A DNA stretch of 64,000 nt from Massilia sp. PAMC28688 (GTDB lineage Bacteria; Pseudomonadota; Gammaproteobacteria; Burkholderiales; Burkholderiaceae_D): positions 744,001 through 808,000 of the forward strand of contig NZ_CP080378.1 in assembly GCF_019443445.1 (NCBI RefSeq). The letters are read 5' to 3'. The position numbers and the translations under genes are program-made. The notes under the pieces are model-generated. The model did no database searches and was not told the DNA's origin. It was given only the letters and a program-made list of their open reading frames with translations. Each line of letters opens with the position of its first letter. Positions within the stretch are counted from its first letter, which is position 1. Of the stretch, positions 1 through 64,000 are shown in pieces.

Positions 1-1
1 C

Positions 2-40
2 AAAACGCGGGGAAAGCCGTTGCTTTCCCCGCGTTTTTTA
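2..40. terminator. Intrinsic terminator downstream of glnA
   Basis: A 16-bp perfect hairpin (positions 2-17 pairing with 22-37, loop CGTT) is followed by T on the plus strand and preceded by A on the left, so it can end transcripts from either side. It lies about 70 bases beyond the glnA stop and would terminate glnA transcripts arriving from the right. If ntrBC follow glnA, as in related genera, it would partly uncouple them; that region is outside the window. Confidence 0.85.
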
Positions 41-107
41 CACGGTGCTTACACTTACGATAGCAGCCCGATATCAGGTGCTAACGCATTGGCAATCACC
101 TTGTCCC

Positions 108-1523
108 TTACAGCGAATAGTACATGTCGAATTCGGCCGGATGGGTGGTCATGCGCATGCGTTGTACGTCCTGCATCTTCAGTTCAATGTAGGCATCGAT
201 CATGCTGTCGCTGAACACGCCGCCGCGGGTCAGGAATTCGCGGTCCTTGTTGAGTGCATCGAGTGCTTCTTCCAGCGAGGCGCACACCGTCGGGATCAGC
301 GCGTCTTCTTCCGGCGGCAGGTGGTACAGGTCTTTCGACGCTGCCTCGCCCGGGTGGATCTTGTTGGCGATGCCATCGAGGCCAGCCATCAGCAGCGCGG
401 CGAAGCACAGGTACACATTGGCCAGCGGGTCCGGGAAACGGGTTTCGATACGGCGGCCCTTTGGATTGGCCACGTGCGGAATACGGATCGAGGCGGAGCG
501 GTTGCGTGCCGAGTAGGCCAGCTTGACCGGTGCTTCAAAGCCGGGCACCAGGCGCTTGTACGAGTTGGTGCCCGGGTTGGTGATGGCGTTCAGGGCGCGC
601 GCATGCTTGATGATGCCGCCGATGTAGAACAGTGCATCTTCCGACAGGCCGGCATAGCCGTCGCCGGCGAACAGGTTCTTGCCGTCTTTCCAGATCGACT
701 GGTGCACGTGCATGCCCGAACCGTTGTCGCCAACGATAGGCTTGGGCATGAAGGTGGCGGTCTTGCCGTAGCTGTGGGCCACGTTCCAGATCACGTACTT
801 CATGTTCTGGGTCCAGTCGGCGCGTTCGACCAGGGTCGAGAACTTGGTGCCGATTTCGTTCTGGCCGGCGCCGGCCACTTCGTGGTGGTGCACTTCAACC
901 GGGATGCCCATCGCTTCGAGGATCAGGCACATTTCCGAACGCATGTCCTGGAACGAGTCGACCGGTGGCACCGGGAAGTAGCCGCCCTTGACGGTTGGAC
1001 GGTGGCCGCTGTTGCCGCCTTCGATCTTCTTGTCGGTGGCCCAGGACGATTCGTCCGAATCGATCTTGACGAAGCAGCCAGACATGTCGATCTTCCAGCG
1101 CACGGAATCGAAAATGAAGAATTCCGGCTCAGGACCGAAGAAGGCGGTGTCGCCAATGCCGGTCGACTTGAGGTAGGCTTCGGCGCGCTTGGCGATCGAG
1201 CGCGGATCGCGGTCGTAGCCCTTGCCGTCGGAAGGCTCGATGACGTCGCACTGCATGAACAGCGTGGTCTCTTCCATGAACGGGTCGATATTGGCGGTGT
1301 TCGGGTCTGGCATCAGGATCATGTCCGATGCTTCAATGCCCTTCCAGCCGGCGATCGAGGAACCGTCAAACGCATGGCCCGACTCGAACTTGTCCAGGTC
1401 GAAGTGGGAAATCGGCACGGTCACGTGCTGTTCTTTACCACGGGTGTCGGCGAAGCGGAAATCAACGAACTTGACTTCGTTGTCTTTTGCCATTTTCAAG
1501 ACTTCTGCGGCGGTCATTGCCAT
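108..1523 (-). CDS. glnA: Glutamine synthetase, type I
   Basis: This 471-residue protein makes glutamine from glutamate, ammonia and ATP in the cytoplasm and is the entry point of ammonium assimilation. Length and sequence fit bacterial GSI-beta along the whole protein. The ATP/glutamate-site segment NRSASIRIP lies at residues 341-349. The adenylylation loop [10 protein letters not shown] is present with Tyr400, so activity should be controlled by GlnE. The start is an ATG with AGGAGA upstream. Upstream DNA carries a candidate sigma-54 promoter and an NtrC-like dyad, consistent with nitrogen control. A strong hairpin lies downstream of the stop. Confidence 0.98.
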
Positions 1524-1586
1524 GCGTTACTCTCCTAATTGAAATGGGGGGCTTGCCGACGTGCGACAAAACTCAAGGGGGATGAT

Positions 1587-1602
1587 AGCAGAAAGCATGC
1601 CA
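1587..1602 (-). promoter_or_regulatory. Candidate sigma-54 (RpoN) promoter of glnA
   Basis: Read on the minus strand the sequence is TGGCATGCTTTCTGCT. It matches the -24/-12 consensus TGGCAC-N5-TTGC with the invariant GG and GC dinucleotides ten bases apart. It lies about 65 bases upstream of the glnA start codon. Nitrogen-regulated sigma-54 promoters before glnA are established in related betaproteobacteria; assignment here rests on pattern and position only. Confidence 0.6.
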
Positions 1603-1709
1603 GCCAAAAAAGCATGCCCTTATAGCCACTTGATCGTTGAACCTGCCCGCAATTGACCCTAAACTCCAGTATTCCTGATTTGATATCGATCTTTCGCGAT
1701 ATCAACAGG

Positions 1710-1726
1710 TGCACTGTCATGGTGCG
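1710..1726. promoter_or_regulatory. Candidate NtrC-binding site upstream of glnA
   Basis: The sequence TGCACTGTCATGGTGCG fits the NtrC dyad GCAC-N5-TGGTGC exactly. It sits about 110-120 bases upstream of the candidate sigma-54 promoter, a usual enhancer distance. A weaker half-match (GCAC-N5-TGGCGA) follows at 1760-1774. The same site lies about 100 bases before the divergent rhodanese gene and could affect it as well. Confidence 0.55.
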
Positions 1727-1827
1727 GAAATAAGAGAATGCACTCTTTTGATGCAGAATGCACGAAAATGGCGAAAACGCATCCGGATGGTGCGCGCAGA
1801 CGTTTCACAATCACCACGGAGCCTGAC

Positions 1828-2283
1828 ATGAGCAACATTGAACACATTCTGGACGCCGCCAGGCAGCGTGCGGCCGGCGCCTATGCCGGTGCGGTCACGC
1901 CGCAGGAAGCATTCACGCTGGTCCAGCAAGACCGGCGCGTCAAGCTGATCGACGTGCGCACCAATGCCGAGCGCGACTGGGTCGGGCGCGTCTGCCTGCC
2001 CGAGGCGCAGCACGGCGCGGTGCAATGGTTTACCTATCCCGGCAATGTCCCCAACGCCGACTTCATGCGCCAGCTTGAAAGTGTGGCCGGGAAGGATGAC
2101 GTGCTGCTGTTCCTGTGCCGCTCCGGCGTGCGCTCGCGCCACGCGGCCACCCTGGCCACCGAGCATGGCTATGCCAACAGCTACGATATCCTGGAAGGGT
2201 TCGAAGGGGACAAGGACCAGCTGGGCCATCGCAAGAGCGTGGGCGGCTGGTGCCATGCAGGCTTGCCCTGGAATGGGGCCTGA
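1828..2283 (+). CDS. Rhodanese-like sulfurtransferase
   Basis: This 151-residue single-domain rhodanese probably transfers sulfane sulfur to an acceptor through a cysteine persulfide. The active-site loop CRSGVRS starts at Cys97, and the CH2A-like segment KLIDVRTNAERDW lies near residues 39-51. The chosen ATG at 1828 has GGAG about seven bases upstream; an in-frame ATG at 1738 would add 30 residues unlike the family and would overlap the putative NtrC region. It is divergent from glnA and converges on the next gene with no gap. Its physiological acceptor is unknown. Confidence 0.88.
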   Translation: MSNIEHILDAARQRAAGAYAGAVTPQEAFTLVQQDRRVKLIDVRTNAERDWVGRVCLPEAQHGAVQWFTYPGNVPNADFMRQLESVAGKDDVLLFLCRSGVRSRHAATLATEHGYANSYDILEGFEGDKDQLGHRKSVGGWCHAGLPWNGA

Positions 2284-3675
2284 TCAGGCCGGCGCGGCGT
2301 CTTTCGCAGCGGCCGCAGCGTCACCGGCCGCCAGCACGCCCTTGACCCGCTGGCGCACGAAGTTGATGTGGCTGCGCAGGCCGTACAGGCCGTCGGCAAA
2401 GGCCAGCGGAATGGAAATCTGGTTGACCAGTTCCTCGATCTCGTCGAGGCGCTGAAGCAGTCCCTTGGCCAGCTCCGGATGGCCGGCCGCCTGCGCCGCC
2501 TCCAGTTCCTGCTCCACCGTGCGCAGCTGGCCATACCAGCGGTAGACGCGCGAGCGGATGCGCCACACGTACAAGGGCGGCACCACCTTTGACAGGGGCA
2601 GCAGCAACGCCGCCAGCGCCACCACCACAACCCACATGCGGTCGAGGAAATTGGCCATCCAAAAGCTCATGTAGCGCTGCAGCAGCGGCGGTCCATCCTT
2701 GTAGAACTTGGCGGCGTCGCGCGACACGGGAATTTCGGTATACCGCTCGGTCGGGAACTGGCCCTGCTGCTGGAACCAGCCGGTGCCGCCGTGGATGTCG
2801 GTAGCCGCCTGTACGAACAGGTCCACCAGGGCCGGATGGAGCTGCTCGCGCGCCACCAGCGTGGCGGTGGGCGCGATGAGGTGGTAATCCTGGGCCGGCA
2901 AGTCGCGTCCCACATCGACGATCCCGCGCGGCAGGACCACGTGCGACAGGAATGGCAGGCGCCGTGCATAGGCTTCAGCCTGGTCAAAGTTGAACAGGCG
3001 GATGCCGGGCGTTTGCAGCAGCATCTGCACCATCAGCGCCTCCGGTCCCGACGAAAACACCAGTCCGTCGATGCTGCCGTCGAGCAGGGCCATCGTGCCC
3101 GGGGTGTTTTCGAGCGCGCCAAGGGTGACCTCATCGGGCTCAATTCCGTTCAGGTCCAGAATCTTGCGAAACAGCTGCGGCACACCGGTGCCTTCCGGCC
3201 CCACATTGATTTTCAAGCCCTTGAGGTCCTTGATCTGCGCTGCCTTGACCGGCTCGCGCAGGAACAGCCAGACCGGCTCGGTGAACAGGCTGCCCAGCGA
3301 CACCAGGTCCTGCAGCCGGGGGTCGGCGCCGCCCCGTCCATCACTCGATCCGCTCTGGACAAAGGCGATATCGACCTTCCCCTCCTGCAGGCGCTGCAGA
3401 TTTTCCTGCGAACCGAGCGAGCGCACCAGTGTCACCTTGATGCCATGCCGGCCCAGCGCGGCCGCGTATTTCTTGCCCAGCTCTTCATAGGCGCTGTTTT
3501 CCTGACCCGTGGCCAGCGTGACGTGGCGCGGCGGGGTGGGATCGACCAGCACATAGGCCAGCAGGCACAGGGCGGCGATGATGAGGATAGTGGGACCGGT
3601 CGCGGCGACCAGGTCCCGGAACGAGAACTGGGTGAACTTCCGGATTTTCGACATGGCGCGTTGCAATGGTTTCAT
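2284..3675 (-). CDS. TAXI-family TRAP-type solute-binding protein, membrane-anchored
   Basis: About 463 residues. The N-terminus has a basic stretch and one transmembrane segment (TILIIAALCLLAYVLV), followed by a TAXI/NMT1-like ligand-binding domain (VTLATGQENSAYEELGKKYA and KVDIAFVQSG are typical). A second transmembrane segment (VVVVALAALLLPLSKVVP) comes near residue 350, then a charged, probably helical tail. Ordinary TAXI proteins are free periplasmic receptors, so the two anchors are unusual. No TRAP membrane subunit lies nearby and the ligand is unknown. The start is uncertain: a TTG at 3705 and an ATG at 3654 are alternatives, and none has a good ribosome site. Confidence 0.8.
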   Translation of the reverse strand: MKPLQRAMSKIRKFTQFSFRDLVAATGPTILIIAALCLLAYVLVDPTPPRHVTLATGQENSAYEELGKKYAAALGRHGIKVTLVRSLGSQENLQRLQEGKVDIAFVQSGSSDGRGGADPRLQDLVSLGSLFTEPVWLFLREPVKAAQIKDLKGLKINVGPEGTGVPQLFRKILDLNGIEPDEVTLGALENTPGTMALLDGSIDGLVFSSGPEALMVQMLLQTPGIRLFNFDQAEAYARRLPFLSHVVLPRGIVDVGRDLPAQDYHLIAPTATLVAREQLHPALVDLFVQAATDIHGGTGWFQQQGQFPTERYTEIPVSRDAAKFYKDGPPLLQRYMSFWMANFLDRMWVVVVALAALLLPLSKVVPPLYVWRIRSRVYRWYGQLRTVEQELEAAQAAGHPELAKGLLQRLDEIEELVNQISIPLAFADGLYGLRSHINFVRQRVKGVLAAGDAAAAAKDAAPA

Positions 3676-3850
3676 GGAGCGGGACAATGCCAACAAACCG
3701 GCCAATATGCAAGCTGCACGTGCAGCGCCAGGCCCGGGGCACGGTCCGTGGACACTTGCAGCCTGCGTGAGCGCAGAAGATCCCAGCTGTTGGCGGGCCG
3801 GGCGCGATGTGGTATTTTAGGCAATCCTGCATCACACAGAGAAGCCGCGC

Positions 3851-4315
3851 ATGCATTCACCGGTATTTCGACCCGCCACGAAAAGTGACATTCCCGCTAT
3901 CGTGGCCATGCTGGCCGATGACCCGCTCGGGGCCCGGCGCGAAAGTCCCGCCCAGCCTCTTCCCTCCTCGTACTACGCTGCATACAGCGCAATCAGCGCG
4001 GATCCAAACAATGAGCTCATCGTGTGTACGATAGAAGATCGGGTTGTCGGCGTGATGCAGCTGACCTTCATCCCCTATCTCACGTACCGGGGCTCGTGGC
4101 GGGCGCTGATTGAAGGGGTGCGTATCGCATCGTCTGAACGCAATAGCGGCGTGGGGACGCGCATGTTTGAGCATGCGATTGCGCGCGCCAACGCGCGCCG
4201 CTGCGTGATGCTGCAGCTAACAACCGACAGGGAGCGGCCGGATGCCTTACGCTTTTATGAAAAGCTGGGCTTTGTCGCGTCGCATCACGGCATGAAGCTG
4301 AAACTGGCGCCCTAG
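3851..4315 (+). CDS. GNAT-family N-acetyltransferase
   Basis: This 154-residue protein spans a single GNAT fold. The acetyl-CoA-binding motif A region is IASSERNSGVGTRMFEHA, followed by the typical C-terminal segment DALRFYEKLGFVASHHGMKL. Members move an acetyl group from acetyl-CoA to an amine; the substrate cannot be read from sequence. The second strand motif VVGVMQLTFIPYLTYRG is also typical. AGAGAAG lies upstream of the ATG. The gene stands alone, divergent from the TAXI gene and convergent with the penicillin-binding protein gene. Confidence 0.85.
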   Translation: MHSPVFRPATKSDIPAIVAMLADDPLGARRESPAQPLPSSYYAAYSAISADPNNELIVCTIEDRVVGVMQLTFIPYLTYRGSWRALIEGVRIASSERNSGVGTRMFEHAIARANARRCVMLQLTTDRERPDALRFYEKLGFVASHHGMKLKLAP

Positions 4316-4368
4316 GATTGCGCACCAGGCGGCAGCCGTCCCTGCCCCGAGGGCCGGCTGCCGGAACG

Positions 4369-7300
4369 TCAGCGCACGCAGGTCTGGCCGTTCGGCTTGG
4401 CCGGCGGCTCGATCAGCGGCATCAGCGACGGCGCCAGCACGGTCAGCAACTGCACCGGCAGGGCGCTGGTGAAGTCGTAGTCGGCCGATTTCGGACCCTG
4501 CACATACGCCGTCATGCTGCCGAAGAAGCGCTCGCCGATATTGAAGACAAAGGTCGCCGACCGGTTCACATAGCGCGACTCGATCAGGCGGCCGCCGGCG
4601 CCGTAGACTTCAAAGCGCTGGTCGCCGGTGCCGGTCTTGCCGCCGACTGCGATGATCGAACCATCCTTGAGCTGGAAGGCAGTCTTGACGCGCTTGGCGG
4701 TACCCTCGGCCACCACGCCGCGGATGGCATCGGCCACCGCGCGCGCCACGTCAGGCGAGAGGACCTGCTCGCCCGCCGGCGGCTTGGCATGCCGCACCAG
4801 CGTTTCGTAAGGTGTGCCCTTGGCAAAGTGCAGCGAATCGATGCGCTCGACCGGCTTGCGCACGCCATTGTTGACGATAATGCCCATCATCTCGGCCAAC
4901 GATGCCGGCCGGTCTGCCGACGCCCCCAGGGTCGTGGCATACGAGGGCACCAGCGAATCGAAGGGATAACCCATCTTCTTCCACTGCGCGTGGACCTTGA
5001 GGAAGGCTTCCACTTCCAACAGGCCGGCAATGCGGCGATCCTGGGCATGCTTGCGGTGCGTGTTGAACAGCCAGGCGTAGACCAGCTGGCGCTCCTTGAC
5101 GCTGGCCGCCACCACGTCGGCGAAATTGGCCTTGTCATGGCTGCGCAGGTAACCGACCAGCCACAATTCCAGCGGATGAATGGTGGCCACGTAACCGCGG
5201 TCGGCCAGCGACATGGCGGCCGGCGAATACTGCTCGTACATGCGGGCAATGCGCTCTTCCGGCACCTCGTTGGCCGATGGCAGATTGTCGTGGATGAAGG
5301 CGCTGAACTGCTGCAGCGTCGCCTCCGGCCGCACCGTGCGGTGTACCGCCGCCAGGCGCGTCGGCGTGGGGCGCAGGCTGGCCAGCAGCACTTTTTCCGA
5401 CTCGGCCGCGTTCTTGCCGCGGTACTTGTTATAAAAGCGCGTCAGGAACTCGCGGCCTTCACGGTCGGCAAAGCGGGCCAGGTATTCGGCCCGGCGCGGG
5501 TCGTCCGCGTCCTGCAGCAGGGCCGCCGACGAACCGGGGAGCTGGAACATGTAGTAACGCACCACATCGCGCATCATGCGCACGAATACGAGGTTGGTCG
5601 AACTCTTGAGCGCGTCGCGTACCGACATGATCTTGCGGTCATCGAGCTTGCTGAAGTTGCCAAAGGTGTGCAGGCCGCCGCCGGTGAAAAAGCCTTCGTG
5701 GGGGCTGGCCGAATATTTACGGTCCAGCGCGGCCGCGAGCATGGAAGGCAAGTCGCGCGGCCCATCTTTTGGCAGGTCCGAAAAGTATGCCATGGCCCAC
5801 TGGGTCATCAAGTCCTTGGGGTCGACCACGGTCTTCCTGATCTCGGCCACCTCCATGCCGGAAAAACGCTTGTGCAGCTGGTCGACGATGTCGAGGTAGG
5901 TGACGAGCGCGCGCAGCTTGGCGGTGGAGCCGAGATCGAGCTTGGCGCCCTCATTGATATCGAGCGGCTGGTCGTAGTTATCGGTCTGCACGCGCAGATA
6001 GTTCACGTTTTCGCCGCGCTCCATCAGCGTGAAGCTGTACACCACGGCAGCCGGATCGCCGTTGCCGAGCATGCCCTTGCCGGTCAGGCCGGCCGCTTCG
6101 GCGGCGGCGGCGTCGCGCAGCTTGCGCAGCATGGCCGTCACGGCCTGCTGGGCGTCCGAATCGAGCGTGCTCACCACCGACAGGTCGAGGCGGTCCAGAT
6201 TGTACAGCCGGCTCTCGCCGAGCAGGCTGCCCAGGTGAGTACGGACCGCATTGGCGGCCTTGCGCGAGACGAAGCTGTTGGCCGCGGGCGGGGCCACGCC
6301 GGAGGCCGTCGATGGCGAGAGCTTGACCTTGAGCGCAGCGTCGCGCAGTTGCGGCGAAATCACGCTGGCCGCGGCCAGCACGCGCAGGTGGGTGTTGGTC
6401 AGCGCTTCCAGGTCGTCGTCGCCGGCGCCCAGGTAATGCGCCGGACGGCGCTGGGCGATCATCAGCGAGAGCGCCTGCTTGTAGGTGAGGGCGGCATCGG
6501 GCGTGGTCACGTCGCCCTGGAGCACCTTGTTCATGGACGCGAAATCGCGCCCGTACCAGACCCACATGCCGTCGCCGATGCCGTTAACTTCGCCATAGCC
6601 CGACTTGGCCGACAGCGGTACGGTGTTGAGATAGTCGACCACGATCTGGCGCCGCGCCATGGTGGTGTCCTCGCCATACTGATAGGCGCGCAGGGTGGCC
6701 GACGCCATCTGGCGCAGCTTTTCCGACAGCGAGCTGGTACGGCCGTCGGGCGAATGGCGGTATTTTTCGATCTGGGTCGCCAGCGTGCTGCCGCCGGCCG
6801 AACGGCGGTCTTCGCCGGGGATGAACATTTGCAGGCTCTTGTCAAACACGGCCTTGCTGAAGCGGTCCCATTCCACCGCCGGATTGCGCTTGGGGTACTT
6901 GGTATCGAGCAGCTCGCGGTTTTCAATGAACAGCAGGCTCTTGACCAGCAGCGCCGGGGTTTCTGCGAAGCTGGCGTAGTAGCGCTCCGGGTACAGCGAT
7001 GAGAACAGGGGCTGCGCCTTGCAGTCGAGGATGGTCAGGCCAACCTTGGTCTTTTCGCGATAGGTGGCAAACAGGCCGCGGTCGGCCAGTTCCACCATCT
7101 TGGGCGAAATGCGGGCCTGGGCGGCGATCTCGTAGTCGCGCGTTTTCAGCTTTTCAAGATAGTCCGGCATATTGGCGTAGCCCAGCCGCTCATCGTAAGG
7201 ACTGTCGGACGGAAAGCGGATTGCAGGGGACGGCCCCGGCTCGACCTTGTAACTGATCTTCTTGGCCATGCGCGCAAAGAACTTGGCCTGCATGGTCGAG

Positions 7301-7452
7301 GTGCGCGCCTCGTGCACGCCCCACACCACCACCACCGACAGCAACGCGAGCAGGATCAGCGCCAGCACCAGCTTGATGCGGCCGCGTTTTTTCTTCGGCG
7401 GGGTGGGCGCCGAATCCTGTTCCGGGGAGTGTGCTTCAGTATGTTCCAACAT
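4369..7452 (-). CDS. Large bifunctional penicillin-binding protein (GT51 plus transpeptidase)
   Basis: About 1,027 residues. A short acidic/proline N-terminus and a basic stop-transfer run precede one transmembrane helix (about 27-46). A glycosyltransferase-51 domain follows (about 150-310), with ENRELLD at 177-183 and RSAGGSTLATQ at 217-227. The penicillin-binding transpeptidase domain carries all three active-site motifs: S509-TAK, S618-TN and K939-TG. The protein should polymerise and cross-link peptidoglycan at the inner membrane. Its GT51 motifs depart from the usual EDxxFxxHxG and QGGSTITQQ forms. The ATG at 7452 has AAGGTGAAGG upstream; an in-frame ATG at 7620 would add 56 residues. 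Confidence 0.88.
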   Translation of the reverse strand: MLEHTEAHSPEQDSAPTPPKKKRGRIKLVLALILLALLSVVVVWGVHEARTSTMQAKFFARMAKKISYKVEPGPSPAIRFPSDSPYDERLGYANMPDYLEKLKTRDYEIAAQARISPKMVELADRGLFATYREKTKVGLTILDCKAQPLFSSLYPERYYASFAETPALLVKSLLFIENRELLDTKYPKRNPAVEWDRFSKAVFDKSLQMFIPGEDRRSAGGSTLATQIEKYRHSPDGRTSSLSEKLRQMASATLRAYQYGEDTTMARRQIVVDYLNTVPLSAKSGYGEVNGIGDGMWVWYGRDFASMNKVLQGDVTTPDAALTYKQALSLMIAQRRPAHYLGAGDDDLEALTNTHLRVLAAASVISPQLRDAALKVKLSPSTASGVAPPAANSFVSRKAANAVRTHLGSLLGESRLYNLDRLDLSVVSTLDSDAQQAVTAMLRKLRDAAAAEAAGLTGKGMLGNGDPAAVVYSFTLMERGENVNYLRVQTDNYDQPLDINEGAKLDLGSTAKLRALVTYLDIVDQLHKRFSGMEVAEIRKTVVDPKDLMTQWAMAYFSDLPKDGPRDLPSMLAAALDRKYSASPHEGFFTGGGLHTFGNFSKLDDRKIMSVRDALKSSTNLVFVRMMRDVVRYYMFQLPGSSAALLQDADDPRRAEYLARFADREGREFLTRFYNKYRGKNAAESEKVLLASLRPTPTRLAAVHRTVRPEATLQQFSAFIHDNLPSANEVPEERIARMYEQYSPAAMSLADRGYVATIHPLELWLVGYLRSHDKANFADVVAASVKERQLVYAWLFNTHRKHAQDRRIAGLLEVEAFLKVHAQWKKMGYPFDSLVPSYATTLGASADRPASLAEMMGIIVNNGVRKPVERIDSLHFAKGTPYETLVRHAKPPAGEQVLSPDVARAVADAIRGVVAEGTAKRVKTAFQLKDGSIIAVGGKTGTGDQRFEVYGAGGRLIESRYVNRSATFVFNIGERFFGSMTAYVQGPKSADYDFTSALPVQLLTVLAPSLMPLIEPPAKPNGQTCVR

Positions 7453-7917
7453 GCCTTCACCTTTTTCTTGCGGTCCCTCGGGCACCAGCGACAGGTGGGG
7501 ATGCGGGTAATGGAGACCGGAATCGCCGGCCTCGCGGTTAATATTTGTCGACGCTCTGGCGCGCAACCTGCGCACCACGTTTGCTAAACCTGGCCGTCGG
7601 GATCGACGCTTACTTTCCATGATGGCTCAACTGGTCTGACGCAATCGCCCCTGCCATGTACCGCACAACCTTTGCCATCTGTGCTTCGGACCGCGCTGTG
7701 ACGGGGTAGTCAATCGTATCGCTTTGTTTATTCAAATTGGCACTGGATGGCAACGAAGCGTCCAGTACACACAGGACTACCATTGCACCACATCGCACCC
7801 GCCGACACGAAGCCGTGTTCAAGAAAAGTTGATCACGGGCTTTAATTTTCGCAAAAAAACAACGGCAGAGTGCGGCGCACGGAAGGCGCATGGCAATTCA
7901 TGTCATGGCGCTCTCAA
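7453..7917. other. Intergenic region upstream of the penicillin-binding protein gene
   Basis: About 465 bases between the PBP start used here and the CinA-like gene. Part of it (7453-7620) could be an N-terminal extension of the PBP. The remainder is somewhat AT-richer than the neighbours and has no supported gene; a 93-codon minus-strand frame at 7610-7891 shows no family resemblance. No convincing promoter or terminator was found by eye. Confidence 0.5.
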
Positions 7918-8739
7918 TCAGGCCGGCGCACCGTGCGCCGGCAGTGGCGCGTACTCGGCGCCGGCGCCGTCCAGGTGACTGCACAGCTGCGCGAACGCCG
8001 CCGCCGTTTGCACCGGATCGCCCTTGACGCCAAATTCGATATGGGCACGCGCACCGCCCTCGCCCACATGCGGCAGGCTGAAGGCCTTGACCTGCGGGTA
8101 GCGCGCCTCGACAGCCGCCATCCATGGCGCCAGGGCCGACTCGTGGATGCCGTACACCAGCATCGACTGCTCGGCGCGCGCCACCAGGTGGAACTGGTCG
8201 CGGTACAGGTGATCGAGCACCCATGCCATCATCGGGCCGGCCATGACGGGAAAGCCGGGCAGGAAATGATGGGTGCCGACGCTAAAGCCCGCAATCCGGT
8301 TATAGCTGTTCGGGATCAGCGTGGCGCCTTCGGGAAACACGGCCATCTGGCGGCGCTGCTGGTGTTCGGCGCATGCGAGGTCGGCGGCCAGCCCGGCCGC
8401 GCGCGCCATCTCGCTGATGCGCTCATCGATATTGGCGCATGCCTCAGGATGCAGGGCCAGCGGCAGGCCGGCCGCGTGCGCCGCGCACTGGCGCGTGTGA
8501 TCGTCCGGCGTGGCGCCGATGCCGCCGCAGCAGAACACCACGTCGCCGCTGGCCATGGACTGGCGCAACGTGGCGGTGATGCGCTGCGGGTCGTCGCCAA
8601 TGATCTGGACCCAGGCCAGTTGCAGGCCGCGCGCGGCGAGCAGCTCCAGCAGGTGCGGCAGATGCCGGTCCTGGCGCTTGCCCGACAGGATCTCGTCGCC
8701 GATGATAATGAGGCCAAAGGTCTTTGCTGCTACCGGCAT
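7918..8739 (-). CDS. CinA-type MoaB/MogA-domain protein (competence/damage-inducible protein A family)
   Basis: This 273-residue protein begins directly with the molybdopterin-binding fold of CinA (FGLIIIGDEILSGKRQDRH) and carries the conserved GGIGATPDDHT loop. It lacks the C-terminal nicotinamide-mononucleotide deamidase domain of full CinA, so pyrophosphatase or cofactor-binding activity is more likely than NMN deamidation. AAGGAT lies before the ATG. It is 10 bases downstream of the EI24 gene, so the two are probably cotranscribed. The molecular role of the short forms is not settled. Confidence 0.85.
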   Translation of the reverse strand: MPVAAKTFGLIIIGDEILSGKRQDRHLPHLLELLAARGLQLAWVQIIGDDPQRITATLRQSMASGDVVFCCGGIGATPDDHTRQCAAHAAGLPLALHPEACANIDERISEMARAAGLAADLACAEHQQRRQMAVFPEGATLIPNSYNRIAGFSVGTHHFLPGFPVMAGPMMAWVLDHLYRDQFHLVARAEQSMLVYGIHESALAPWMAAVEARYPQVKAFSLPHVGEGGARAHIEFGVKGDPVQTAAAFAQLCSHLDGAGAEYAPLPAHGAPA

Positions 8740-8749
8740 GGTCGATCCT

Positions 8750-9589
8750 TCAGGCGGGAAGTGGCTGGGCGGGACTGGCCTGGGCGCGCAATTCCTCGAG
8801 CGCCTGCAGGCAGTAGTACTGGTACCACAGGCCGGTGAAGATGAACACCATCGTAAACAGCCACACCGACAACGCCGCGAGGATGGGAAACAGCAGCACC
8901 GACACGATGGCGCCGCCCACCCAGGCCAGGCCGGGCAAGGCGCCGGCGGCGCCGGAAACCATCCCGATCAGCATCAGGGGGCGGCGATGGGCGCGCACGA
9001 TGGTTGCCATTTCCTGGGCACTGGCGTGGTCGGCCAGGGCGTCATAAGCCATCACGCGCGAGGTGAGCCAGCCCCACAGCAGCACCTGGGCCAGCACCGC
9101 CAGCGGCGCGAACGCATACAGCGGCAGCGAGAGCAGCCACAGCGGCACGAATACCAGGTAGCCGGTGAGGTTGATCATGACGCTGCCCATGAAACTGCCG
9201 CCGCGCTTCATTTCCAGCTTGGGATACTGGCGCGCGCTGACGTGGCGCACGATGGGCGGCATCCCCGCCACGCCCATGAAAATCATGGACGTGACGATCA
9301 TCAGGGGCAGCAGCACCAGCATCGACAGCAGCGGCACGATGATCGCCTTGAGCACGCCCATGCCGGAAAAGCCGAGGAAAGTACTGCTGGCGCCATAGCC
9401 GTTGTAGGACGCAAACAGGGTGGCCACGTAATCGCGGAACGGCTCATAGCCGAAATACAGCAGCAAGCCCCACAGCACCAGCGACAGCAGGAAGGGAAGG
9501 ATCGACAGGCGCAGCATGGGGCCGGTGAACTGGGAACGCAGGGCGCGGCCATAGGCGGTGAGGACGGGGCGCGCGGTGGAAGGGGTCAT
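8750..9589 (-). CDS. EI24-domain (CysZ-like) integral membrane protein
   Basis: About 279 residues with several long hydrophobic segments, for example LSILPFLLSLVLWGLLLYFGY, IIVPLLSMLVLLPLMIVTSMIF, LVFVPLWLLSLPLYAFAPLAVL and VSVLLFPILAALSVWLFTMVF. The pattern and length fit the EI24/CysZ family, which includes sulfate permease CysZ; sulfate transport here is inference only. The start at 9589 (MTPSTARPV) is chosen by family length; in-frame ATGs at 9628 and 9685 would add 13 or 32 residues. It is upstream of and probably cotranscribed with the CinA-like gene. Confidence 0.8.
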   Translation of the reverse strand: MTPSTARPVLTAYGRALRSQFTGPMLRLSILPFLLSLVLWGLLLYFGYEPFRDYVATLFASYNGYGASSTFLGFSGMGVLKAIIVPLLSMLVLLPLMIVTSMIFMGVAGMPPIVRHVSARQYPKLEMKRGGSFMGSVMINLTGYLVFVPLWLLSLPLYAFAPLAVLAQVLLWGWLTSRVMAYDALADHASAQEMATIVRAHRRPLMLIGMVSGAAGALPGLAWVGGAIVSVLLFPILAALSVWLFTMVFIFTGLWYQYYCLQALEELRAQASPAQPLPA

Positions 9590-9729
9590 GGGCAAAAATG
9601 TGTCGAAAAATGCAATAAACGCCAGCATAATCGAAAACCGGGGCGGACGCTGGCCGTGCTCGCTCCCGGTGGCAAGGCTGGGCATGATCGACTACAATTG
9701 CCGATCAACCAATCAGCAAGGAAGAACAC

Positions 9730-10086
9730 ATGTCCATGATCACTACCGATAGCGGCCTGCAGTACGAAGACATCACCGTAGGCGAAGGCGCCGAGGCCAA
9801 GGCTGGCCAGCACGTCACCGTGCACTACACTGGCTGGCTGCGCAACGACGACGGCAGCACGGGCGCCAAGTTCGATTCGAGCAAGGACCGCAATGACCCG
9901 TTCCAGTTCTCGCTCGGTGGCGGCCAGGTCATCCGCGGCTGGGATGAAGGCGTGCAGGGCATGAAAGTGGGGGGCGCGCGGCGTCTGACGATTCCGGCCA
10001 GCCTTGGTTATGGCGCGCGTGGCGCGGGCGGCGTGATTCCGCCGAACGCGACGCTGATTTTCGACGTCGAGCTGCTGGCAGTGTAG
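9730..10086 (+). CDS. FKBP-type peptidyl-prolyl cis-trans isomerase
   Basis: This 118-residue protein is a single FKBP domain without signal peptide, so a cytoplasmic proline isomerase/folding helper. Typical elements are VTVHYTGWL, FDSSKDRNDPFQFSLGGGQVIRGWDEGVQGMKVG split over residues 33-80, and the C-terminal PPNATLIFDVELL. AAGGAAG lies upstream of the ATG, and a TACAAT hexamer at 9693-9698 may be its -10 element. The lipoprotein gene begins three bases after its stop. Confidence 0.95.
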   Translation: MSMITTDSGLQYEDITVGEGAEAKAGQHVTVHYTGWLRNDDGSTGAKFDSSKDRNDPFQFSLGGGQVIRGWDEGVQGMKVGGARRLTIPASLGYGARGAGGVIPPNATLIFDVELLAV

Positions 10087-10089
10087 GCG

Positions 10090-10320
10090 GTGCGGGCCGT
10101 ACCCATCGTCCTGATGGCGCTGCTGCCGGCAGCGCTGGGCGGGTGTACGGTGCTGGCCGTAGGCGGCGCGGTGGTCGGGGCGGGCGTTGTCGCCGTCAAG
10201 ACGGGCGTCGCCGTCGGCAAAGGTGCGGTGGCCGTGGCCACCTACCCCTTCCGCGACAGCGAAGAAGAAAAGGCCGAGAAGCGGCGCCAGGAAGAAGCGG
10301 ACCGCCGGCAGAACAACTGA
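10090..10320 (+). CDS. Small lipoprotein with glycine/valine-rich core
   Basis: A 76-codon frame starting at GTG, three bases after the FKBP stop, so translation may be coupled. The N-terminus is a lipoprotein signal (hydrophobic LMALLPAALG then Cys19 in LGGC). A Gly/Val-rich stretch (residues 25-48) and a strongly charged EEEKAEKRRQEEADRR tail follow. It should be an inner- or outer-membrane lipoprotein exposed to the periplasm. The role is unknown; the FKBP is cytoplasmic, so a direct partnership is not implied. Confidence 0.75.
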   Translation: MRAVPIVLMALLPAALGGCTVLAVGGAVVGAGVVAVKTGVAVGKGAVAVATYPFRDSEEEKAEKRRQEEADRRQNN

Positions 10321-10352
10321 GGCCGCAATTTCCCACACCACATCCCTGACCT

Positions 10353-10503
10353 CAATCAATTTCCTCCCACCAGGGTCAGACCACTTAAACGTCAAAAAAT
10401 CAATTTCCTCCAGCCAGGGTCAGACCACTTAAAACCCACCAGGGTCAGACCACTTAAACGTCAAAAAATCAATTTCCTCCAGCCAGGGTCAGACCACTTA
10501 AAA
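10353..10503 (+). repeat. 44-bp repeat cluster A, four cores, plus orientation
   Basis: Four copies of the core CCAGGGTCAGACCACTTAAA start at 10370, 10414, 10439 and 10483. Copies 1-2 and 3-4 are exactly 44 bases apart and share the second block AATCAATTTCC; copies 2-3 are 25 bases apart because one unit has lost its second block. The core contains the 9-base palindrome GGTCAGACC. Cluster B lies in opposite orientation 255 bases to the right. Confidence 0.92.
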
Positions 10504-10757
10504 CCGGCAAAAGCAACTTTCAAAATCCTTTTTAGATCATCGAGCAAATCGGCGAATAAGATTTGCTGCCGGGCCCTCTCCGGTGCTGGATTCGAGGATT
10601 GAATTTCGTTACAGACCTTCATCGATCCCAATGATTTTATCCAGCACGTTCGACGGCTGGCAATTTAGTTCGAAAAATTAAAATTCCCCGGCAACTGCTT
10701 GCTGTGTCGGCAATTTCCGCGGCCAGATCGCGGCCGAAAACGTTACTTTGGCCGCGC
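10504..10757. other. Spacer between inverted repeat arms
   Basis: This roughly 255-base segment separates repeat arms A and B. By eye it is richer in A and T than the flanking genes and holds no reading frame with family resemblance. Short runs such as AAAATTAAAATTCC and several CGGCAA words occur. It could be the body of a small non-autonomous element or decayed sequence; neither is shown. Confidence 0.4.
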
Positions 10758-10876
10758 TTAAGTGGTCTGACCCTGGCTGGAGGAAATTGATTTTTGAAGG
10801 TTTAAGTGGTCTGACCCTGGCATTGGGAAATTGATTTTCGACTGTTTAAGTGGTCTGACCCTGGCATGGGGAAACT
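10758..10876 (-). repeat. 44-bp repeat cluster B, three cores, minus orientation
   Basis: Three inverted cores (TTTAAGTGGTCTGACCCTGG and a one-base-shorter first copy) end at 10776, 10820 and 10864, exactly 44 bases apart. Each is followed on the plus strand by GGAAATTGATTTT or a near variant, the reverse of the second block. Together with cluster A they form a long imperfect inverted repeat. The last unit ends about 30 bases from the WS/DGAT stop codon, so hairpins here could also act at the 3' end of that transcript. Confidence 0.92.
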
Positions 10877-10903
10877 GATGGCCGGCGCTGGGCGGGATTG
10901 GGG

Positions 10904-12361
10904 TCAGTCCCAGTCGCCCATCAGCGCCAGCAAGACCAGCTTTTCGAATTCCGGTGCGAAGCGCTTGATGATGTTGTCCGGATCCTGCACCAGGGCGTCG
11001 TCGGTAACGATGCCGAACTGTACCCCGCCGTTGTAGCTCAGGATCGATACGCCTATGCCGATATCGCCCGACTGCGGCACCCAGAACATGCACTGGTCGA
11101 GCTGGCTGCCGGCGATATACAGCGGCTGCTGCGGCCCCGGCACATTGCTCATCACGGCCGTGGCCTTGCGCGCGAAATAATTCTGGATTTCGTTTTGCAC
11201 CTGCCTGGGCGTCGCCCCCAACACGCCCAGCACCGACATCGCCACCAGCGCGGTATAACTGCCTTTGAGCTCATTCATGCGGTGCCGCACTTCGAACAGC
11301 CGCGCCACCGGGTTTTCCAGCCCCACCGGCAACACCAGCGGCACCAGCCCGAAGGCGTTGCCCAGCTTTTGCTGGCGGCTCGATTTGCGCAGGTTCACCG
11401 GCACCATCACGCGTACATCGCAGTCATGCGCGACGTCGTCGCCCTTGCCCTTCAGATATGCGCGCAAAGCCCCGGCCACGCTGGCCATGAGCACGTCGTT
11501 GATCGAGCAGCCATAGGCCTTGCTGATGGCCTTGACTTCCGCCAGCGGCAGCGGCTCGCTCCAGGACACGTGCTTCCTGCCGTTCGGCTTGCCCTTCAGG
11601 CGCGTGGGCGTATCCTCTTCCATCGTGGTGAGCTTGACCGCATCCATGGCCAGCTGGCCCGCGGTCTGCCCGATGGCGGTGATCTGCCCCGGCAGCTTGT
11701 CCAGGTCCGTCATCATCGTCATCGATTTGATGAAGACGTTGGACGACAGGTCGATCGCCTTGATCGAGGCCGCCGTCACCGGCAGCATGATCTGCTCCCA
11801 CGGGTTTTCTTCCGCCGCCGCGGCCGCACGGGGCGAGGGCGAATGGTCTTTTTCATCCGGCGTCTTGTCGAACATGGACATGAACACCCCCACCAGCGCC
11901 ACGCCATCGGCAATGCAGTGGTGGATGCGGATGATCAGGGCCTGGCGCAGCTTGCCGTCTTCGCCCCGGCAGTTGTCGACCAGGTGCATTTGCCACAGCG
12001 GCTTTTCGGGATTGAGCGGCTCCTGCGACAGCTTGCCCACCAGTGCCTGCAGTGCCGGCTTGTTGCTGGCCCCGCCCTTGCCGGAGGCCAGCGCCGTGTG
12101 GATGACGTGGTCATCCAGGTCCACTTCCTGCTCTTGCCACCAGGACCCGGACAGGTCGCTCACCACCCGGCTGCGAAACCGCTTGTACACCAGGAAGCGC
12201 GATTCAAGCGCTTGCTTGAGCCCGGTCACGCTCACCGGCTTGCTCAGCATGGACACGCCCACGATCATCATCAGGTTGCCGTCGGAATCCATCCTCAGCC
12301 AGGCCGTATCGACCGTCGACATCTTCTTGCGGCTAAATCCGGACCGGGGCTTCGACAACAT
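10904..12361 (-). CDS. Wax ester synthase / diacylglycerol acyltransferase (WS/DGAT)
   Basis: This 485-residue protein joins acyl-CoA to fatty alcohols or diacylglycerol to make wax esters or triacylglycerol at the membrane. The catalytic HHxxxDG is present as HHCIADG (147-153) in the acyltransferase N-domain. The C-terminal WS/DGAT domain has NDVLMASVAGALR and the PLYIAGS segment. The ATG at 12361 has AGAGGAGA upstream. It is divergent from an acyl-CoA-binding protein gene, which could supply its substrate. Storage-lipid synthesis is the likely role; which acceptor is preferred cannot be read. Confidence 0.93.
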   Translation of the reverse strand: MLSKPRSGFSRKKMSTVDTAWLRMDSDGNLMMIVGVSMLSKPVSVTGLKQALESRFLVYKRFRSRVVSDLSGSWWQEQEVDLDDHVIHTALASGKGGASNKPALQALVGKLSQEPLNPEKPLWQMHLVDNCRGEDGKLRQALIIRIHHCIADGVALVGVFMSMFDKTPDEKDHSPSPRAAAAAEENPWEQIMLPVTAASIKAIDLSSNVFIKSMTMMTDLDKLPGQITAIGQTAGQLAMDAVKLTTMEEDTPTRLKGKPNGRKHVSWSEPLPLAEVKAISKAYGCSINDVLMASVAGALRAYLKGKGDDVAHDCDVRVMVPVNLRKSSRQQKLGNAFGLVPLVLPVGLENPVARLFEVRHRMNELKGSYTALVAMSVLGVLGATPRQVQNEIQNYFARKATAVMSNVPGPQQPLYIAGSQLDQCMFWVPQSGDIGIGVSILSYNGGVQFGIVTDDALVQDPDNIIKRFAPEFEKLVLLALMGDWD

Positions 12362-12397
12362 GGAGCGTCTCCTCTAAAGAACTGCTATGGATCTATT

Positions 12398-12409
12398 ATT
12401 GCGCGCAAT
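12398..12409. promoter_or_regulatory. 12-bp palindrome between WS/DGAT and ACBP genes
   Basis: ATTGCGCGCAAT is a perfect palindrome in the 131-base divergent intergenic region, with a related TTGCGC word about 10 bases to the right. It is placed where a shared operator would sit. No regulator is identified; it may also be chance in GC-rich DNA. Confidence 0.3.
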
Positions 12410-12492
12410 ATGGCAGTTGTTGCGCTAAGATTCTAGGCACATTACTCTAGCGACAATATCCGAGCAACATTTTTTAGCCAACAGGAGATTTT

Positions 12493-12747
12493 ATGAGTTT
12501 GCAAGAACAATTCGACCAGGCCCAGGCCGATTCCAAGAACCTGTCCGAGCGTCCCGACAACATGACCTTGTTGAAGATTTATGCGCTCTACAAGCAGGCC
12601 TCGGCCGGCGATGTCGACGGCAAGCGCCCCGGCTTTACCGACATGGTCGGGCGCGCCAAGTACGATGCCTGGGATGGCCTCAAGGGCATCAGCAAGGAAG
12701 ACGCCATGCAGCAGTACATTGACCTGATCGAGGAACTGAAGGGCTGA
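12493..12747 (+). CDS. Acyl-CoA-binding protein
   Basis: This 84-residue protein matches the four-helix ACBP fold over its length. Typical segments are MTLLKIYALYKQAS, the KRPGFTDMVGRAKYDAWDGL region and the C-terminal AMQQYIDLIEEL. It binds medium- and long-chain acyl-CoA esters in the cytoplasm and buffers or delivers them to enzymes. ACAGGAG lies upstream of the ATG. ACBPs are uncommon in bacteria, and the divergent WS/DGAT gene suggests delivery of acyl-CoA to storage-lipid synthesis. Confidence 0.95.
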   Translation: MSLQEQFDQAQADSKNLSERPDNMTLLKIYALYKQASAGDVDGKRPGFTDMVGRAKYDAWDGLKGISKEDAMQQYIDLIEELKG

Positions 12748-12760
12748 TCAGGCCCCGGCC

Positions 12761-13042
12761 TCAGGCGGAACCGAACACCTTCTTCATGTTCTCTTCCACC
12801 TTGGACTGGATCATTGGCGCCATGGCGCTCATCAGGAAGCCGAGACGGATGAACATCTCGGCTTTTTTCTTTTCCAGCGTCAGCTGGCCCTGCACGCCGC
12901 TGCGCTCGAAGTGCAGGGTATCGCCTTCCCATTCGCACGCCAGGCCATATTCTTCGGAAATGCTGTCGGCCACCTTTTGCGCCGCTTCGCGCGCTTTTTT
13001 CGGCGTCAGTTTGTGTTCGTGAATGATGCTGATGTCTGCCAT
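12761..13042 (-). CDS. Polyhydroxyalkanoic acid system (PHA granule) family protein
   Basis: About 93 residues, starting MADISIIHEHKLT at 13042. It fits the PHA-granule regulatory family: an N-terminal H(K)L-KKAREAAQKVAD helix, the central LACEWEGDTLHFERSGVQGQL strand pair and the closing EENMKKVFG helix. These proteins are associated with polyhydroxyalkanoate systems; exact biochemical role is unclear. It is convergent with the acyl-CoA-binding gene and lies about 3.4 kb from the PHB depolymerase. GGAAAG lies upstream of the ATG. Confidence 0.85.
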   Translation of the reverse strand: MADISIIHEHKLTPKKAREAAQKVADSISEEYGLACEWEGDTLHFERSGVQGQLTLEKKKAEMFIRLGFLMSAMAPMIQSKVEENMKKVFGSA

Positions 13043-13121
13043 GTGATGCTTTCCAAAGTCGATTGGCGACATGATACCACCGCCTCTGCTCGCTCTATAA
13101 TGACGGCTTGTCATCTCCATC

Positions 13122-14387
13122 ATGCTTCCCATGTCCGATATTGATCTGATTGCCGCCATCCTGTTTGGTCTGGCGCTGGCTCATACCTTCGCCACCAAGA
13201 CCTTTGAACGCCTGGCCGACCGCTTTCCGCGCCACGCCGGCCTGTTTCACTTCATGGGCGAGGTGGAGGTGGTGTTCGGCCTGTGGGCCATGGTGCTGAT
13301 CGTGGCCATGGCGCTGGTGGCAGGCGGGGCCCAGGCCATTCAGTATGCCGAGACGCGCACCTACACCGAACCCCTGTTCGTGTTTGTCATCATGGTGGTG
13401 GCGGCCTCGCGCCCGGTGCTCGAGACCATTCGCGCCCTGGTCGACACGGTGGCGCGCGTGGTGCCGCTGCGTACCGCGCTCGTGCGTGTATGGCTGTGCC
13501 TGGCCCTGGTGCCATTGCTGGGCTCCTTCATCACGGAGCCGGCCGCCATGACGCTGGCCGCACTCATGCTCGCACCCCTGGTGTTCCGCCAGGACCAGGG
13601 AATGCCGGAATGGCTCAAGTATGCAGCACTGGGGGTGCTGTTCGTGAATGTGTCGATCGGCGGCACCCTGACCTCGTTCGCCGCGCCACCGGTGCTGATG
13701 GTGGCCAAGACCTGGGGCTGGAGCAGCGCCTTCATGGCCGCCACTTTCGGCTGGAAGGCGGCCCTGGCCGTGCTGGTCAATGCCACCGCCGTCACCTGGC
13801 TGCTGCGTGCTCACATTCGCGATACCCTGCCTGCCCCGGACGCGTCGCTGTTGCCGGTGCCGCTGGCAGTCGCTGCCATCCACCTCATGTTCCTGGCCTC
13901 GGTGGTCCTGTTTGCCCACCACCCGGTCATCTTCCTGGGCCTGTTCATGTTTTTCCTCGGCTTTACCAAGGCCTACGAGCAGTACCAGACCCGGCTCATC
14001 CTCAAGGAAGGCTTGCTGGTGGGCTTCTTCCTGGCCGGGCTGGTGGTGCTGGGCGGGATGCAGCGCTGGTGGCTGCAGCCCATCGTGTCCGGCCTGGAGC
14101 CGACCGCCCTGTTTTTCGGCGCCACCGCGCTCACGGCCATTACCGACAATGCCGCCCTGACCTATCTTGGCTCCCTCATCGCCGGCATGAGCGATCAGGC
14201 CAAATACATGCTGGTGGCCGGCGCCGTGGCCGGCGGCGGCCTGACCGTGATTGCCAATGCCCCCAATCCGGCCGGCGTGTCGCTGCTGCGCGACGGCTTC
14301 AGCGACGAATCGATCGGCGTGGGTGGCCTGCTGCTGGGCGCCCTGCCGCCCACCCTGGTGGCCATGCTGGCCCTGTACCTGCTCTGA
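13122..14387 (+). CDS. Putative Na+/H+ antiporter family membrane protein
   Basis: This 421-residue protein consists almost wholly of hydrophobic helices, roughly 11-12. Conserved-looking loops include FITEPAAMTLAALMLAPL (about 133-150), NVSIGGTLTSFAAPPVLMV (about 177-195), ALTAITDNAALTYLGSL and NAPNPAG. This architecture fits the uncharacterised Na_H_antiport_2 family; ion specificity is not shown. A TATAAT at 13096 may be its -10 element. Either ATG 13122 or ATG 13131 could start translation. It is divergent from the PHA-system gene. Confidence 0.82.
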   Translation: MLPMSDIDLIAAILFGLALAHTFATKTFERLADRFPRHAGLFHFMGEVEVVFGLWAMVLIVAMALVAGGAQAIQYAETRTYTEPLFVFVIMVVAASRPVLETIRALVDTVARVVPLRTALVRVWLCLALVPLLGSFITEPAAMTLAALMLAPLVFRQDQGMPEWLKYAALGVLFVNVSIGGTLTSFAAPPVLMVAKTWGWSSAFMAATFGWKAALAVLVNATAVTWLLRAHIRDTLPAPDASLLPVPLAVAAIHLMFLASVVLFAHHPVIFLGLFMFFLGFTKAYEQYQTRLILKEGLLVGFFLAGLVVLGGMQRWWLQPIVSGLEPTALFFGATALTAITDNAALTYLGSLIAGMSDQAKYMLVAGAVAGGGLTVIANAPNPAGVSLLRDGFSDESIGVGGLLLGALPPTLVAMLALYLL

Positions 14388-14559
14388 ACGGCCGTCGCCC
14401 TTTCGTGGCCCAGCCGGCGCCCCGCCCGAGGGCCAAGCGCTGACATTGAGGCACGTGCGGGCCGGCCACCTTCTGGATCGGTCGGGCCACTGCGGCCCAA
14501 TGCGGGCCACCGCGGCGCGGCGCCCGCATTTGCTTATGTGGATTGTATCTAAGCCTGAT

Positions 14560-14588
14560 TTGTGGGAAAAAGCGAATTGCCTTAAAAT
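14560..14588 (+). promoter_or_regulatory. Candidate sigma-70 promoter of fdxA
   Basis: TTGTGG (14560-14565) and TAAAAT (14583-14588) are separated by 17 bases and lie 70 bases before the fdxA start codon. The spacing is ideal and both hexamers have four or five consensus bases. Confidence 0.55.
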
Positions 14589-14657
14589 ACAGTGCTTTGC
14601 TGTTGTTGGCGGAGGGTCCATCCTCCTGCGCGGCACCCTTTCACTGATAGGACTGTT

Positions 14658-14981
14658 ATGACCCACGTTGTCACCGAATCGTGCATCAGCTGTCGTTACA
14701 CCGATTGCGTCGATGTATGCCCGGTAGATTGTTTCCGGGAAGGCCCGAATTTTCTGGCGATCGATCCTGACGAGTGCATCGACTGCGCCGTCTGCGTGGC
14801 CGAATGCCCCGTCAACGCCATTTACGCGGAAGAAGACGTGCCGGGCGACCAGCAGCAGTTTATCAAGATCAACGTTGACCTGGCCCGCGTCTGGCCATCC
14901 ATTACCAAGACCAAGCCAGCACTGCCGGAAGCGGAGCAGTGGAAGGACGTCAAGGACAAGCTGGACCAGCTGGTTCGCTGA
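14658..14981 (+). CDS. fdxA: Seven-iron ferredoxin (FdxA type)
   Basis: This 107-residue electron carrier has cysteines at 9, 12, 17, 21, 25, 40, 43, 46 and 50, the pattern of Azotobacter-type ferredoxin I with one 3Fe-4S and one 4Fe-4S cluster. The C-terminal extension (KTKPALPEAEQWKDVKDKLDQL) is typical. The ATG at 14658 has TAGGA upstream; an in-frame ATG at 14592 would add unrelated residues. A ferredoxin-NADP reductase gene follows in the same direction after 90 bases and is the likely redox partner. Confidence 0.96.
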   Translation: MTHVVTESCISCRYTDCVDVCPVDCFREGPNFLAIDPDECIDCAVCVAECPVNAIYAEEDVPGDQQQFIKINVDLARVWPSITKTKPALPEAEQWKDVKDKLDQLVR

Positions 14982-15071
14982 TTCTCCAGCCAGCGGCGCC
15001 CCGGGCGCCGGCCGGCCAGCGCGGCCTGTTGCCTAACCGGCGCCGCATGACCATTCTCTGGGAGCAGGCGC

Positions 15072-16178
15072 ATGTCGATCGACCCTTCCCATAACGCCGG
15101 CAACCTTGCTGCCAACAGCAGCTTCGCCGGCGCCATCGACACCGATGCCGTCATCATCGGCGCCGGCCCCGTCGGCCTGTTCCAGGTGTTTGAACTGGGT
15201 TTGCTCGAGATCCGCGCCCATGTCATCGATTCGCTCGGCGCCCCCGGCGGCCAGTGCATGGAACTGTACCCCGACAAGCCCATCTACGACATCCCGGCCC
15301 TGCCCTTGTGCACGGGCCAGGAGCTTACCGACAACTTGCTGCGCCAGATCGCGCCCTTCGCGCCTGCCTTCCACCTGAATCAGGAAGTCACGCTCGTGCA
15401 GCGCCGTGAAGACGGGCGGTTCAACGTCGAGACTTCAGCAGGCACCCGCTTCATTGCCACCACCATTTTCATTGCCGCCGGCGTGGGCGCCTTCCAGCCC
15501 CGCACCTTCAAGGTGGAAGGCATCGATGCCTTTGAAGGCAGCCAGCTGCATTACCGCGTGCGCGACCCGGCCCAGTTCGCTGGCAAGCACCTGCTCATCT
15601 GTGGCGGCGGCGACTCGGCGCTGGACTGGGCCATCAGCCTGGCCGGCAAGGCGGCCAGCGTGACATTGCTGCACCGCCGCGAAACTTTCACCGCCGCCCC
15701 CGCCTCCGTGGCCAAGGCGCGCGCGCTGGCCGAAGCCGGACAGCTCCATCTGCTCACCGGCCAGGTCAGCGCTTTCGAGGCGGACGGCGGCACGCTGAGG
15801 GCCGTGACGGTCAGCGCAAGCGATGGCAGCACGCGCCGCGTGGCGCTGGACATGATCGTGGCGCTGTTCGGCCTGTCGCCGCGCCTGGGGCCGATTGCCG
15901 ATTGGGGCCTGGACCTGGAACGCCGCCAGGTACGGGTGCAAAGCACGGAAAAGTTCGAAACGAATGTGCCCGGCATCTTCGCCGTGGGCGACATCAATAC
16001 CTACCCGGGCAAGAAAAAGCTGATCCTGTGCGGCTTTCACGAGGCGGCGCTGGCCGCCTACGGCGCCGCACCCTATATTTTCCCCGGCAAGAAAATCCAC
16101 ATGCAGTACACCACCACCTCCCCTTCCTTGCACAAGATCCTCGGCGTGGACACACCCGAACCCGGCCAGCCCGACTAA
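15072..16178 (+). CDS. Thioredoxin-reductase-like ferredoxin-NADP(+) reductase
   Basis: This 368-residue flavoenzyme has the N-terminal FAD motif GAGPVG (30-35), the [19 protein letters not shown] segment and the NAD(P)H-binding [11 protein letters not shown] near residue 177. The FAD-closing segment [21 protein letters not shown] comes late. This is the homodimeric TrxR-like FNR class lacking the CxxC of thioredoxin reductase. It shuttles electrons between NADPH and ferredoxin in the cytoplasm. GGGAG precedes the ATG. The upstream 7Fe ferredoxin is the obvious partner. Confidence 0.93.
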
Positions 16179-16373
16179 ATCGGGAACTGACATCGTTCAG
16201 TAAGCTGAAAGCAACAAGTGCACGGGCGTGCCACCCATTTTTTCTATGCGTGCGGTAGGTCCCTAACGCACTGCAGCATTGTGTGTTAAAACTGCTTCGC
16301 GATCACGGATTCTTGTACAGAAATCAAACGGTGTTCTTTTCCCCGTTAGCTCATTTCTAACAGGAACTCAAAA

Positions 16374-16404
16374 TTGCAAATACCCCTTTTAAATAGCCTA
16401 TAAT
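16374..16404 (+). promoter_or_regulatory. Possible sigma-70 promoter of phaZ
   Basis: TTGCAA (16374-16379) and a perfect TATAAT (16399-16404) lie 19 bases apart in an AT-rich stretch, about 55 bases before the phaZ start. The spacing is longer than ideal, so the -35 assignment is weak while the -10 is convincing. Confidence 0.45.
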
Positions 16405-16459
16405 TAATCAGCGCACCTGCAAACGATTGCACGGTCCAGATTATCTTGAAGGAATATGT

Positions 16460-17695
16460 ATGCTTTACCAACTGCACGAGATGCAACGCTCATTCCTGAC
16501 TCCGCTGATGCAGTGGGCTGACGCCTCATCCAAATTATTTTCCAATCCGGTGTCGCCGCTGGCGCACACGCCTTTTGCGCAGCGCATTGCCGCCGGATAT
16601 GAACTCATGTATCGCCTGGGCAAGGAGTACGAAAAGCCGGCCTTCGATATCAAGTCGACCGAGATTGCCGGCGACAAAGTGGGCATCATCGAATACGCCG
16701 CCCTCGAAAAGCCCTTCTGCCGCCTGCTGCACTTCAAGAAGGACATGACGGACAAGGCTTTCGCCAAACTCGCGCAGCCGCGCGTGCTGCTGGTGGCGCC
16801 CCTGTCAGGCCACCACTCGACCCTGCTGCGCGATACCGTGCGCGCCCTGTTGCCGGACCACGACGTGTACATCACCGACTGGATCGACGCGCGCATGGTG
16901 CCGCTGGCGGCCGGCCCTTTCCACCTGGACGACTACATCTACTACGTTCAGGACTTCATCCGCCATCTGTCGCCGGACCTGCACGTCATCTCCGTATGTC
17001 AGCCGACAGTGCCGGTGCTCGCTGCGATCTCGCTCATGGCCAGCAACAATGAGCCGAACATGCCGAAGACGATGACGATGATGGGCGGCCCGATCGATCC
17101 GCGCCGTTCGCCGACGGCCGTCAATGACCTGGCCATCGAAAAGAGTTTTTCGTGGTTCGAGAACACCGTGATCTACGCGGTACCGGGCAACTACCCGGCT
17201 GCCGGGCGCCGGGTGTACCCTGGCTTCCTGCAGCACGCCGGCTTCATCGCCATGAACCCTGGGCGCCACGCCCAGAGCCACCGCGAGTTCTACATGCACC
17301 TGGTGCGCGGTGACGACGAACCGGCAGAAGGCCACCGCCGCTTCTACGACGAATACAACGCCGTGCTCGACATGCCGGCCGAGTACTACCTCGACACCAT
17401 CAAGACCGTGTTCCAGGACTTTGCGCTGCCCAGAGGCACGTGGACCGTGGGCGGACAGCTGGTGCGCCCGCAAGACATCACCAACGTGGCCCTGTTTACG
17501 GTCGAGGGTGAGCTGGACGACATTTCCGGCGCGGGCCAGACCCAGGCCGCGCACGACCTGTGCACCGGCATCCCGGCCGAGATGCAGCAAGACTTTGTCG
17601 CACCGGGCTGCGGCCACTACGGCATTTTCTCGGGCCGCCGCTGGCGCGAAGTGATCTGCCCCAAGATTGGCGAGTTCATCAAAAAGCACGGCTGA
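16460..17695 (+). CDS. phaZ: Intracellular polyhydroxyalkanoate (PHB) depolymerase
   Basis: This 411-residue protein fits intracellular PhaZ over its full length, opening MLYQLHEMQRSFLTPLM. The nucleophile region is VCQPTVP with Cys180 replacing the serine of ordinary lipase boxes, as in Ralstonia-type i-PhaZ. Further typical segments are MMGGPIDPRRSPTAVN and the C-terminal GCGHYGIFSGRRWRE with the probable catalytic His. It releases hydroxyalkanoate from PHA granules in the cytoplasm. AAGGA precedes the ATG at 16460. It has its own AT-rich promoter region and a downstream hairpin. Confidence 0.95.
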   Translation: MLYQLHEMQRSFLTPLMQWADASSKLFSNPVSPLAHTPFAQRIAAGYELMYRLGKEYEKPAFDIKSTEIAGDKVGIIEYAALEKPFCRLLHFKKDMTDKAFAKLAQPRVLLVAPLSGHHSTLLRDTVRALLPDHDVYITDWIDARMVPLAAGPFHLDDYIYYVQDFIRHLSPDLHVISVCQPTVPVLAAISLMASNNEPNMPKTMTMMGGPIDPRRSPTAVNDLAIEKSFSWFENTVIYAVPGNYPAAGRRVYPGFLQHAGFIAMNPGRHAQSHREFYMHLVRGDDEPAEGHRRFYDEYNAVLDMPAEYYLDTIKTVFQDFALPRGTWTVGGQLVRPQDITNVALFTVEGELDDISGAGQTQAAHDLCTGIPAEMQQDFVAPGCGHYGIFSGRRWREVICPKIGEFIKKHG

Positions 17696-17707
17696 TCCCG
17701 TCTTGCC

Positions 17708-17744
17708 AAAGCGGCGCCCCGGCAACGGCAGCGCCGCTTTTTTT
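17708..17744 (+). terminator. Intrinsic terminator of phaZ
   Basis: AAAGCGGCGC (17708-17717) pairs with GCGCCGCTTT (17731-17740) and is followed by a T run. It starts 12 bases after the phaZ stop. Confidence 0.85.
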
Positions 17745-17757
17745 CGCCCATGCCCCT

Positions 17758-17884
17758 CAATCAATTTCCCAAAACCAGGGTCAGACCACTTAAACGCACC
17801 AAAATCAATTTCCTATAGCCAGGGTCAGACCACTTAAACGCACCGAAATCAATTTCCTATAGCCAGGGTCAGACCACTTAAATG
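17758..17884 (+). repeat. 44-bp repeat cluster C, three cores, plus orientation
   Basis: Cores CCAGGGTCAGACCACTTAAA start at 17775, 17819 and 17863, exactly 44 bases apart. Each is preceded by AATCAATTTCC, and the bases between blocks differ slightly (CGCACCAA, CGCACCGA). All three point the same way. It sits just beyond the phaZ terminator, in the 384-base gap before rsxB; the rest of that gap shows only a short GATCTGC-rich run at about 18002-18030. Confidence 0.92.
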
Positions 17885-18046
17885 CGTTTTTGTGAATTTT
17901 GAACGTCTTACATATTCACGTTGGGAATACCTGAATCCCTAGTCCACATCTATGCCGATTGCTGGAACGTATGACGGCCGTTTGCGCCTGCGCTTGCTGC
18001 CGATCTGCTGATCTGCCGCTGATCTGCTGCTGCGACCTGGGCCGAC

Positions 18047-18052
18047 TATAAT
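18047..18052 (+). promoter_or_regulatory. Probable -10 element of rsxB
   Basis: A perfect TATAAT lies 28 bases before the GTG start. No good -35 hexamer is found at the right distance. Confidence 0.4.
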
Positions 18053-18079
18053 GTCGCTTTCCGCAACCACCGCACCGCC

Positions 18080-18745
18080 GTGACTCGCTCCCTCGCTGAC
18101 CAGGTCGAAGACCTTCTGCCGCAAACCCAGTGCACCAAGTGCGGGTATGCCGCCTGCCGCCCATACGCGGAAGCGATCGCCGAAGGCACGGCCGATATCA
18201 ACCAGTGCCCGCCCGGCGGCCTTGAGGGCGTGGCACGCCTGGCCAAGCTGCTCGGCCGCGCCGTCATCCCCATCAATCCGGTCAACGGCATCGAACGCCC
18301 CCGCCCCGTCGCCTTTATTGACGAAGCCCTGTGCATTGGCTGCACCCTGTGCATCCAGGCCTGCCCGGTCGATGCGATCCTGGGCGCCTCCAAACAGATG
18401 CACACGATCCTGCCAAGCCTGTGCACCGGCTGCGACCTGTGCGTGGCCCCCTGCCCGGTCGACTGCATCTCGATGATGCCGGTCACGGGCGAGCGCACCG
18501 GCTGGGATGCATGGTCCCAGGAGCAGGCCGACGCCGCCCGCGCCCGCCACGATTTCCGCACCATGCGCCTGGAGCGCGAACGCGCCGAAAATGATGCGCG
18601 CCTGGCGGCCAAGGCGGTGGCCAAGATGAAGGAAGTGACAGCCGAAGCGAGCAACACGCCGGCAGAACTGGCCGAAAAAGAACGCAAACGCGCCATCATT
18701 GCCGCAGCCATCGAGCGCGCACGCCTGAAAGCGCAGGGACAATGA
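18080..18745 (+). CDS. rsxB: RnfB/RsxB-like electron-transport iron-sulfur protein
   Basis: This 221-residue protein has the 4Fe-4S domain CTKCGYAAC (Cys18, 21, 26, 43) and two ferredoxin clusters at Cys85/88/91/95 and Cys115/118/121/125. It lacks the N-terminal membrane helix of full RnfB, so it should be soluble. A charged helical tail rich in Arg, Glu and Ala follows (about 150-221). The start is GTG. No other Rnf/Rsx subunit lies nearby. The stop overlaps the nth start in ATGA, so the two are cotranslated; a link to loading or reducing the Nth iron-sulfur cluster is speculation. Confidence 0.9.
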
Positions 18746-19410
18746 ATCCAGCCAAACGCCGCGAGATTTTCGAGCGCTTCCGCCTTGCCAATCCAAGCCC
18801 CAAGACGGAGCTGGAGTACAGCACGCCGTTCGAGCTCCTGATTGCCGTGCTGCTGTCGGCCCAGGCCACTGACGTGGGTGTGAACAAGGCCACGCGCAAG
18901 CTCTACCCGGTGGCCAATACGCCGCAGGCGATCCTCGACCTGGGCCTCGATGGACTGAAGGAGTACATCAGCACCATTGGACTGTATCCGACCAAGGCCA
19001 AAAACGTGATGGCGACCTGCCAGATCCTGGTGGAGCAGCACGGGGGCGAAGTTCCGCGCGAGCGCGACGCGCTCGAAGCATTGCCAGGCGTGGGCCGCAA
19101 GACGGCGAACGTGGTCCTCAACACCGCCTTTGGCGAAATAGCGATGGCGGTGGACACGCATATCTTCCGCGTTTCCAACCGTACCAATATCGCGCCCGGG
19201 AAGAACGTGGTGGAGGTGGAGCAGAAGCTGCTCAAGTTCGTGCCAAAGGAATTTTTGCTCGATGCGCACCACTGGCTGATCCTGCACGGCCGCTACACCT
19301 GCATCGCGCGCAAGCCGCTGTGCTGGAATTGCATCATCAATGACCTGTGCGAATATAAGGCGAAGACGCCAGCGCCGGACGGTATCCAGCTTCCTGCTGC
19401 GGGTGTGTGA
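18742..19410 (+). CDS. nth: Endonuclease III (DNA glycosylase/AP lyase)
   Basis: This 222-residue base-excision repair enzyme removes oxidised pyrimidines and cleaves the abasic site. The helix-hairpin-helix [12 protein letters not shown] contains catalytic Lys120; catalytic Asp138 lies in [11 protein letters not shown]. The C-terminal 4Fe-4S cluster is complete (Cys187, 194, 197, 203, C-X6-C-X2-C-X5-C). The ATG overlaps the rsxB stop by four bases, indicating coupled translation. Length is usual for the family. Confidence 0.98.
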
Positions 19411-19434
19411 ACATCGACTGAGGACGGAGACGAC

Positions 19435-19713
19435 ATGGACATGAAACGCATCAATGCCGGCAAGCTGCGCGCCATTGGCTACGACGCCAGGGAACGCATC
19501 CTGCGGGTGGAACTGGACGACGGCACGGCGATCGATTATTCCGGCGTGGGCCAGGAAGTGTGGCGCAAGCTCTCCACCTCGGCCGCTGCGTGGAGCTACT
19601 ACCGCGACAATATCGAAGAAGAATTTACCGGCAAGCGCGGCAAGGTGCAGTCCCGCGGCGACCGCGCGGCCCTGGACGAGCTGTTCAAGCCAGCGGCCGA
19701 CAGCGACAGCTGA
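19435..19713 (+). CDS. KTSC-domain protein
   Basis: This 92-residue protein has the KTSC-domain pattern: a first strand LRAIGYDARERILRVEL, then IDYSGVGQEVWRKL and the WSYYRDNIEEEF helix. The domain is small and of unknown function, found alone or near nucleic-acid enzymes. CGGAG precedes the ATG; a second in-frame ATG lies two codons on. It follows nth by 24 bases on the same strand and may be cotranscribed. Confidence 0.7.
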   Translation: MDMKRINAGKLRAIGYDARERILRVELDDGTAIDYSGVGQEVWRKLSTSAAAWSYYRDNIEEEFTGKRGKVQSRGDRAALDELFKPAADSDS

Positions 19714-19730
19714 TCGGCCTACAGCGCAGA

Positions 19731-20810
19731 TCAAGTCGGCGTGTCGACGTCGTCCCACGGCGCGTGCTCGAAGCGCACCAGCCAGTTCAGCGCGCGATGG
19801 CGCTCTATCAGCACGTCGGCATCCACGCCGTCGGCCTCGCCCTGCTTCTTCAGGCGCTTCTGGCGCACATGCCAGTGCAGGCGGTAATGCAGGTCCAGCG
19901 CATCAAGGATCTCGCTGGCGCCGCGCAGCTGCGGACCACGCATGCTGATCAGGGTGGCCGCCGTGGACGCGCTGTCGCACGGCGCATCCGGGAACGGCAG
20001 CTCATCGACCAGACCAAGCGCCCACTCCAGCAGGTACAGGCTTTCGTAGCGCCAGATCAGCTGGGCGCAATCGTTCTGCGACGGCGCTTCCTGATCGAGG
20101 AACTCGCGCTCCTGGTCGGACAGGTAATCGTCGGCCAGCGGCATCTTGTTCATCAACAGTTCAGCGCTCATCGGCTCGCCGGAGGCCACCGAGTCGGCGC
20201 GCAGGGCGACCATGAGGAGCGCGCGTGCACGGCCCACCGCTTCATCATTGGTCCGCAGTACCAGTTCGGATTCGCCCACCAGCGGCGGCAGCGTGGCCGG
20301 CACCGTGATGCCGCGCTGCTCCAGCAGCGCCACCGTGCGCGCCTTGCGTGCCAGCGCTTGATCCGGGTGCGGCAGTGTTGCATCGGGCGCGCGCGTGCCA
20401 TTCTGGCCCGACACCAGGATACGGCCCTGCGGGTCAAGCACATGGCCCGCCGGCGTGAATACGATGGCATTGGCGGCCATGGCCCAGGCCTGGAACGCTT
20501 CCTTGTCTGCCGCGGCCACACCCATGCTGATGTGATGCTGCACGCGCTGCACTTGCAGGATGACGTGGTACTTATCCTGGCTCATCTTGCCGTCGCCGCG
20601 GCCGAAAATGTAGCTGCAAAAGCCGTTCAGGTGTTCCAGCAGGTCGGGATCGGACAAGTCGCGCCGCGCATGCAGCAGATGCGGAAACTGGGGCGCAGGG
20701 ATTTCAACCAGCGTGCTGTAGACGTTGTACAGCACCGTCTCGCCAACGGGTTCGGGAACGGCGGCGGGCGCGGGCTGCTTGCGGCCGAAAATCGAATTCA
20801 GAATTCCCAT
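19731..20810 (-). CDS. DUF4272-domain protein
   Basis: A 359-residue cytoplasmic protein. The C-terminal half fits DUF4272: ARALLMVALRADSVASGEP, DDYLSDQEREFLDQE and WRYESLYLLEWALGLVDEL. The N-terminal half (ETVLYNVYSTLVEIPAPQFPHLL) forms an additional uncharacterised region. Function is unknown. AGGAAGG precedes the ATG. It converges with the KTSC gene and is read in the same direction as obg and proB behind it, so it may be the last gene of that operon, 29 bases after proB. Confidence 0.75.
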   Translation of the reverse strand: MGILNSIFGRKQPAPAAVPEPVGETVLYNVYSTLVEIPAPQFPHLLHARRDLSDPDLLEHLNGFCSYIFGRGDGKMSQDKYHVILQVQRVQHHISMGVAAADKEAFQAWAMAANAIVFTPAGHVLDPQGRILVSGQNGTRAPDATLPHPDQALARKARTVALLEQRGITVPATLPPLVGESELVLRTNDEAVGRARALLMVALRADSVASGEPMSAELLMNKMPLADDYLSDQEREFLDQEAPSQNDCAQLIWRYESLYLLEWALGLVDELPFPDAPCDSASTAATLISMRGPQLRGASEILDALDLHYRLHWHVRQKRLKKQGEADGVDADVLIERHRALNWLVRFEHAPWDDVDTPT

Positions 20811-20839
20811 CTTGCCTTCCTAAGTGATAAACAGCGTGA

Positions 20840-21958
20840 TCAAACCAGCACGAGGTTATCACGGTGGATCAGTTCCGGCCCGTCCAGAAAGCCCAGGATG
20901 GCTTCTATTTCTGCCGATGGCTTGCGCATGATGCGGCGCGCCTCGGTGCTGCTGTAGTTGCTGATGCCGCGCGCAATCGCAGTGCCGTCTTCGGCCAGGC
21001 AGGTAATGACGGCGCCACGCCCGAATTCCCCCTTCACGTCGATGACGCCGATGGGCAGCAGCGACTTGCCTTCGCGCGTGAGCTTGGCCACCGCGCCTGC
21101 GTCCAGCACCACCGTGCCGGCCGTGTGCAAATGGTCGGCCATCCACTGCTTGCGCGCGGTGAAACGGCCGGTCTGCGCGGTAAGCTCGGTGCCTATCGCC
21201 TCGCCATTGGCAAGACGCGTGAGCACGTCGCTGTCGCGCCCCCACGCGATGATGGTGTGCGCGCCCGAGCGCGCCGCGCGCTTCGCAGCCAGGATCTTGG
21301 TGAGCATGCCGCCGCGCCCGATGCTGCTGCCGGCGCCGCCGGCCATCGCTTCGAGCGCCGGGTCGCCGGCCTTGCCGTGCGCGATCAGGACCGCCGCCGG
21401 ATCCTTGCGCGGGTCGGCCGAGAACAGGCCATGCTGGTCGGTGAGGATAATGAGCGCGTCCGCTTCAATCAGATTGGCCACCAGCGCGCCAAGCGTGTCG
21501 TTGTCGCCGAACTTGATTTCGTCGGTGACGACGGTGTCGTTCTCGTTGATGATGGGGACCACGCCCAGTCGCAGCAAGGTGGTGAGCGTGGAGCGGGCGT
21601 TGAGGTAGCGTTCGCGGTCGGCCAGGTCGGCGTGCGTGAGCAGCACCTGGGCCGTGCCCAGGCCATGGGCGCGAAAGCTGGTTTCGTAAATTTGCGCCAG
21701 GCCCATCTGGCCGACGGCGGCGCAGGCCTGCAGTTCGTGGATGTCGGTGGGACGCTGCTCGAAGCCCAGGCGCAGCATGCCTTCGGCAATGGCGCCGGAG
21801 CTGACCAGCACCACTTCCTTGCCCAGGGCGCGCAGCGCGGCAATCTGGGCGGCCCAGCGGGCAATGGCGCGGTGATCGAGCCCGCGCCCGTCATTGGTGA
21901 CCAGCGAGGACCCTACCTTGATAATGATGCGGCTTGCAGTGTGTATGACAGATTTCAT
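20840..21958 (-). CDS. proB: Glutamate 5-kinase
   Basis: This 372-residue enzyme phosphorylates glutamate in the first step of proline synthesis. The amino-acid-kinase domain starts [14 protein letters not shown] and carries [18 protein letters not shown] and the [11 protein letters not shown] segment. A C-terminal PUA domain (about 280-372) is present, with the usual [25 protein letters not shown] region split across it. It is downstream of obg on the same strand, separated by a small membrane-protein gene, an arrangement common in betaproteobacteria. Confidence 0.97.
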
Positions 21959-21973
21959 CGGCGCCTAAGGATT

Positions 21974-22363
21974 TCAGCGCGGGCGCAGGGCGAGCAGCAA
22001 CACGCCAGCTATGACCTCCAGCCCGCAGACAACTAACAATAAACCCTGGGGCAGGCCGACAGCAAAAGCGGCCACCAATCGGCCGGCCGGCTGCGCCAGG
22101 ATGAACCATGCTGTGATATCGCCGAGGATTGGCTGGTCGCCGTGCCTTGCCGCCAACAGCGCCAGGGCCGCGGTAGCGAGCCTGACGCCGACATAGATGG
22201 CGAAGAACTGGCTGTAGCCGTTCACGCCAACCAGTAGCATACCTAACATTGTCGCAATGCGGTCAGGGTCCAGCAGCGCCACCATGGCCGCCATGGAACT
22301 GCCGATCGCGATCACCCGCAGCAGCGCCGCGCGCTGCTCGAGCCGTGGCTGGAGCGCAGCCAC
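21974..22363 (-). CDS. Small four-helix membrane protein, uncharacterised
   Basis: A 129-codon frame with GTG start immediately after the obg stop (TAAGTG). It has about four hydrophobic segments: LRVIAIGSSMAAMVALL, IATMLGMLLVGVNGYSQFFAIY, VGVRLATAALALLA and LLLVVCGLEVIAGVLLLAL. The pattern recalls DUF4345-type proteins but I do not claim the family. Position between obg and proB on the same strand, with no gap to obg, supports real translation and coupling. Role unknown. Confidence 0.65.
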   Translation of the reverse strand: MAALQPRLEQRAALLRVIAIGSSMAAMVALLDPDRIATMLGMLLVGVNGYSQFFAIYVGVRLATAALALLAARHGDQPILGDITAWFILAQPAGRLVAAFAVGLPQGLLLVVCGLEVIAGVLLLALRPR

Positions 22364-23473
22364 TTAATCGATGATCTTGAAGCGCGGATCGTCCGGGTCG
22401 ATCGACGCGATACCGCGGGCTTCTTCCGTCATTTGCGTCTCTTCGGCGCGGTGCTCGCTGTTGCGCTTGGCCTCGAGGTGCAGGTAGATGGCGTTGACCA
22501 GCTCCTGGCAGCCTTCGCGGTTGAGGGCCGAAATTTCAAACACAGGACCCTTCCAGGCCATGCGCTTGATGAAGTCCTTGACGATCTTCTTGCGCTCTCC
22601 TTCAGGCACCACGTCGAGCTTGTTGAGCACCAGCCAGCGCGGCTTGTCCAGCAGCGCTTCGTCGTACTTTTCCAGCTCCTTGATCAGGGCCTTGGCTTCC
22701 TTGACCGGGTCGACATTGGTCTCGAACGGCGCCAGGTCGACGATGTGCAGCAGCAGGCCGGTACGCTGCAGGTGGCGCAGGAACTGGTGGCCCAGGCCCG
22801 CGCCTTCGGACGCGCCTTCGATCAGGCCGGGAATGTCGGCAATGACAAAGCTCTTTTCGTGCGACACGCGCACCACGCCCAGGTTCGGGTGCAAGGTGGT
22901 GAACGGATAGTCGGCGATCTTCGGCTTGGCGTTGGACACGGCCGTGATGAAGGTCGATTTGCCGGCATTGGGCATGCCCAGCAGCCCCACGTCGGCCAGC
23001 ACCTTGAGCTCCAGGCGCAGTTCGCGCCGTTCGCCTTCCTTGCCCTCGGTTTTCTGGCGCGGTGCGCGGTTGGTGGAGGACTTGAAGTGGATATTGCCCC
23101 AGCCGCCCTCGCCGCCCTTGGCCAGCAGTTCGCGCTGGCCGTGTTCGGTCAGGTCGGCGATGATTTCGCCATTGTTGTTGTCGATGATGAGCGTACCGAC
23201 GGGCATGCGCATTTCGATGTCGTCCGCACCCTTGCCGTAGCAATCGGCACCGCGGCCGGGTTCGCCATCCTTGCCCTTGTGGACCTTGGAGTAGCGGAAG
23301 TCGACCAGGGTGTTGATGTTGCGGTCGGCCACGGCCCAGATGGAGCCGCCCTTGCCGCCGTCGCCGCCGTCGGGCCCGCCGAACGGGCGGAACTTTTCGC
23401 GGCAGAACGAGGCGCAGCCATTGCCGCCATCGCCACCGATGACTTCGATTTTTGCTTCGTCGATAAACTTCAT
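22364..23473 (-). CDS. obg: Obg/CgtA GTPase
   Basis: This 369-residue GTPase acts in 50S ribosome maturation and stress control. The glycine-rich Obg fold covers residues 1-158 (for example [20 protein letters not shown]). The G domain has GMPNAGKS (166-173), the DIPG switch II and NKLD. A short acidic C-terminus replaces the TGS domain of some homologues. It follows rplU-rpmA, but a hairpin terminator at 23488-23523 lies between, suggesting attenuation. AGGCGG precedes the ATG. Confidence 0.98.
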
Positions 23474-23487
23474 ATTTTGTGCCGCCT

Positions 23488-23523
23488 AAAAACTAAAAAG
23501 GCTCTACCTTGGGCAGAGCCTTT
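23488..23523 (-). terminator. Hairpin terminator between rpmA and obg
   Basis: Read on the minus strand, AAAGGCTCT (plus-strand 23515-23523) pairs with AGAGCCTTT (plus-strand 23497-23505) and is followed by TTAGTTTTT. It lies in the 101-base gap after rpmA and would release most ribosomal-protein transcripts before obg. Confidence 0.75.
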
Positions 23524-23574
23524 CGATGGAAGGCTTGCGCCTTACAAAGGATGCGCCAAGCGCATTATATTACT

Positions 23575-23856
23575 TTACGCTGCTGCAGCTTCTGCAACTT
23601 CGTTAGGGACAACGGTGACGAACTGCTTCGAACCGATGCCCTTGACGACAAACTTGACCTTGCCGTCGACCAGCGCGAACAGGGTGTGGTCCTTGCCGGT
23701 ACCGACATTGGCGCCTGCGCGCACCGGGGTACCACGCTGGCGAATGATGATGCCGCCGGCGTTGATCGTCTGGCCGCCATACACCTTCACGCCAAGGCGC
23801 TTTGACTCTGAATCACGGCCATTTCGCGTTGTGCCGCCGCCTTTTTTGTGTGCCAT
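23575..23856 (-). CDS. rpmA: 50S ribosomal protein L27
   Basis: This 93-residue protein opens [16 protein letters not shown] and carries [22 protein letters not shown], split across residues 27-48, characteristic of L27 next to the peptidyl-transferase centre. No cleavable N-terminal extension of the Firmicutes kind is present. The C-terminus ends in an Ala-rich tail. AAGGAGT precedes the ATG. It follows rplU by 47 bases. Confidence 0.99.
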
Positions 23857-23903
23857 TTAAATACTCCTTGATGACTTTTACTGATTAACCGGGCAAACAG
23901 CAA

Positions 23904-24215
23904 TTAGCCGTTGATCGATACGATTTGGATTTCGGTGAAATTCTGGCGATGGCCCTGATGCTTCTGGTAGTGCTTACGACGACGCATCTTGAAAATCTTC
24001 ACTTTATCGTGACGACCGTGTGCCACAACAGTTACCAGTACCTTTGCACCTTCGACCAATGGCGCACCAAACTTGATGGTGTCGCCCGCGCCTACTGCGA
24101 GAACTTGATCGATGGTGATTTCGGAACCAATGTCTGCCGGTATCTGTTCTACTTTAAGTTTTTCGCCAGCGACAACTTTATACTGTTTGCCACCGGTTTT
24201 TATGACCGCGTACAT
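23904..24215 (-). CDS. rplU: 50S ribosomal protein L21
   Basis: This 103-residue protein starts [14 protein letters not shown] and contains [21 protein letters not shown] split over residues 70-90, typical of L21. The start at 24215 is preferred; an upstream in-frame ATG at 24233 would add six residues. GAGG lies nine bases upstream. A near-perfect sigma-70 promoter lies 60 bases before the gene. It is the first gene of rplU-rpmA(-obg). Confidence 0.99.
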
Positions 24216-24274
24216 GATATGAAACCTCATCAAATGTTGAAAGATTTCCCTGGGCTGAACCCGGGGAACCGCAA

Positions 24275-24303
24275 ATTATACACGGGATCGATTTTCTGGT
24301 CAA
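24275..24303 (-). promoter_or_regulatory. Strong sigma-70 promoter of rplU-rpmA
   Basis: Read on the minus strand, TTGACC (plus 24298-24303) and TATAAT (plus 24275-24280) are separated by exactly 17 bases. The -10 is perfect and the -35 has five of six consensus bases. A GC-rich leader follows up to rplU. Confidence 0.85.
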
Positions 24304-24371
24304 AAGAGATGCACAGGGCGGTCAGTTCGTGGTATGTCGACAACTTGCACGGCAAAGCCCCCCAAGCGCCC

Positions 24372-25175
24372 CTAACTGTCGCCGTAGGGGCCGCCGTACG
24401 AGCGCCGGATGCGCTCGATCACCCCTTTCCTGCGCAGGCGCTCGATGGCTGCATCGAGGCGCCGCACATCGCCTGCCGTCATGGTCTGCTTGTTAAGCAT
24501 CAAGTGGATGGGGGCGTCCACCAGGCCGAAAGGCAGGGCCGCCACCTTGATGCCGCCACTGGCCGCGGCATGGATCACGCTGGCCTGGTCGCCCAGGATC
24601 AGCACTGCCCTGCCCGCCGCCAGCATCTTGATGCCATCGGGGAATTCGTTGAACTGGGACAGGCGATTGTCACTCTTGAGCTCGGCCATGTGCGCATGAT
24701 AATCCTGCCCATACCAGCCGATGCGCGGTGCCAGGACGGTCAGCCGCTCGCGCATGACATCGGAAAAGCTTTTCACATGCATGTAGCGGCTGGCAATGGC
24801 GGCAGGGGCAAACAGGCGCACTTTTTCAGTGCGGTAGGGAAGACTGAAGAAGGCGGTGCGGCTGCGCTCCGGGGTGCGCGAGGCGCCCGCCATCATGTCC
24901 ACCTTGCCGATTTCGAACAGATGGGTATTGCGCATCGGCGGCATGCGGGCCAGTTCGACCAGGGTGCAGCCGGCCTCGCGCACGATGGCCCGGCTGAGCT
25001 CCACATCCATGCCCGTGTACCTGCCGCGCTCATCCACATAATTGTAGGGCGCCCACTCGCCGCTGGTAATGGTGATGGGCTTGCTGCATCCTTCATCGGC
25101 CCGCGCCATTGTGCATAGCAGCATGGCGGCCATGGCGGCCAGCCCGGCATGCACAGCCAACATTCTTCGCTTCAT
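24372..25175 (-). CDS. Periplasmic substrate-binding protein, SBP_bac_3 type
   Basis: About 267 residues starting MKRRMLAVHAGL at 25175, with a cleavable signal peptide ending near ARA-DEG. The mature protein has the amino-acid-binding-protein fold: GEWAPYNYVDERGRYTGMDVELS in its first lobe, VDMMAGASRTPERSRTAFFSLPY, and a second lobe up to RRKGVIERIRRSYG. No permease or ATPase gene is adjacent, and the ligand is unknown. Short stand-alone members of this kind are frequent in Oxalobacteraceae. An in-frame ATG at 25208 would add 11 residues before the signal. Confidence 0.85.
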   Translation of the reverse strand: MKRRMLAVHAGLAAMAAMLLCTMARADEGCSKPITITSGEWAPYNYVDERGRYTGMDVELSRAIVREAGCTLVELARMPPMRNTHLFEIGKVDMMAGASRTPERSRTAFFSLPYRTEKVRLFAPAAIASRYMHVKSFSDVMRERLTVLAPRIGWYGQDYHAHMAELKSDNRLSQFNEFPDGIKMLAAGRAVLILGDQASVIHAAASGGIKVAALPFGLVDAPIHLMLNKQTMTAGDVRRLDAAIERLRRKGVIERIRRSYGGPYGDS

Positions 25176-25301
25176 CAGGTCAGGTCCGGTCATTTGCACA
25201 GCATTCACAGAGGTGGCGATAATTTACGCTATGGCATTCAAATAATGCAACGGTTTTGTGCGCGCGTGCTCCCAAACTCGGCAGCGCGACAGGGCATGTC
25301 G

Positions 25302-25307
25302 TATAAT
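25302..25307 (+). promoter_or_regulatory. Probable -10 element of ispB
   Basis: A perfect TATAAT lies 32 bases upstream of the TTG start used for ispB. It falls inside a longer in-frame extension from ATG 25258, which argues against that earlier start. No clear -35 was found. Confidence 0.45.
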
Positions 25308-25338
25308 CGCCGCACCCAACGTCTATAGCAGGTTCGCC

Positions 25339-26328
25339 TTGTCCGCCGCCACTTCCACCGCTCCCAAAAATAATATTACCGAAACGATCGCGCCCGACAT
25401 GGCTGCGGTCAATACGGTCATTCGTGATCGCCTGCATTCCGAAGTGAGCCTGGTCAACCAGATTGCCGACTACATCATCAGCGCCGGTGGCAAGCGCATC
25501 CGCCCCGTGCTGGTGCTGCTGGTGGCCAACGCCTACAGCTACAAGGGCACGGCGCACCACGAACTGGCCGCGGTGGTGGAATTCATTCACACCGCCACGT
25601 TGCTGCACGATGATGTGGTGGACGAATCCTCGCTGCGGCGCGGGCGCGCCACCGCCAACGCCCTGTTCGGCAATGCGGCATCGGTGCTGGTGGGCGACTT
25701 CCTGTATTCGCGCGCCTTCCAGATGATGGTGGGCTTGAACAATATGCGCGTCATGCAGATCCTGTCGGACGCCACCAACGTGATTGCAGAAGGCGAAGTG
25801 CTGCAGCTGCTCAATATGCACGATCCGGATGTGAGCCAGGAAAGCTACCTCAAGGTCATCCGCTCCAAGACGGCCAAGCTGTTTGAAGCGGCAGCCGAGC
25901 TGGGCGCACTCATTGCCGGCGCCAGCGATGCGCAAGTCAGTGCCGCCGGCGAATACGGCCGGTCGCTGGGCACGGCGTTCCAGCTCATCGATGACGTGCT
26001 CGACTACGCCGGCGACGCCAGCGCGATTGGCAAGAACGTGGGCGACGACCTGCGCGAAGGCAAGCCCACCCTGCCCCTGATCTACCTGATGGAACATGGC
26101 ACGCCCGAGCAGCGCCAGTTGGTGCGCGACTGCATCGAGCAGGGCGACGAGCAGCATTTCGATGCCATTCTGGCCGCCATCACCACCAGCGGCGCACTGG
26201 ACTACACCCGCCGCGAAGCGGAAGCGGCCGCCCGCCGGGCTGCCGCTGCCGTGGCCGGTCTGCCCGACAGTGCCTTCAAGGACAGCTTGCTGCAGTTGTG
26301 CAGCTTCGCCGTGGACCGCAACCACTAG
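25339..26328 (+). CDS. ispB: Polyprenyl (octaprenyl) diphosphate synthase
   Basis: About 329 residues from a TTG start at 25339 (AGCAGG upstream). The enzyme extends farnesyl diphosphate with isopentenyl units to make the ubiquinone side chain. The first aspartate-rich motif DDVVD is at 91-95 and the second is LIDDVLDY near 215. GGKRIRPVL marks the substrate site. Chain length is inferred from family resemblance to IspB, not measured. An in-frame ATG at 25258 would add 27 residues overlapping the -10 element. Confidence 0.93.
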   Translation: MSAATSTAPKNNITETIAPDMAAVNTVIRDRLHSEVSLVNQIADYIISAGGKRIRPVLVLLVANAYSYKGTAHHELAAVVEFIHTATLLHDDVVDESSLRRGRATANALFGNAASVLVGDFLYSRAFQMMVGLNNMRVMQILSDATNVIAEGEVLQLLNMHDPDVSQESYLKVIRSKTAKLFEAAAELGALIAGASDAQVSAAGEYGRSLGTAFQLIDDVLDYAGDASAIGKNVGDDLREGKPTLPLIYLMEHGTPEQRQLVRDCIEQGDEQHFDAILAAITTSGALDYTRREAEAAARRAAAAVAGLPDSAFKDSLLQLCSFAVDRNH

Positions 26329-26333
26329 GCATT

Positions 26334-28334
26334 TCAGCGGGCGCCAAACACCGGCGCAAAGAGCGGCGCCAGCAGCGTGTTGCCATACTCGCTGAGGTGG
26401 TTGTCGTCAAAGTACACCGGGCGTGCGCCGAGCGTGCCATAGCAGCGCCCGCCGCGGCACAGGCTGGCCGTGGGGTTGAGCACCTTCACCCCGCAGCGCC
26501 GCACTGCGTCATCCTGAGCTTGCCATACCCAGGCATTGCGCGCCCGGTAATCGTCCAGCCCGATCGACACTTCCCCGTCCAGACCCAGGCTCATGCGCCG
26601 TGACGCCGAGCGCGGCACGTGGCGCCCCATTTCCGGCACCGGCCGCACCAGATACACCGGCCGTCCGCCGGCGGCGGCCTCGCAGGCAGTGTCGACGATC
26701 CGGGCTGCAAACTCGCGTAGCAGTGCCGGCGTGGCGCTTGCCTGGGGCGTGGAAAAATAAGCCACTGGCGCCGGCGCCCGATCGTGGCGCCCATTGGTGC
26801 CCAGCGCCGCACCGGCGTAGCGCGAAGCAATCACCAGCGGTACCGATGCCGGGGTCGCCGCAATGCGGCTGCGCACCCAGTCGTTAAAGGCCGTGCATTG
26901 ATAGGTGGCAGGGAGGCGGGCCAGGTAAGCGGGGTGCATTTTCATGCCCGGCAGATAAGGACAGCCGCTATAGGACAGCAGGGTAACGTCCGCGCCGGCG
27001 CGCCGGGCAGCCTCGCTCATGGCACTGACCAGGACCGAGGCATGGCTGTCGCCCACCAGCAAGGCACGGGTGCCTGGTGCGGGCGCGCCGAACCGGCAGG
27101 CGGGCGACACGGTGCCGGTGGCCGGATGACAATCGGCGCGGCGCGGATTGACATTGCTGGATTCCGCGGCAGCGAGCTCGACATTGGCCGGGAACCGGCC
27201 CGGCACGCCCCCCGCCCGCCACGCATACAGGGCAGGACCTGCAGCGAGCAATATGCCGGCTGTCACGATCATGACTTCGCGCATGCGGGCGCCTCCCAGG
27301 ATGGTCTTGGCATGCCTTTCCACCGTGATATAGGATAAGTGCCCCAGCAGCAGCGTGGCGAGCATGCCGCCGGCGATTGCCATCGGCATTGTTTCCATCT
27401 CGGCATACACCAGGCCGACGCAAATGGGCCAGTGCCACAGATACAGGGAATAGGAGCGATCGCCCAGCCATTGCGCGGCGCGGTTGCTGGTCAGGAACGA
27501 GGCACGGTTGGCCAATATCACCAGCATGGCGGCCAGCACCGGCAACAGCGCCAGGTAGCCGGGCCAGGCGGCGTGCTTGTCGAGCACGGCCACTGCCAGG
27601 ACGATCAGCAGCAGGCCGGCGCGCTCCATCCAGCCCCGCGCCGCCTCGCTCAGGGTGATCCGCTGGCCCAGCAAGAACACCAGGCCCCCGGCCAGCATTT
27701 CCCAGGCCCGGGTATGGAGCAGGAAAAACGCGGCGCCTGGATCAGACTTGGTCACGATGATCGACGCGGCCAGCGACACGGCGCAGCCCGCCAGCAATAG
27801 CCACAGCTGCACCGTACGGCCCGGCTTGATGCGCCAGGCAGCCCACATCACCACTGGCAAGAGCATGTAAAACTGCCACTCGACCGACAGCGACCAGGTG
27901 TGCAGGAGCCACTTTTCCTGGGACGCCGTATCGAAATAGCCCGCTTCCAGGAAATAGGCGAAGTTGCTGAGGAAGCCAAGGCTGTACCCGGCGTGGGCGC
28001 CCAGCTGCCGGTAGTCCGGCGGCAGCAGCACGAACCAGCCAAGGGCAACCAGGGCCAGACACAGCACGGCGAGGGCCGGAATGATGCGGCGCGCGCGTGC
28101 CATGTAGAAATCGAACAGGGAAAAATTGCCGCGTTCAAGCCCGCGCAGGACAATGCCCGTCATCAGGAAACCGGAAATGACAAAGAACAGGTCCACGCCC
28201 ACGAATCCGCCCGCAAAGCCCGGCACGCCGAAGTGATACAGGATGACGGCGGCAACCGCCCAGGCACGCAAGCCGTTGATATCGACGCGAAACTGTCTGG
28301 CGTCCTTGTGGGCAGCTGGAAAAGGGTGGGACAT
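26334..28334 (-). CDS. Acyltransferase-3 / SGNH fusion membrane O-acyltransferase
   Basis: A 666-residue OafA/YrhL-type protein. The N-terminal half (about 1-370) has ten or more membrane helices and the acyltransferase-3 signatures RVDINGLRAWAV, FVGVDLFFVISGFLMTG and WSLSVEWQFY. The C-terminal half is a periplasmic SGNH domain with LLVGDSHAS and the DDNHLSEYG catalytic block. Such enzymes O-acetylate cell-surface polysaccharide or peptidoglycan; the acceptor is not evident. No polysaccharide cluster is adjacent. It converges with ispB, six bases apart. Confidence 0.92.
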   Translation of the reverse strand: MSHPFPAAHKDARQFRVDINGLRAWAVAAVILYHFGVPGFAGGFVGVDLFFVISGFLMTGIVLRGLERGNFSLFDFYMARARRIIPALAVLCLALVALGWFVLLPPDYRQLGAHAGYSLGFLSNFAYFLEAGYFDTASQEKWLLHTWSLSVEWQFYMLLPVVMWAAWRIKPGRTVQLWLLLAGCAVSLAASIIVTKSDPGAAFFLLHTRAWEMLAGGLVFLLGQRITLSEAARGWMERAGLLLIVLAVAVLDKHAAWPGYLALLPVLAAMLVILANRASFLTSNRAAQWLGDRSYSLYLWHWPICVGLVYAEMETMPMAIAGGMLATLLLGHLSYITVERHAKTILGGARMREVMIVTAGILLAAGPALYAWRAGGVPGRFPANVELAAAESSNVNPRRADCHPATGTVSPACRFGAPAPGTRALLVGDSHASVLVSAMSEAARRAGADVTLLSYSGCPYLPGMKMHPAYLARLPATYQCTAFNDWVRSRIAATPASVPLVIASRYAGAALGTNGRHDRAPAPVAYFSTPQASATPALLREFAARIVDTACEAAAGGRPVYLVRPVPEMGRHVPRSASRRMSLGLDGEVSIGLDDYRARNAWVWQAQDDAVRRCGVKVLNPTASLCRGGRCYGTLGARPVYFDDNHLSEYGNTLLAPLFAPVFGAR

Positions 28335-28451
28335 CGTGACACCGTGGCAAGAAAACCAACATTGTAGGGTTTGTGCGGCACCGCAGCAATGTCAACTCGT
28401 CAATACAGAGGGGAAGCTTTTATCGAAAGATGGGTCTAGAATGGATGGACA

Positions 28452-28528
28452 CGGGGTGTGGCTCAGCCTGGTAGAGCGCTGCGTTCGGGACGCAGAGGCC
28501 GGAGGTTCGAATCCTCTCACCCCGACCA
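28452..28528 (+). tRNA. tRNA-Pro (anticodon CGG)
   Basis: A full 77-base cloverleaf. The acceptor stem CGGGGTG pairs with CACCCCG; the D-arm holds GCTCAGCCTGGTAGAGC; the anticodon stem CTGCG/CGCAG encloses loop TTCGGGA with anticodon CGG; the T-arm has GGTTCGAAT. The discriminator A is followed by an encoded CCA. A TAGAAT hexamer 10 bases upstream may be its -10 element. It reads codon CCG. Confidence 0.97.
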
Positions 28529-28543
28529 CAGGGCCGCGCTTCC

Positions 28544-30049
28544 TCACGCAAACAGCAGCAATCCCGCCAGTCCCCCCAGCGCGCAATAGGCAAACGTGAC
28601 CAATGCCGTCTGGCGCAATATCTCCCCCTCGCGCCCGACCAGATCGACTGTGGCGCTGGCAGCGACGATATTGTGCGGGCAAATGATGTTGCCAACGGCC
28701 GCGCCAAATCCCTGCGCCGCCCCCGCGCCCAGCACGGACAGGCCAAGCCGGCGCGCCGTTTCCACCTGGAACTCGGTCAGCAGGATGTTGGACGCCGTTG
28801 CCGAGCCGGTCACGAAGGTACCCAGCACACCAATTGCCGGGGCAAACAGCGGCCACATGGTGCCGGCACTGGCGGCAGCGGTGGCGGCCAGCGTATCGAT
28901 CATGCCGGCATGCACCATTACCCGGGACAGGCCGAGCATTGCCAGCAGGGCCGCGCACACCGGCAACAGGCGCAGGGCGACCGCCGTCATGACCGAGGTC
29001 AGCATGGATAAGGGGGTCCGGGTGAGGAGCGCTGACAATAAAAAGCTGGCCAGCAGCATCGTCCCGGGATGATAGAGCACCTGCATGCTCGCGCTAAATG
29101 GCGAGAACGACCAGGACAGCACGACAGAGGAGAGCTGGGCCTTGATACTCGGGAGCAAACGCGTGCCGAGCACCAAGGCAATCAACAGCAGGTACGGCGC
29201 GCCCGCCCGCAGCAGTGCCTTGCCGCTCCCTGGCGCTTCCGTTTGCGTCGGCGCGCCGCGCACGAGCCGGAGCACACCGGCAAACAGCAATGCGCCCAGC
29301 AAGGCGCCACCCAGGGTGGGCAGCTCGGGGCCGACGAAACGCGCCAGCAGATAGTAAGGCAGCAGGAAACAGTTCGCTGCAAAGAGTGCCCATCCCCACA
29401 GTGGCGCCGAGCGCACCCCGCCGGGCAGAGCGCGCGCGGCCAGCAGCATCACCGCCAGTGGCATGATCCACCCCAGCAGCACGTGGTAGGACGCGGTCGC
29501 GCCGGCCAGTTCCAGGGCGCTGAAGCCGGTTGCAGCGACCTGGGGCAGGACCGGTGTGCCGACGGCGCCGAAGGAAACGCCGACAGCGTGCCCGATCAGC
29601 GCAATGCTCACGGCGGCGACACGCCCGAACCCTGCGCTGACCAGGAAGGGGGCGGCCAGCGCCACCGACGTGCCGAACCCGGCAGCACCCTCGATAAACA
29701 GCACAAAAAACCACGCGACCAGCAGCGCCATGATGCGCGGGTCGCCCGTGACCCGGCCCAGCGCCTGACGCAGCACATCCATGCCACCGTTACGCGTTTG
29801 CAATTCATGGATGCACAGCGCGGGGAAAATAATCCACAGGATGGTGATGGCAATGAGACTTGCCTCGGCCAGCGCGCCGCCGACACTGCCGAACCTGCCC
29901 ATGTGCGGCATGACGGTAGTGCCAAGTCCGAACTGCCACCACGCGAGCCACACAGCGACAGCCAGACCGGCAAAGCCGGCCCGCGCGGCAGAGGCACGCA
30001 TGCCGATCATCAGTGCCAGCACAACCAGGATGGGTAGCGAGGCCAGCAT
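28544..30049 (-). CDS. L-lactate permease family transporter
   Basis: This 501-residue inner-membrane protein has about 12-14 hydrophobic helices and fits the LctP/LldP family, though slightly shorter than the Escherichia coli protein. Typical segments are FFVLFIEGAAGFGTSVALAAPFLV (about 115-138), SFGAVGTPVLPQ and the late VTGSATASNILLTEFQ and NIICPHNIVAASATV. It probably imports lactate or glycolate with protons. No lactate dehydrogenase gene is adjacent. Its 3' end lies 16 bases from the tRNA-Pro gene, which is read the opposite way. Confidence 0.9.
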   Translation of the reverse strand: MLASLPILVVLALMIGMRASAARAGFAGLAVAVWLAWWQFGLGTTVMPHMGRFGSVGGALAEASLIAITILWIIFPALCIHELQTRNGGMDVLRQALGRVTGDPRIMALLVAWFFVLFIEGAAGFGTSVALAAPFLVSAGFGRVAAVSIALIGHAVGVSFGAVGTPVLPQVAATGFSALELAGATASYHVLLGWIMPLAVMLLAARALPGGVRSAPLWGWALFAANCFLLPYYLLARFVGPELPTLGGALLGALLFAGVLRLVRGAPTQTEAPGSGKALLRAGAPYLLLIALVLGTRLLPSIKAQLSSVVLSWSFSPFSASMQVLYHPGTMLLASFLLSALLTRTPLSMLTSVMTAVALRLLPVCAALLAMLGLSRVMVHAGMIDTLAATAAASAGTMWPLFAPAIGVLGTFVTGSATASNILLTEFQVETARRLGLSVLGAGAAQGFGAAVGNIICPHNIVAASATVDLVGREGEILRQTALVTFAYCALGGLAGLLLFA

Positions 30050-30409
30050 GTCAGGCGCCTGCGTGCGCCTGGCGCGTCATCATTCGGGTGCATGCGGCGC
30101 GGCCGGCATGAAAACCGTATTCCCTCAGCATACGTTCCTCTCCTTGTTCCCCAACCCGTGCACGGTGCCTGGCCCGATTGTCCCATGTCTCGTGCCACCG
30201 TGGTGCAAAGGGAGTCTGCAGGCTGCATCGGCCAAGCGGACCTTCGTGCAGACAGTGAGGCGCCGAAGTTCCCGTGCACCCCGGCGAATTGCGCTGGATT
30301 TAGCCGGCAACATGAAAACGTCAATCTCGGACAGTGCGCGTGAAGAACGACAGGACGGCATGCATGTCTTTGACGTAGCATGGCCGCCTCAGTCTCATGG
30401 GAGAGTGCA
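30050..30409. other. Divergent intergenic region, no gene seen
   Basis: 360 bases between the lactate permease and the DUF805 gene. Reading frames here are short and show no family resemblance or ribosome sites. It should contain both divergent promoters, but I find no convincing hexamer pairs. Repeat cores are absent. Confidence 0.5.
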
Positions 30410-30916
30410 ATGACCAATGCCTACGCGGCGCCGCGCGCCAGCTTGTTGCCGGCGGGGCAGGCGCCGGTGCCATCGTTCTGGACATTCAATGGCCGGATCG
30501 GCCGCCTGCGCTACCTCGCTTACCTGACCGGCGCGCATACGGCCGTCGCGCTCATCATTGGCATGTTTGGCCTGTACCTGCGCGCGGCCCATCCGGCCAG
30601 CGCTTTCTACATGCCCATGATTGAAAGGGGCGCCGGCCTGGCCCTGTCGGTCACGTATTCCTTCCTGTTCGCGCGCCGCCGCCTGCAGGACATGGACGCG
30701 CCGTGGGGCTGGTCCCTCCTCACGCTGATTCCGTTTGTCCACATTGTGGCCGGTTTCATCCTGCTGTTTCCACCGGGCAGTGACGGCCCGAACCGCCATG
30801 GCCCGCCACCGGCCCCGAACTCGGCGGGCGTCTATCTTGCCGCAGCCACCGCGCCGCTTGTGGCCCTGGCCGGCATGCTCGCTGCCATCCTGATCCCGTA
30901 TTTCAATCCGTATTAG
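30410..30916 (+). CDS. DUF805 membrane protein
   Basis: This 168-residue inner-membrane protein shows the DUF805 pattern: FWTFNGRIGRLRYLAYL near the start, the RRRLQDMDAPWGWSLL loop and FPPGSDGPNRHGPPP after the third helix. Four hydrophobic segments are visible, the last at the C-terminus. The function of the family is unknown. The ATG at 30410 has GGGAGAG upstream; an in-frame ATG at 30380 lies before it. It converges with paoC. Confidence 0.88.
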   Translation: MTNAYAAPRASLLPAGQAPVPSFWTFNGRIGRLRYLAYLTGAHTAVALIIGMFGLYLRAAHPASAFYMPMIERGAGLALSVTYSFLFARRRLQDMDAPWGWSLLTLIPFVHIVAGFILLFPPGSDGPNRHGPPPAPNSAGVYLAAATAPLVALAGMLAAILIPYFNPY

Positions 30917-30933
30917 CAGGCGCTCTCGCCAAC

Positions 30934-33216
30934 TCACTCGCGCATGACCTTGTCGGGCGTCATGGGCAAACTGCGCACCCGACGGCCGACCGCGTGATAA
31001 ATGGCATTGGCCACCGCCGCCGCCACGCCGATCTGCCCGATCTCGCCCACGCCCTTGGCCCCCAGCTGGCTGACCACCTGGTCATTGGCCTCGGCGAAAA
31101 TGACGTCGATGTCGTGGATATCGGCGTTCACGCTCACGTGGTAATCGGCCAAATTGTCGTTCATGATTTTGCCGAGCCGGTGGTCGGTCAGGGTTTCTTC
31201 ATGCAACGCTTGGCTGATCCCCCACACCACCCCGCCAATGATCTGGCTGCGCGCCGCCATGGGGTTGATGATGCGGCCGGCGTCCACCGCGCTGACCACG
31301 CGCGTGACGCGCACCGTGCCAAAATCGTCATCCACCCGCACTTCGCAGAATACGGCTGAATGGGTGGCGCGCACGAATTTGCGCTGCTTGAGGGCCGCCG
31401 GCAGCAGCATGAATTTTTCTTCGACCTGGTCCAGCCCCGAAAGGCGCACGATGTCGGCCAGCGCCACCGACCGTTGCGGATGCGCGGCCACGCGCAGCTG
31501 GCCGCCGCACCATTCCATGTCGGCCAGTCTGGCCTTGCCCAGCGGGGTGCCAGGCAGCTGGCGGGCCAGCGCGAACAGGCGCTTCTTCAGCTTGTTGCAT
31601 GCGCTTTCCACCGCCGAGCCGACCGTGGAGACATGCGACGAGCCGCCCTCCACCGGGGCCACCGGCAGCGTGGAGTCGCCCAGCTGGAACTGCACCTGCT
31701 CCAGCGGCATTCCCATGGTGGCCGCCGCAATCATGGCCATGGCGGTATAGGTGCCGGTACCGATATCGCTGGCCGCGCTGCTCACCACCAGGCGGCCCTC
31801 GGCGTCGAGCCTGGCGCTGGCGCGTGCAAACAGCTGCAGCGCATCCCACATGCCGGTCGCCATGCCCCAGCCAACCCACTCGCGGCCCTCGCGCATGGAA
31901 CGCGGCGCCAGCGGGCGCTTGTCCCAGCCAAAGCGCGCCGCGCCCAGTTCGTAACAGCTGCGCAGCGTCTTGCTCGAGTAAGGCTTGCCGCTGCTCGGGT
32001 CAAGCTCCGCGTAGTTTTTCAGGCGCAGTGCCAGCGGGTCCATATTGAGCTGGTACGACAGTTCATCCATGGCCACTTCCAGGGCATGCAGGCCGTGCGC
32101 TGCCCCTGGTCCGCGCATGTCCATGGGACTGTGGCGGTCGAGCGGCACCAGCTTGTAATCGAGCTTGATATGATCGCAGGCGTACAGCATGCCGGACCAG
32201 TTGACCACCACTTCCACGTGGTCTTCGATGCGCGAGGTTTCGCTGGCCGCTTCGTGCAGGATGGCCTGCAGGGCGCCGTCCGGGTTGGCCGCCAGCCGCA
32301 CGCGCTGCAGGTTTTCGGCCCGATGGCCGAAGGTGAACATCTGCTGGCGCGTCATCACGACCCGCACCGAGCAGGCATGCTTGAGCGAGGCCATGACCGC
32401 CAGCGGCAGGTTGTGCTGCGGGCGCAGGCCCGATCCGAAGGCGCCGCCCACAAAGGGATTGCGTACCGTGACCTTGTCGCGCGCCAGGCCAAATACATGC
32501 GAGACATACCAGCGGCTGTTCTGTGAACCCTGGGTCTTGTCGTAAATGGTCAGGTGGCCGTCGCTGGCGCGAATGACAGTGGTGGCAAACAGCTCCATGG
32601 GGTTGTGATGTTCGGCCCCGCTGTAGTAGCTGCCATCGACCTTGAACGGTGCCTTCTGAAACATCTCGTCCGGCTTGCCCTTTGGCTTGGGCGGTGGCGC
32701 GAAGCCCACCCGCATGCCCCTGGGATTGCGCTGGCGGTGCAGCTGCGACAGCAGGTCGGTTTCATGCGCTTCGGCTGCCACTTCCACCGTCACCAGGGCC
32801 GCGCCATGGCGCGCCGCCTCGAAGGTCGACGCCAGGACCAGTGCCACCGGCTGGCCGCTGTAGATGATCTGGTCGTCGTACAAGGGGCGGAAGGGTGAGC
32901 CCGGAGGCGCGGTCATGTCCTTGTAAAACAGGTCGAAGCGGCTGATGCGGGGCCGGTTCTCATGCGTCATCACGTCCACCACGCCCGGCACGGCCAGGGC
33001 CGCATCCACGCCAAGGTGGCGCAGGCGGCCCTTGGCAACGGGGCTGTTGACAATCACGCCGTACAGCATACCGTCGGCCGGATATTCGGCCGCGTAGCCC
33101 GCCTGGCCGGTGACCTTGGCACGGCCATCAATGCGCTGCACAGGGGTGCCGATGGCCACCTCGCCGGTTCCCGCTTCGGCCACCGGCGTGCGCAGCGCTG
33201 CAATCAGATCACTCAT
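30934..33216 (-). CDS. paoC: Molybdenum hydroxylase large subunit, PaoC type
   Basis: This 760-residue subunit carries the molybdenum cofactor of an aldehyde/xanthine-type oxidoreductase. It opens with GTPVQRIDGRAKVTGQAGYAAE, has the FVGGAFGSGLRPQHN cofactor loop, and ends with KGVGEIGQIG, whose Glu725 is the expected catalytic base. Overall it resembles E. coli PaoC (YagR), which oxidises aromatic aldehydes and uses molybdopterin cytosine dinucleotide. The substrate here is unproved. Its start overlaps the end of the FAD subunit gene by eight bases. Confidence 0.9.
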   Translation of the reverse strand: MSDLIAALRTPVAEAGTGEVAIGTPVQRIDGRAKVTGQAGYAAEYPADGMLYGVIVNSPVAKGRLRHLGVDAALAVPGVVDVMTHENRPRISRFDLFYKDMTAPPGSPFRPLYDDQIIYSGQPVALVLASTFEAARHGAALVTVEVAAEAHETDLLSQLHRQRNPRGMRVGFAPPPKPKGKPDEMFQKAPFKVDGSYYSGAEHHNPMELFATTVIRASDGHLTIYDKTQGSQNSRWYVSHVFGLARDKVTVRNPFVGGAFGSGLRPQHNLPLAVMASLKHACSVRVVMTRQQMFTFGHRAENLQRVRLAANPDGALQAILHEAASETSRIEDHVEVVVNWSGMLYACDHIKLDYKLVPLDRHSPMDMRGPGAAHGLHALEVAMDELSYQLNMDPLALRLKNYAELDPSSGKPYSSKTLRSCYELGAARFGWDKRPLAPRSMREGREWVGWGMATGMWDALQLFARASARLDAEGRLVVSSAASDIGTGTYTAMAMIAAATMGMPLEQVQFQLGDSTLPVAPVEGGSSHVSTVGSAVESACNKLKKRLFALARQLPGTPLGKARLADMEWCGGQLRVAAHPQRSVALADIVRLSGLDQVEEKFMLLPAALKQRKFVRATHSAVFCEVRVDDDFGTVRVTRVVSAVDAGRIINPMAARSQIIGGVVWGISQALHEETLTDHRLGKIMNDNLADYHVSVNADIHDIDVIFAEANDQVVSQLGAKGVGEIGQIGVAAAVANAIYHAVGRRVRSLPMTPDKVMRE

Positions 33217-34228
33217 GCTGTTCTCCCGCGTCGGTGTTGTCGATGGTGCCGTTCAGGGCCTGTTCCAGGGCGCGCACAACGGCGCGGCGCGCCATGCTGA
33301 GCTTGAAAGCGTTGTCGCGCTGGGGCACCGCGCCTGCAAGCAGCAGGTCGGCCACCTTTTCAAAGTTGGGCAGGGTGGCCGTCTCGCCAATGAGCGCCAG
33401 TTCGGCCGCGCGCATCCTCCACGGCTTGTGGGCCACGCCCCCCAGGGCCACGCGCGCATCGCGCACGATGCCGTCAGCGCCTACGTCCAGGGCCGCCGCC
33501 GCCGACACCAGCGCAAAGGCGTACGAGGCGCGGTCGCGGAACTTGAGATACACCGAATTGTTCACGAAGCGCGACGCATCGGGCAGCGCAATGTGCGTGA
33601 TCAGTTCATCGGCAGCGAGCGTGCTGTCCTGCTCCGGATGGTCGCCAGGCAGGCGATGGAAGTCTTGAAAGGCAATCGCGCGTGCGCCGCGCACCGACCT
33701 TACATGCACCACCGCGTCCAGCGCCGCCAGCGCCACGCACATGTCCGAAGGATGGGTGGCGATGCAATGTTCGCTCGCGCCCAGGATGGCGTGATAGCGC
33801 GTCAGCCCGCCAATGGCCGCGCAGCCGCTGCCTGGCGAGCGCTTGTTGCAGGCGACAGCGGTATCGTAAAAATAGTGGCAGCGCGTGCGCTGCAGCAGGT
33901 TGCCGCCGTTGGTTGCCATGTTGCGGATCTGGGGCGAGGCCCCGGCCAGGATGGCCGCCGTCAGCAGCGGGTAGCGCTCGCGCACCAGAAGGTGGTAGGC
34001 CGTATCGGCATTGTGCGCCGTCGCGCCCAGGCGCAGTCCACCAGCGCCATCGTCCTCGATGGCCGCCAGGGGCAGGCCGGCGACATGGGCCAGCGCCGGG
34101 GGGCGCATCACACCGGCCTTCATCAGGTCCAGCAGGTTGGTGCCGCCTGCAACGGCCTTGGTGTGTTCATTGAGGGCGCCGGTGGCCGCGTCCACCGAAT
34201 CGCAGGCTTGCCAGGAAAATGGATTCAT
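33209..34228 (-). CDS. paoB: Molybdenum hydroxylase FAD subunit, PaoB type
   Basis: This 339-residue subunit carries FAD and passes electrons from the iron-sulfur subunit. The FAD-binding part includes AVAGGTNLLDLMKAGVMRP (about 28-46) and NMATNGGNLLQRTRCHYF (about 105-122), with a CO-dehydrogenase-type C-terminal domain (about 230-339). An RCHYFYDTAVACNKRSPGSGC segment suggests the extra 4Fe-4S cluster known in PaoB. It overlaps both neighbouring genes by a few bases, so the three subunits are cotranslated. Confidence 0.9.
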   Translation of the reverse strand: MNPFSWQACDSVDAATGALNEHTKAVAGGTNLLDLMKAGVMRPPALAHVAGLPLAAIEDDGAGGLRLGATAHNADTAYHLLVRERYPLLTAAILAGASPQIRNMATNGGNLLQRTRCHYFYDTAVACNKRSPGSGCAAIGGLTRYHAILGASEHCIATHPSDMCVALAALDAVVHVRSVRGARAIAFQDFHRLPGDHPEQDSTLAADELITHIALPDASRFVNNSVYLKFRDRASYAFALVSAAAALDVGADGIVRDARVALGGVAHKPWRMRAAELALIGETATLPNFEKVADLLLAGAVPQRDNAFKLSMARRAVVRALEQALNGTIDNTDAGEQHE

Positions 34229-34758
34229 GCCGGCACCGTGCCAGGAACGTGTGGGCGGTCGGGATTGTCGTGCCGCTGCGGCAGCTGCATGACCTGTGTC
34301 ACAGCCTGCACGATCTGCGGATAGGCGCCACAGCGGCAGATATTGCCGCTCATGAGTTCACGTACCTCGGCCGCGCTGGACGCCTGCCCTTCCTTGATCA
34401 GGCCCACTGCGGAGCACAGCTGCCCGGGCGTGCAATAGCCGCACTGGAAAGCGTCGCAGGCGATAAAGGCGCGCTGCAGCGGGTGCAGTTCTTCACTCTG
34501 GGCCAGGCCCTCCACGGTAACGATCTCGCGGCCCTGGTTCATCAGCGCCAGCGTCAGGCAGGCGTTCACGCGCCGTCCGTCCACCAGCACCGTGCAGGCC
34601 CCGCACTGGCCATGATCGCAGCCCTTCTTGGTGCCGGTCAGCGAAAGCTGTTCGCGCAGCAGGTCGAGCAGGCTGACCCAGCTCTCCACTTGCAGTTGCC
34701 GGGGCTGGCCATTGACGGTCAGGCTGACCGGATAGGTGGGGCAGGATGGGCTTGTCAT
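34225..34758 (-). CDS. paoA: Molybdenum hydroxylase 2Fe-2S subunit, PaoA type
   Basis: About 177 residues with two [2Fe-2S] clusters: Cys47/52/55/67 (plant-ferredoxin type) and Cys106/109/141/143 (helical domain). Length matches the small subunit without leader: the start MTSPSCPTYPVSLTV shows no twin-arginine signal, unlike periplasmic E. coli PaoA, so the complex is probably cytoplasmic. An in-frame GTG six bases upstream is an alternative start. It follows the XdhC gene by about 18 bases and overlaps paoB by four. Confidence 0.9.
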   Translation of the reverse strand: MTSPSCPTYPVSLTVNGQPRQLQVESWVSLLDLLREQLSLTGTKKGCDHGQCGACTVLVDGRRVNACLTLALMNQGREIVTVEGLAQSEELHPLQRAFIACDAFQCGYCTPGQLCSAVGLIKEGQASSAAEVRELMSGNICRCGAYPQIVQAVTQVMQLPQRHDNPDRPHVPGTVPA

Positions 34759-34776
34759 GGTCACGGGTCGGGTGTC

Positions 34777-35805
34777 CTAGGGTTGGGAGCGTACCGGGAG
34801 GCGCGCTTTCTGAGGGTTCGGCAGGCTTTCCAGTGCGCCGGTGTGGGTCACCAGCAGCTCGGCGGCCACGCCGTTCTTCACGGCGGTCAGCTCGGCGAGA
34901 ATCGAGATCGCGATTTCGGCCGGCGTCTTGCTGCCGATGTACAGGCCAATGGGCGCATGCAGGCGCGCTATCTGGGCGTCGGTCAGGTCAAAATATTTCA
35001 GGCGCGCGCGGCGCTTGGCGTTGTTGACACGCGAGCCGATGGCGCCCACGTAGAACGCTTCCGAGCGCAGCGCTTCCATGAGCGCCAGATCATCGAGCTT
35101 GGGGTCATGGGTGAGCGCCACCACGGCGCTGCGCGCGTCGAGCGCGGCATCGGTGATCACGTCGTCCGGCATGGCGTGCAGCAGGCTGACGCCGGGAACA
35201 TCCCATTCGGCGCGATACTCTTCGCGCGGATCGCACACCGTGACCGCGTAGTCCATGCCGGTGGCAATCTGCGCCAGAAAGCGCGACAGCGGTCCGGCAC
35301 CGATGATAAACAGGCGCCAGCGTGGCCCGTGAATGGTAATGAGCGCCTCGCCGGTCCTGGTCTGGACAGCGCCAGGCGCGGCCGCCGACAGCGTGACCTG
35401 GCCGCTGCGCAGATCGAGCCGGCGCGCCAGCAATTCGTGCCGGTCCAGTCGCGAGAGCAGTTCGTCCATGGCGCTGGCGGCCGACAGTGGTTCCACCGCC
35501 AGCTCGATGGTGCCGCCGCAGGGTAGTCCGAAGCGGTGGGCATCATCGGCGCTGATGCCGAAGGTGAGGATTTCAGGCACGCTGCGCGTGATGCCATGGA
35601 CGCGTACCCGTTCGATGAGTTCATCTTCAATACAGCCGCCCGATACCGATCCGATCACGCGCCCGTCATCGCGGATGGCCAGCATGGCGCCAATCGGGCG
35701 CGGACTCGATCCCCAGGTGCGCACCACCGTCACCAGCTCGCAGCGGTGCCCGGCGCCCAGCCAGCCGTGGGCGGTCCTGATTACGTCGAAGTCGATACTG
35801 TCCAT
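34777..35805 (-). CDS. XdhC/PaoD-type molybdenum-cofactor insertion chaperone
   Basis: About 342 residues. The N-terminal XdhC domain has VRTWGSSPRPIGAMLAI and GSVSGGCIEDEL; the C-terminal Rossmann domain has LFIIGAGPLSRFLAQIA (about 195-212) and VGAIGSRVNNAKRRARL. Such proteins bind, protect and insert the molybdenum cofactor into xanthine-oxidase-family enzymes. Here the chaperone gene precedes the subunit genes, whereas in E. coli paoD is last. Starts at 35805, 35814 or 35817 are all possible. The same frame stays open to 36507, but that part is antisense to the MocA-like gene. Confidence 0.88.
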   Translation of the reverse strand: MDSIDFDVIRTAHGWLGAGHRCELVTVVRTWGSSPRPIGAMLAIRDDGRVIGSVSGGCIEDELIERVRVHGITRSVPEILTFGISADDAHRFGLPCGGTIELAVEPLSAASAMDELLSRLDRHELLARRLDLRSGQVTLSAAAPGAVQTRTGEALITIHGPRWRLFIIGAGPLSRFLAQIATGMDYAVTVCDPREEYRAEWDVPGVSLLHAMPDDVITDAALDARSAVVALTHDPKLDDLALMEALRSEAFYVGAIGSRVNNAKRRARLKYFDLTDAQIARLHAPIGLYIGSKTPAEIAISILAELTAVKNGVAAELLVTHTGALESLPNPQKARLPVRSQP

Positions 35806-35901
35806 GACAGACATCATACAAAAAAAACAAGCAAGCGTGACGGACGTTAGCATTGCGTGTGCGTGTAGACTGGGAATGGCGCGATGACAAAGGAGGGGCA
35901 G

Positions 35902-36528
35902 ATGGCGATTACGGGGATTTTGCTGGCTGCCGGCCGTGGGCGGCGCTTCGATGCGACAGGTAAGCAGCACAAGCTCCTGGCGGCCCTGCCGGACGGACAA
36001 ACCGTGGCCGGGGCCAGTGCACGGGCGCTGCGTTCTGCCCTGCCGCAGGTCATCGCGGTGGTGGCCGAGGACGGCCCGCTGGCCAGGGTGCTCGCGCAGC
36101 ACGGGTGCGCGGTAACGGTGTGCGCCGACGCCGGCAGCGGCATGGCGGCCTCGCTGACGCACGCCCTGCGCCGTGCCCCTGGCGACGCCAGTGGATGGGT
36201 GATCGCCCTGGCCGACATGCCCCATGTGCAGGCGCTCACCGTTGCCCGCCTGGCCGAGGCAGTCGAAGCCGGTGCGGATATCGCCGTGCCGGTGTACCGG
36301 GGACAGCGCGGCAACCCAGTCGCCTTCAGTGCCCACCATGCCGCAAGGCTGCTGGACCTGACCGGCGACCAGGGTGCGCGGGCCCTGCTGCGCACCTGGC
36401 CCGTGCTGGAAGTGGACACCAATGATCCAGGGATCCTGCGCGATATCGATTATCCGGAGGACCTGGCAGCATCGGCGTTCATTCAGCGTGGAGAAGATGC
36501 GGACCACCCCGGGGCGGAACAGTCCTGA
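35902..36528 (+). CDS. MocA/MobA-like nucleotidyltransferase
   Basis: About 208 residues with the nucleotidyltransferase signature TGILLAAGRGRRF and the metal-binding ALADMPHV segment. RGQRGNPVAFS matches the MocA branch, which makes molybdopterin cytosine dinucleotide from MPT and CTP. That is the cofactor form used by PaoABC-type enzymes. The ATG at 35902 has AAGGAGG upstream; ATG 35884 would add six residues. It is divergent from the XdhC gene with about 100 bases between. Confidence 0.85.
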   Translation: MAITGILLAAGRGRRFDATGKQHKLLAALPDGQTVAGASARALRSALPQVIAVVAEDGPLARVLAQHGCAVTVCADAGSGMAASLTHALRRAPGDASGWVIALADMPHVQALTVARLAEAVEAGADIAVPVYRGQRGNPVAFSAHHAARLLDLTGDQGARALLRTWPVLEVDTNDPGILRDIDYPEDLAASAFIQRGEDADHPGAEQS

Positions 36529-36625
36529 CAGGCGGCGCCTGAGTACCCCACGCCTGCTCCCAAGCGTCCATCAGCACCGCCCGGGCGGCGCTCCAGTGCC
36601 CGGGCCTTGCACGCGCGTGGCCAAG

Positions 36626-38362
36626 TTATTCAGCCACGTCCAGGCCCACGTTGATGGCCGCATAAGCGCGCTGCACGGCAATGGCCTCGCGGCTGCCCAC
36701 GCCATATAGTTCCTGCGCTGCTGCCAGGACCTTGCTGCGCGCATCGGCATAGTTGGTCGACGAGGTGAACTTGGTGCTCAGGGCCTTGAACCAGATGCGA
36801 AATGCCTTGTCGCTGCCAATGCCCGTCATCGCCAGCGGCGCCTTGGTCAGGTAGCGGCTGTGGTAGTCGCTGCTGGACACGGCGCTGGAGCCTTGCGACA
36901 GGAAGTAGAACATGCGGTTATTCGGACCGCTGCTGTAGTGGACATCCAGACGCTTGAGCGAGCGGCTCCAGGCGTCGGCGCTGCGGCCATCCTTGCTCGG
37001 CTTGTACATGTAGCGCAGCGGGATGCCGTCCCTGGCGATCTCCTTGCCGGTCATCCAGTCGTTGCCAGTGCTGGGGATGATGGTGCCGGTACCGCCGGCG
37101 CGCGCATAGGCCTCGGTGACTTCGCCGCCAATATCCGAATGCGACTCATTGAGGCCGCCCGATTCGCCGCGGTAGGCCAGGTTGGACGTGGCCGCAGTGA
37201 CACCGTGCGACATTTCGTGGCCGATCACGTCGATCGAACCGAGGTCGGTGAAATAGGTGCCGCCATCGCCGATGAACATGCACTTGCAGCCGTCGCTGTA
37301 GTACGCATTATCGTAGGCAGTGTTGACGTGGACGGCGATGTAGGTGGCAGTATTCTGGCCATCCAGCGACTGCCAGCCGAGCGTGTTCTTGTACATGTCG
37401 TAGGTATTCATCAAGCCCCACATGGCATTGACGGCAGCGGTCTGCCCGTTGGCGTTGGTGGTGCTGCTGCCGGCGATGTACTGCTTGCCATCACCCCACG
37501 TATTGGTGGCATTGGTGTACACGGCACCGGCCGACGAGGTGTGATTGGCGTTGGTGATGGCCATGCCGCCGTACAGGCCGCGGGCCCCGCGCGAGGGGTC
37601 GATCATCGAATAGGTCGAGCCGGACAGGGTGGTGTTGAGCGGCACGCTGCCGTTGTACTGGCTAAGTCCCGTGCCTGCGACGGTCTGCAGCGCGTCCCAC
37701 TGCTCGATCACGGCGCCGGTCCTGGCGTTGACGATGGTGTCGCGGAAGACGCGCTGCTGACCCTTTTGCGTACGCGTCTTGACCAGGTACGCCAGCACGT
37801 ACCGGTCCACCACTTCCTCCACATCGAGGGCATTGAGTTCGCTCTCGGCCTTGCGTGCCGCCGAAGGCAGGCGCACATCCTTCATGATCGGGTAGACCAG
37901 CAGTTCGGCGCTGGGCGGATCGATCGCAGTACCATTCGGGGCGCTGGCAGAGGCCAGCGCAATGGCCTTGCCACTGCTGATGGCAGGAGTGACATCGAGG
38001 TCGCCCTGGCGGCCAAGCCCGGCGCGGCGGTCGGAGGCGGACTCGCTGACGATCTTGCCACGCGCTCCCGTCACCACCACAGATTCGGAGCCGTACACGC
38101 GCACACCCTTGTAGGTGTGGTTGAAGCGGGCAATGCTGGTGCCGGCTTCCCCGGGATGGCGCGACGCCATGGCAAAGCCATGATGGCTGCTCAGAGCGTT
38201 GCGCGCGCGCTGCGACATGAGTGTGCTGATGACGGATGCATTTTCGGCAGCGGACTGCGACACCGGTCCACCCATCAGCGGCGCCGCAGCATGTGCGGAT
38301 GGAGCAGCCAGCAGTGGCAAGGCGGCCATTGACGCGGCCAGCAAGGACGTTTGCAATTTCAT
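36626..38362 (-). CDS. Secreted M4 family (thermolysin-like) metalloprotease
   Basis: About 578 residues. A signal peptide (residues 1 to about 26, ending AHAAA) is followed by an FTP/PepSY-type propeptide (about 45-225), then the M4 catalytic domain. The zinc site is HEMSH (His382, Glu383, His386) with the third ligand Glu406 in GGLNESHSD. Near 370 lies the usual GDGGTYFTDLGSIDVI. No C-terminal secretion repeats are visible. It should be an exported, self-processing neutral protease. The ATG at 38362 has GGAG upstream; an in-frame start at 38464 precedes the signal peptide. Confidence 0.94.
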   Translation of the reverse strand: MKLQTSLLAASMAALPLLAAPSAHAAAPLMGGPVSQSAAENASVISTLMSQRARNALSSHHGFAMASRHPGEAGTSIARFNHTYKGVRVYGSESVVVTGARGKIVSESASDRRAGLGRQGDLDVTPAISSGKAIALASASAPNGTAIDPPSAELLVYPIMKDVRLPSAARKAESELNALDVEEVVDRYVLAYLVKTRTQKGQQRVFRDTIVNARTGAVIEQWDALQTVAGTGLSQYNGSVPLNTTLSGSTYSMIDPSRGARGLYGGMAITNANHTSSAGAVYTNATNTWGDGKQYIAGSSTTNANGQTAAVNAMWGLMNTYDMYKNTLGWQSLDGQNTATYIAVHVNTAYDNAYYSDGCKCMFIGDGGTYFTDLGSIDVIGHEMSHGVTAATSNLAYRGESGGLNESHSDIGGEVTEAYARAGGTGTIIPSTGNDWMTGKEIARDGIPLRYMYKPSKDGRSADAWSRSLKRLDVHYSSGPNNRMFYFLSQGSSAVSSSDYHSRYLTKAPLAMTGIGSDKAFRIWFKALSTKFTSSTNYADARSKVLAAAQELYGVGSREAIAVQRAYAAINVGLDVAE

Positions 38363-38768
38363 GTGATCTCCAGGAAGAGTGCTGCTGTGGATGGGCGCCG
38401 GTACTGCAGGCGTTGCGTCGCGGTGCGCAAAAGTCAGGCTAGCTCTGCCATGGGAAGGGGTCAACCATCCACTGCAAATGAGACACGTCCGGCATTGTTG
38501 ACTTAAATTGCTAAATTTTTGACAAGGACAATCGGTTCAGGTAGCCGCTCAGGCGGCGGCAAGCCTACATTCGGCCGGGGCGTGGCACTTTTTTCATGGA
38601 AATTTTGATTACTATCGGGAAATCGCATATCCCTTATTTTTGCCGGTGATGGGCACTGGAAAGATATTCACCTGGCTTATGCGAGGCATCACAAATCAAA
38701 ATTTTCTTTATGGGCGAATCACTTCTATACTTCACTTCATCAACAAATGTATAGACAGGGAAATGCAA
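38363..38768. other. AT-rich divergent intergenic region
   Basis: 406 bases between the protease and a small gene. Much of 38490-38770 is richer in A and T than the neighbourhood. A GTATAGACA word at 38749-38757 also occurs in repeat clusters D and E. A perfect TTGACA at about 38519 lacks a matching -10 on the plus strand. No gene is supported. Confidence 0.5.
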
Positions 38769-39029
38769 ATGACTACCGCCACTTACCACTCGACTTCGTC
38801 ACTGCGTAGCTACCTGCGCGATGTCGGCGTGGCAGCGCGCAACCTGGCCCGCGCGTTGTTTGCTGCGCAGGAACGCCAGTTTGTGCCGCAGGACGCGGTC
38901 GTCAAGCCTGCCGTGTCGGAGCGCGCCCGTGCCCGCAACCACATGCGCCTGATTCGTATGGCCAATGACTACCAGGACATGCAGCCAAGCCTGGCAGCTG
39001 AACTGCGCCAACTCGCTTCGCGGGGCTGA
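38769..39029 (+). CDS. Small basic protein, uncharacterised
   Basis: An 86-codon frame starting at ATG 38769, with AGGGA seven bases upstream; ATG 38763 is an alternative. The protein is rich in Arg and Ala, predicted mostly helical, with no signal peptide or membrane segment (LRDVGVAARNLARALFAAQERQ is the most hydrophobic helix). I recognise no family. It is followed three bases later by a 37-codon frame and then a strong terminator, which supports a small transcription unit. Confidence 0.55.
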   Translation: MTTATYHSTSSLRSYLRDVGVAARNLARALFAAQERQFVPQDAVVKPAVSERARARNHMRLIRMANDYQDMQPSLAAELRQLASRG

Positions 39030-39031
39030 GC

Positions 39032-39145
39032 ATGGAATTTGTTGCATATCTGCCTGGCGCGATCACGGCCGGCTGGATGGCTTACCGCCTGGTCGACCTG
39101 GTGCGCAATGGCGCCAGGCCTGCCCGCGACGAGCCGAACGCCTGA
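39032..39145 (+). CDS. Possible 37-residue small protein
   Basis: ATG to TGA, encoding MEFVAYLPGAITAGWMAY then RLVDLVRNGARPARDEPNA. A short hydrophobic N-terminal half and a charged tail suggest a membrane-associated microprotein. It begins two bases after the preceding stop (GGGGCTGAGC upstream may serve as ribosome site) and ends 22 bases before the terminator. Without homologues the call stays tentative. Confidence 0.4.
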   Translation: MEFVAYLPGAITAGWMAYRLVDLVRNGARPARDEPNA

Positions 39146-39167
39146 AGGGCTCCATCCAAAGCCTGTC

Positions 39168-39201
39168 ACAACATCGGCCACGCGCCGATGTTGTTGTATT
39201 T
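39168..39201 (+). terminator. Intrinsic terminator of the small-gene unit
   Basis: ACAACATCGGC (39168-39178) pairs perfectly with GCCGATGTTGT (39184-39194), followed by TGTATTT. The 11-bp stem with 5-base loop is strong, though the T tract is interrupted. Confidence 0.7.
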
Positions 39202-39295
39202 ACCGCCCGTTAATATTCTTTTCCTTCACTGTTTCGGCTGTCACTGCCTGCGCTAGAATGCGCTCTTGCAACAGCAGGCCAACCACCGAGACAAC

Positions 39296-41650
39296 ATGCG
39301 ATTCCTTGCCCTTCCCTTTCTTTCCGCCTTGTGGCTTACCCCTGCCGCGGCTGTTACCCCCATTACCCTTGACCAGGCCATGGCTCACCCGGACTGGATC
39401 GGCACGCCGGTCGAATCGGCCTGGTGGAGCTGGGACGGCAAGCAGATTTTCTATAAACAGAAGCGCACGCAGTCGCAGCTGCGCGACATCTACCAGGCCG
39501 TGCCAGGCCAGCCGCGTCTGGTCGCCGACACGGAGCTGGGCCGGCTCGATAGCGAACGCGTGGTCTACAACCGCGACCGAACCCGCAGCGTCATGTTGCG
39601 CAATGGCGACCTGTTCGAGCGCGACCTCAAGACAGGTGAGCTGGTCCAGATCACGCGCGGCAGCACCGGCCTGGCCGCGCCCCAGTATTCCGCCGATGGC
39701 CGCAGCGTGCAATTTCGCGTCAATCATGAGTGGCTCAGCTGGAACCGCGCCGACCGCCTGATTTCGCCCGTGGCCCAGGTGCGCGCCACCAAGGACCCCG
39801 CGGCCGCGCCAGACGACGACGCCCTGCGCGAGATGCAATTGCGCCTGATCTCCACCCTCAAGCGCCAGAAGGAAGAGCGCGACGCCACGCGCGACCGGGC
39901 CGAGGAAGAACGCCGCGCCGATCCCACCCGCGCCCCCGCTCCCATCTACCTGGGCGACAAGCTCACCATCGATGCCAGCGCCCTGTCGCCCGACGGGCGC
40001 TTTTTGATCCTGGTGACCAGTCCCGTGACCGCCGAGAAAGGCCGCATCGGCAAGCTGCCGCGCTACGTGACCGAATCGGGCTATGAAGAGTTTGAAGACC
40101 AGCGCCCGCGCGTGGGCCGCAACATGCCGCAAGGGCAGACGCTCAAGCTGATCAACCTCGCCACGCGCAAGGTCACCGACCTGGCATACGACAGCCTGCC
40201 CGGCATCAGCACCGATCCGCTGGCCGCGCTGCGCCAGGCGCAGAAGCTGCCCCCGCAAAAAGGCCAGCGCGTGCTGCGCATCGATGACGAAACCGGATCG
40301 CTCCAATGGAACGCCAGCGGCACCGGCCTCGCCGTCCTGCTGCGCGCGGTGGACAACAAGGACCGCTGGATTGCCACGGTCGACCTTGACGCGGCCACGC
40401 TCAAGCCGGTCCACCGCGCCACCGACCCGGCCTGGATCAATTCGAGCAACAACGAATTCGGCTGGCTGCCAGATAACAGCACCTTGTGGTATCTGTCCGA
40501 GGAAAGCGGCTACTCGCACCTGTACACGCGCGGTGCCGATGGCCGCGCACGGCCACTGACCCGGGGCAAATGGGAAGCTACCAACATCACCTGGACCGGC
40601 GACGGCAGCAGTGCCTACATGCTGTGCAATCCCGACAACCCGGGAACCTACGAAGTGTGCGCCGTGAGCACCCGCGACGCGGCACTGCGCAAGGTCACTG
40701 CCCTGCAGGGTGTGGAGCAGTTTGCCCTGTCGCCGGACGAGAAGCGCCTGCTGGTGCATTACTCGTCAAGCTACATGCCGACCCAGTTGGCCACGGTGAG
40801 CACTGCCGGCGGCGCGGCCACCATGCTGACCGACACCCGCACAGCAGAATTCAAACAGCGCCAGTGGATCGAGCCGCAGTTTGTGGCCGTTCCCTCGACC
40901 CACGGTGCCGGCGTCGTCTGGGCCAAGCTGTATCGCCCCGCCGTGCTGGAGCCGGGCAGGAAGTACCCGATCGTGATGTTCGTCCATGGCGCCGGCTATT
41001 TGCAGAACGTGAGCAAGCGCTATCCCGTGTACTTCCGCGAGCAGATGTTCCACAACCTGCTGGTGGAGAAAGGCTACATCGTGCTGGACATGGACTACCG
41101 CGCATCCAAGGGCTACGGGCGTGACTGGCGCACGGCCATCTACCGCCAGATGGGATTCCCGGAGCTGGAAGACTATGTCGATGGCGTGAACTGGATGGCC
41201 GCCAATCACCAGGGCGACCTGAAAAACGTCGGCGTGTACGGCGGCAGCTACGGTGGCTTCATGACCTTCATGGCGCTCATGCGCAAGCCCGAGATGTTCA
41301 AGGCCGGTGCCGCCCTGCGTCCTGTTACCGACTGGACCACCTATAACCACGAGTACACGGCCAACATCCTCAACACGCCGGACCTGGACCCGGAAGCCTA
41401 CCGCAAGTCCTCGCCCATCGAATACGCGGACAAGCTGCAGGGGCATCTCCTGATCTCGCACGGCATGGTGGACGATAACGTGTTCTATCAGGACTCGGTG
41501 CGTCTCGCCCAGCGCCTGATCGAGCTGAAAAAGGATCACTGGGAACTGGCCAGCTACCCGCTGGAGAAGCATTCCTTCGTGCAGCCTGAGAGCTGGTACG
41601 ACCAGTACCGCCGCATCTACCAGCTGTTCGAGCGCACGCTCAAGCCATAA
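39296..41650 (+). CDS. S9 family prolyl oligopeptidase-type serine peptidase
   Basis: About 784 residues. A signal peptide (MRFLALPFLSALWLTPAAA) leads to a beta-propeller-like region (about 40-500), then an alpha/beta-hydrolase domain. The triad is Ser651 in GGSYGG, Asp726 in VDDNVF and His759 in EKHSF. The arrangement fits periplasmic dipeptidyl-peptidase or acylaminoacyl-peptidase members. A charged insert rich in Arg and Glu lies near residues 190-220. The ATG at 39296 fits the signal peptide. A bidirectional terminator follows the stop. Confidence 0.93.
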   Translation: MRFLALPFLSALWLTPAAAVTPITLDQAMAHPDWIGTPVESAWWSWDGKQIFYKQKRTQSQLRDIYQAVPGQPRLVADTELGRLDSERVVYNRDRTRSVMLRNGDLFERDLKTGELVQITRGSTGLAAPQYSADGRSVQFRVNHEWLSWNRADRLISPVAQVRATKDPAAAPDDDALREMQLRLISTLKRQKEERDATRDRAEEERRADPTRAPAPIYLGDKLTIDASALSPDGRFLILVTSPVTAEKGRIGKLPRYVTESGYEEFEDQRPRVGRNMPQGQTLKLINLATRKVTDLAYDSLPGISTDPLAALRQAQKLPPQKGQRVLRIDDETGSLQWNASGTGLAVLLRAVDNKDRWIATVDLDAATLKPVHRATDPAWINSSNNEFGWLPDNSTLWYLSEESGYSHLYTRGADGRARPLTRGKWEATNITWTGDGSSAYMLCNPDNPGTYEVCAVSTRDAALRKVTALQGVEQFALSPDEKRLLVHYSSSYMPTQLATVSTAGGAATMLTDTRTAEFKQRQWIEPQFVAVPSTHGAGVVWAKLYRPAVLEPGRKYPIVMFVHGAGYLQNVSKRYPVYFREQMFHNLLVEKGYIVLDMDYRASKGYGRDWRTAIYRQMGFPELEDYVDGVNWMAANHQGDLKNVGVYGGSYGGFMTFMALMRKPEMFKAGAALRPVTDWTTYNHEYTANILNTPDLDPEAYRKSSPIEYADKLQGHLLISHGMVDDNVFYQDSVRLAQRLIELKKDHWELASYPLEKHSFVQPESWYDQYRRIYQLFERTLKP

Positions 41651-41690
41651 AAAAAAACGTCGTCCGGTGTCTTCGCTGGACGACGTTCTT
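41651..41690. terminator. Bidirectional terminator between convergent genes
   Basis: AACGTCGTCC (41656-41665) pairs with GGACGACGTT (41678-41687). A run of A on the left serves minus-strand transcripts, and TT on the right serves plus-strand transcripts. It lies between the S9 peptidase and M20 hydrolase stops. Confidence 0.8.
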
Positions 41691-41713
41691 GCCGGCGGCG
41701 CCTGGCGCGCGGA

Positions 41714-42943
41714 TTACCCCTCCAGCAGATCGAGCAGTGTCAGGGCCACCACCTTGGTCGCCTTGCGCAGGTCATCGAGCGCCAGCCGCTCGTCCGCCTT
41801 TTTCGCATTCGACTCCGGCACCGTGCGCGGTCCGGCGCCATACAGCACGGCCGGAATGCCATGTTCGCCATACAGGCGCGCATCGGCATACAGCGGCGTG
41901 CCCTGCGCGGTGATTTCTTCGCCCATGATCTCGCGGCCGTTCTTTTGCAGGCTGGCCACCAGCTTGTCCGAACCCGGCAGCGGGCGCAGTGCGTGCGACA
42001 GCAGCAGGCGCCGGATCTCAAGGCGAATGCCGGGCAGCCCGCTCACCGCGTCTTCGATCAGCTTGCGCACCTGCGCTTCCACCTGCACCGGGTCTTCATC
42101 GGGAATCATGCGGCGGTCCATCTTCATGACCACCCTGCCAGGCACCACGTTCGTATTGGTGCCGCCGTCGATGCGGCCAACGAGCATGGTGGGAGAATCA
42201 ATACCGGCCACGCTGGACTTGATCTTCTTCAGTTCCGGCAGCTGGCCGTAAATCGCGTTGAGGATTTTGGTGGCTGCCTGCAGCGCATCGTGGCCCGTTT
42301 CCGGCATGGCGCCGTGACCCGACTTGCCATGCACCGTAATCTCCAGCTGCAGGCAGGCGTTGTGCGCCGTGACGATGTTGTAGCTAAAGCCCGCGGCGAT
42401 CACCAGGTCCGGCTTGGTCAGCTTCTGTTCGAGCAGCCAGCCGGGACCCAGCAGGCCGCCGAATTCCTCATCGTACGTGAAGTGCAGTTCCAGACCTCCC
42501 TTGAGCGTCACGCCCAGCGCCTCGAGCGCACGCACCGCAAAAATATAGGTGGAAAAATCGCACTTGGACACCGCTGCGGCGCGGCCGTAGATATAGCCGT
42601 CTTCGATTTCGCCGCCATACGGAGCATGGGTCCAGCCTTCGCCTGGCGGCACCACGTCGCCGTGGGCATTGAGCGCGATCGTGGGGCCGCCCTCTGCATA
42701 GGGGCGACGGATGATGAGATTGGTGATGCTCTGCATGCCATAGTCGCGTACCGCCTGTTCGGGTACCGCGTGCTGTTCGGCGGTCCAGCCAAAGGCCTCC
42801 ACCATCTGCGCCACCTGCTGCGCGTGCGGCGCATTATTGCCCGGCGGGGTATCGGTGGGCGTCTGGATCACGCGCTGCAGGAACGCGACCTGCTCGTCAA
42901 AGTGCGCATCAATCCAGGCAGTCAATCGTTCACGGTTGTGCAT
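41714..42943 (-). CDS. M20 family metallohydrolase (ArgE/DapE/ACY1 type)
   Basis: This 409-residue cytoplasmic enzyme has the di-zinc motifs LNAHGDVVPPGEGW, the FTYDEEFGG catalytic Glu region and the dimerisation domain entry TVHGKSGHGAMPETGHDAL. Members hydrolyse amide bonds of N-acyl or N-carbamoyl amino acids. It starts 11 bases after puuD on the same strand, with AAGGATT upstream, so a place in purine degradation (a ureido intermediate) is plausible but unproved. Confidence 0.88.
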   Translation of the reverse strand: MHNRERLTAWIDAHFDEQVAFLQRVIQTPTDTPPGNNAPHAQQVAQMVEAFGWTAEQHAVPEQAVRDYGMQSITNLIIRRPYAEGGPTIALNAHGDVVPPGEGWTHAPYGGEIEDGYIYGRAAAVSKCDFSTYIFAVRALEALGVTLKGGLELHFTYDEEFGGLLGPGWLLEQKLTKPDLVIAAGFSYNIVTAHNACLQLEITVHGKSGHGAMPETGHDALQAATKILNAIYGQLPELKKIKSSVAGIDSPTMLVGRIDGGTNTNVVPGRVVMKMDRRMIPDEDPVQVEAQVRKLIEDAVSGLPGIRLEIRRLLLSHALRPLPGSDKLVASLQKNGREIMGEEITAQGTPLYADARLYGEHGIPAVLYGAGPRTVPESNAKKADERLALDDLRKATKVVALTLLDLLEG

Positions 42944-42954
42944 GTCAATCCTTG

Positions 42955-44178
42955 TTACTGTTGTTTGGCGCCGGCTTCAAACCAGGCGCCTACCTGGGCG
43001 CGTTCGGCGTCGGTCATGTTGGTCATGTTCGCCAGCGGCATGGCCTTGAGCTGGACGGTCTGCTGATAGATTTTTGCGGCATTCTGGGCGATGGACGCCC
43101 CATCATGCAGCATCACCCCGGCCGGTGCGCTGGCAAAGCCGGGCTGCGTGGGCTTGTCGGCGTGGCAGCTGGCGCAGCGCTGGGTCATGATGGACTGGAT
43201 CTTTGCAAACTCCGCCTCCGGGTTGGCCACTGCCACCGCAGCCACCGGCGCTTTTGGCGCCAGCACAATGGCCAGGCCAAGCAGCAGTGCCACACCGGCG
43301 ACGGGATAGCGCCACTCCACGCGGCCCTTGTGGCGCAGGTTGAAGAAGTGGCGGATCAACACGCCGGCGGCCATGATCACGGCCAGCACCGCCCACGCGT
43401 GCTCGTGGCGGTACGTCATCGCGTAGTGATTGCTGATCATGATGAACAGTACCGGCAGCGTGAAGTAGTTGTTGTGCACACTGCGCTGCTTGGCCTTCTG
43501 ACCGTGAACCGGATCGGGCACCTGGCCGGCGCTCATGGCGGCCACCATCTTGCGCTGTCCAGGAATAATCAGCATCAGCACATTGGCCACCATCATGGTA
43601 CCGATCATGGCGCCCACGTGAATGTAGGCCGCGCGCCCGCTCAGGTATTTATTGAGCACATAGGCGCTCGCGGTCAGGAACAGGAAGATCACGATGCCGA
43701 ACGCCAGGTCATGCTTGCCCAGTTTGGAGCGGCACAGCAGATCGTACACGGTCCACCCCACCACCAGGCTGCCGATGCCAATGCCCACTGCCTGCAAGGT
43801 GGACAGGTCAGCGACTGCCTTGTCGACCATCATGGCCTGGGCGTTGAAGTAGTAGACGATGGTGAGCAGCGCGAATCCCGACAGCCAGGTGGAATACGCC
43901 TCCCATTTGAACCAGTGCAGTTCCCCGGGCAGCTCCGGCGGCGCATTGAGGTACTTTTGCGGGTTGTAGAAGCCGCCGCCGTGCACGGCCCACAGCTCGC
44001 CCGACACGCCCTTCCTTGCCAGCTCGGAGCCCGGCGCCGGCGGACGGATGGTGTTGTCGAGCCAGACAAAGTAGAACGAGGCGCCAATCCAGGCGATACC
44101 GGTGATCACGTGCAGCCAGCGCACGATGAGGTTGAGCCATTCCAGTCCGTAGGGGACCAGGTATCCAAACACTTCCAT
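42955..44178 (-). CDS. puuD: Urate hydroxylase PuuD (membrane, cytochrome c fused)
   Basis: This 407-residue protein has about eight membrane helices (VRWLHVITGIAWIGASFYFVWLDN is typical of the family) followed by a C-terminal cytochrome c domain. Heme attachment is Cys335-Ala-Ser-Cys338-His339 with a probable axial Met380. PuuD oxidises urate to 5-hydroxyisourate and passes electrons to the respiratory chain instead of producing peroxide. It is divergent from a LysR regulator. HIU hydrolase and allantoinase genes are not seen in this window. Confidence 0.95.
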   Translation of the reverse strand: MEVFGYLVPYGLEWLNLIVRWLHVITGIAWIGASFYFVWLDNTIRPPAPGSELARKGVSGELWAVHGGGFYNPQKYLNAPPELPGELHWFKWEAYSTWLSGFALLTIVYYFNAQAMMVDKAVADLSTLQAVGIGIGSLVVGWTVYDLLCRSKLGKHDLAFGIVIFLFLTASAYVLNKYLSGRAAYIHVGAMIGTMMVANVLMLIIPGQRKMVAAMSAGQVPDPVHGQKAKQRSVHNNYFTLPVLFIMISNHYAMTYRHEHAWAVLAVIMAAGVLIRHFFNLRHKGRVEWRYPVAGVALLLGLAIVLAPKAPVAAVAVANPEAEFAKIQSIMTQRCASCHADKPTQPGFASAPAGVMLHDGASIAQNAAKIYQQTVQLKAMPLANMTNMTDAERAQVGAWFEAGAKQQ

Positions 44179-44265
44179 GGGGTTCCTTGTTGCGCGAGCA
44201 GCGAAAATAGGGATGCGATTTTATGCAAGATAGCGTGATTCCACTCCTGCAACATGAAAAATCGC

Positions 44266-44280
44266 GTATATTCGACATAC
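44266..44280. promoter_or_regulatory. Possible LysR-type operator
   Basis: GTATATTCGACATAC is an interrupted dyad (GTAT/ATAC) in the 124-base gap between puuD and the LysR gene, where a regulator would act on both. It has a T-N11-A core but is short. Confidence 0.35.
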
Positions 44281-44302
44281 TTCGTTTCATATACCCCACA
44301 GT

Positions 44303-45241
44303 ATGGCCAGCATCCCCCAACACCTCGACCTGCACCTGATCCGCATCCTGTACCTGCTGCTGGTGGAAAAGAACGTGTCGCGCGTGGCGCTCAAGCTCAA
44401 CCAGCCCCAGCCGTCGATATCGGCGTCCCTGCGCAAGCTGCGCGAACTGACGGGCGACCCATTGCTGGTGCGCGGCGCGCGCGGCATGGTGCCGACCCAG
44501 CATGGCGAAAGCCTGCTCAAGCCGGCCAAGCGCATCCTTGACGAGACTGAAAGCCTGTTTGTCAAGAAGTCGCCCTTCATGCCGCAGGAAGAAGCGCGCA
44601 CCTTCCACATCGCCGCGCCCGACTACCTGGACAGCCAGTTCCTGCCCAATGTCGTGGCGGCGCTGCGCCGTGGCTCGCCCAACAGCCGGGTGGTGATCCA
44701 CAGCCTGGGGCCGGGCGTTGACTATATCCGCATGCTCTCGGACGGCGACATGGACCTGGTCATCGCCAACTGGGACGAGCCGCCCGCCCACCTGCACATT
44801 TCCAAGCTGTTTGAAGACCCCATCATCTGCGCCATGCGCGCCGACGCCCCGTATGCCAAGCGCACCGATGCCCAGGCCATGACCATGGACGACTATCTGA
44901 GCCTGCCGCACGTGGCCCCATCGCAGATGCTGCCCGGGTACCACGGCGTGATCGATGCCTACCTGGAGCGCCAGGGCCTGCAGCGCAAGGTGGCGGTGGA
45001 ATCGGCCTACTTTGGCCTGATTCCCTACATGCTCACCCAGACCGACCTGGTGCTCACGACCGGCCGCCAGTTCATCCGGTTCTATGAAAAATCGCTGCCC
45101 CTGAAGATCTTCACGGTGCCGGTCAAGTTCCCGCCCATGCGCTTTTACCAGCTGTGGCACGAACGCGTGCACCAGGCGCCGGAACACAAGTGGCTGCGCG
45201 ACCAGGTCAGCGCTGCGGCCAAGGCACTGATACAGCGATAA
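44303..45241 (+). CDS. LysR-family transcriptional regulator
   Basis: This 312-residue regulator has an N-terminal winged helix-turn-helix (LDLHLIRILYLLLVEKNVSRVALKLN, about residues 6-31, then QPSISASLRKLRELTGDPLLVRG) and a periplasmic-binding-like effector domain (about 95-305). Its position, divergent from puuD and upstream of the decarboxylase/amidohydrolase gene, makes it the likely controller of purine-ring degradation. The effector is not known. No clear ribosome site precedes the ATG. Confidence 0.92.
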   Translation: MASIPQHLDLHLIRILYLLLVEKNVSRVALKLNQPQPSISASLRKLRELTGDPLLVRGARGMVPTQHGESLLKPAKRILDETESLFVKKSPFMPQEEARTFHIAAPDYLDSQFLPNVVAALRRGSPNSRVVIHSLGPGVDYIRMLSDGDMDLVIANWDEPPAHLHISKLFEDPIICAMRADAPYAKRTDAQAMTMDDYLSLPHVAPSQMLPGYHGVIDAYLERQGLQRKVAVESAYFGLIPYMLTQTDLVLTTGRQFIRFYEKSLPLKIFTVPVKFPPMRFYQLWHERVHQAPEHKWLRDQVSAAAKALIQR

Positions 45242-45316
45242 CAGATATCAGTGGCGCCATATGAACAGACGCGCAGGTGGCGCTATCATCCACAGCTTGC
45301 ATGATCGGATACCTCC

Positions 45317-47068
45317 ATGACCACTCTTTCGGATTTGAACAGCGCTGACACAGCGGCCTTTGTCGACACCCTGCGCGGGATTTACGAGCACTCGCCCTGG
45401 ATTCCCGAGCGCGCCGCGGCGCAGCGGCCGTTCGCCAGTGTCACCGCGCTCAAGTTCGCACTGCAGACAGTGGTCGACCAGGCCAGCATGGAGGAACAGC
45501 TCGGCCTGATCCGCGCCCACCCGGAACTGGCCGGCAAGGCGGCCATCGCCGGCGAGCTCACGCAGGAATCTACCCAGGAACAGGCCAAGTCCGGCCTGAA
45601 CCTGTGCAGCGCCGAAGAATACGCGGTACTGCACAAGCTAAACAGCGACTACAACACCAAATTCGGCTTCCCGTTCATCCTCGCGGTCAAGGGGCCCGAT
45701 GGCAAGGGACTCACGCGCCAGGGCATCATCGATACCTTTTCGCGCCGCTTCAGGCACCATCCTCAGGCCGAGATGGCCGAGTGCCTGCGCCAGATCCATC
45801 GCATTGCCGAACTACGCCTGAACGACCTGCTCCAGGTCACCCATGATTTCGGTCCCCTGGTCATGGAATGGGCCGACATCATCGGCGCCTGGAGCGAAGC
45901 TGACGACGGCCTCACCTGCTCGTACATGACGCAGGTCCACCAGCGCACAGCCGGCCAGCTGGCGGCGTGGATGCGCGAGGCCGGCATGGAAGTCCAGATT
46001 GACGCGGTGGGCAATGTCTGCGGCCGCTACGAGGCTGCCGACCCGGCCGCCAAGACGCTGATGACCGGCTCCCACTACGATACTGTCAGGGACGCCGGCA
46101 AGTACGACGGTCGGCTCGGCATCCTGCTGCCGATTGCCATCGTGCGCCACCTGCACACGCGCGGCGAACGGCTGCCCTTCCACCTGGAGGCGATCGGCTT
46201 TGCGGAAGAAGAAGGCGTGCGGTTCAGGAGCACCTTCCTGGGCAGTAACGCAATCACAGGCCGCTTCGACATGGCGCTTCTTGAGCGCGCCGACGCCATC
46301 GGCATCACCATGCGCGAGGCGCTCAAGGCAGCTGGCCACAGGGTCGCCGCAATCGCCGACATCGCGCGCCGGCCCGAGGACATTGCCGCCTTCGTCGAGA
46401 TCCACATCGAACAGGGTCCGGTGCTGCTCGAGCGCGGCCTGGCTGCCGGCGTCGTGACCGCCATTGCCGGCAGCTCGCGCTACCTGGTCGAACTGACCGG
46501 CCTGGCCGGCCACGCCGGCACCACCCCCATGGCCATGCGCCAGGACGCCGCCGCGGCGGCCGCCGACATCGTCCTGCTGGTCGAGCAGCGCTGCGCACAA
46601 GTGCCGTCGCTGGTGGGCACGGTCGGGCAGCTGGAGGTGCCCAACGGCTCGGTCAACGTCATCCCCGGTCACTGCCGGCTCTCGCTGGACATCCGCTCCG
46701 GCGACGACAGCGTGCGCCTGGCTGCGGTACGCGATATCCTGGGCGGCATCAGTGCCATTTGCGCGCGCCGGCATGTTGACGTCGTGTTGGAACAAATTGT
46801 CTCGGCTTCGGCGGCACCGTGCGCCCCGTGGCTCATGGACCAGCTGGGCGCGGCGGTAAGCCGTCGTGGCCTGCCCCGCTTCGACCTCGCATCCGGCGCC
46901 GGGCACGACGCCATGGCCATGGCCGCACTGACCGACATCGCCATGCTGTTCGTCCGCTGCGGTAACGGTGGCATCAGCCATCACCGGCTTGAAACCATTA
47001 GTCTTGACGACGCCGAAACGGCGGGTCACATCATGCTCGACTTCCTGCGCTCTTTCGTGCCCTCCTAG
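45317..47068 (+). CDS. Fusion of OHCU decarboxylase (UraD) and allantoate-amidohydrolase-like domain
   Basis: 583 residues. Residues 1 to about 175 form a UraD domain (catalytic His68 in RAHPEL, and FGFPFILAVKG near 117), which makes S-allantoin from OHCU. Residues about 185-583 form an M20/M28-type amidohydrolase like AllC: His253 and Asp264 in GSHYDTVRDAGKYDGRLG, EEEG near 297, HIEQGPVLLERG and SGAGHDA. One chain thus joins two non-consecutive steps of urate breakdown; allantoinase must come from elsewhere. Two separate genes are usual in many bacteria. Confidence 0.92.
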   Translation: MTTLSDLNSADTAAFVDTLRGIYEHSPWIPERAAAQRPFASVTALKFALQTVVDQASMEEQLGLIRAHPELAGKAAIAGELTQESTQEQAKSGLNLCSAEEYAVLHKLNSDYNTKFGFPFILAVKGPDGKGLTRQGIIDTFSRRFRHHPQAEMAECLRQIHRIAELRLNDLLQVTHDFGPLVMEWADIIGAWSEADDGLTCSYMTQVHQRTAGQLAAWMREAGMEVQIDAVGNVCGRYEAADPAAKTLMTGSHYDTVRDAGKYDGRLGILLPIAIVRHLHTRGERLPFHLEAIGFAEEEGVRFRSTFLGSNAITGRFDMALLERADAIGITMREALKAAGHRVAAIADIARRPEDIAAFVEIHIEQGPVLLERGLAAGVVTAIAGSSRYLVELTGLAGHAGTTPMAMRQDAAAAAADIVLLVEQRCAQVPSLVGTVGQLEVPNGSVNVIPGHCRLSLDIRSGDDSVRLAAVRDILGGISAICARRHVDVVLEQIVSASAAPCAPWLMDQLGAAVSRRGLPRFDLASGAGHDAMAMAALTDIAMLFVRCGNGGISHHRLETISLDDAETAGHIMLDFLRSFVPS

Positions 47069-47126
47069 GCTTCCTGCCCGCGAATCAGTATGCTATCTTT
47101 CGGAGGAAGATACTCACTGTGAAGCC

Positions 47127-48446
47127 ATGGCAAACGAACTTCCCGCCGACATGCAAGGCAGCCTCGGAGCCGAGCTGCTCGCCCTGGCTGTCGCCAACAG
47201 CGGCACCGGCGTGTGGGACCGTGACGTGCCTGGCGGCCGCATCGTCTACTCCAGCGCATGGAAGGCGATGTTCGGCTATGGCGACGACGACATCAGCGAC
47301 CGTATCGAAGACAGCTACCTGCGGGTGCACCCGGACGATCTGGCCGGGGTGCAGGCCACCATCAGCGCGCACTTCGACAACCAGGTCGACAACTACGCCG
47401 TCGAGCACCGCGTACTGTGCAAGGATGGCAGCTACAAGTGGGTGATCAGCCGTGGCAAGGTGGTGTCGCGCGATGCCGACGGCAAGCCGCTGCGCATGAC
47501 GGGAGTCACCACCGACATCTCCAGCACGGTCGCATTGTCCGAAAAGCTGCGCGATTGCGCCGACCTGCTCACGCGCCTGACCGATGAAGTACCTGGCCTG
47601 GTCTACCAGTTCAAGATGGCACCGGACGGCAGTGCGCATTATTCATACGCCAGCGCCGGCATCGAAGCCATTTTCGGCATCACCGCGCAGGCAGCGTCGG
47701 CCGACGCCTCCCTCGTGGAAGGCGTGATCCACCCCGACGATATCGACACTTACCGCAGCACCCTGGCGCACTCGCGCGTAGGACTGGAACGCTGGCGGCT
47801 GCAGTTCCGGGTCATCCTGCCGGACCTGGGCGAAGGCTGGCGCGAAGTCGAAGCGACGCCGCGCAGGCTGGACGACGGCAGCACCGTTTGGCACGGCTTT
47901 GTTTCCGACATCACCCCGCACAAGCTGCTGGAACAGCAGCTCAAGGATGCGGCGGCCACGGATTTTCTCACCGGTTTGCCCAACCGGCGCCACATCATGG
48001 CGCGCATGGAGCAGGAACTGGCGCGCGTGCAGCGCGAGGCCGGGGCCACGGCTTCGGTGCTGATGTTCGACCTGGATCACTTCAAGGCCATCAACGACCA
48101 GCATGGCCACGCGGTGGGCGACGCAGTGCTGTGCCACTTCGCGGCCATATTGCAGCAGGAGCTGCGGCGTGCCGATTCCGCCGGGCGCATCGGCGGCGAG
48201 GAATTTGCGCTGATCCTGTCGGGTGCCGACATTTCCGACGCCTTCAACTTTGCCGACCGGGTGCGAGCGCGCCTGGCCGAAACGCCGCTGCTGGTCGGCG
48301 CCACCTCCCTTGCCGTGAGCGTCAGTGTGGGATTAAGCGCCATGCGTGCATGGGATCGCAGCGTGGCCAGCGCCCTGTCGCGCGCCGATGCCGCCCTCTA
48401 CCAGGCAAAAGAAAGCGGCCGCAACCAGGTCAAGGTCGGCCTCTAG
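47127..48446 (+). CDS. PAS-PAS-GGDEF diguanylate cyclase
   Basis: 439 residues. Two PAS domains (about 18-135 and 150-268, each with a WHGFVSDIT or MTGVTTDIS exit) sense an unknown signal. The GGDEF domain (about 275-438) has active-site GGEEF at 356-360 and an RxxD inhibitory site (RRAD, 347-350) at the standard distance, so cyclic-di-GMP synthesis with product feedback is expected. No membrane segment is seen. It follows the purine fusion gene by 58 bases on the same strand. Confidence 0.93.
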   Translation: MANELPADMQGSLGAELLALAVANSGTGVWDRDVPGGRIVYSSAWKAMFGYGDDDISDRIEDSYLRVHPDDLAGVQATISAHFDNQVDNYAVEHRVLCKDGSYKWVISRGKVVSRDADGKPLRMTGVTTDISSTVALSEKLRDCADLLTRLTDEVPGLVYQFKMAPDGSAHYSYASAGIEAIFGITAQAASADASLVEGVIHPDDIDTYRSTLAHSRVGLERWRLQFRVILPDLGEGWREVEATPRRLDDGSTVWHGFVSDITPHKLLEQQLKDAAATDFLTGLPNRRHIMARMEQELARVQREAGATASVLMFDLDHFKAINDQHGHAVGDAVLCHFAAILQQELRRADSAGRIGGEEFALILSGADISDAFNFADRVRARLAETPLLVGATSLAVSVSVGLSAMRAWDRSVASALSRADAALYQAKESGRNQVKVGL

Positions 48447-48484
48447 CCCCAAAAAAAGTCCACGGCCCCCGGAACTTATGCAAA

Positions 48485-48604
48485 TACTTTCCCTAAACCA
48501 GGGTCAGACCACCAATCGTATAGACAATTAGTGGTCTGACCCTGGCACGAGGAAATTGATTTTGGCCCGTTTAAGTGGTCTGACCCTGGCAATAGGAAAT
48601 TGAA
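48485..48604. repeat. 44-bp repeat cluster D with a converging pair
   Basis: A plus core CCAGGGTCAGACCAC (48498-48512) faces a minus core GTGGTCTGACCCTGG (48531-48545) across an 18-base loop, forming a perfect 15-bp inverted repeat that contains GTATAGACA (48518-48526). A second minus core ends at 48589, again exactly 44 bases from the previous. The cluster lies between the convergent diguanylate cyclase and alcohol dehydrogenase genes and could also act as a terminator-like hairpin. Confidence 0.92.
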
Positions 48605-48621
48605 ACGAGACTATAAGGACG

Positions 48622-49782
48622 TTAAGGCGTCAAGATGACCTTGCGGCATTCGTCTTCCTTCTGGTCAAACATCTTGTAGCCCTCCGCCGCCTGTGACAGA
48701 GGCAGGCGATGCGAGATGATTTCGTTGGGATGCAGCTTGCCTTCCTCGATCGCTTCCAGCAGCTCGGGCATGTATTTCTGTACGTGGGTCTGCCCGGTCT
48801 TGAAGGACAAGCCTTTTTCAAATACGTCGCCAAACAGGAAGCCGTGGATGAATCCCGCATACAGACCCGGCACGCTGATGGTGCCGCCTCGGCGCGTGGC
48901 GGCAATGCACTGGCGCAGGGTCTTGCCACTGCTGCCTTCGAGCTTCATGTTGGTCATCACCGTTTCGACCGTGCTGCCCTTGGCTTCGAAACCGACAGCG
49001 TCGATCGATGCATCCACGCCCCGGTAGTCGGTGTTCTCGACGATGTATTCGGCTGCATCCACCTCGTCGAAGTTGACGGGGATGACGCCATACTTTTCAC
49101 GTGCGAACTCCAGGCGAAACGGATGGTGGTCGACCATGAAGATCTTTTCAATGCCCAGCATGCGCGCCGAAGCAGCAGCCATCTGTCCAACCGGGCCTGC
49201 ACCGAAAATCGCCAGACTGCCGCCCTGCCCCACACCGGTGTTGACCACAGCCTGGTAACCCGTTGGCAGGATGTCGGACAGGAACAGCACCTGTTCGTCG
49301 GTGAGGGTGATGGGGATCTTGATCGGCCCCACGTTCGCCTTGGGCACACGCACGTATTCGGCCTGGCCGCCCGGAATGCCGCCGTACAGGTGGCTGAAGC
49401 CGAACAGCGCCGCGCCCGAGCGCAGCTTCTTCTTGTTCATGATGGAGCCGCGGTCCGGATTGGTCTTCTCGCAGGCGGCAAACGCTTCCATGTCGCAGAA
49501 AAAGCAGGTGCCGCAAGCGATCACGAAGGGCACCACGACACGGTCGCCCTTCTGCAGCGCGGTCACGTTGGGGCCGGCGTCCACCACCTCACCCATGAAC
49601 TCGTGACCGAGGATGTCGCCGCTTTCCATGGCGGGGATCTTGCCGCGGTACATGTGCAGGTCCGAGCCGCAGATGGCAGTGGCGGTGACCTTGAGCAAGA
49701 TGTCATCCGGTTCCTGCAGAATCGGATCAGGTACGGTGTCAACCTTGACGTCGTGGCTGCCGTGATAGGTAAGTGCGCGCAT
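48622..49782 (-). CDS. Zinc-dependent alcohol dehydrogenase, formaldehyde-dehydrogenase-like
   Basis: This 386-residue enzyme has the catalytic-zinc segment [12 protein letters not shown] then GHEFMGEVV, and the structural-zinc cysteines in [15 protein letters not shown]. The NAD-binding Rossmann motif is [16 protein letters not shown]. It resembles the glutathione-independent formaldehyde/alcohol dehydrogenase branch with a long insert ([18 protein letters not shown]). Substrate is not identified. AAGGGGA precedes the ATG. It stands alone between repeat cluster D and the pyrimidine genes. Confidence 0.9.
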
Positions 49783-49904
49783 GTGATGTCCCCTTTTAGA
49801 AAGATATCAGGCTAACAAGCTCGGCAGCGCGCACGAATCAGCACAGCGCGGGCCTCACGGTAGGACTGCGCTGACGAGATTTCTGGTGCGGAACTTACAC
49901 GAAT

Positions 49905-51146
49905 TTACGTGGTGATCACCCTTGCCCTGTCGAGCATTGCGTGCAGTAGAACATTGCAGCCTGCTTCGAGATGATCTGCCTTGGCGTCTTCGATCTCGTT
50001 ATGGCTGATGCCATCCTTGCAGGGGACGAAGATCATGCCGGATGGGGCCAGGCGCGCTGCGTAAATGGCGTCATGGCCGGCGCCCGAGACGACATCCATG
50101 GTGGTGTAGCCCAGCTTTTCGGTCGCGGCCCGCACCGCGCCCACGCAGTCGGGATGGAAGGGGCATGGCGGATAGTAGGACACGCGTTCAATAGTGATGG
50201 CAAGACCCGAGTCGGCACGCGTCTTCTCGATAAAGGCCAGCATCTCCTCGTGCATCGTGTTGAGCAGTTCATCGTTCACATTGCGCAGGTCGATGCTGAA
50301 CTTGACCTCACCCGGAATCACGTTGCGGCTGTTGGGGAATACCTGCACCATGCCGACCGTGCCCCGTCCGTAGGGCGGATAGCGGTTTGCGATCTGCACC
50401 ACTTCCTGCATGATGCGCGTGGCCACCTGCAGCGCGTCCTTGCGCAAGCCCATGGGCGTGGGCCCCGCATGCGCTTCCATGCCGGTCACCACGCAGTCGT
50501 ACCACGACAGTCCCATCACGGCCGGAACCACGCCAATGACCTTGTCGGCGTCTTCCAGCACCGGACCCTGCTCGATATGCGTCTCAAAATAGGCGCCAAT
50601 CGGGTGCTGCCCGGGCACCTGTTCACCCATGTAGCCGATGCGCGCCAGTTCGCCGCGCACGGTCTTGCCTTCCGTGTCCCGGGCAGCGTACGCAGTCTCC
50701 AGGCTGAAAGCCCCGCAAAACACGCCCGACCCCATCATCACCGGCACAAAGCGCGAGCCCTCCTCATTGGTCCAGAAAGCCACTTCCAGCGGCGCCTCGG
50801 TTTCGATGCCCCTGTCGTTGAGGGTGCGGACAACTTCCAGGCCCGCGAGAACGCCATAGTTGCCATCGAATTTCCCGCCAGTTGGCTGGGTGTCGATATG
50901 ACTGCCCGTCATCACCGGTGGCAGCGAAGGGTCGCGACCTTCGCGCCGCATGAACACATTGCCGATCTGGTCGACCGTGATCGACAGCCCCGCTTCCCTG
51001 GCCCAGCCAACCACCAGGTCGCGCCCCTGCTTGTCCAGGTCCGTGAGGGCCAGCCGTTTGACGCCGCCTTTTGGCGTGGCGCCGATCTTTGCCAGTTCCA
51101 TCAGCGAAGCCCACAGGCGTTCGCCGTTAATGCGCAAGTCGTTCAT
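49905..51146 (-). CDS. Beta-ureidopropionase (N-carbamoyl-beta-alanine hydrolase), M20 type
   Basis: About 413 residues from ATG 51146 (AGAGGA upstream). The fold is the AllC/hydantoin-utilisation amidohydrolase: GSHIDTQPTGGKFDGNYGVLAG, NEEGSRF, HIEQGPVLE, AHAGPTPMGLRKDA and SGAGHDA. In this cluster it is expected to release beta-alanine (or beta-aminoisobutyrate), CO2 and ammonia from the N-carbamoyl compound. It is the last gene of the pyrimidine operon, 16 bases after dihydropyrimidinase. Specificity versus other carbamoyl amino acids is inferred from context. Confidence 0.9.
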   Translation of the reverse strand: MNDLRINGERLWASLMELAKIGATPKGGVKRLALTDLDKQGRDLVVGWAREAGLSITVDQIGNVFMRREGRDPSLPPVMTGSHIDTQPTGGKFDGNYGVLAGLEVVRTLNDRGIETEAPLEVAFWTNEEGSRFVPVMMGSGVFCGAFSLETAYAARDTEGKTVRGELARIGYMGEQVPGQHPIGAYFETHIEQGPVLEDADKVIGVVPAVMGLSWYDCVVTGMEAHAGPTPMGLRKDALQVATRIMQEVVQIANRYPPYGRGTVGMVQVFPNSRNVIPGEVKFSIDLRNVNDELLNTMHEEMLAFIEKTRADSGLAITIERVSYYPPCPFHPDCVGAVRAATEKLGYTTMDVVSGAGHDAIYAARLAPSGMIFVPCKDGISHNEIEDAKADHLEAGCNVLLHAMLDRARVITT

Positions 51147-51162
51147 AAGTCCTCTGCAGGGT

Positions 51163-54050
<2,888 letters not shown>

Positions 54051-54109
54051 AGATCGATCTCCAGGAAAAGTGGTCCGCCGAAGCTTTGTATCTGAACTGA
54101 CGACTGGCC

Positions 54110-55390
54110 TCAGCCTACCACTTCAGCTCGCGGATTGCGCGGATCCTGGGTCCAGTTCATGTAATTTTTGCCTGTCTGTTGCGGCACCATGGTAATGCAC
54201 GCCTCCACCGGGCAGGTAATCTCGCACAGGTTGCAGCCGACGCACTCCGATTTGATGACTTCATAGGTGCGCACGCCGCTGGCCGCATCGATCAGCTGCG
54301 CGATCGACTGGTGCGAGGTGTCTTCGCAGGCGACGTAGCATTTGCCGCACTTGATGCACTTGTCCTGGTCGATCTGCGCAATGACGGCATAGTTCATGTC
54401 CAGGTATTTCCAGTCGGTGGTGTTGGGTACGGCCTTGCGCGAAAATTCCGCAATGCTCTGGTAGCCCTTCTCGTCCATCCAGCGCGACAGGCCATCCTTC
54501 ATCTCCTGCACGATCCGAAAGCCATGCAGCATGGCGGCGGTACACACCTGCACCGAACCGGCGCCCAGGGCGATGAATTCGGCCGCGTCGCGCCAGTTGC
54601 CAATGCCGCCAATGCCGGAAATCGGCAACCCCGCCGTGACCGGGTCGCGCGCAATCTCGGCCACCATGTTCAAGGCGATGGGCTTGACGGCCGAGCCGCA
54701 ATAGCCACCGTGGGTGCTGGCATTGCCTACCACCGGGAACGCCACCATGCGATCCAGATCCAGGTGGGTGATGGAATTGATGGTATTGATCAGCGAGACC
54801 GCATCGGCACCACCGGCCAGGGCCGCGCGCGCCGGTGCCCGCACGTCGGTGATGTTGGGCGTGAGCTTGACGATGACGGGCAGGCGCGAATGCTTCTTGC
54901 ACCACGCCGTGACCATTTGCACATACTCGGGCACCTGGCCAACTGCCGCGCCCATGCCCCGCTCCGGCATGCCGTGCGGGCAGCCGAAATTGAGCTCGAT
55001 TCCATCGGCGCCGGTCGCCTCCACCTTGGGCAAAATCTCGGCCCACAGCTTTTCCTCGCATGGCAGCATGAGCGACACGATCATGGCGCGGTCCGGCCAG
55101 TCGCGCTTGACCTGGGTGATCTCCATCAGGTTGATTTCGAGGCTGCGGTCGGTGATCAGCTCAATGTTATTAAAGCCGAGCACTTCGCGGTTCTTGCCGT
55201 AGTGCGCGGAGTAGCGCGAGGACACATTGACCGCCGGTGGATCCTCGCCCAGCGTTTTCCACACCACGCCGCCCCAACCCGCCTCAAAAGCGCGCACCAC
55301 GTTGTAGGCCTTGTCGGTCGGCGGCGCGGAGGCCAGCCAGAAGGGGTTGGGCGATTTGATGCCGCAAAAGTCGATGCTCAGGTCAGCCAT
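54110..55390 (-). CDS. preA: NAD-dependent dihydropyrimidine dehydrogenase, PreA subunit
   Basis: This 426-residue subunit holds FMN and reduces uracil or thymine. The barrel has NFGCPHGMPERGMGAAVGQ with the catalytic Cys (about residue 130), ISGIGGIGNWRDAAEF and LGAGSVQVCTA. The C-terminus carries two 4Fe-4S clusters (CIKCGKCYVAC and CVGCNLCEITCPVEAC). Its start codon overlaps the preT stop in TAATG, indicating coupled synthesis of the two subunits. Confidence 0.96.
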   Translation of the reverse strand: MADLSIDFCGIKSPNPFWLASAPPTDKAYNVVRAFEAGWGGVVWKTLGEDPPAVNVSSRYSAHYGKNREVLGFNNIELITDRSLEINLMEITQVKRDWPDRAMIVSLMLPCEEKLWAEILPKVEATGADGIELNFGCPHGMPERGMGAAVGQVPEYVQMVTAWCKKHSRLPVIVKLTPNITDVRAPARAALAGGADAVSLINTINSITHLDLDRMVAFPVVGNASTHGGYCGSAVKPIALNMVAEIARDPVTAGLPISGIGGIGNWRDAAEFIALGAGSVQVCTAAMLHGFRIVQEMKDGLSRWMDEKGYQSIAEFSRKAVPNTTDWKYLDMNYAVIAQIDQDKCIKCGKCYVACEDTSHQSIAQLIDAASGVRTYEVIKSECVGCNLCEITCPVEACITMVPQQTGKNYMNWTQDPRNPRAEVVG

Positions 55391-56757
55391 TATGCAGCCC
55401 CCACTGTGGATTGGATATCGTTATGAATGGCGATTGCCGCCAGCTTCCCGTGCTGCACCGCCTGCACCGTCAGGTCCTGCCCGGGTGCCACGCAGTCGCC
55501 CCCCGCATAGATGCCTGGCAGCGCCGTGCGGAAGTGGCCGTCGACGTTGATCTTGTCGCCGCTGCGGGTGATGTGACGCGCCATCTCGTCCGACAGGCCC
55601 ACCGCATCCATGCTCTGGCCAATGGCCTTGAACACCGCATCGGCCGCGATCTCGATAAAGCTGCCCATGCCGGTCAGGCGGCCGTCGATCATGCGCGTCT
55701 CTTCAAAACGCATGCCGCATACGCGGCCGGCGTCGTCCAGCAGCACGTCGAGCGGCGCGGCCCAGGTTTTGATGCGCACCTGGTTCATCTTGGCGATATC
55801 CTGCTCGTGATGCGTTGCAGTCATGGATTCGTAACCGCGGCGGTAGACCAGCGTCACGTCTTCTGCCCCCATGCGCTTGATCTGCACCGCCATGTCGATG
55901 GCCGTATTGCCGGCCCCGATCACGATGGCGCGGCGCGGCACCGGCAGCGATGCCAGGTCGCTCGCCTGGCGTAGATGTGCGATGTAGTCCACCGCTGCCA
56001 TCAGTCCCGGCGCATCTTCGCCGGTCAGGCCAAGCTGGCGGCTCGCATTCAGGCCCAGACCCAGGAACACGGCATCGTACCGGGCATGCAGGTCCTGAAG
56101 ATGAAGGTTCACACCCAGCGTGTGGCCATGGCGCACCTCGATGCCGCCAATGGAAAGCAGGAACGCCACTTCCTGCTGCGCAAAGTCGCCAGGCAGCTTG
56201 TACTTGGCAATCCCGTATTCATTGAGTCCGCCGGACTTTTGACGCGCCTCGAACACCACCACGTCGTTGCCCAGCATCGCCAGCCGGTGCGCGCACGACA
56301 GGCCAGCCGGACCGGCACCGACCACCGCGATGGTCTTTCCGGTGGCCGGCGCGCGCTCGAACGGGTGCGCGGCAAAGCGCGCGTTGTCGAGCGCATAGCG
56401 CTGCAGCAGGCCGATTTTGACCGGCTGCCCTTCTTCATCATGATTGCGCACGCAGGCGTCTTCACACAGGATCTCGGTGGGGCACACGCGCGCGCAGGCG
56501 CCACCAAAGATGTTTGCCTTCAGGATGCCCGCCGCCGCGCCGTTGATGTTCTGGTCGTGGATGTTGCGGATGAAGCTTGCCACGTCGATCTCGGTGGGGC
56601 AGATGCGGGTGCACGGCGCGTCGTAGCAGTACAGGCAGCGCGCCGCTTCAATGGCGGCCCGGCGCTCGGTGAGCGGCGGCGCCAGGTCGGTGAAGTGCTC
56701 GGCCAGTTCACTGTTCGATCCACGCGCCTGCGGCAGGTGTTTGAGTGATTCAATCAT
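55390..56757 (-). CDS. preT: NAD-dependent dihydropyrimidine dehydrogenase, PreT subunit
   Basis: This 455-residue flavoprotein takes electrons from NADH for PreA. It resembles the glutamate-synthase small subunit: N-terminal iron-sulfur cysteines in CLYCYDAPCTRICPTEID and CARVCPTEILCEDAC, the FAD motif VVGAGPAGLSCAHRLA (about 148-163), and the NAD motif VIGAGNTAIDMAVQIKRMGA (about 290). The C-terminal GIYAGGDC segment closes the FAD site. It forms one translational unit with preA. Confidence 0.95.
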   Translation of the reverse strand: MIESLKHLPQARGSNSELAEHFTDLAPPLTERRAAIEAARCLYCYDAPCTRICPTEIDVASFIRNIHDQNINGAAAGILKANIFGGACARVCPTEILCEDACVRNHDEEGQPVKIGLLQRYALDNARFAAHPFERAPATGKTIAVVGAGPAGLSCAHRLAMLGNDVVVFEARQKSGGLNEYGIAKYKLPGDFAQQEVAFLLSIGGIEVRHGHTLGVNLHLQDLHARYDAVFLGLGLNASRQLGLTGEDAPGLMAAVDYIAHLRQASDLASLPVPRRAIVIGAGNTAIDMAVQIKRMGAEDVTLVYRRGYESMTATHHEQDIAKMNQVRIKTWAAPLDVLLDDAGRVCGMRFEETRMIDGRLTGMGSFIEIAADAVFKAIGQSMDAVGLSDEMARHITRSGDKINVDGHFRTALPGIYAGGDCVAPGQDLTVQAVQHGKLAAIAIHNDIQSTVGAA

Positions 56758-56815
56758 GTGCGTTCCAGGGTCCTGTTATGGTTTTTTATGTCATCCACTA
56801 CTGCTGCGTGAAATA

Positions 56816-58318
56816 TTATTTCATCTGCGGGAACGCGAATTCCACGCCCGCGCTGGCCGTATTGGGCCAGCGCTGCATCACCGCCTTGTGGCGCGTGTAG
56901 AACCGCACGCCTTCAGGGCCGTAGGCGTGATGGTCGCCAAACAGGCTGCGCTTCCATCCGCCAAAACTGTTGAATGCCATCGGCACCGGCAGCGGCACAT
57001 TCACCCCCACCATGCCGACCTGGATCTGGCGCACGAACTCGCGCGCGGTGCCGCCGTCGCGGGTGTAGATCGCCACCCCGTTGCCGTACTCGTTGGCGTT
57101 GATCAGGTTGACTGCGGTGGCCACGTCCGGCGCGCGCACCACGCACAGCACCGGTCCAAAGATCTCTTCCTTGTAGATCGTCATGTCGGGCGTGACGTGG
57201 TCAAACAGCGTGCCGCCCACGAAGAAGCCGTTCTCGCAGCCGGCCACCTTGCACTCACGCCCATCGACCACCAGGGTCGCGCCCTGCTCCACCCCTTCGC
57301 CAATCAGTTTTTCAATGCGCTGCTTGGCCGCCGCCGTCACCACGGGCCCCATTTCGGCATCGGCCGCCATGCCGTCGGCGATCTTGAGGGCGGCCGTGCG
57401 TTCGGCCAGCGCGCCAATGAGCTTGTCGCCTGAGTCGCCCACCGCCACCACGACCGAAATGGCCATGCAGCGCTCGCCCGCAGAACCGAAAGCGGCCCCG
57501 ATCAGCGCATCCACCGCCATGTCCATGTCGGCGTCCGGCATCACCACCATGTGGTTCTTGGCGCCGCCCAGGGCCTGCACGCGCTTGCCGTTGGCGGTGC
57601 CGCGCGAGTAGATGTATTGAGCGATTGGCGTGGAGCCGACAAAGCTGATGGCCTGCACATCGCGGTGTTCGAGCAGCGCGTCCACGGTCACCTTGTCGCC
57701 CTGGACCACATTGAACACGCCGTCCGGCAGGCCGGCATCCTTGAGCAGCTTTGCGTGCAGCAGCGAGGCCGAAGGATCACGCTCGGACGGCTTGAGCACG
57801 AAGGTATTGCCGCAGGCGATAGCGACCGGGAACATCCACATGGGCACCATCACCGGGAAGTTAAACGGCGTGATGCCAGCCACCACACCGAGCGCCTGGC
57901 GCATGGACCAGGCGTCGATACCGCGCGAAATCTGGTCGGTGAATTCGCCCTTGAGCAGATGTGGAATGCCGACGGCGAATTCCACCATCTCGATCCCGCG
58001 TGCGACCTCGCCCTGTGCATCGCTGAAGGTCTTGCCATGTTCGCGCGTGAGCATGGCCGCAAATTCGTCCGTATGCTCCTGGCACAGCTGCAGATACTTG
58101 AACAGCACGCGCGCGCGCGTCAATGGCGGCGTGGCCGACCAGGCCGGGAAAGCTGCGGCTGCTGCGGCGACGGCGGTGTCGACTTCTTCGGCCGTGCCCA
58201 GCGCCACCCGGGCACACGGCACGCCTTGGGCCGGGTTGAACACGTCGGCGTAGCGGCCGCTGGCCGTGTCGACCAGGGCGCCGTTGATGTAATGCGAGAT
58301 CGTTTCGAGATTGCTCAT
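56816..58318 (-). CDS. mmsA: CoA-acylating (methyl)malonate-semialdehyde dehydrogenase
   Basis: This 500-residue aldehyde dehydrogenase converts malonate semialdehyde to acetyl-CoA, or methylmalonate semialdehyde to propionyl-CoA, with NAD and CoA. The catalytic Cys284 lies in [12 protein letters not shown], the form typical of MmsA, and [16 protein letters not shown] is at 149-164. It completes breakdown of beta-alanine and beta-aminoisobutyrate formed by the cluster. It starts two bases after the transaminase stop. Confidence 0.95.
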
Positions 58319-58320
58319 GA

Positions 58321-59637
58321 TTAGTCCAGGTTCTTCAGTACGGTGGCAAGCTTGCCGAACAACTCGTCGATGTGCGCTTTTTCAAGCACCAGCGGTGGCG
58401 ACAGGGCGATGATGTCGCCGGTGGTGCGAATCAGGATACCGTCGGCAAAGGCCTGCTTGAAGGCGCTGAAAGCGCGCGCGCCGGGCTTGCCGTCGATGGG
58501 CTGCAGCTCGATGCCGGCGATCAGGCCAATGGTGCGGATGTCGATCACATGCGGCAGACCCTTGAGCGAATGGACAGCATCTGCCCAGTACTGCTGCATC
58601 GACGCCGCGTGGGTCAGGATGTCCTGCTCCTGGAATACCTCGATGGTCGCCAGTGCCGCGGCGCAGGCCAGCGGATGGCCTGAATAGGTATAGCCATGGA
58701 ACAGTTCAATGCCGGCCGGGCCGTCCATGAAGGTATCGTGAATGTGCTTTTTGGTGAACACGGCGCCCATTGGCACCGTGGCGTTGGTCAAGCCCTTGGC
58801 CACCGTGACCATGTCCGGTTCCACGTCAAAGTAGTCGAACGCGAACGGGGTGGTAAGGCGCCCGAAGCCGGTGATGACCTCGTCGAAAATAAGCAGGATG
58901 CCATGCTTGGTGCACAGCTCGCGCAGGCGCTTGAGGTAGCCCTTGGGGGGAATGAGCACACCGGTGGAACCGGCCACCGGCTCGACGATGACGGCGGCAA
59001 TGGTCGATGCGTCGTGCAGCGCGACGATGCGCTCCAGGTCATCGGCCAGGTGCGCGCCGTATTCCGGCTCGCCGCGGGTGAACGCATTCTTTTCGAGGTT
59101 GTGCGTGTGCGGCAGGTGGTCTACCCCGGGCAGCAGGGGGCCGAAGGTGCGGCGGTTGCCGCCGATGCCGCCGACCGAAATGCCGCCGAAGCCCACGCCA
59201 TGATAGCCGCGCTCGCGGCCGATCAGGCGCGTACGCCCCGCCTCGCCGCGTGCGCGGTGGTACGCCAGCGCCATCTTCAGTGCCGTGTCCACGGCTTCGG
59301 AGCCGGAGTTGGTGTAGAACACGTGGCCGAATTTGTGGCCCGTGTATTCCATGAGCTTTTCGGCCAGGTTGAACGCAGCCGGATGCCCCATCTGGAAAGT
59401 GGGCGCAAAGTCGAGCTGGCCCACCATCTGGCGCACGGCCTCGATGATTTTGGGCTGATTGTGGCCGCAAGGGACGCACCACAAGCCGGCGGTGCCATCG
59501 AGCACGGAGCGGCCGTCCACATCCTTGTAATACATCCCTTCGGCGGAAACGAGCAGACGGGGGTTGGTCTTGTAGTCGCGATTGTTCGTAAATGGCATCC
59601 AGAACGATGCCATTGAGTCGGGTTTTGCCTCGTGCAT
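58321..59637 (-). CDS. Class III omega-aminotransferase (beta-alanine:pyruvate type)
   Basis: About 438 residues from ATG 59637 (GGAGAG upstream; a TTG at 59649 is in frame). The PLP site has [10 protein letters not shown] with Asp252 and the Schiff-base Lys281 in [32 protein letters not shown] is near 145-162. It should move the amino group of beta-alanine or beta-aminoisobutyrate to pyruvate, yielding the semialdehyde used by MmsA. It is the first gene of the operon and is divergent from the MocR regulator. Confidence 0.93.
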
Positions 59638-59671
59638 GAAACTCTCCAATGATTTTTACCGGCAAAAAAAT

Positions 59672-59701
59672 AATTTACCAGTTGGCAAAATGATGATGCA
59701 A
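59672..59701 (-). promoter_or_regulatory. Candidate promoter of the pyrimidine operon
   Basis: Read on the minus strand, TTGCAT (plus 59696-59701) and TAAATT (plus 59672-59677) are 18 bases apart. The region overlaps GTTGGCAAAA (59681-59690), which has an inverted partner GCCAAC at 59751-59756 and a related ACCGGCAAAA at 59658-59667. These could be operator sites for the divergent MocR-type regulator. The gap is 175 bases and noticeably AT-rich. Confidence 0.45.
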
Positions 59702-59812
59702 TAATAGTCAGCAGTACAACTATGGCACATATACACAAACTGCAAAACTCGCCAACCGTATCGGTGGCGCAAACAATACAGTTTGGTGAGGTACTCGCAG
59801 GAGGATGGTTTT

Positions 59813-61243
59813 ATGGATCAGAATGAGGCGCTGTGGCCGGTCCTGGAGATCGATCGCGGCAAGCGCGGCAGCTTGGTTGATCAGATTGTGGCAGCCATCA
59901 GCGACATGGTAAACAGGCGTTCGCTGCGGGTCGGCACCAAAATGCCTTCCGTTAGACGTTTCGCAAAGTGTAATGGCGTGAGCACCTTCACCGTGGTCGA
60001 ATCCTACGACCGCCTGCTCACCCTTGGCCTGCTGTCATCACGCCGCGGCTCGGGTTTTTACGTGGCCCGCAGTGAGGTGACGGCGGCGCCCATGCCCGTT
60101 GCGCTGCAGGCCACGCCGGTTGCCATCGACGCGCTTGCGCCGGACCTGTATTCGGGCGTATCCGATGCCCTGCCGGTGGGCGCCGGCTGGCTGCCGCCTG
60201 AATGGTATGGCGAGACCACCATCCTCGACGCGGTGCGCCACGCCATGAAGATACCGGCCAACCGCCTGCGCGGCTACGGTCATCCGCTGGGGTTTCCCAC
60301 CCTGCGCCAGCATATGGCCACCAGCCTGTCGGCGGAACTGTTCCAGGTCGGCGCCGACCAGATCATGCTCACCAACGGCGCCACGCATGCCTTTGACCTC
60401 ATCCTGCGCACGCTCACCAAGCCGGGCGACACCGTGCTGGTGGAAGACCCGGGCTACAGCAACCTGATCTCGCTGGTGCGCCACCACGGCTGCATCCCGG
60501 TGGGCATCGCGCGCGGTGAACATGGGCTGGACATGGACATGCTCGCGCGCCAAGCTGCAGCCACCCAGCCCAAACTCATGTTCGTCAACACGGTGCTGCA
60601 CAATCCGCTCGGCACCTCGCTGTCGCAGGCGCAGGCGCACCGGCTGCTGGCACTGGCCGAGCAATTCGATTTCTGGCTGGTGGAAGACGATATCTACCGC
60701 GAGCTGGCCGCGCGCGGCGAAGCGTCGCTGGCGGCCATGGACGGCCTGCGCCGCGTGATCCGGGTGGGCAGCTTTTCCAAGACCCTGTCGCCGGTGCTGC
60801 GGGTGGGTTCCATCAGCTGCTCCAATTCGCTGGCGCCGGAACTGCTGCGCGTGAAAATGCTCACCGGCCTGACCACCTCCGAAATCAACGAGCGCGCCGT
60901 GTACCACGCCATCTCGGCGCGCCCCTATCGCAAGATGGTCGAACGCCTGGTCGACCAGTTATCCAGCGCGCGCGAGCGCACCATCGAGCGGCTCGAGGAA
61001 GCGGGCATGATGCCATTGGCGCGGCCGCGCGGCGGCATGTTCGTCAGCGCCGGCTGGGCGCAGGCGCCGGGCGCTTCGCTCAATGGCAAGCTGGCGGCGG
61101 ACCGCGCGCTGGCGGCCGGCATCCTGCTTTCGCCGGGCGAATTCTTTTCGCTGAGGGAGCCGTCCACCGTCTGGTTCCGCTTCAATGCCGCATACGCCGC
61201 CGATGCCCCGGCGCTGACTGCCTTCCTGCAAACGCTACGCTGA
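59813..61243 (+). CDS. MocR-type regulator (GntR helix-turn-helix fused to aminotransferase domain)
   Basis: About 476 residues. An N-terminal GntR winged helix (about 20-85, with GTKMPSVRRFAKCNGVSTFTVVESYDRL split across it) is followed by a class-I aminotransferase-like domain with the PLP Lys323 in SFSKTLSP. MocR regulators sense amino compounds through PLP. AGGAGG precedes the ATG at 59813. Being divergent from the transaminase, it probably controls the pyrimidine operon, with beta-alanine as an attractive effector. Confidence 0.92.
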   Translation: MDQNEALWPVLEIDRGKRGSLVDQIVAAISDMVNRRSLRVGTKMPSVRRFAKCNGVSTFTVVESYDRLLTLGLLSSRRGSGFYVARSEVTAAPMPVALQATPVAIDALAPDLYSGVSDALPVGAGWLPPEWYGETTILDAVRHAMKIPANRLRGYGHPLGFPTLRQHMATSLSAELFQVGADQIMLTNGATHAFDLILRTLTKPGDTVLVEDPGYSNLISLVRHHGCIPVGIARGEHGLDMDMLARQAAATQPKLMFVNTVLHNPLGTSLSQAQAHRLLALAEQFDFWLVEDDIYRELAARGEASLAAMDGLRRVIRVGSFSKTLSPVLRVGSISCSNSLAPELLRVKMLTGLTTSEINERAVYHAISARPYRKMVERLVDQLSSARERTIERLEEAGMMPLARPRGGMFVSAGWAQAPGASLNGKLAADRALAAGILLSPGEFFSLREPSTVWFRFNAAYAADAPALTAFLQTLR

Positions 61244-61251
61244 AAGAGACC

Positions 61252-61914
61252 ATGGCTACTTCCGGAAACGATACCGAAGCGCGCACCGCATCGCAGCGGC
61301 GGATGCAAAATCGCGACAAGCTCGAAGCCGACATCCTCGCCGAAGCGGTGCGCGTGTTTGCCGAAGCGGGCTATGAAGGCGCGTCGATTGCCACCGTGGC
61401 CGAGAATACGGGGTTGTCCAAGCAGAACCTGATGTACTACTTCCCCACCAAGCAGGCGCTGTACCAACGGGTGCTCGACGGCGTGCTCGATGACTGGCTT
61501 GAACGCATGGACAGCCTGGCCGACCCGGAGCGCGAGCCGCGTGACGTGTTACGGGCCTACATCCAGGCCAAGCTGCGCTTTTCGCGCGAGCAGCCGTGGG
61601 CGTCGCGCGTGTATGCCATGGAAGTGATCAGCGGCGCGCAGCTGTATGGAGAGCAGATCCAGAAGCGCGTGGTGCCGCTGCTGCGCAAGGACATCGACGT
61701 ATTCGAGCGCTGGATCGGCGAAGGCAGGATCGGCCAGGTGAACGCCACCCACCTGCTGTTCGCCATCTGGGCGATGACCCAGTCCTACGCCGACTTCGCG
61801 ACCCAGATGGCCCTGGTACTTAATCGCAAGCAATTGTCGAAAAAGGACTTTGATGATGCAGAGAACATGATCACCAACATGGTCCTGGCAGCTGTAGCGC
61901 TCCCGGCCGCATAA
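61252..61914 (+). CDS. rutR: RutR-like TetR-family regulator
   Basis: This 220-residue regulator has a TetR helix-turn-helix (ILAEAVRVFAEAGYEGASIATVAENTGLSKQ within residues 28-60, then NLMYYFPTKQALY) and the YcdC/RutR C-domain (about 95-205), including WASRVYAMEVISGA and IWAMTQSYADFATQM. E. coli RutR binds uracil and governs pyrimidine use. It starts eight bases after the MocR stop, so both regulators are likely made together. Binding of uracil here is inference. Confidence 0.85.
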   Translation: MATSGNDTEARTASQRRMQNRDKLEADILAEAVRVFAEAGYEGASIATVAENTGLSKQNLMYYFPTKQALYQRVLDGVLDDWLERMDSLADPEREPRDVLRAYIQAKLRFSREQPWASRVYAMEVISGAQLYGEQIQKRVVPLLRKDIDVFERWIGEGRIGQVNATHLLFAIWAMTQSYADFATQMALVLNRKQLSKKDFDDAENMITNMVLAAVALPAA

Positions 61915-61924
61915 TTCAGCCTTC

Positions 61925-62168
61925 AAAACAATTTCCTACAGGCGGGGTCAGACCACTTAAACCGACCAAAATCAATTTCCCCACGGCGGGGTCAGACCAC
62001 TTAAACCGCGCAAAATCAATTGTTCCGCGTCATAAGTGGTACCGCTGCGAGGCGTAATACCCCTTCTTCCGGCCAAATTTGTCGGCGATTTCCTGGCCAG
62101 CCTGCGACAGAATCTTAACCGCGAGTGAGGCGGAAAGTTGTATAGACAAAAAGTGGTCTGACCCTGGT
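61925..62168. repeat. 44-bp repeat cluster E, split by a gene fragment
   Basis: Two plus cores GGGGTCAGACCACTTAAA start at 61944 and 61988, exactly 44 bases apart, with AATCAATTTCC-type blocks before each. A minus core GTGGTCTGACCCTGG lies at 62153-62167, preceded by TTGTATAGACAA (62138-62149), the word also found in cluster D. The plus cores here have GGCGGGG instead of CCAGGGT, a slight variant. About 145 bases between the arms may be a coding remnant. Confidence 0.88.
62030..62145 (-). pseudogene. Possible 3' fragment of a gene trapped between repeat arms
   Basis: On the minus strand, a frame ending TAA/TGA at about 62030 reads LSASLAVKILSQAGQEIAD then KFGRKKGYYASQRYHL before its stop. 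The composition looks like a genuine helical C-terminus with a basic tail, but upstream of about 62145 the reading frame runs into the repeat core and unrelated sequence. I cannot name the parent gene. It may be a chance frame. Confidence 0.3.
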
Positions 62169-62300
62169 TTATGGAAATAAAATGAGAAAGTTCCGGTCGC
62201 TGCCGGCTTTTTTGATGGGCACCACGGGGGCAATTCAGTCACCGCGCCTTGCCACATCGTGTATGCTTTCCGGCAATAGCAACCCGACCACGTCTTGTAT

Positions 62301-62858
62301 ATGCCAGGCTTCGATTCCACGCCCATTGACACGCCCAGGCTGATCCTGCGCCAGCTGACCCTGGCCGATGCGCCTGGCCTGTATGCCATTTTTTCAGACG
62401 CGGAAGTGACCCGCTACTGGAGTACTCCGCCCTGGGCGGCGCTGGCCGAGGCCGAAGCGTCGATTCGCGAGTCACTCGAGCACTACCAGGGCAACGAGAA
62501 CCTGCGCCTGGCCATCACGCTCAAGGATAGCGGCGCGCTGGTGGGTGTCATCAGCCTGTATCGCATCCAGCAATCGAACCGGCGCGCCGATATCGGCTAC
62601 GCCCTGGCCCGCGCTCACTGGCGCTGCGGCTACCTGAGCGAGGCAATGGAGGCCTTCATCGGCCATGCCTTCGGCGCGCTCGATCTGAACCGCATCGAAG
62701 CCGATATCGACCCGCGCAACACGGCTTCGCGCCAGCTGCTGGAGAAGATGGCCTTTGCGCGCGAGGGCTACATGCGCGAGCGCTGGATCGTCAATGGCGA
62801 AGTGTGCGACACCGCTTTCTACGGCCTGCTGCGGCGCGACTGGGATGCACGCGCATGA
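62301..62858 (+). CDS. GNAT-family acetyltransferase, RimJ/RimL type
   Basis: This 185-residue protein has the RimJ/RimL-like opening TPRLILRQLTLADAPGLYAIFSD, the central IGYALARAHWRCGYLSEAMEA acetyl-CoA loop split over residues 95-117, and RIEADIDPRNTASRQLLEKM near 135-154. It should acetylate an amine or protein N-terminus; the target is unknown. A TTG six bases upstream of the ATG is an alternative start. Its stop overlaps the start of the nitrilase-family gene in ATGA. Confidence 0.9.
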   Translation: MPGFDSTPIDTPRLILRQLTLADAPGLYAIFSDAEVTRYWSTPPWAALAEAEASIRESLEHYQGNENLRLAITLKDSGALVGVISLYRIQQSNRRADIGYALARAHWRCGYLSEAMEAFIGHAFGALDLNRIEADIDPRNTASRQLLEKMAFAREGYMRERWIVNGEVCDTAFYGLLRRDWDARA

Positions 62859-63598
62859 GCGGTCTGCGTATCGCAGCGGCGCAGTCGCATTCGGTCGATG
62901 GCGACATCGCCGCCAACCTCGCGCGTCACCTGCTGTTCATCGAAGCTGCCGCCCAGGCGAAGACCGGCTTGCTGGTGTTCCCCGAACTCTCCCTCACCGG
63001 TTATCTGCCGCAGCAGCTGGCCGAGCTGGCGGTAACGCCCGATGATCCGCGCTTTGCCGATATCCGCGCCGCAGCTGCCTGCCACGGCATGACCATCGTG
63101 GTGGGCGCACCCCTGGCCAGCGCCGCGGGCAAGCCGCATATTGGCGTGATCGCCTTCCACCCCGGCGGCCACACCAGCACCTACCGCAAGCACTTCCTGT
63201 ATCAGGACGAGGAGCGCTACGCCGCGCCGGGCAGCGCCATCAGCCAGGTGATCGATGTGCGGGCGGTCCCCGTGGCCCTGGCGGTCTGCTACGATGTCAG
63301 AGACCAGCGCCACCCGCACGCCGCCGTAATGGCCGGGGCGACAATTTATGCGGCAGGTTCGGTCGTCACCCCTGGCGGCATTGAACAGGAGCTGGCCACC
63401 CTCAGGCACTATGCGAGCCTGTTCAGCATGGGTATCCTGTTTGCCAATCACGCGCGCCGCACCGGCGCCTTTGATTGCGCAGGCCGCAGCAGCATCTGGT
63501 TGCCAGACGGGCAATTGCTGGTGCAGGCGCCCGGCCAGGGCGAGTGCCTGGTGACGGGCGACGAGGACAACGGCGCCGTCATCGCGGTGGCAACCTGA
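62855..63598 (+). CDS. Carbon-nitrogen hydrolase (nitrilase superfamily)
   Basis: This 247-residue cytoplasmic hydrolase has the nitrilase triad Glu44 (VFPELSLTGY), Lys112 (TYRKHFLYQDEE) and Cys145 (AVCYDVRDQRHP). Size fits amidases of the superfamily rather than true nitrilases. The substrate is unknown; omega-amidase, ureidopropionase-like or other amide hydrolysis are all possible. The ATG overlaps the GNAT stop by four bases, so expression is coupled. Confidence 0.9.
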   Translation: MSGLRIAAAQSHSVDGDIAANLARHLLFIEAAAQAKTGLLVFPELSLTGYLPQQLAELAVTPDDPRFADIRAAAACHGMTIVVGAPLASAAGKPHIGVIAFHPGGHTSTYRKHFLYQDEERYAAPGSAISQVIDVRAVPVALAVCYDVRDQRHPHAAVMAGATIYAAGSVVTPGGIEQELATLRHYASLFSMGILFANHARRTGAFDCAGRSSIWLPDGQLLVQAPGQGECLVTGDEDNGAVIAVAT

Positions 63599-63721
63599 CG
63601 CACCACTGGCCCCCGCCAGCTACCGCATAACCCCCGAAACCGACCGTTCGTCGTATGGCCATGGCAACGCCAGTTGCTGCTTGGTACAGTGACTCCATCG
63701 ACAAACCCACCGGAGAACACC

Positions 63722-64000
63722 ATGACGCACAATACCGCTTTCACCAATTTCTACGCAACGCTGCAGGAAATCGGCCGCGCCCTCTCGCGCGCCGCACGCT
63801 ACGGCGCAGACGCGGTGGCGACCATGTCGTGGCCGGCGCTGGCTGTGGCCTGCCTGCTGATTGCGTTTGCCGTGACCATCCTGCCCTTGGCCCTGTTCCT
63901 GTTCGTGACGTTCATGCTGATCAAGCTGATCGCCAGCTCGCTGGCCGAGCGGCGCGAACGCGGCGCGCCAACCCCGTACCGCGCCACCGACGACAAGGAA
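63722..64000 (+). CDS. Membrane protein, truncated by window end
   Basis: An open frame from ATG 63722 (GGAGAAC upstream) that reaches the window edge without a stop, 93 codons visible. It starts MTHNTAFTNFYATLQEIGRA, has one long hydrophobic stretch (PALAVACLLIAFAVTILPL and ALFLFVTFMLIKLIA, about 39-73) that could form one or two helices, and a charged tail. No family is recognised; the C-terminus lies outside. Confidence 0.6.
   Translation, partial: MTHNTAFTNFYATLQEIGRALSRAARYGADAVATMSWPALAVACLLIAFAVTILPLALFLFVTFMLIKLIASSLAERRERGAPTPYRATDDKE

What the first reader, a model, noticed from the sequence alone, without database searches (positions are those of the whole stretch)
10353..62168. 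A 44-bp intergenic repeat family with strict register in five clusters
Sixteen copies of a core (CCAGGGTCAGACCACTTAAA or trimmed) occur at 10.4, 10.8, 17.8, 48.5 and 62.0 kb. Tandem neighbours are spaced exactly 44 bases in nearly every case, with a second block AATCAATTTCC at a fixed offset and only about 4 variable bases after each block. The core contains the palindrome GGTCAGACC. Such GTCAGAC-type repeats are reminiscent of REP elements spread by RAYT transposases, but I see no such gene in this window, and the fixed period with two blocks is more ordered than ordinary REPs.
Basis: partly seen in the sequence, partly recalled or inferred. Interest (0 to 1): 0.75.

Follow-up and report, generated by a model that had tools for sequence, protein, structure and literature searches.

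The report
Facing repeat arrays tied to transposase
The repeats are a species-specific family of short mobile-element-like DNA, with 137 exact core copies in this genome, that go with a domesticated transposase gene elsewhere on the chromosome; most loci are a pair of repeat arrays facing inwards around a stretch of DNA that the other loci do not share, which is an unusual form of a known kind of element.

Summary
In detail: 16 cores in the window, 0.5 expected by chance. The chromosome has 137 exact cores (70+, 67-). One RAYT gene (Y1_Tnp), 1.8 Mb from the window, is flanked by the same repeats facing inwards. The best-matching RAYT relative has inverted repeats on both sides in 14 of 16 congeners, with related but species-specific cores. 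So this is the cognate REP-like family of a RAYT. It departs from described REPs and REPINs in four ways. (1) The unit is a bounded 44-mer that does not fold by itself. (2) Units sit head to tail at exactly 44 bp (59 of 73 near neighbours). (3) In 35 of 35 two-strand clusters the arrays face inwards, around 115-345 bp that the clusters do not share. (4) The arms of one locus are no more alike than arms of different loci, while neighbours within an arm are. A congener has compact palindromic REPINs of the same family. Blocks lie next to stop codons; at 4 of 9 testable sites a congener has almost nothing there. That the RAYT moves the repeats is inferred; the origin of the middles is open. In passing: 4 of 4 full copies of an IS110 element sit inside this repeat core.

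The parts
10360..10516 (+). Left array of block 1: four copies; core spacings 44, 25 (a truncated junction) and 44
10517..10742. Middle of block 1: no match reported elsewhere in the own genome or in 16 congeners (which scored 17 of its 268 own-genome candidates), nor in plasmids or phages
10743..10874 (-). Right array of block 1: three copies, 44-bp spacing, facing the left array
17765..17896 (+). Array of three 44-bp units just downstream of a predicted stop codon (17695) and a hairpin plus T-run (read by eye); no facing array within 700 bp
48488..48555 (.). Compact inverted pair (REPIN-like; + core from 48501, - core 48526-48542); its 48-nt core (48498-48545) folds at -17.7 kcal/mol, z -7.5
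48556..48599 (-). 44-bp unit adjoining the compact pair, 23 bp from the predicted stop codon of the convergent gene 48622-49782
61932..62019 (+). Two 44-bp units downstream of the TetR-family gene (stop at 61914)
62134..62177 (-). Degenerate facing copy (3 mismatches) closing the 61.9-kb block

Best explanation
These are the cognate repeats of a RAYT (REP-associated tyrosine, HuH-type transposase). The mobile or template unit is a 44-nt, non-palindromic REP-like sequence, consensus TTTCCTNNNNCCAGGGTCAGACCACTTAAACGCGCCAAAATCAA. Two units in inverted, inward-facing orientation define a block end to end. The RAYT at 2.62 Mb most likely nicks and joins single-stranded DNA at these ends and seeds blocks between genes, where they survive mainly next to stop codons. 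Single units then grow into head-to-tail arrays by local duplication. SHOWN: the family, its copy number, the 44-nt boundaries, strict inward-facing order, a RAYT flanked by the same repeats, species-specific related repeats at RAYT relatives in congeners, near-absence of anything at some orthologous sites, within-arm but not between-arm similarity. INFERRED: that the RAYT moves or copies the repeats, that single-stranded DNA is the substrate, that arrays grow by local duplication, and why blocks sit at gene 3' ends. The origin of the middles is open.
For: 137 exact cores in 5.456 Mb, control 0. Unit edges: information falls to 0.4 bits or less beyond -13 and +20 of the core, in copies without a 44-bp neighbour too. 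35 of 35 clusters with both strands start + and end -. RAYT flanked by inward-facing copies. RAYT relatives in 16 of 16 congeners; inverted repeats on both sides of the best one in 14 of 16 (my reading of a repeat listing). CGGGGTCAGACC has 13 or more copies in 13 of 16 congeners (e.g. 154 in G003, 84 in G007), backwards control 0-2; the own 16-mer is absent from 16 of 16 congeners. In 20 G003 regions chosen for holding cores, 17 of 34 +/- neighbour pairs are 44 apart, many of them palindromic or nearly so, several with the outer TTTCC. Short gaps in a congener at 739 kb (G006 flanks abut; about 440 bp extra in own), 754 kb (74 bp in G006 vs 636), 792 kb (10 vs 184 in G007) and 1045 kb (40 vs 279 in G007). 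Adjacent copies in an arm are alike (0.535 vs 0.393 between loci, 0 of 1000 permutations). H87, H89 and Y147 invariant in 10 aligned RAYTs; weak profile match to solved TRANSPOSASE chains such as 2xm3 (E 3.6e-4).
Against: No transposition was observed. The own RAYT scores below NCBIfam's RAYT cut-off (66.8 vs 80). Single units do not fold, although studied RAYTs recognise folded REPs (PMC8266576, introduction read). 5 of 9 testable loci did not give a clean short empty site: the congeners hold other repeats or larger differences there. In 2 of 16 congeners no flanking repeats were seen at the best RAYT relative, and G005, G009 and G015 have 0, 3 and 5 CGGGGTCAGACC. A test for distinct left and right ends was negative.
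Confidence: 0.8

Rival explanations
1. Ordinary REPINs (symmetric palindromic doublets) whose loops have simply lengthened and drifted; each block descends from one palindrome.
For: Congeners G003 and G006 have compact palindromic doublets of the same family; the window holds one compact pair at 48.5 kb; inward-facing order is the REPIN order.
Against: Arms of one locus are no more alike at variable positions than copies from different loci (0.362 vs 0.393; 989 of 1000 permutations at or above observed). Middles share little more than controls, do not fold well as a set (mean z -0.87 over 35, best -4.3), and carry no common interior.
Confidence: 0.3
2. Two arrays inserted independently at the two edges of pre-existing intergenic DNA; the middles are ancestral spacer lost in the congeners.
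For: Arms independent; trimmed middle G+C 0.53 is like other intergenic DNA in the window, 0.54.
Against: At four loci the flanks of a congener lie 0-74 bp apart, too close for a middle; the 754-kb middle has no reported match in 16 congeners and no convincing alignment in the four nearest. Strict inward order in 35 of 35 clusters needs an extra rule.
Confidence: 0.25
3. MITE-like deletion derivatives of the RAYT element or of another IS.
For: Same ends as the RAYT locus.
Against: No convincing RAYT remnant in 35 trimmed middles (18 weak hits at E up to 1, 10 shown, best of those 0.046) and no shared interior.
Confidence: 0.05
4. Host-encoded regulatory or terminator repeats maintained by selection, not mobile.
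For: 42 of 48 clusters have a predicted stop codon within 110 bp, and few lie between divergent genes (2 of 47 vs 10 of 29 other gaps in the window, p 7.5e-4).
Against: The own core is absent from 16 of 16 congeners and several blocks are missing at orthologous sites; repeat sequence goes with the RAYT lineage. Avoiding promoters explains the placement as well.
Confidence: 0.1

Closest known systems
REP / RAYT (TnpA-REP) systems, 'REPtrons'
   Same: High-copy extragenic repeats that go with one Y1 HuH transposase gene flanked by inverted copies; species-specific co-variation of repeat and protein.
   Different: The 44-nt unit is not a palindrome and has no hairpin next to a GT(A/G)G head; PMC2817692 (one section and passages seen) reports GT(A/G)G heads and palindromes in all its REPs, and RAYTs meeting its criteria only in gammaproteobacteria.
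REPINs (PMC3116915; passages and section 10 part 1 seen)
   Same: Inward-facing inverted pair; compact palindromic doublets of the same family exist in congeners and once in the window.
   Different: Spacers 115-345 bp, not shared and not hairpin-forming as a set; arms not co-varying; arms often direct arrays at 44 bp. That paper also describes tandem REP arrays (GI-GIII units at 72 and 112 bp, and two arrays of evenly spaced GI).
BIMEs (E. coli, Xanthomonas)
   Same: Several repeats in both orientations with variable linkers.
   Different: BIMEs alternate orientation (PMC2817692, abstract and section seen); here all + units precede all - units in 33 of 35 two-strand clusters.
IS621 / ISPpu9-type IS110 elements that target REPs
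   Same: In this genome an IS110 sits in the repeat core in 4 of 4 full copies, next to a CT dinucleotide; IS621 has a CT core and targets E. coli REPs (PMC11208160 passages). ISPpu9 in REPs: PMC8450116, search listing only.
   Different: It is a passenger on the repeats, not their mover.

Membership tests
REP (RAYT-cognate) | Many extragenic copies in one genome | tested here: met
   137 exact cores; none of 48 clusters lies inside a predicted gene, one overlaps a predicted gene end by 15 bp
REP (RAYT-cognate) | RAYT gene flanked by inverted copies | tested here: met
   14 of 16 congeners
REP (RAYT-cognate) | Unit is a palindrome that folds as a stem-loop | tested here: not met
   Consensus-like 44-nt unit -0.7 kcal/mol, z 0.62; reverse strand -0.6, z 1.04
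REP (RAYT-cognate) | GT(A/G)G head next to the palindrome | tested here: inconclusive
   GTGG lies in the reverse-strand consensus but without an adjoining palindrome, and is not constant in congeners
REP (RAYT-cognate) | Repeat and RAYT vary together between species | tested here: met
   By comparison of listings, no formal test:
REPIN | Two inverted REPs face inwards | tested here: met
   35 of 35 two-strand clusters; 13 further clusters are one-strand
REPIN | Spacer of set length that completes a hairpin | tested here: not met
   115-345 bp, mean fold z -0.87; exception the compact pair at 48.5 kb
REPIN | Arms of one element co-vary | tested here: not met
RAYT protein | Y1_Tnp domain with HuH and catalytic Tyr | tested here: met
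   PF01797 50.1 bits; H87, H89 and Y147 invariant in 10 sequences (the meaning of these residues is recalled)
RAYT protein | NCBIfam NF047646 equivalog cut-off | tested here: not met
   66.8 bits vs 80
RAYT protein | Cleaves or joins its cognate repeat | not testable with these tools
   needs biochemistry
MITE | Shared interior between copies | tested here: not met

The most novel reading that the evidence does not exclude
A RAYT-linked element that frames DNA of any sequence: non-palindromic 44-nt units assemble into facing arrays of independent ancestry, and the pair captures and carries in unrelated spacer DNA, so that the block, not the palindrome, is what is inserted.
Probability: 0.15. 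Interest if true: 0.8.

Novelty: new variant of a known kind. Interest (0 to 1): 0.5.

Why it matters
How RAYTs spread REPs is unsolved (the abstract of PMC8266576 calls the dissemination mechanisms poorly understood). This genus offers one RAYT lineage with a compact palindromic form in some species and a non-folding, array-based, long-spacer form in another. That could separate the parts of the repeat needed for recognition from those needed for spread, and it gives natural near-empty sites for comparison.

Tried and rejected
Shared interior of the middles: all-against-all BLAST of 35 middles gave only short matches, mostly at the repeat edges; Smith-Waterman of 30 trimmed middles against reversed controls, 99.5th percentile 39 vs 37, mean 23.9 vs 22.4, maximum 43 vs 48. 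Middles as hairpin loops: mean z -0.87, best -4.3, with 40 shuffles each. Middles as RAYT remnants or copies of other held DNA: none convincing. Only two middles were searched against the whole own genome (one search scored 17 of 268 candidates, all 6). Middle homologous to the congener gap: a raised score against G011 proved to lie in coding DNA, and other middles scored higher; own against G007 middle at the 938-kb site was borderline (43; shuffled mean 28.7, maximum 47). Distinct left and right ends: hinted by a few loci, not supported (7 loci of mixed type; 4328 of 10000 permutations as many). Rfam: only a tRNA in 92,003 bases of four sources. Bridge-RNA guide in the IS110: an 8-base match to one repeat strand, 14 of 500 shuffles as good, and a 6-base match to the other, 239 of 500; suggestive only. 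Papers: searches for RAYT with Massilia, REP-associated tyrosine transposase with Betaproteobacteria, and REP or RAYT with Oxalobacteraceae gave nothing on this family in their listings; only openly licensed papers are held.
Full report
WHAT IS THERE. The chromosome (G000, one contig of 5,455,977 bp) holds 137 exact GGTCAGACCACTTAAA, 70 forward and 67 reverse, against 0 for the pattern read backwards. I fetched stretches around the listed places, 291,038 bp with the window and the two RAYT loci; two searches listed 131 of the 137 places. With up to 3 mismatches to a 17-base core these stretches contain 168 copies, 136 exact, in 48 clusters. Degenerate copies elsewhere in the genome were not sought. 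Two loci that an IS110 interrupts (264-265 kb and the RAYT locus) count as two clusters each.

ANATOMY. Aligned on the core, conservation runs from TTTCC (13 bases before) to CAA and a few T (about 20 bases after), and then falls to 0.4 bits or less per position, also in the 57 copies without a 44-bp neighbour, where TTTCC itself is only moderately conserved. This gives a 44-nt unit, consensus TTTCCTNNNNCCAGGGTCAGACCACTTAAACGCGCCAAAATCAA. Units follow head to tail: 59 of 73 same-strand neighbours within 100 bp are exactly 44 apart. A consensus-like unit alone does not fold (z 0.62 and 1.04 for the two strands).

FACING ARRAYS. Thirty-five clusters have copies on both strands; all 35 begin with + and end with -, so the outer copies face inwards; in 33 of them all + copies precede all - copies. 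The other 13 have one strand only within 3 mismatches. The 35 middles are 115-345 bp long. They show little common sequence beyond controls and no strong folding as a set. Their G+C is 0.51 whole, against 0.62 for the fetched DNA; trimmed it is 0.53, against 0.54 for other intergenic DNA in the window. The middle of the 739-kb block finds only itself in the genome at E up to 1; that of the 10.4-kb block found nothing, which scored only part of its candidates, nor in plasmids or phages.

ARMS ARE INDEPENDENT. At 11 variable positions, adjacent copies in one arm agree at 0.535 against 0.393 between loci (0 of 1000 permutations as high). Opposite arms of one locus agree at 0.362, not above other loci (989 of 1000 permutations at least as high). 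This suggests local growth of arrays and speaks against each block being one palindrome kept in step.

PLACE IN THE GENOME. A home-made codon-usage gene finder puts none of 48 clusters inside a gene; one overlaps a predicted gene end by 15 bp. Of 47 with both neighbours, 19 lie between convergent genes, 26 between co-directional and 2 between divergent ones (one of these is half of the RAYT locus). Other gaps of 30 bp or more in the window are 2, 17 and 10. A predicted stop codon lies within 110 bp of the outer core in 42 of 48 clusters. The baseline is small and taken from this window only.

THE RAYT. PF01797 finds two genes in the genome. One (251 aa, L033:3552-4307:-) is enclosed by these repeats facing inwards, with an IS110 element in the left array. 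The other (L034; 40% identical) showed no copy of this repeat in its 4.5-kb stretch. All 16 congeners encode relatives. At the best relative of each (L077-L092), 14 of 16 show inverted or palindromic repeats on both sides with GGGGTCAGA-, GGGGTCTGA-, GGGGACAGA- or GGGGTCCG-like cores that differ by species; L091 (partly N) and L092 do not, and the more distant paralogues (L093-L105) mostly do not (my reading of a listing cut at 14 intervals a locus). Some of these genes are broken or partial in the assemblies (L086, L090, L092). CGGGGTCAGACC occurs in 15 of 16 congeners: 13 or more copies in 13, but 0 in G005, 3 in G009 and 5 in G015; controls 0-2. The own 16-mer occurs in none of the 16, and once in one of 43 more distant genomes.

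CONGENERS SHOW THE COMPACT FORM. In 20 G003 regions chosen because they hold cores, 17 of 34 +/- neighbour pairs are 44 apart and 9 are 3 apart (one mismatch allowed); several are near-perfect palindromes whose inner stem differs by locus while staying paired, others are imperfect. One folds at -47.4 kcal/mol, z -14.9. G006 has six pairs 36-38 apart. The window's 48.5-kb locus is such a compact pair.

EMPTY SITES. Of 10 own clusters tested against 400 kb each of G006 and G007, 9 had both flanks aligned in at least one. Four show a short gap in a congener: 739 kb (flanks abut in G006; 110 bp in G007, with another repeat family), 754 kb (74 bp in G006; 117 bp in G013; but 1.6 kb in G007), 792 kb (10 bp in G007) and 1045 kb (40 bp in G007). 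Five do not: 761, 806 and 954 kb carry another repeat family (CATCGCCCTCGCGAAGGCGGGGGCCC) in a congener, 908 kb has several kb of other DNA, and 939 kb carries the congener's own version of this family in G007 and a compact pair in G006. So intergenic slots are reused by different families. G006 is listed as 48% complete.

WHAT IT IS. A RAYT-cognate REP-like family, by association and co-variation. It is not a textbook REP (unit not palindromic) nor a textbook REPIN (long unshared spacer, arms not co-varying). Mobilisation by the RAYT is inferred. The origin of the middles is the real open question.

NAME OF THE ORGANISM. Not given and not established. Among the best 80 of 579 RAYT relatives in named genomes are five Massilia records, with many other proteobacteria; any genus name is therefore a guess.

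LITERATURE. PMC3116915: passages and section 10, part 1. PMC2817692: passages and one section. PMC8266576: outline with abstract, introduction and one later section. PMC3686654: outline with abstract. PMC8049555 and PMC11208160: passages. PMC3733652: a term search without hits. PMC8450116 (ISPpu9): search listing only.

Noticed in passing
G000 120398-121408, 264181-265191, 354311-355321, 2619266-2620276 (L254-L257, L033): All 4 full-length copies (100% protein identity; a fifth match is weak) of an IS110 element sit inside the core of this repeat, next to the same CT dinucleotide and in the same orientation to the repeat, as read from the printed loci. IS621 likewise targets E. coli REPs with a CT core (PMC11208160 passages). 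Its 183-bp leader holds an 8-base match to the repeat.
   Followed up: partly
L134-L153 (G007) and L154-L173 (G006), e.g. sites orthologous to window 17.7 and 61.9 kb in G006: A second repeat family in congeners, CATCGCCCTCGCGAAGGCGGGGGCCC with up to 4 mismatches: 30 clusters in 400 kb of G007 and 6 in G006, in G007 mostly +/- pairs; none found in the own stretches fetched. A paralogous RAYT locus in G007 (L105) has a similar motif on one side.
   Followed up: partly
L048 near 1350896 and L056 near 2308984-2309020: Related copies with core TGGTCAGACCACTTGG or TTAGC, about 36 bp apart in L056, next to the 44-bp family.
   Followed up: no
L045, L052, L055, L058, L060, L066, L068: Outer edges of a second kind: a C-rich stretch ending CCCCGGGGTCAGACC or similar instead of TTTCCTNNNNCCAGGGTC.
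   Followed up: partly
L071, G000 5373393-5373730: Longest array: eight units in one orientation, spacer letters nearly the same, as expected from local duplication.
   Followed up: no
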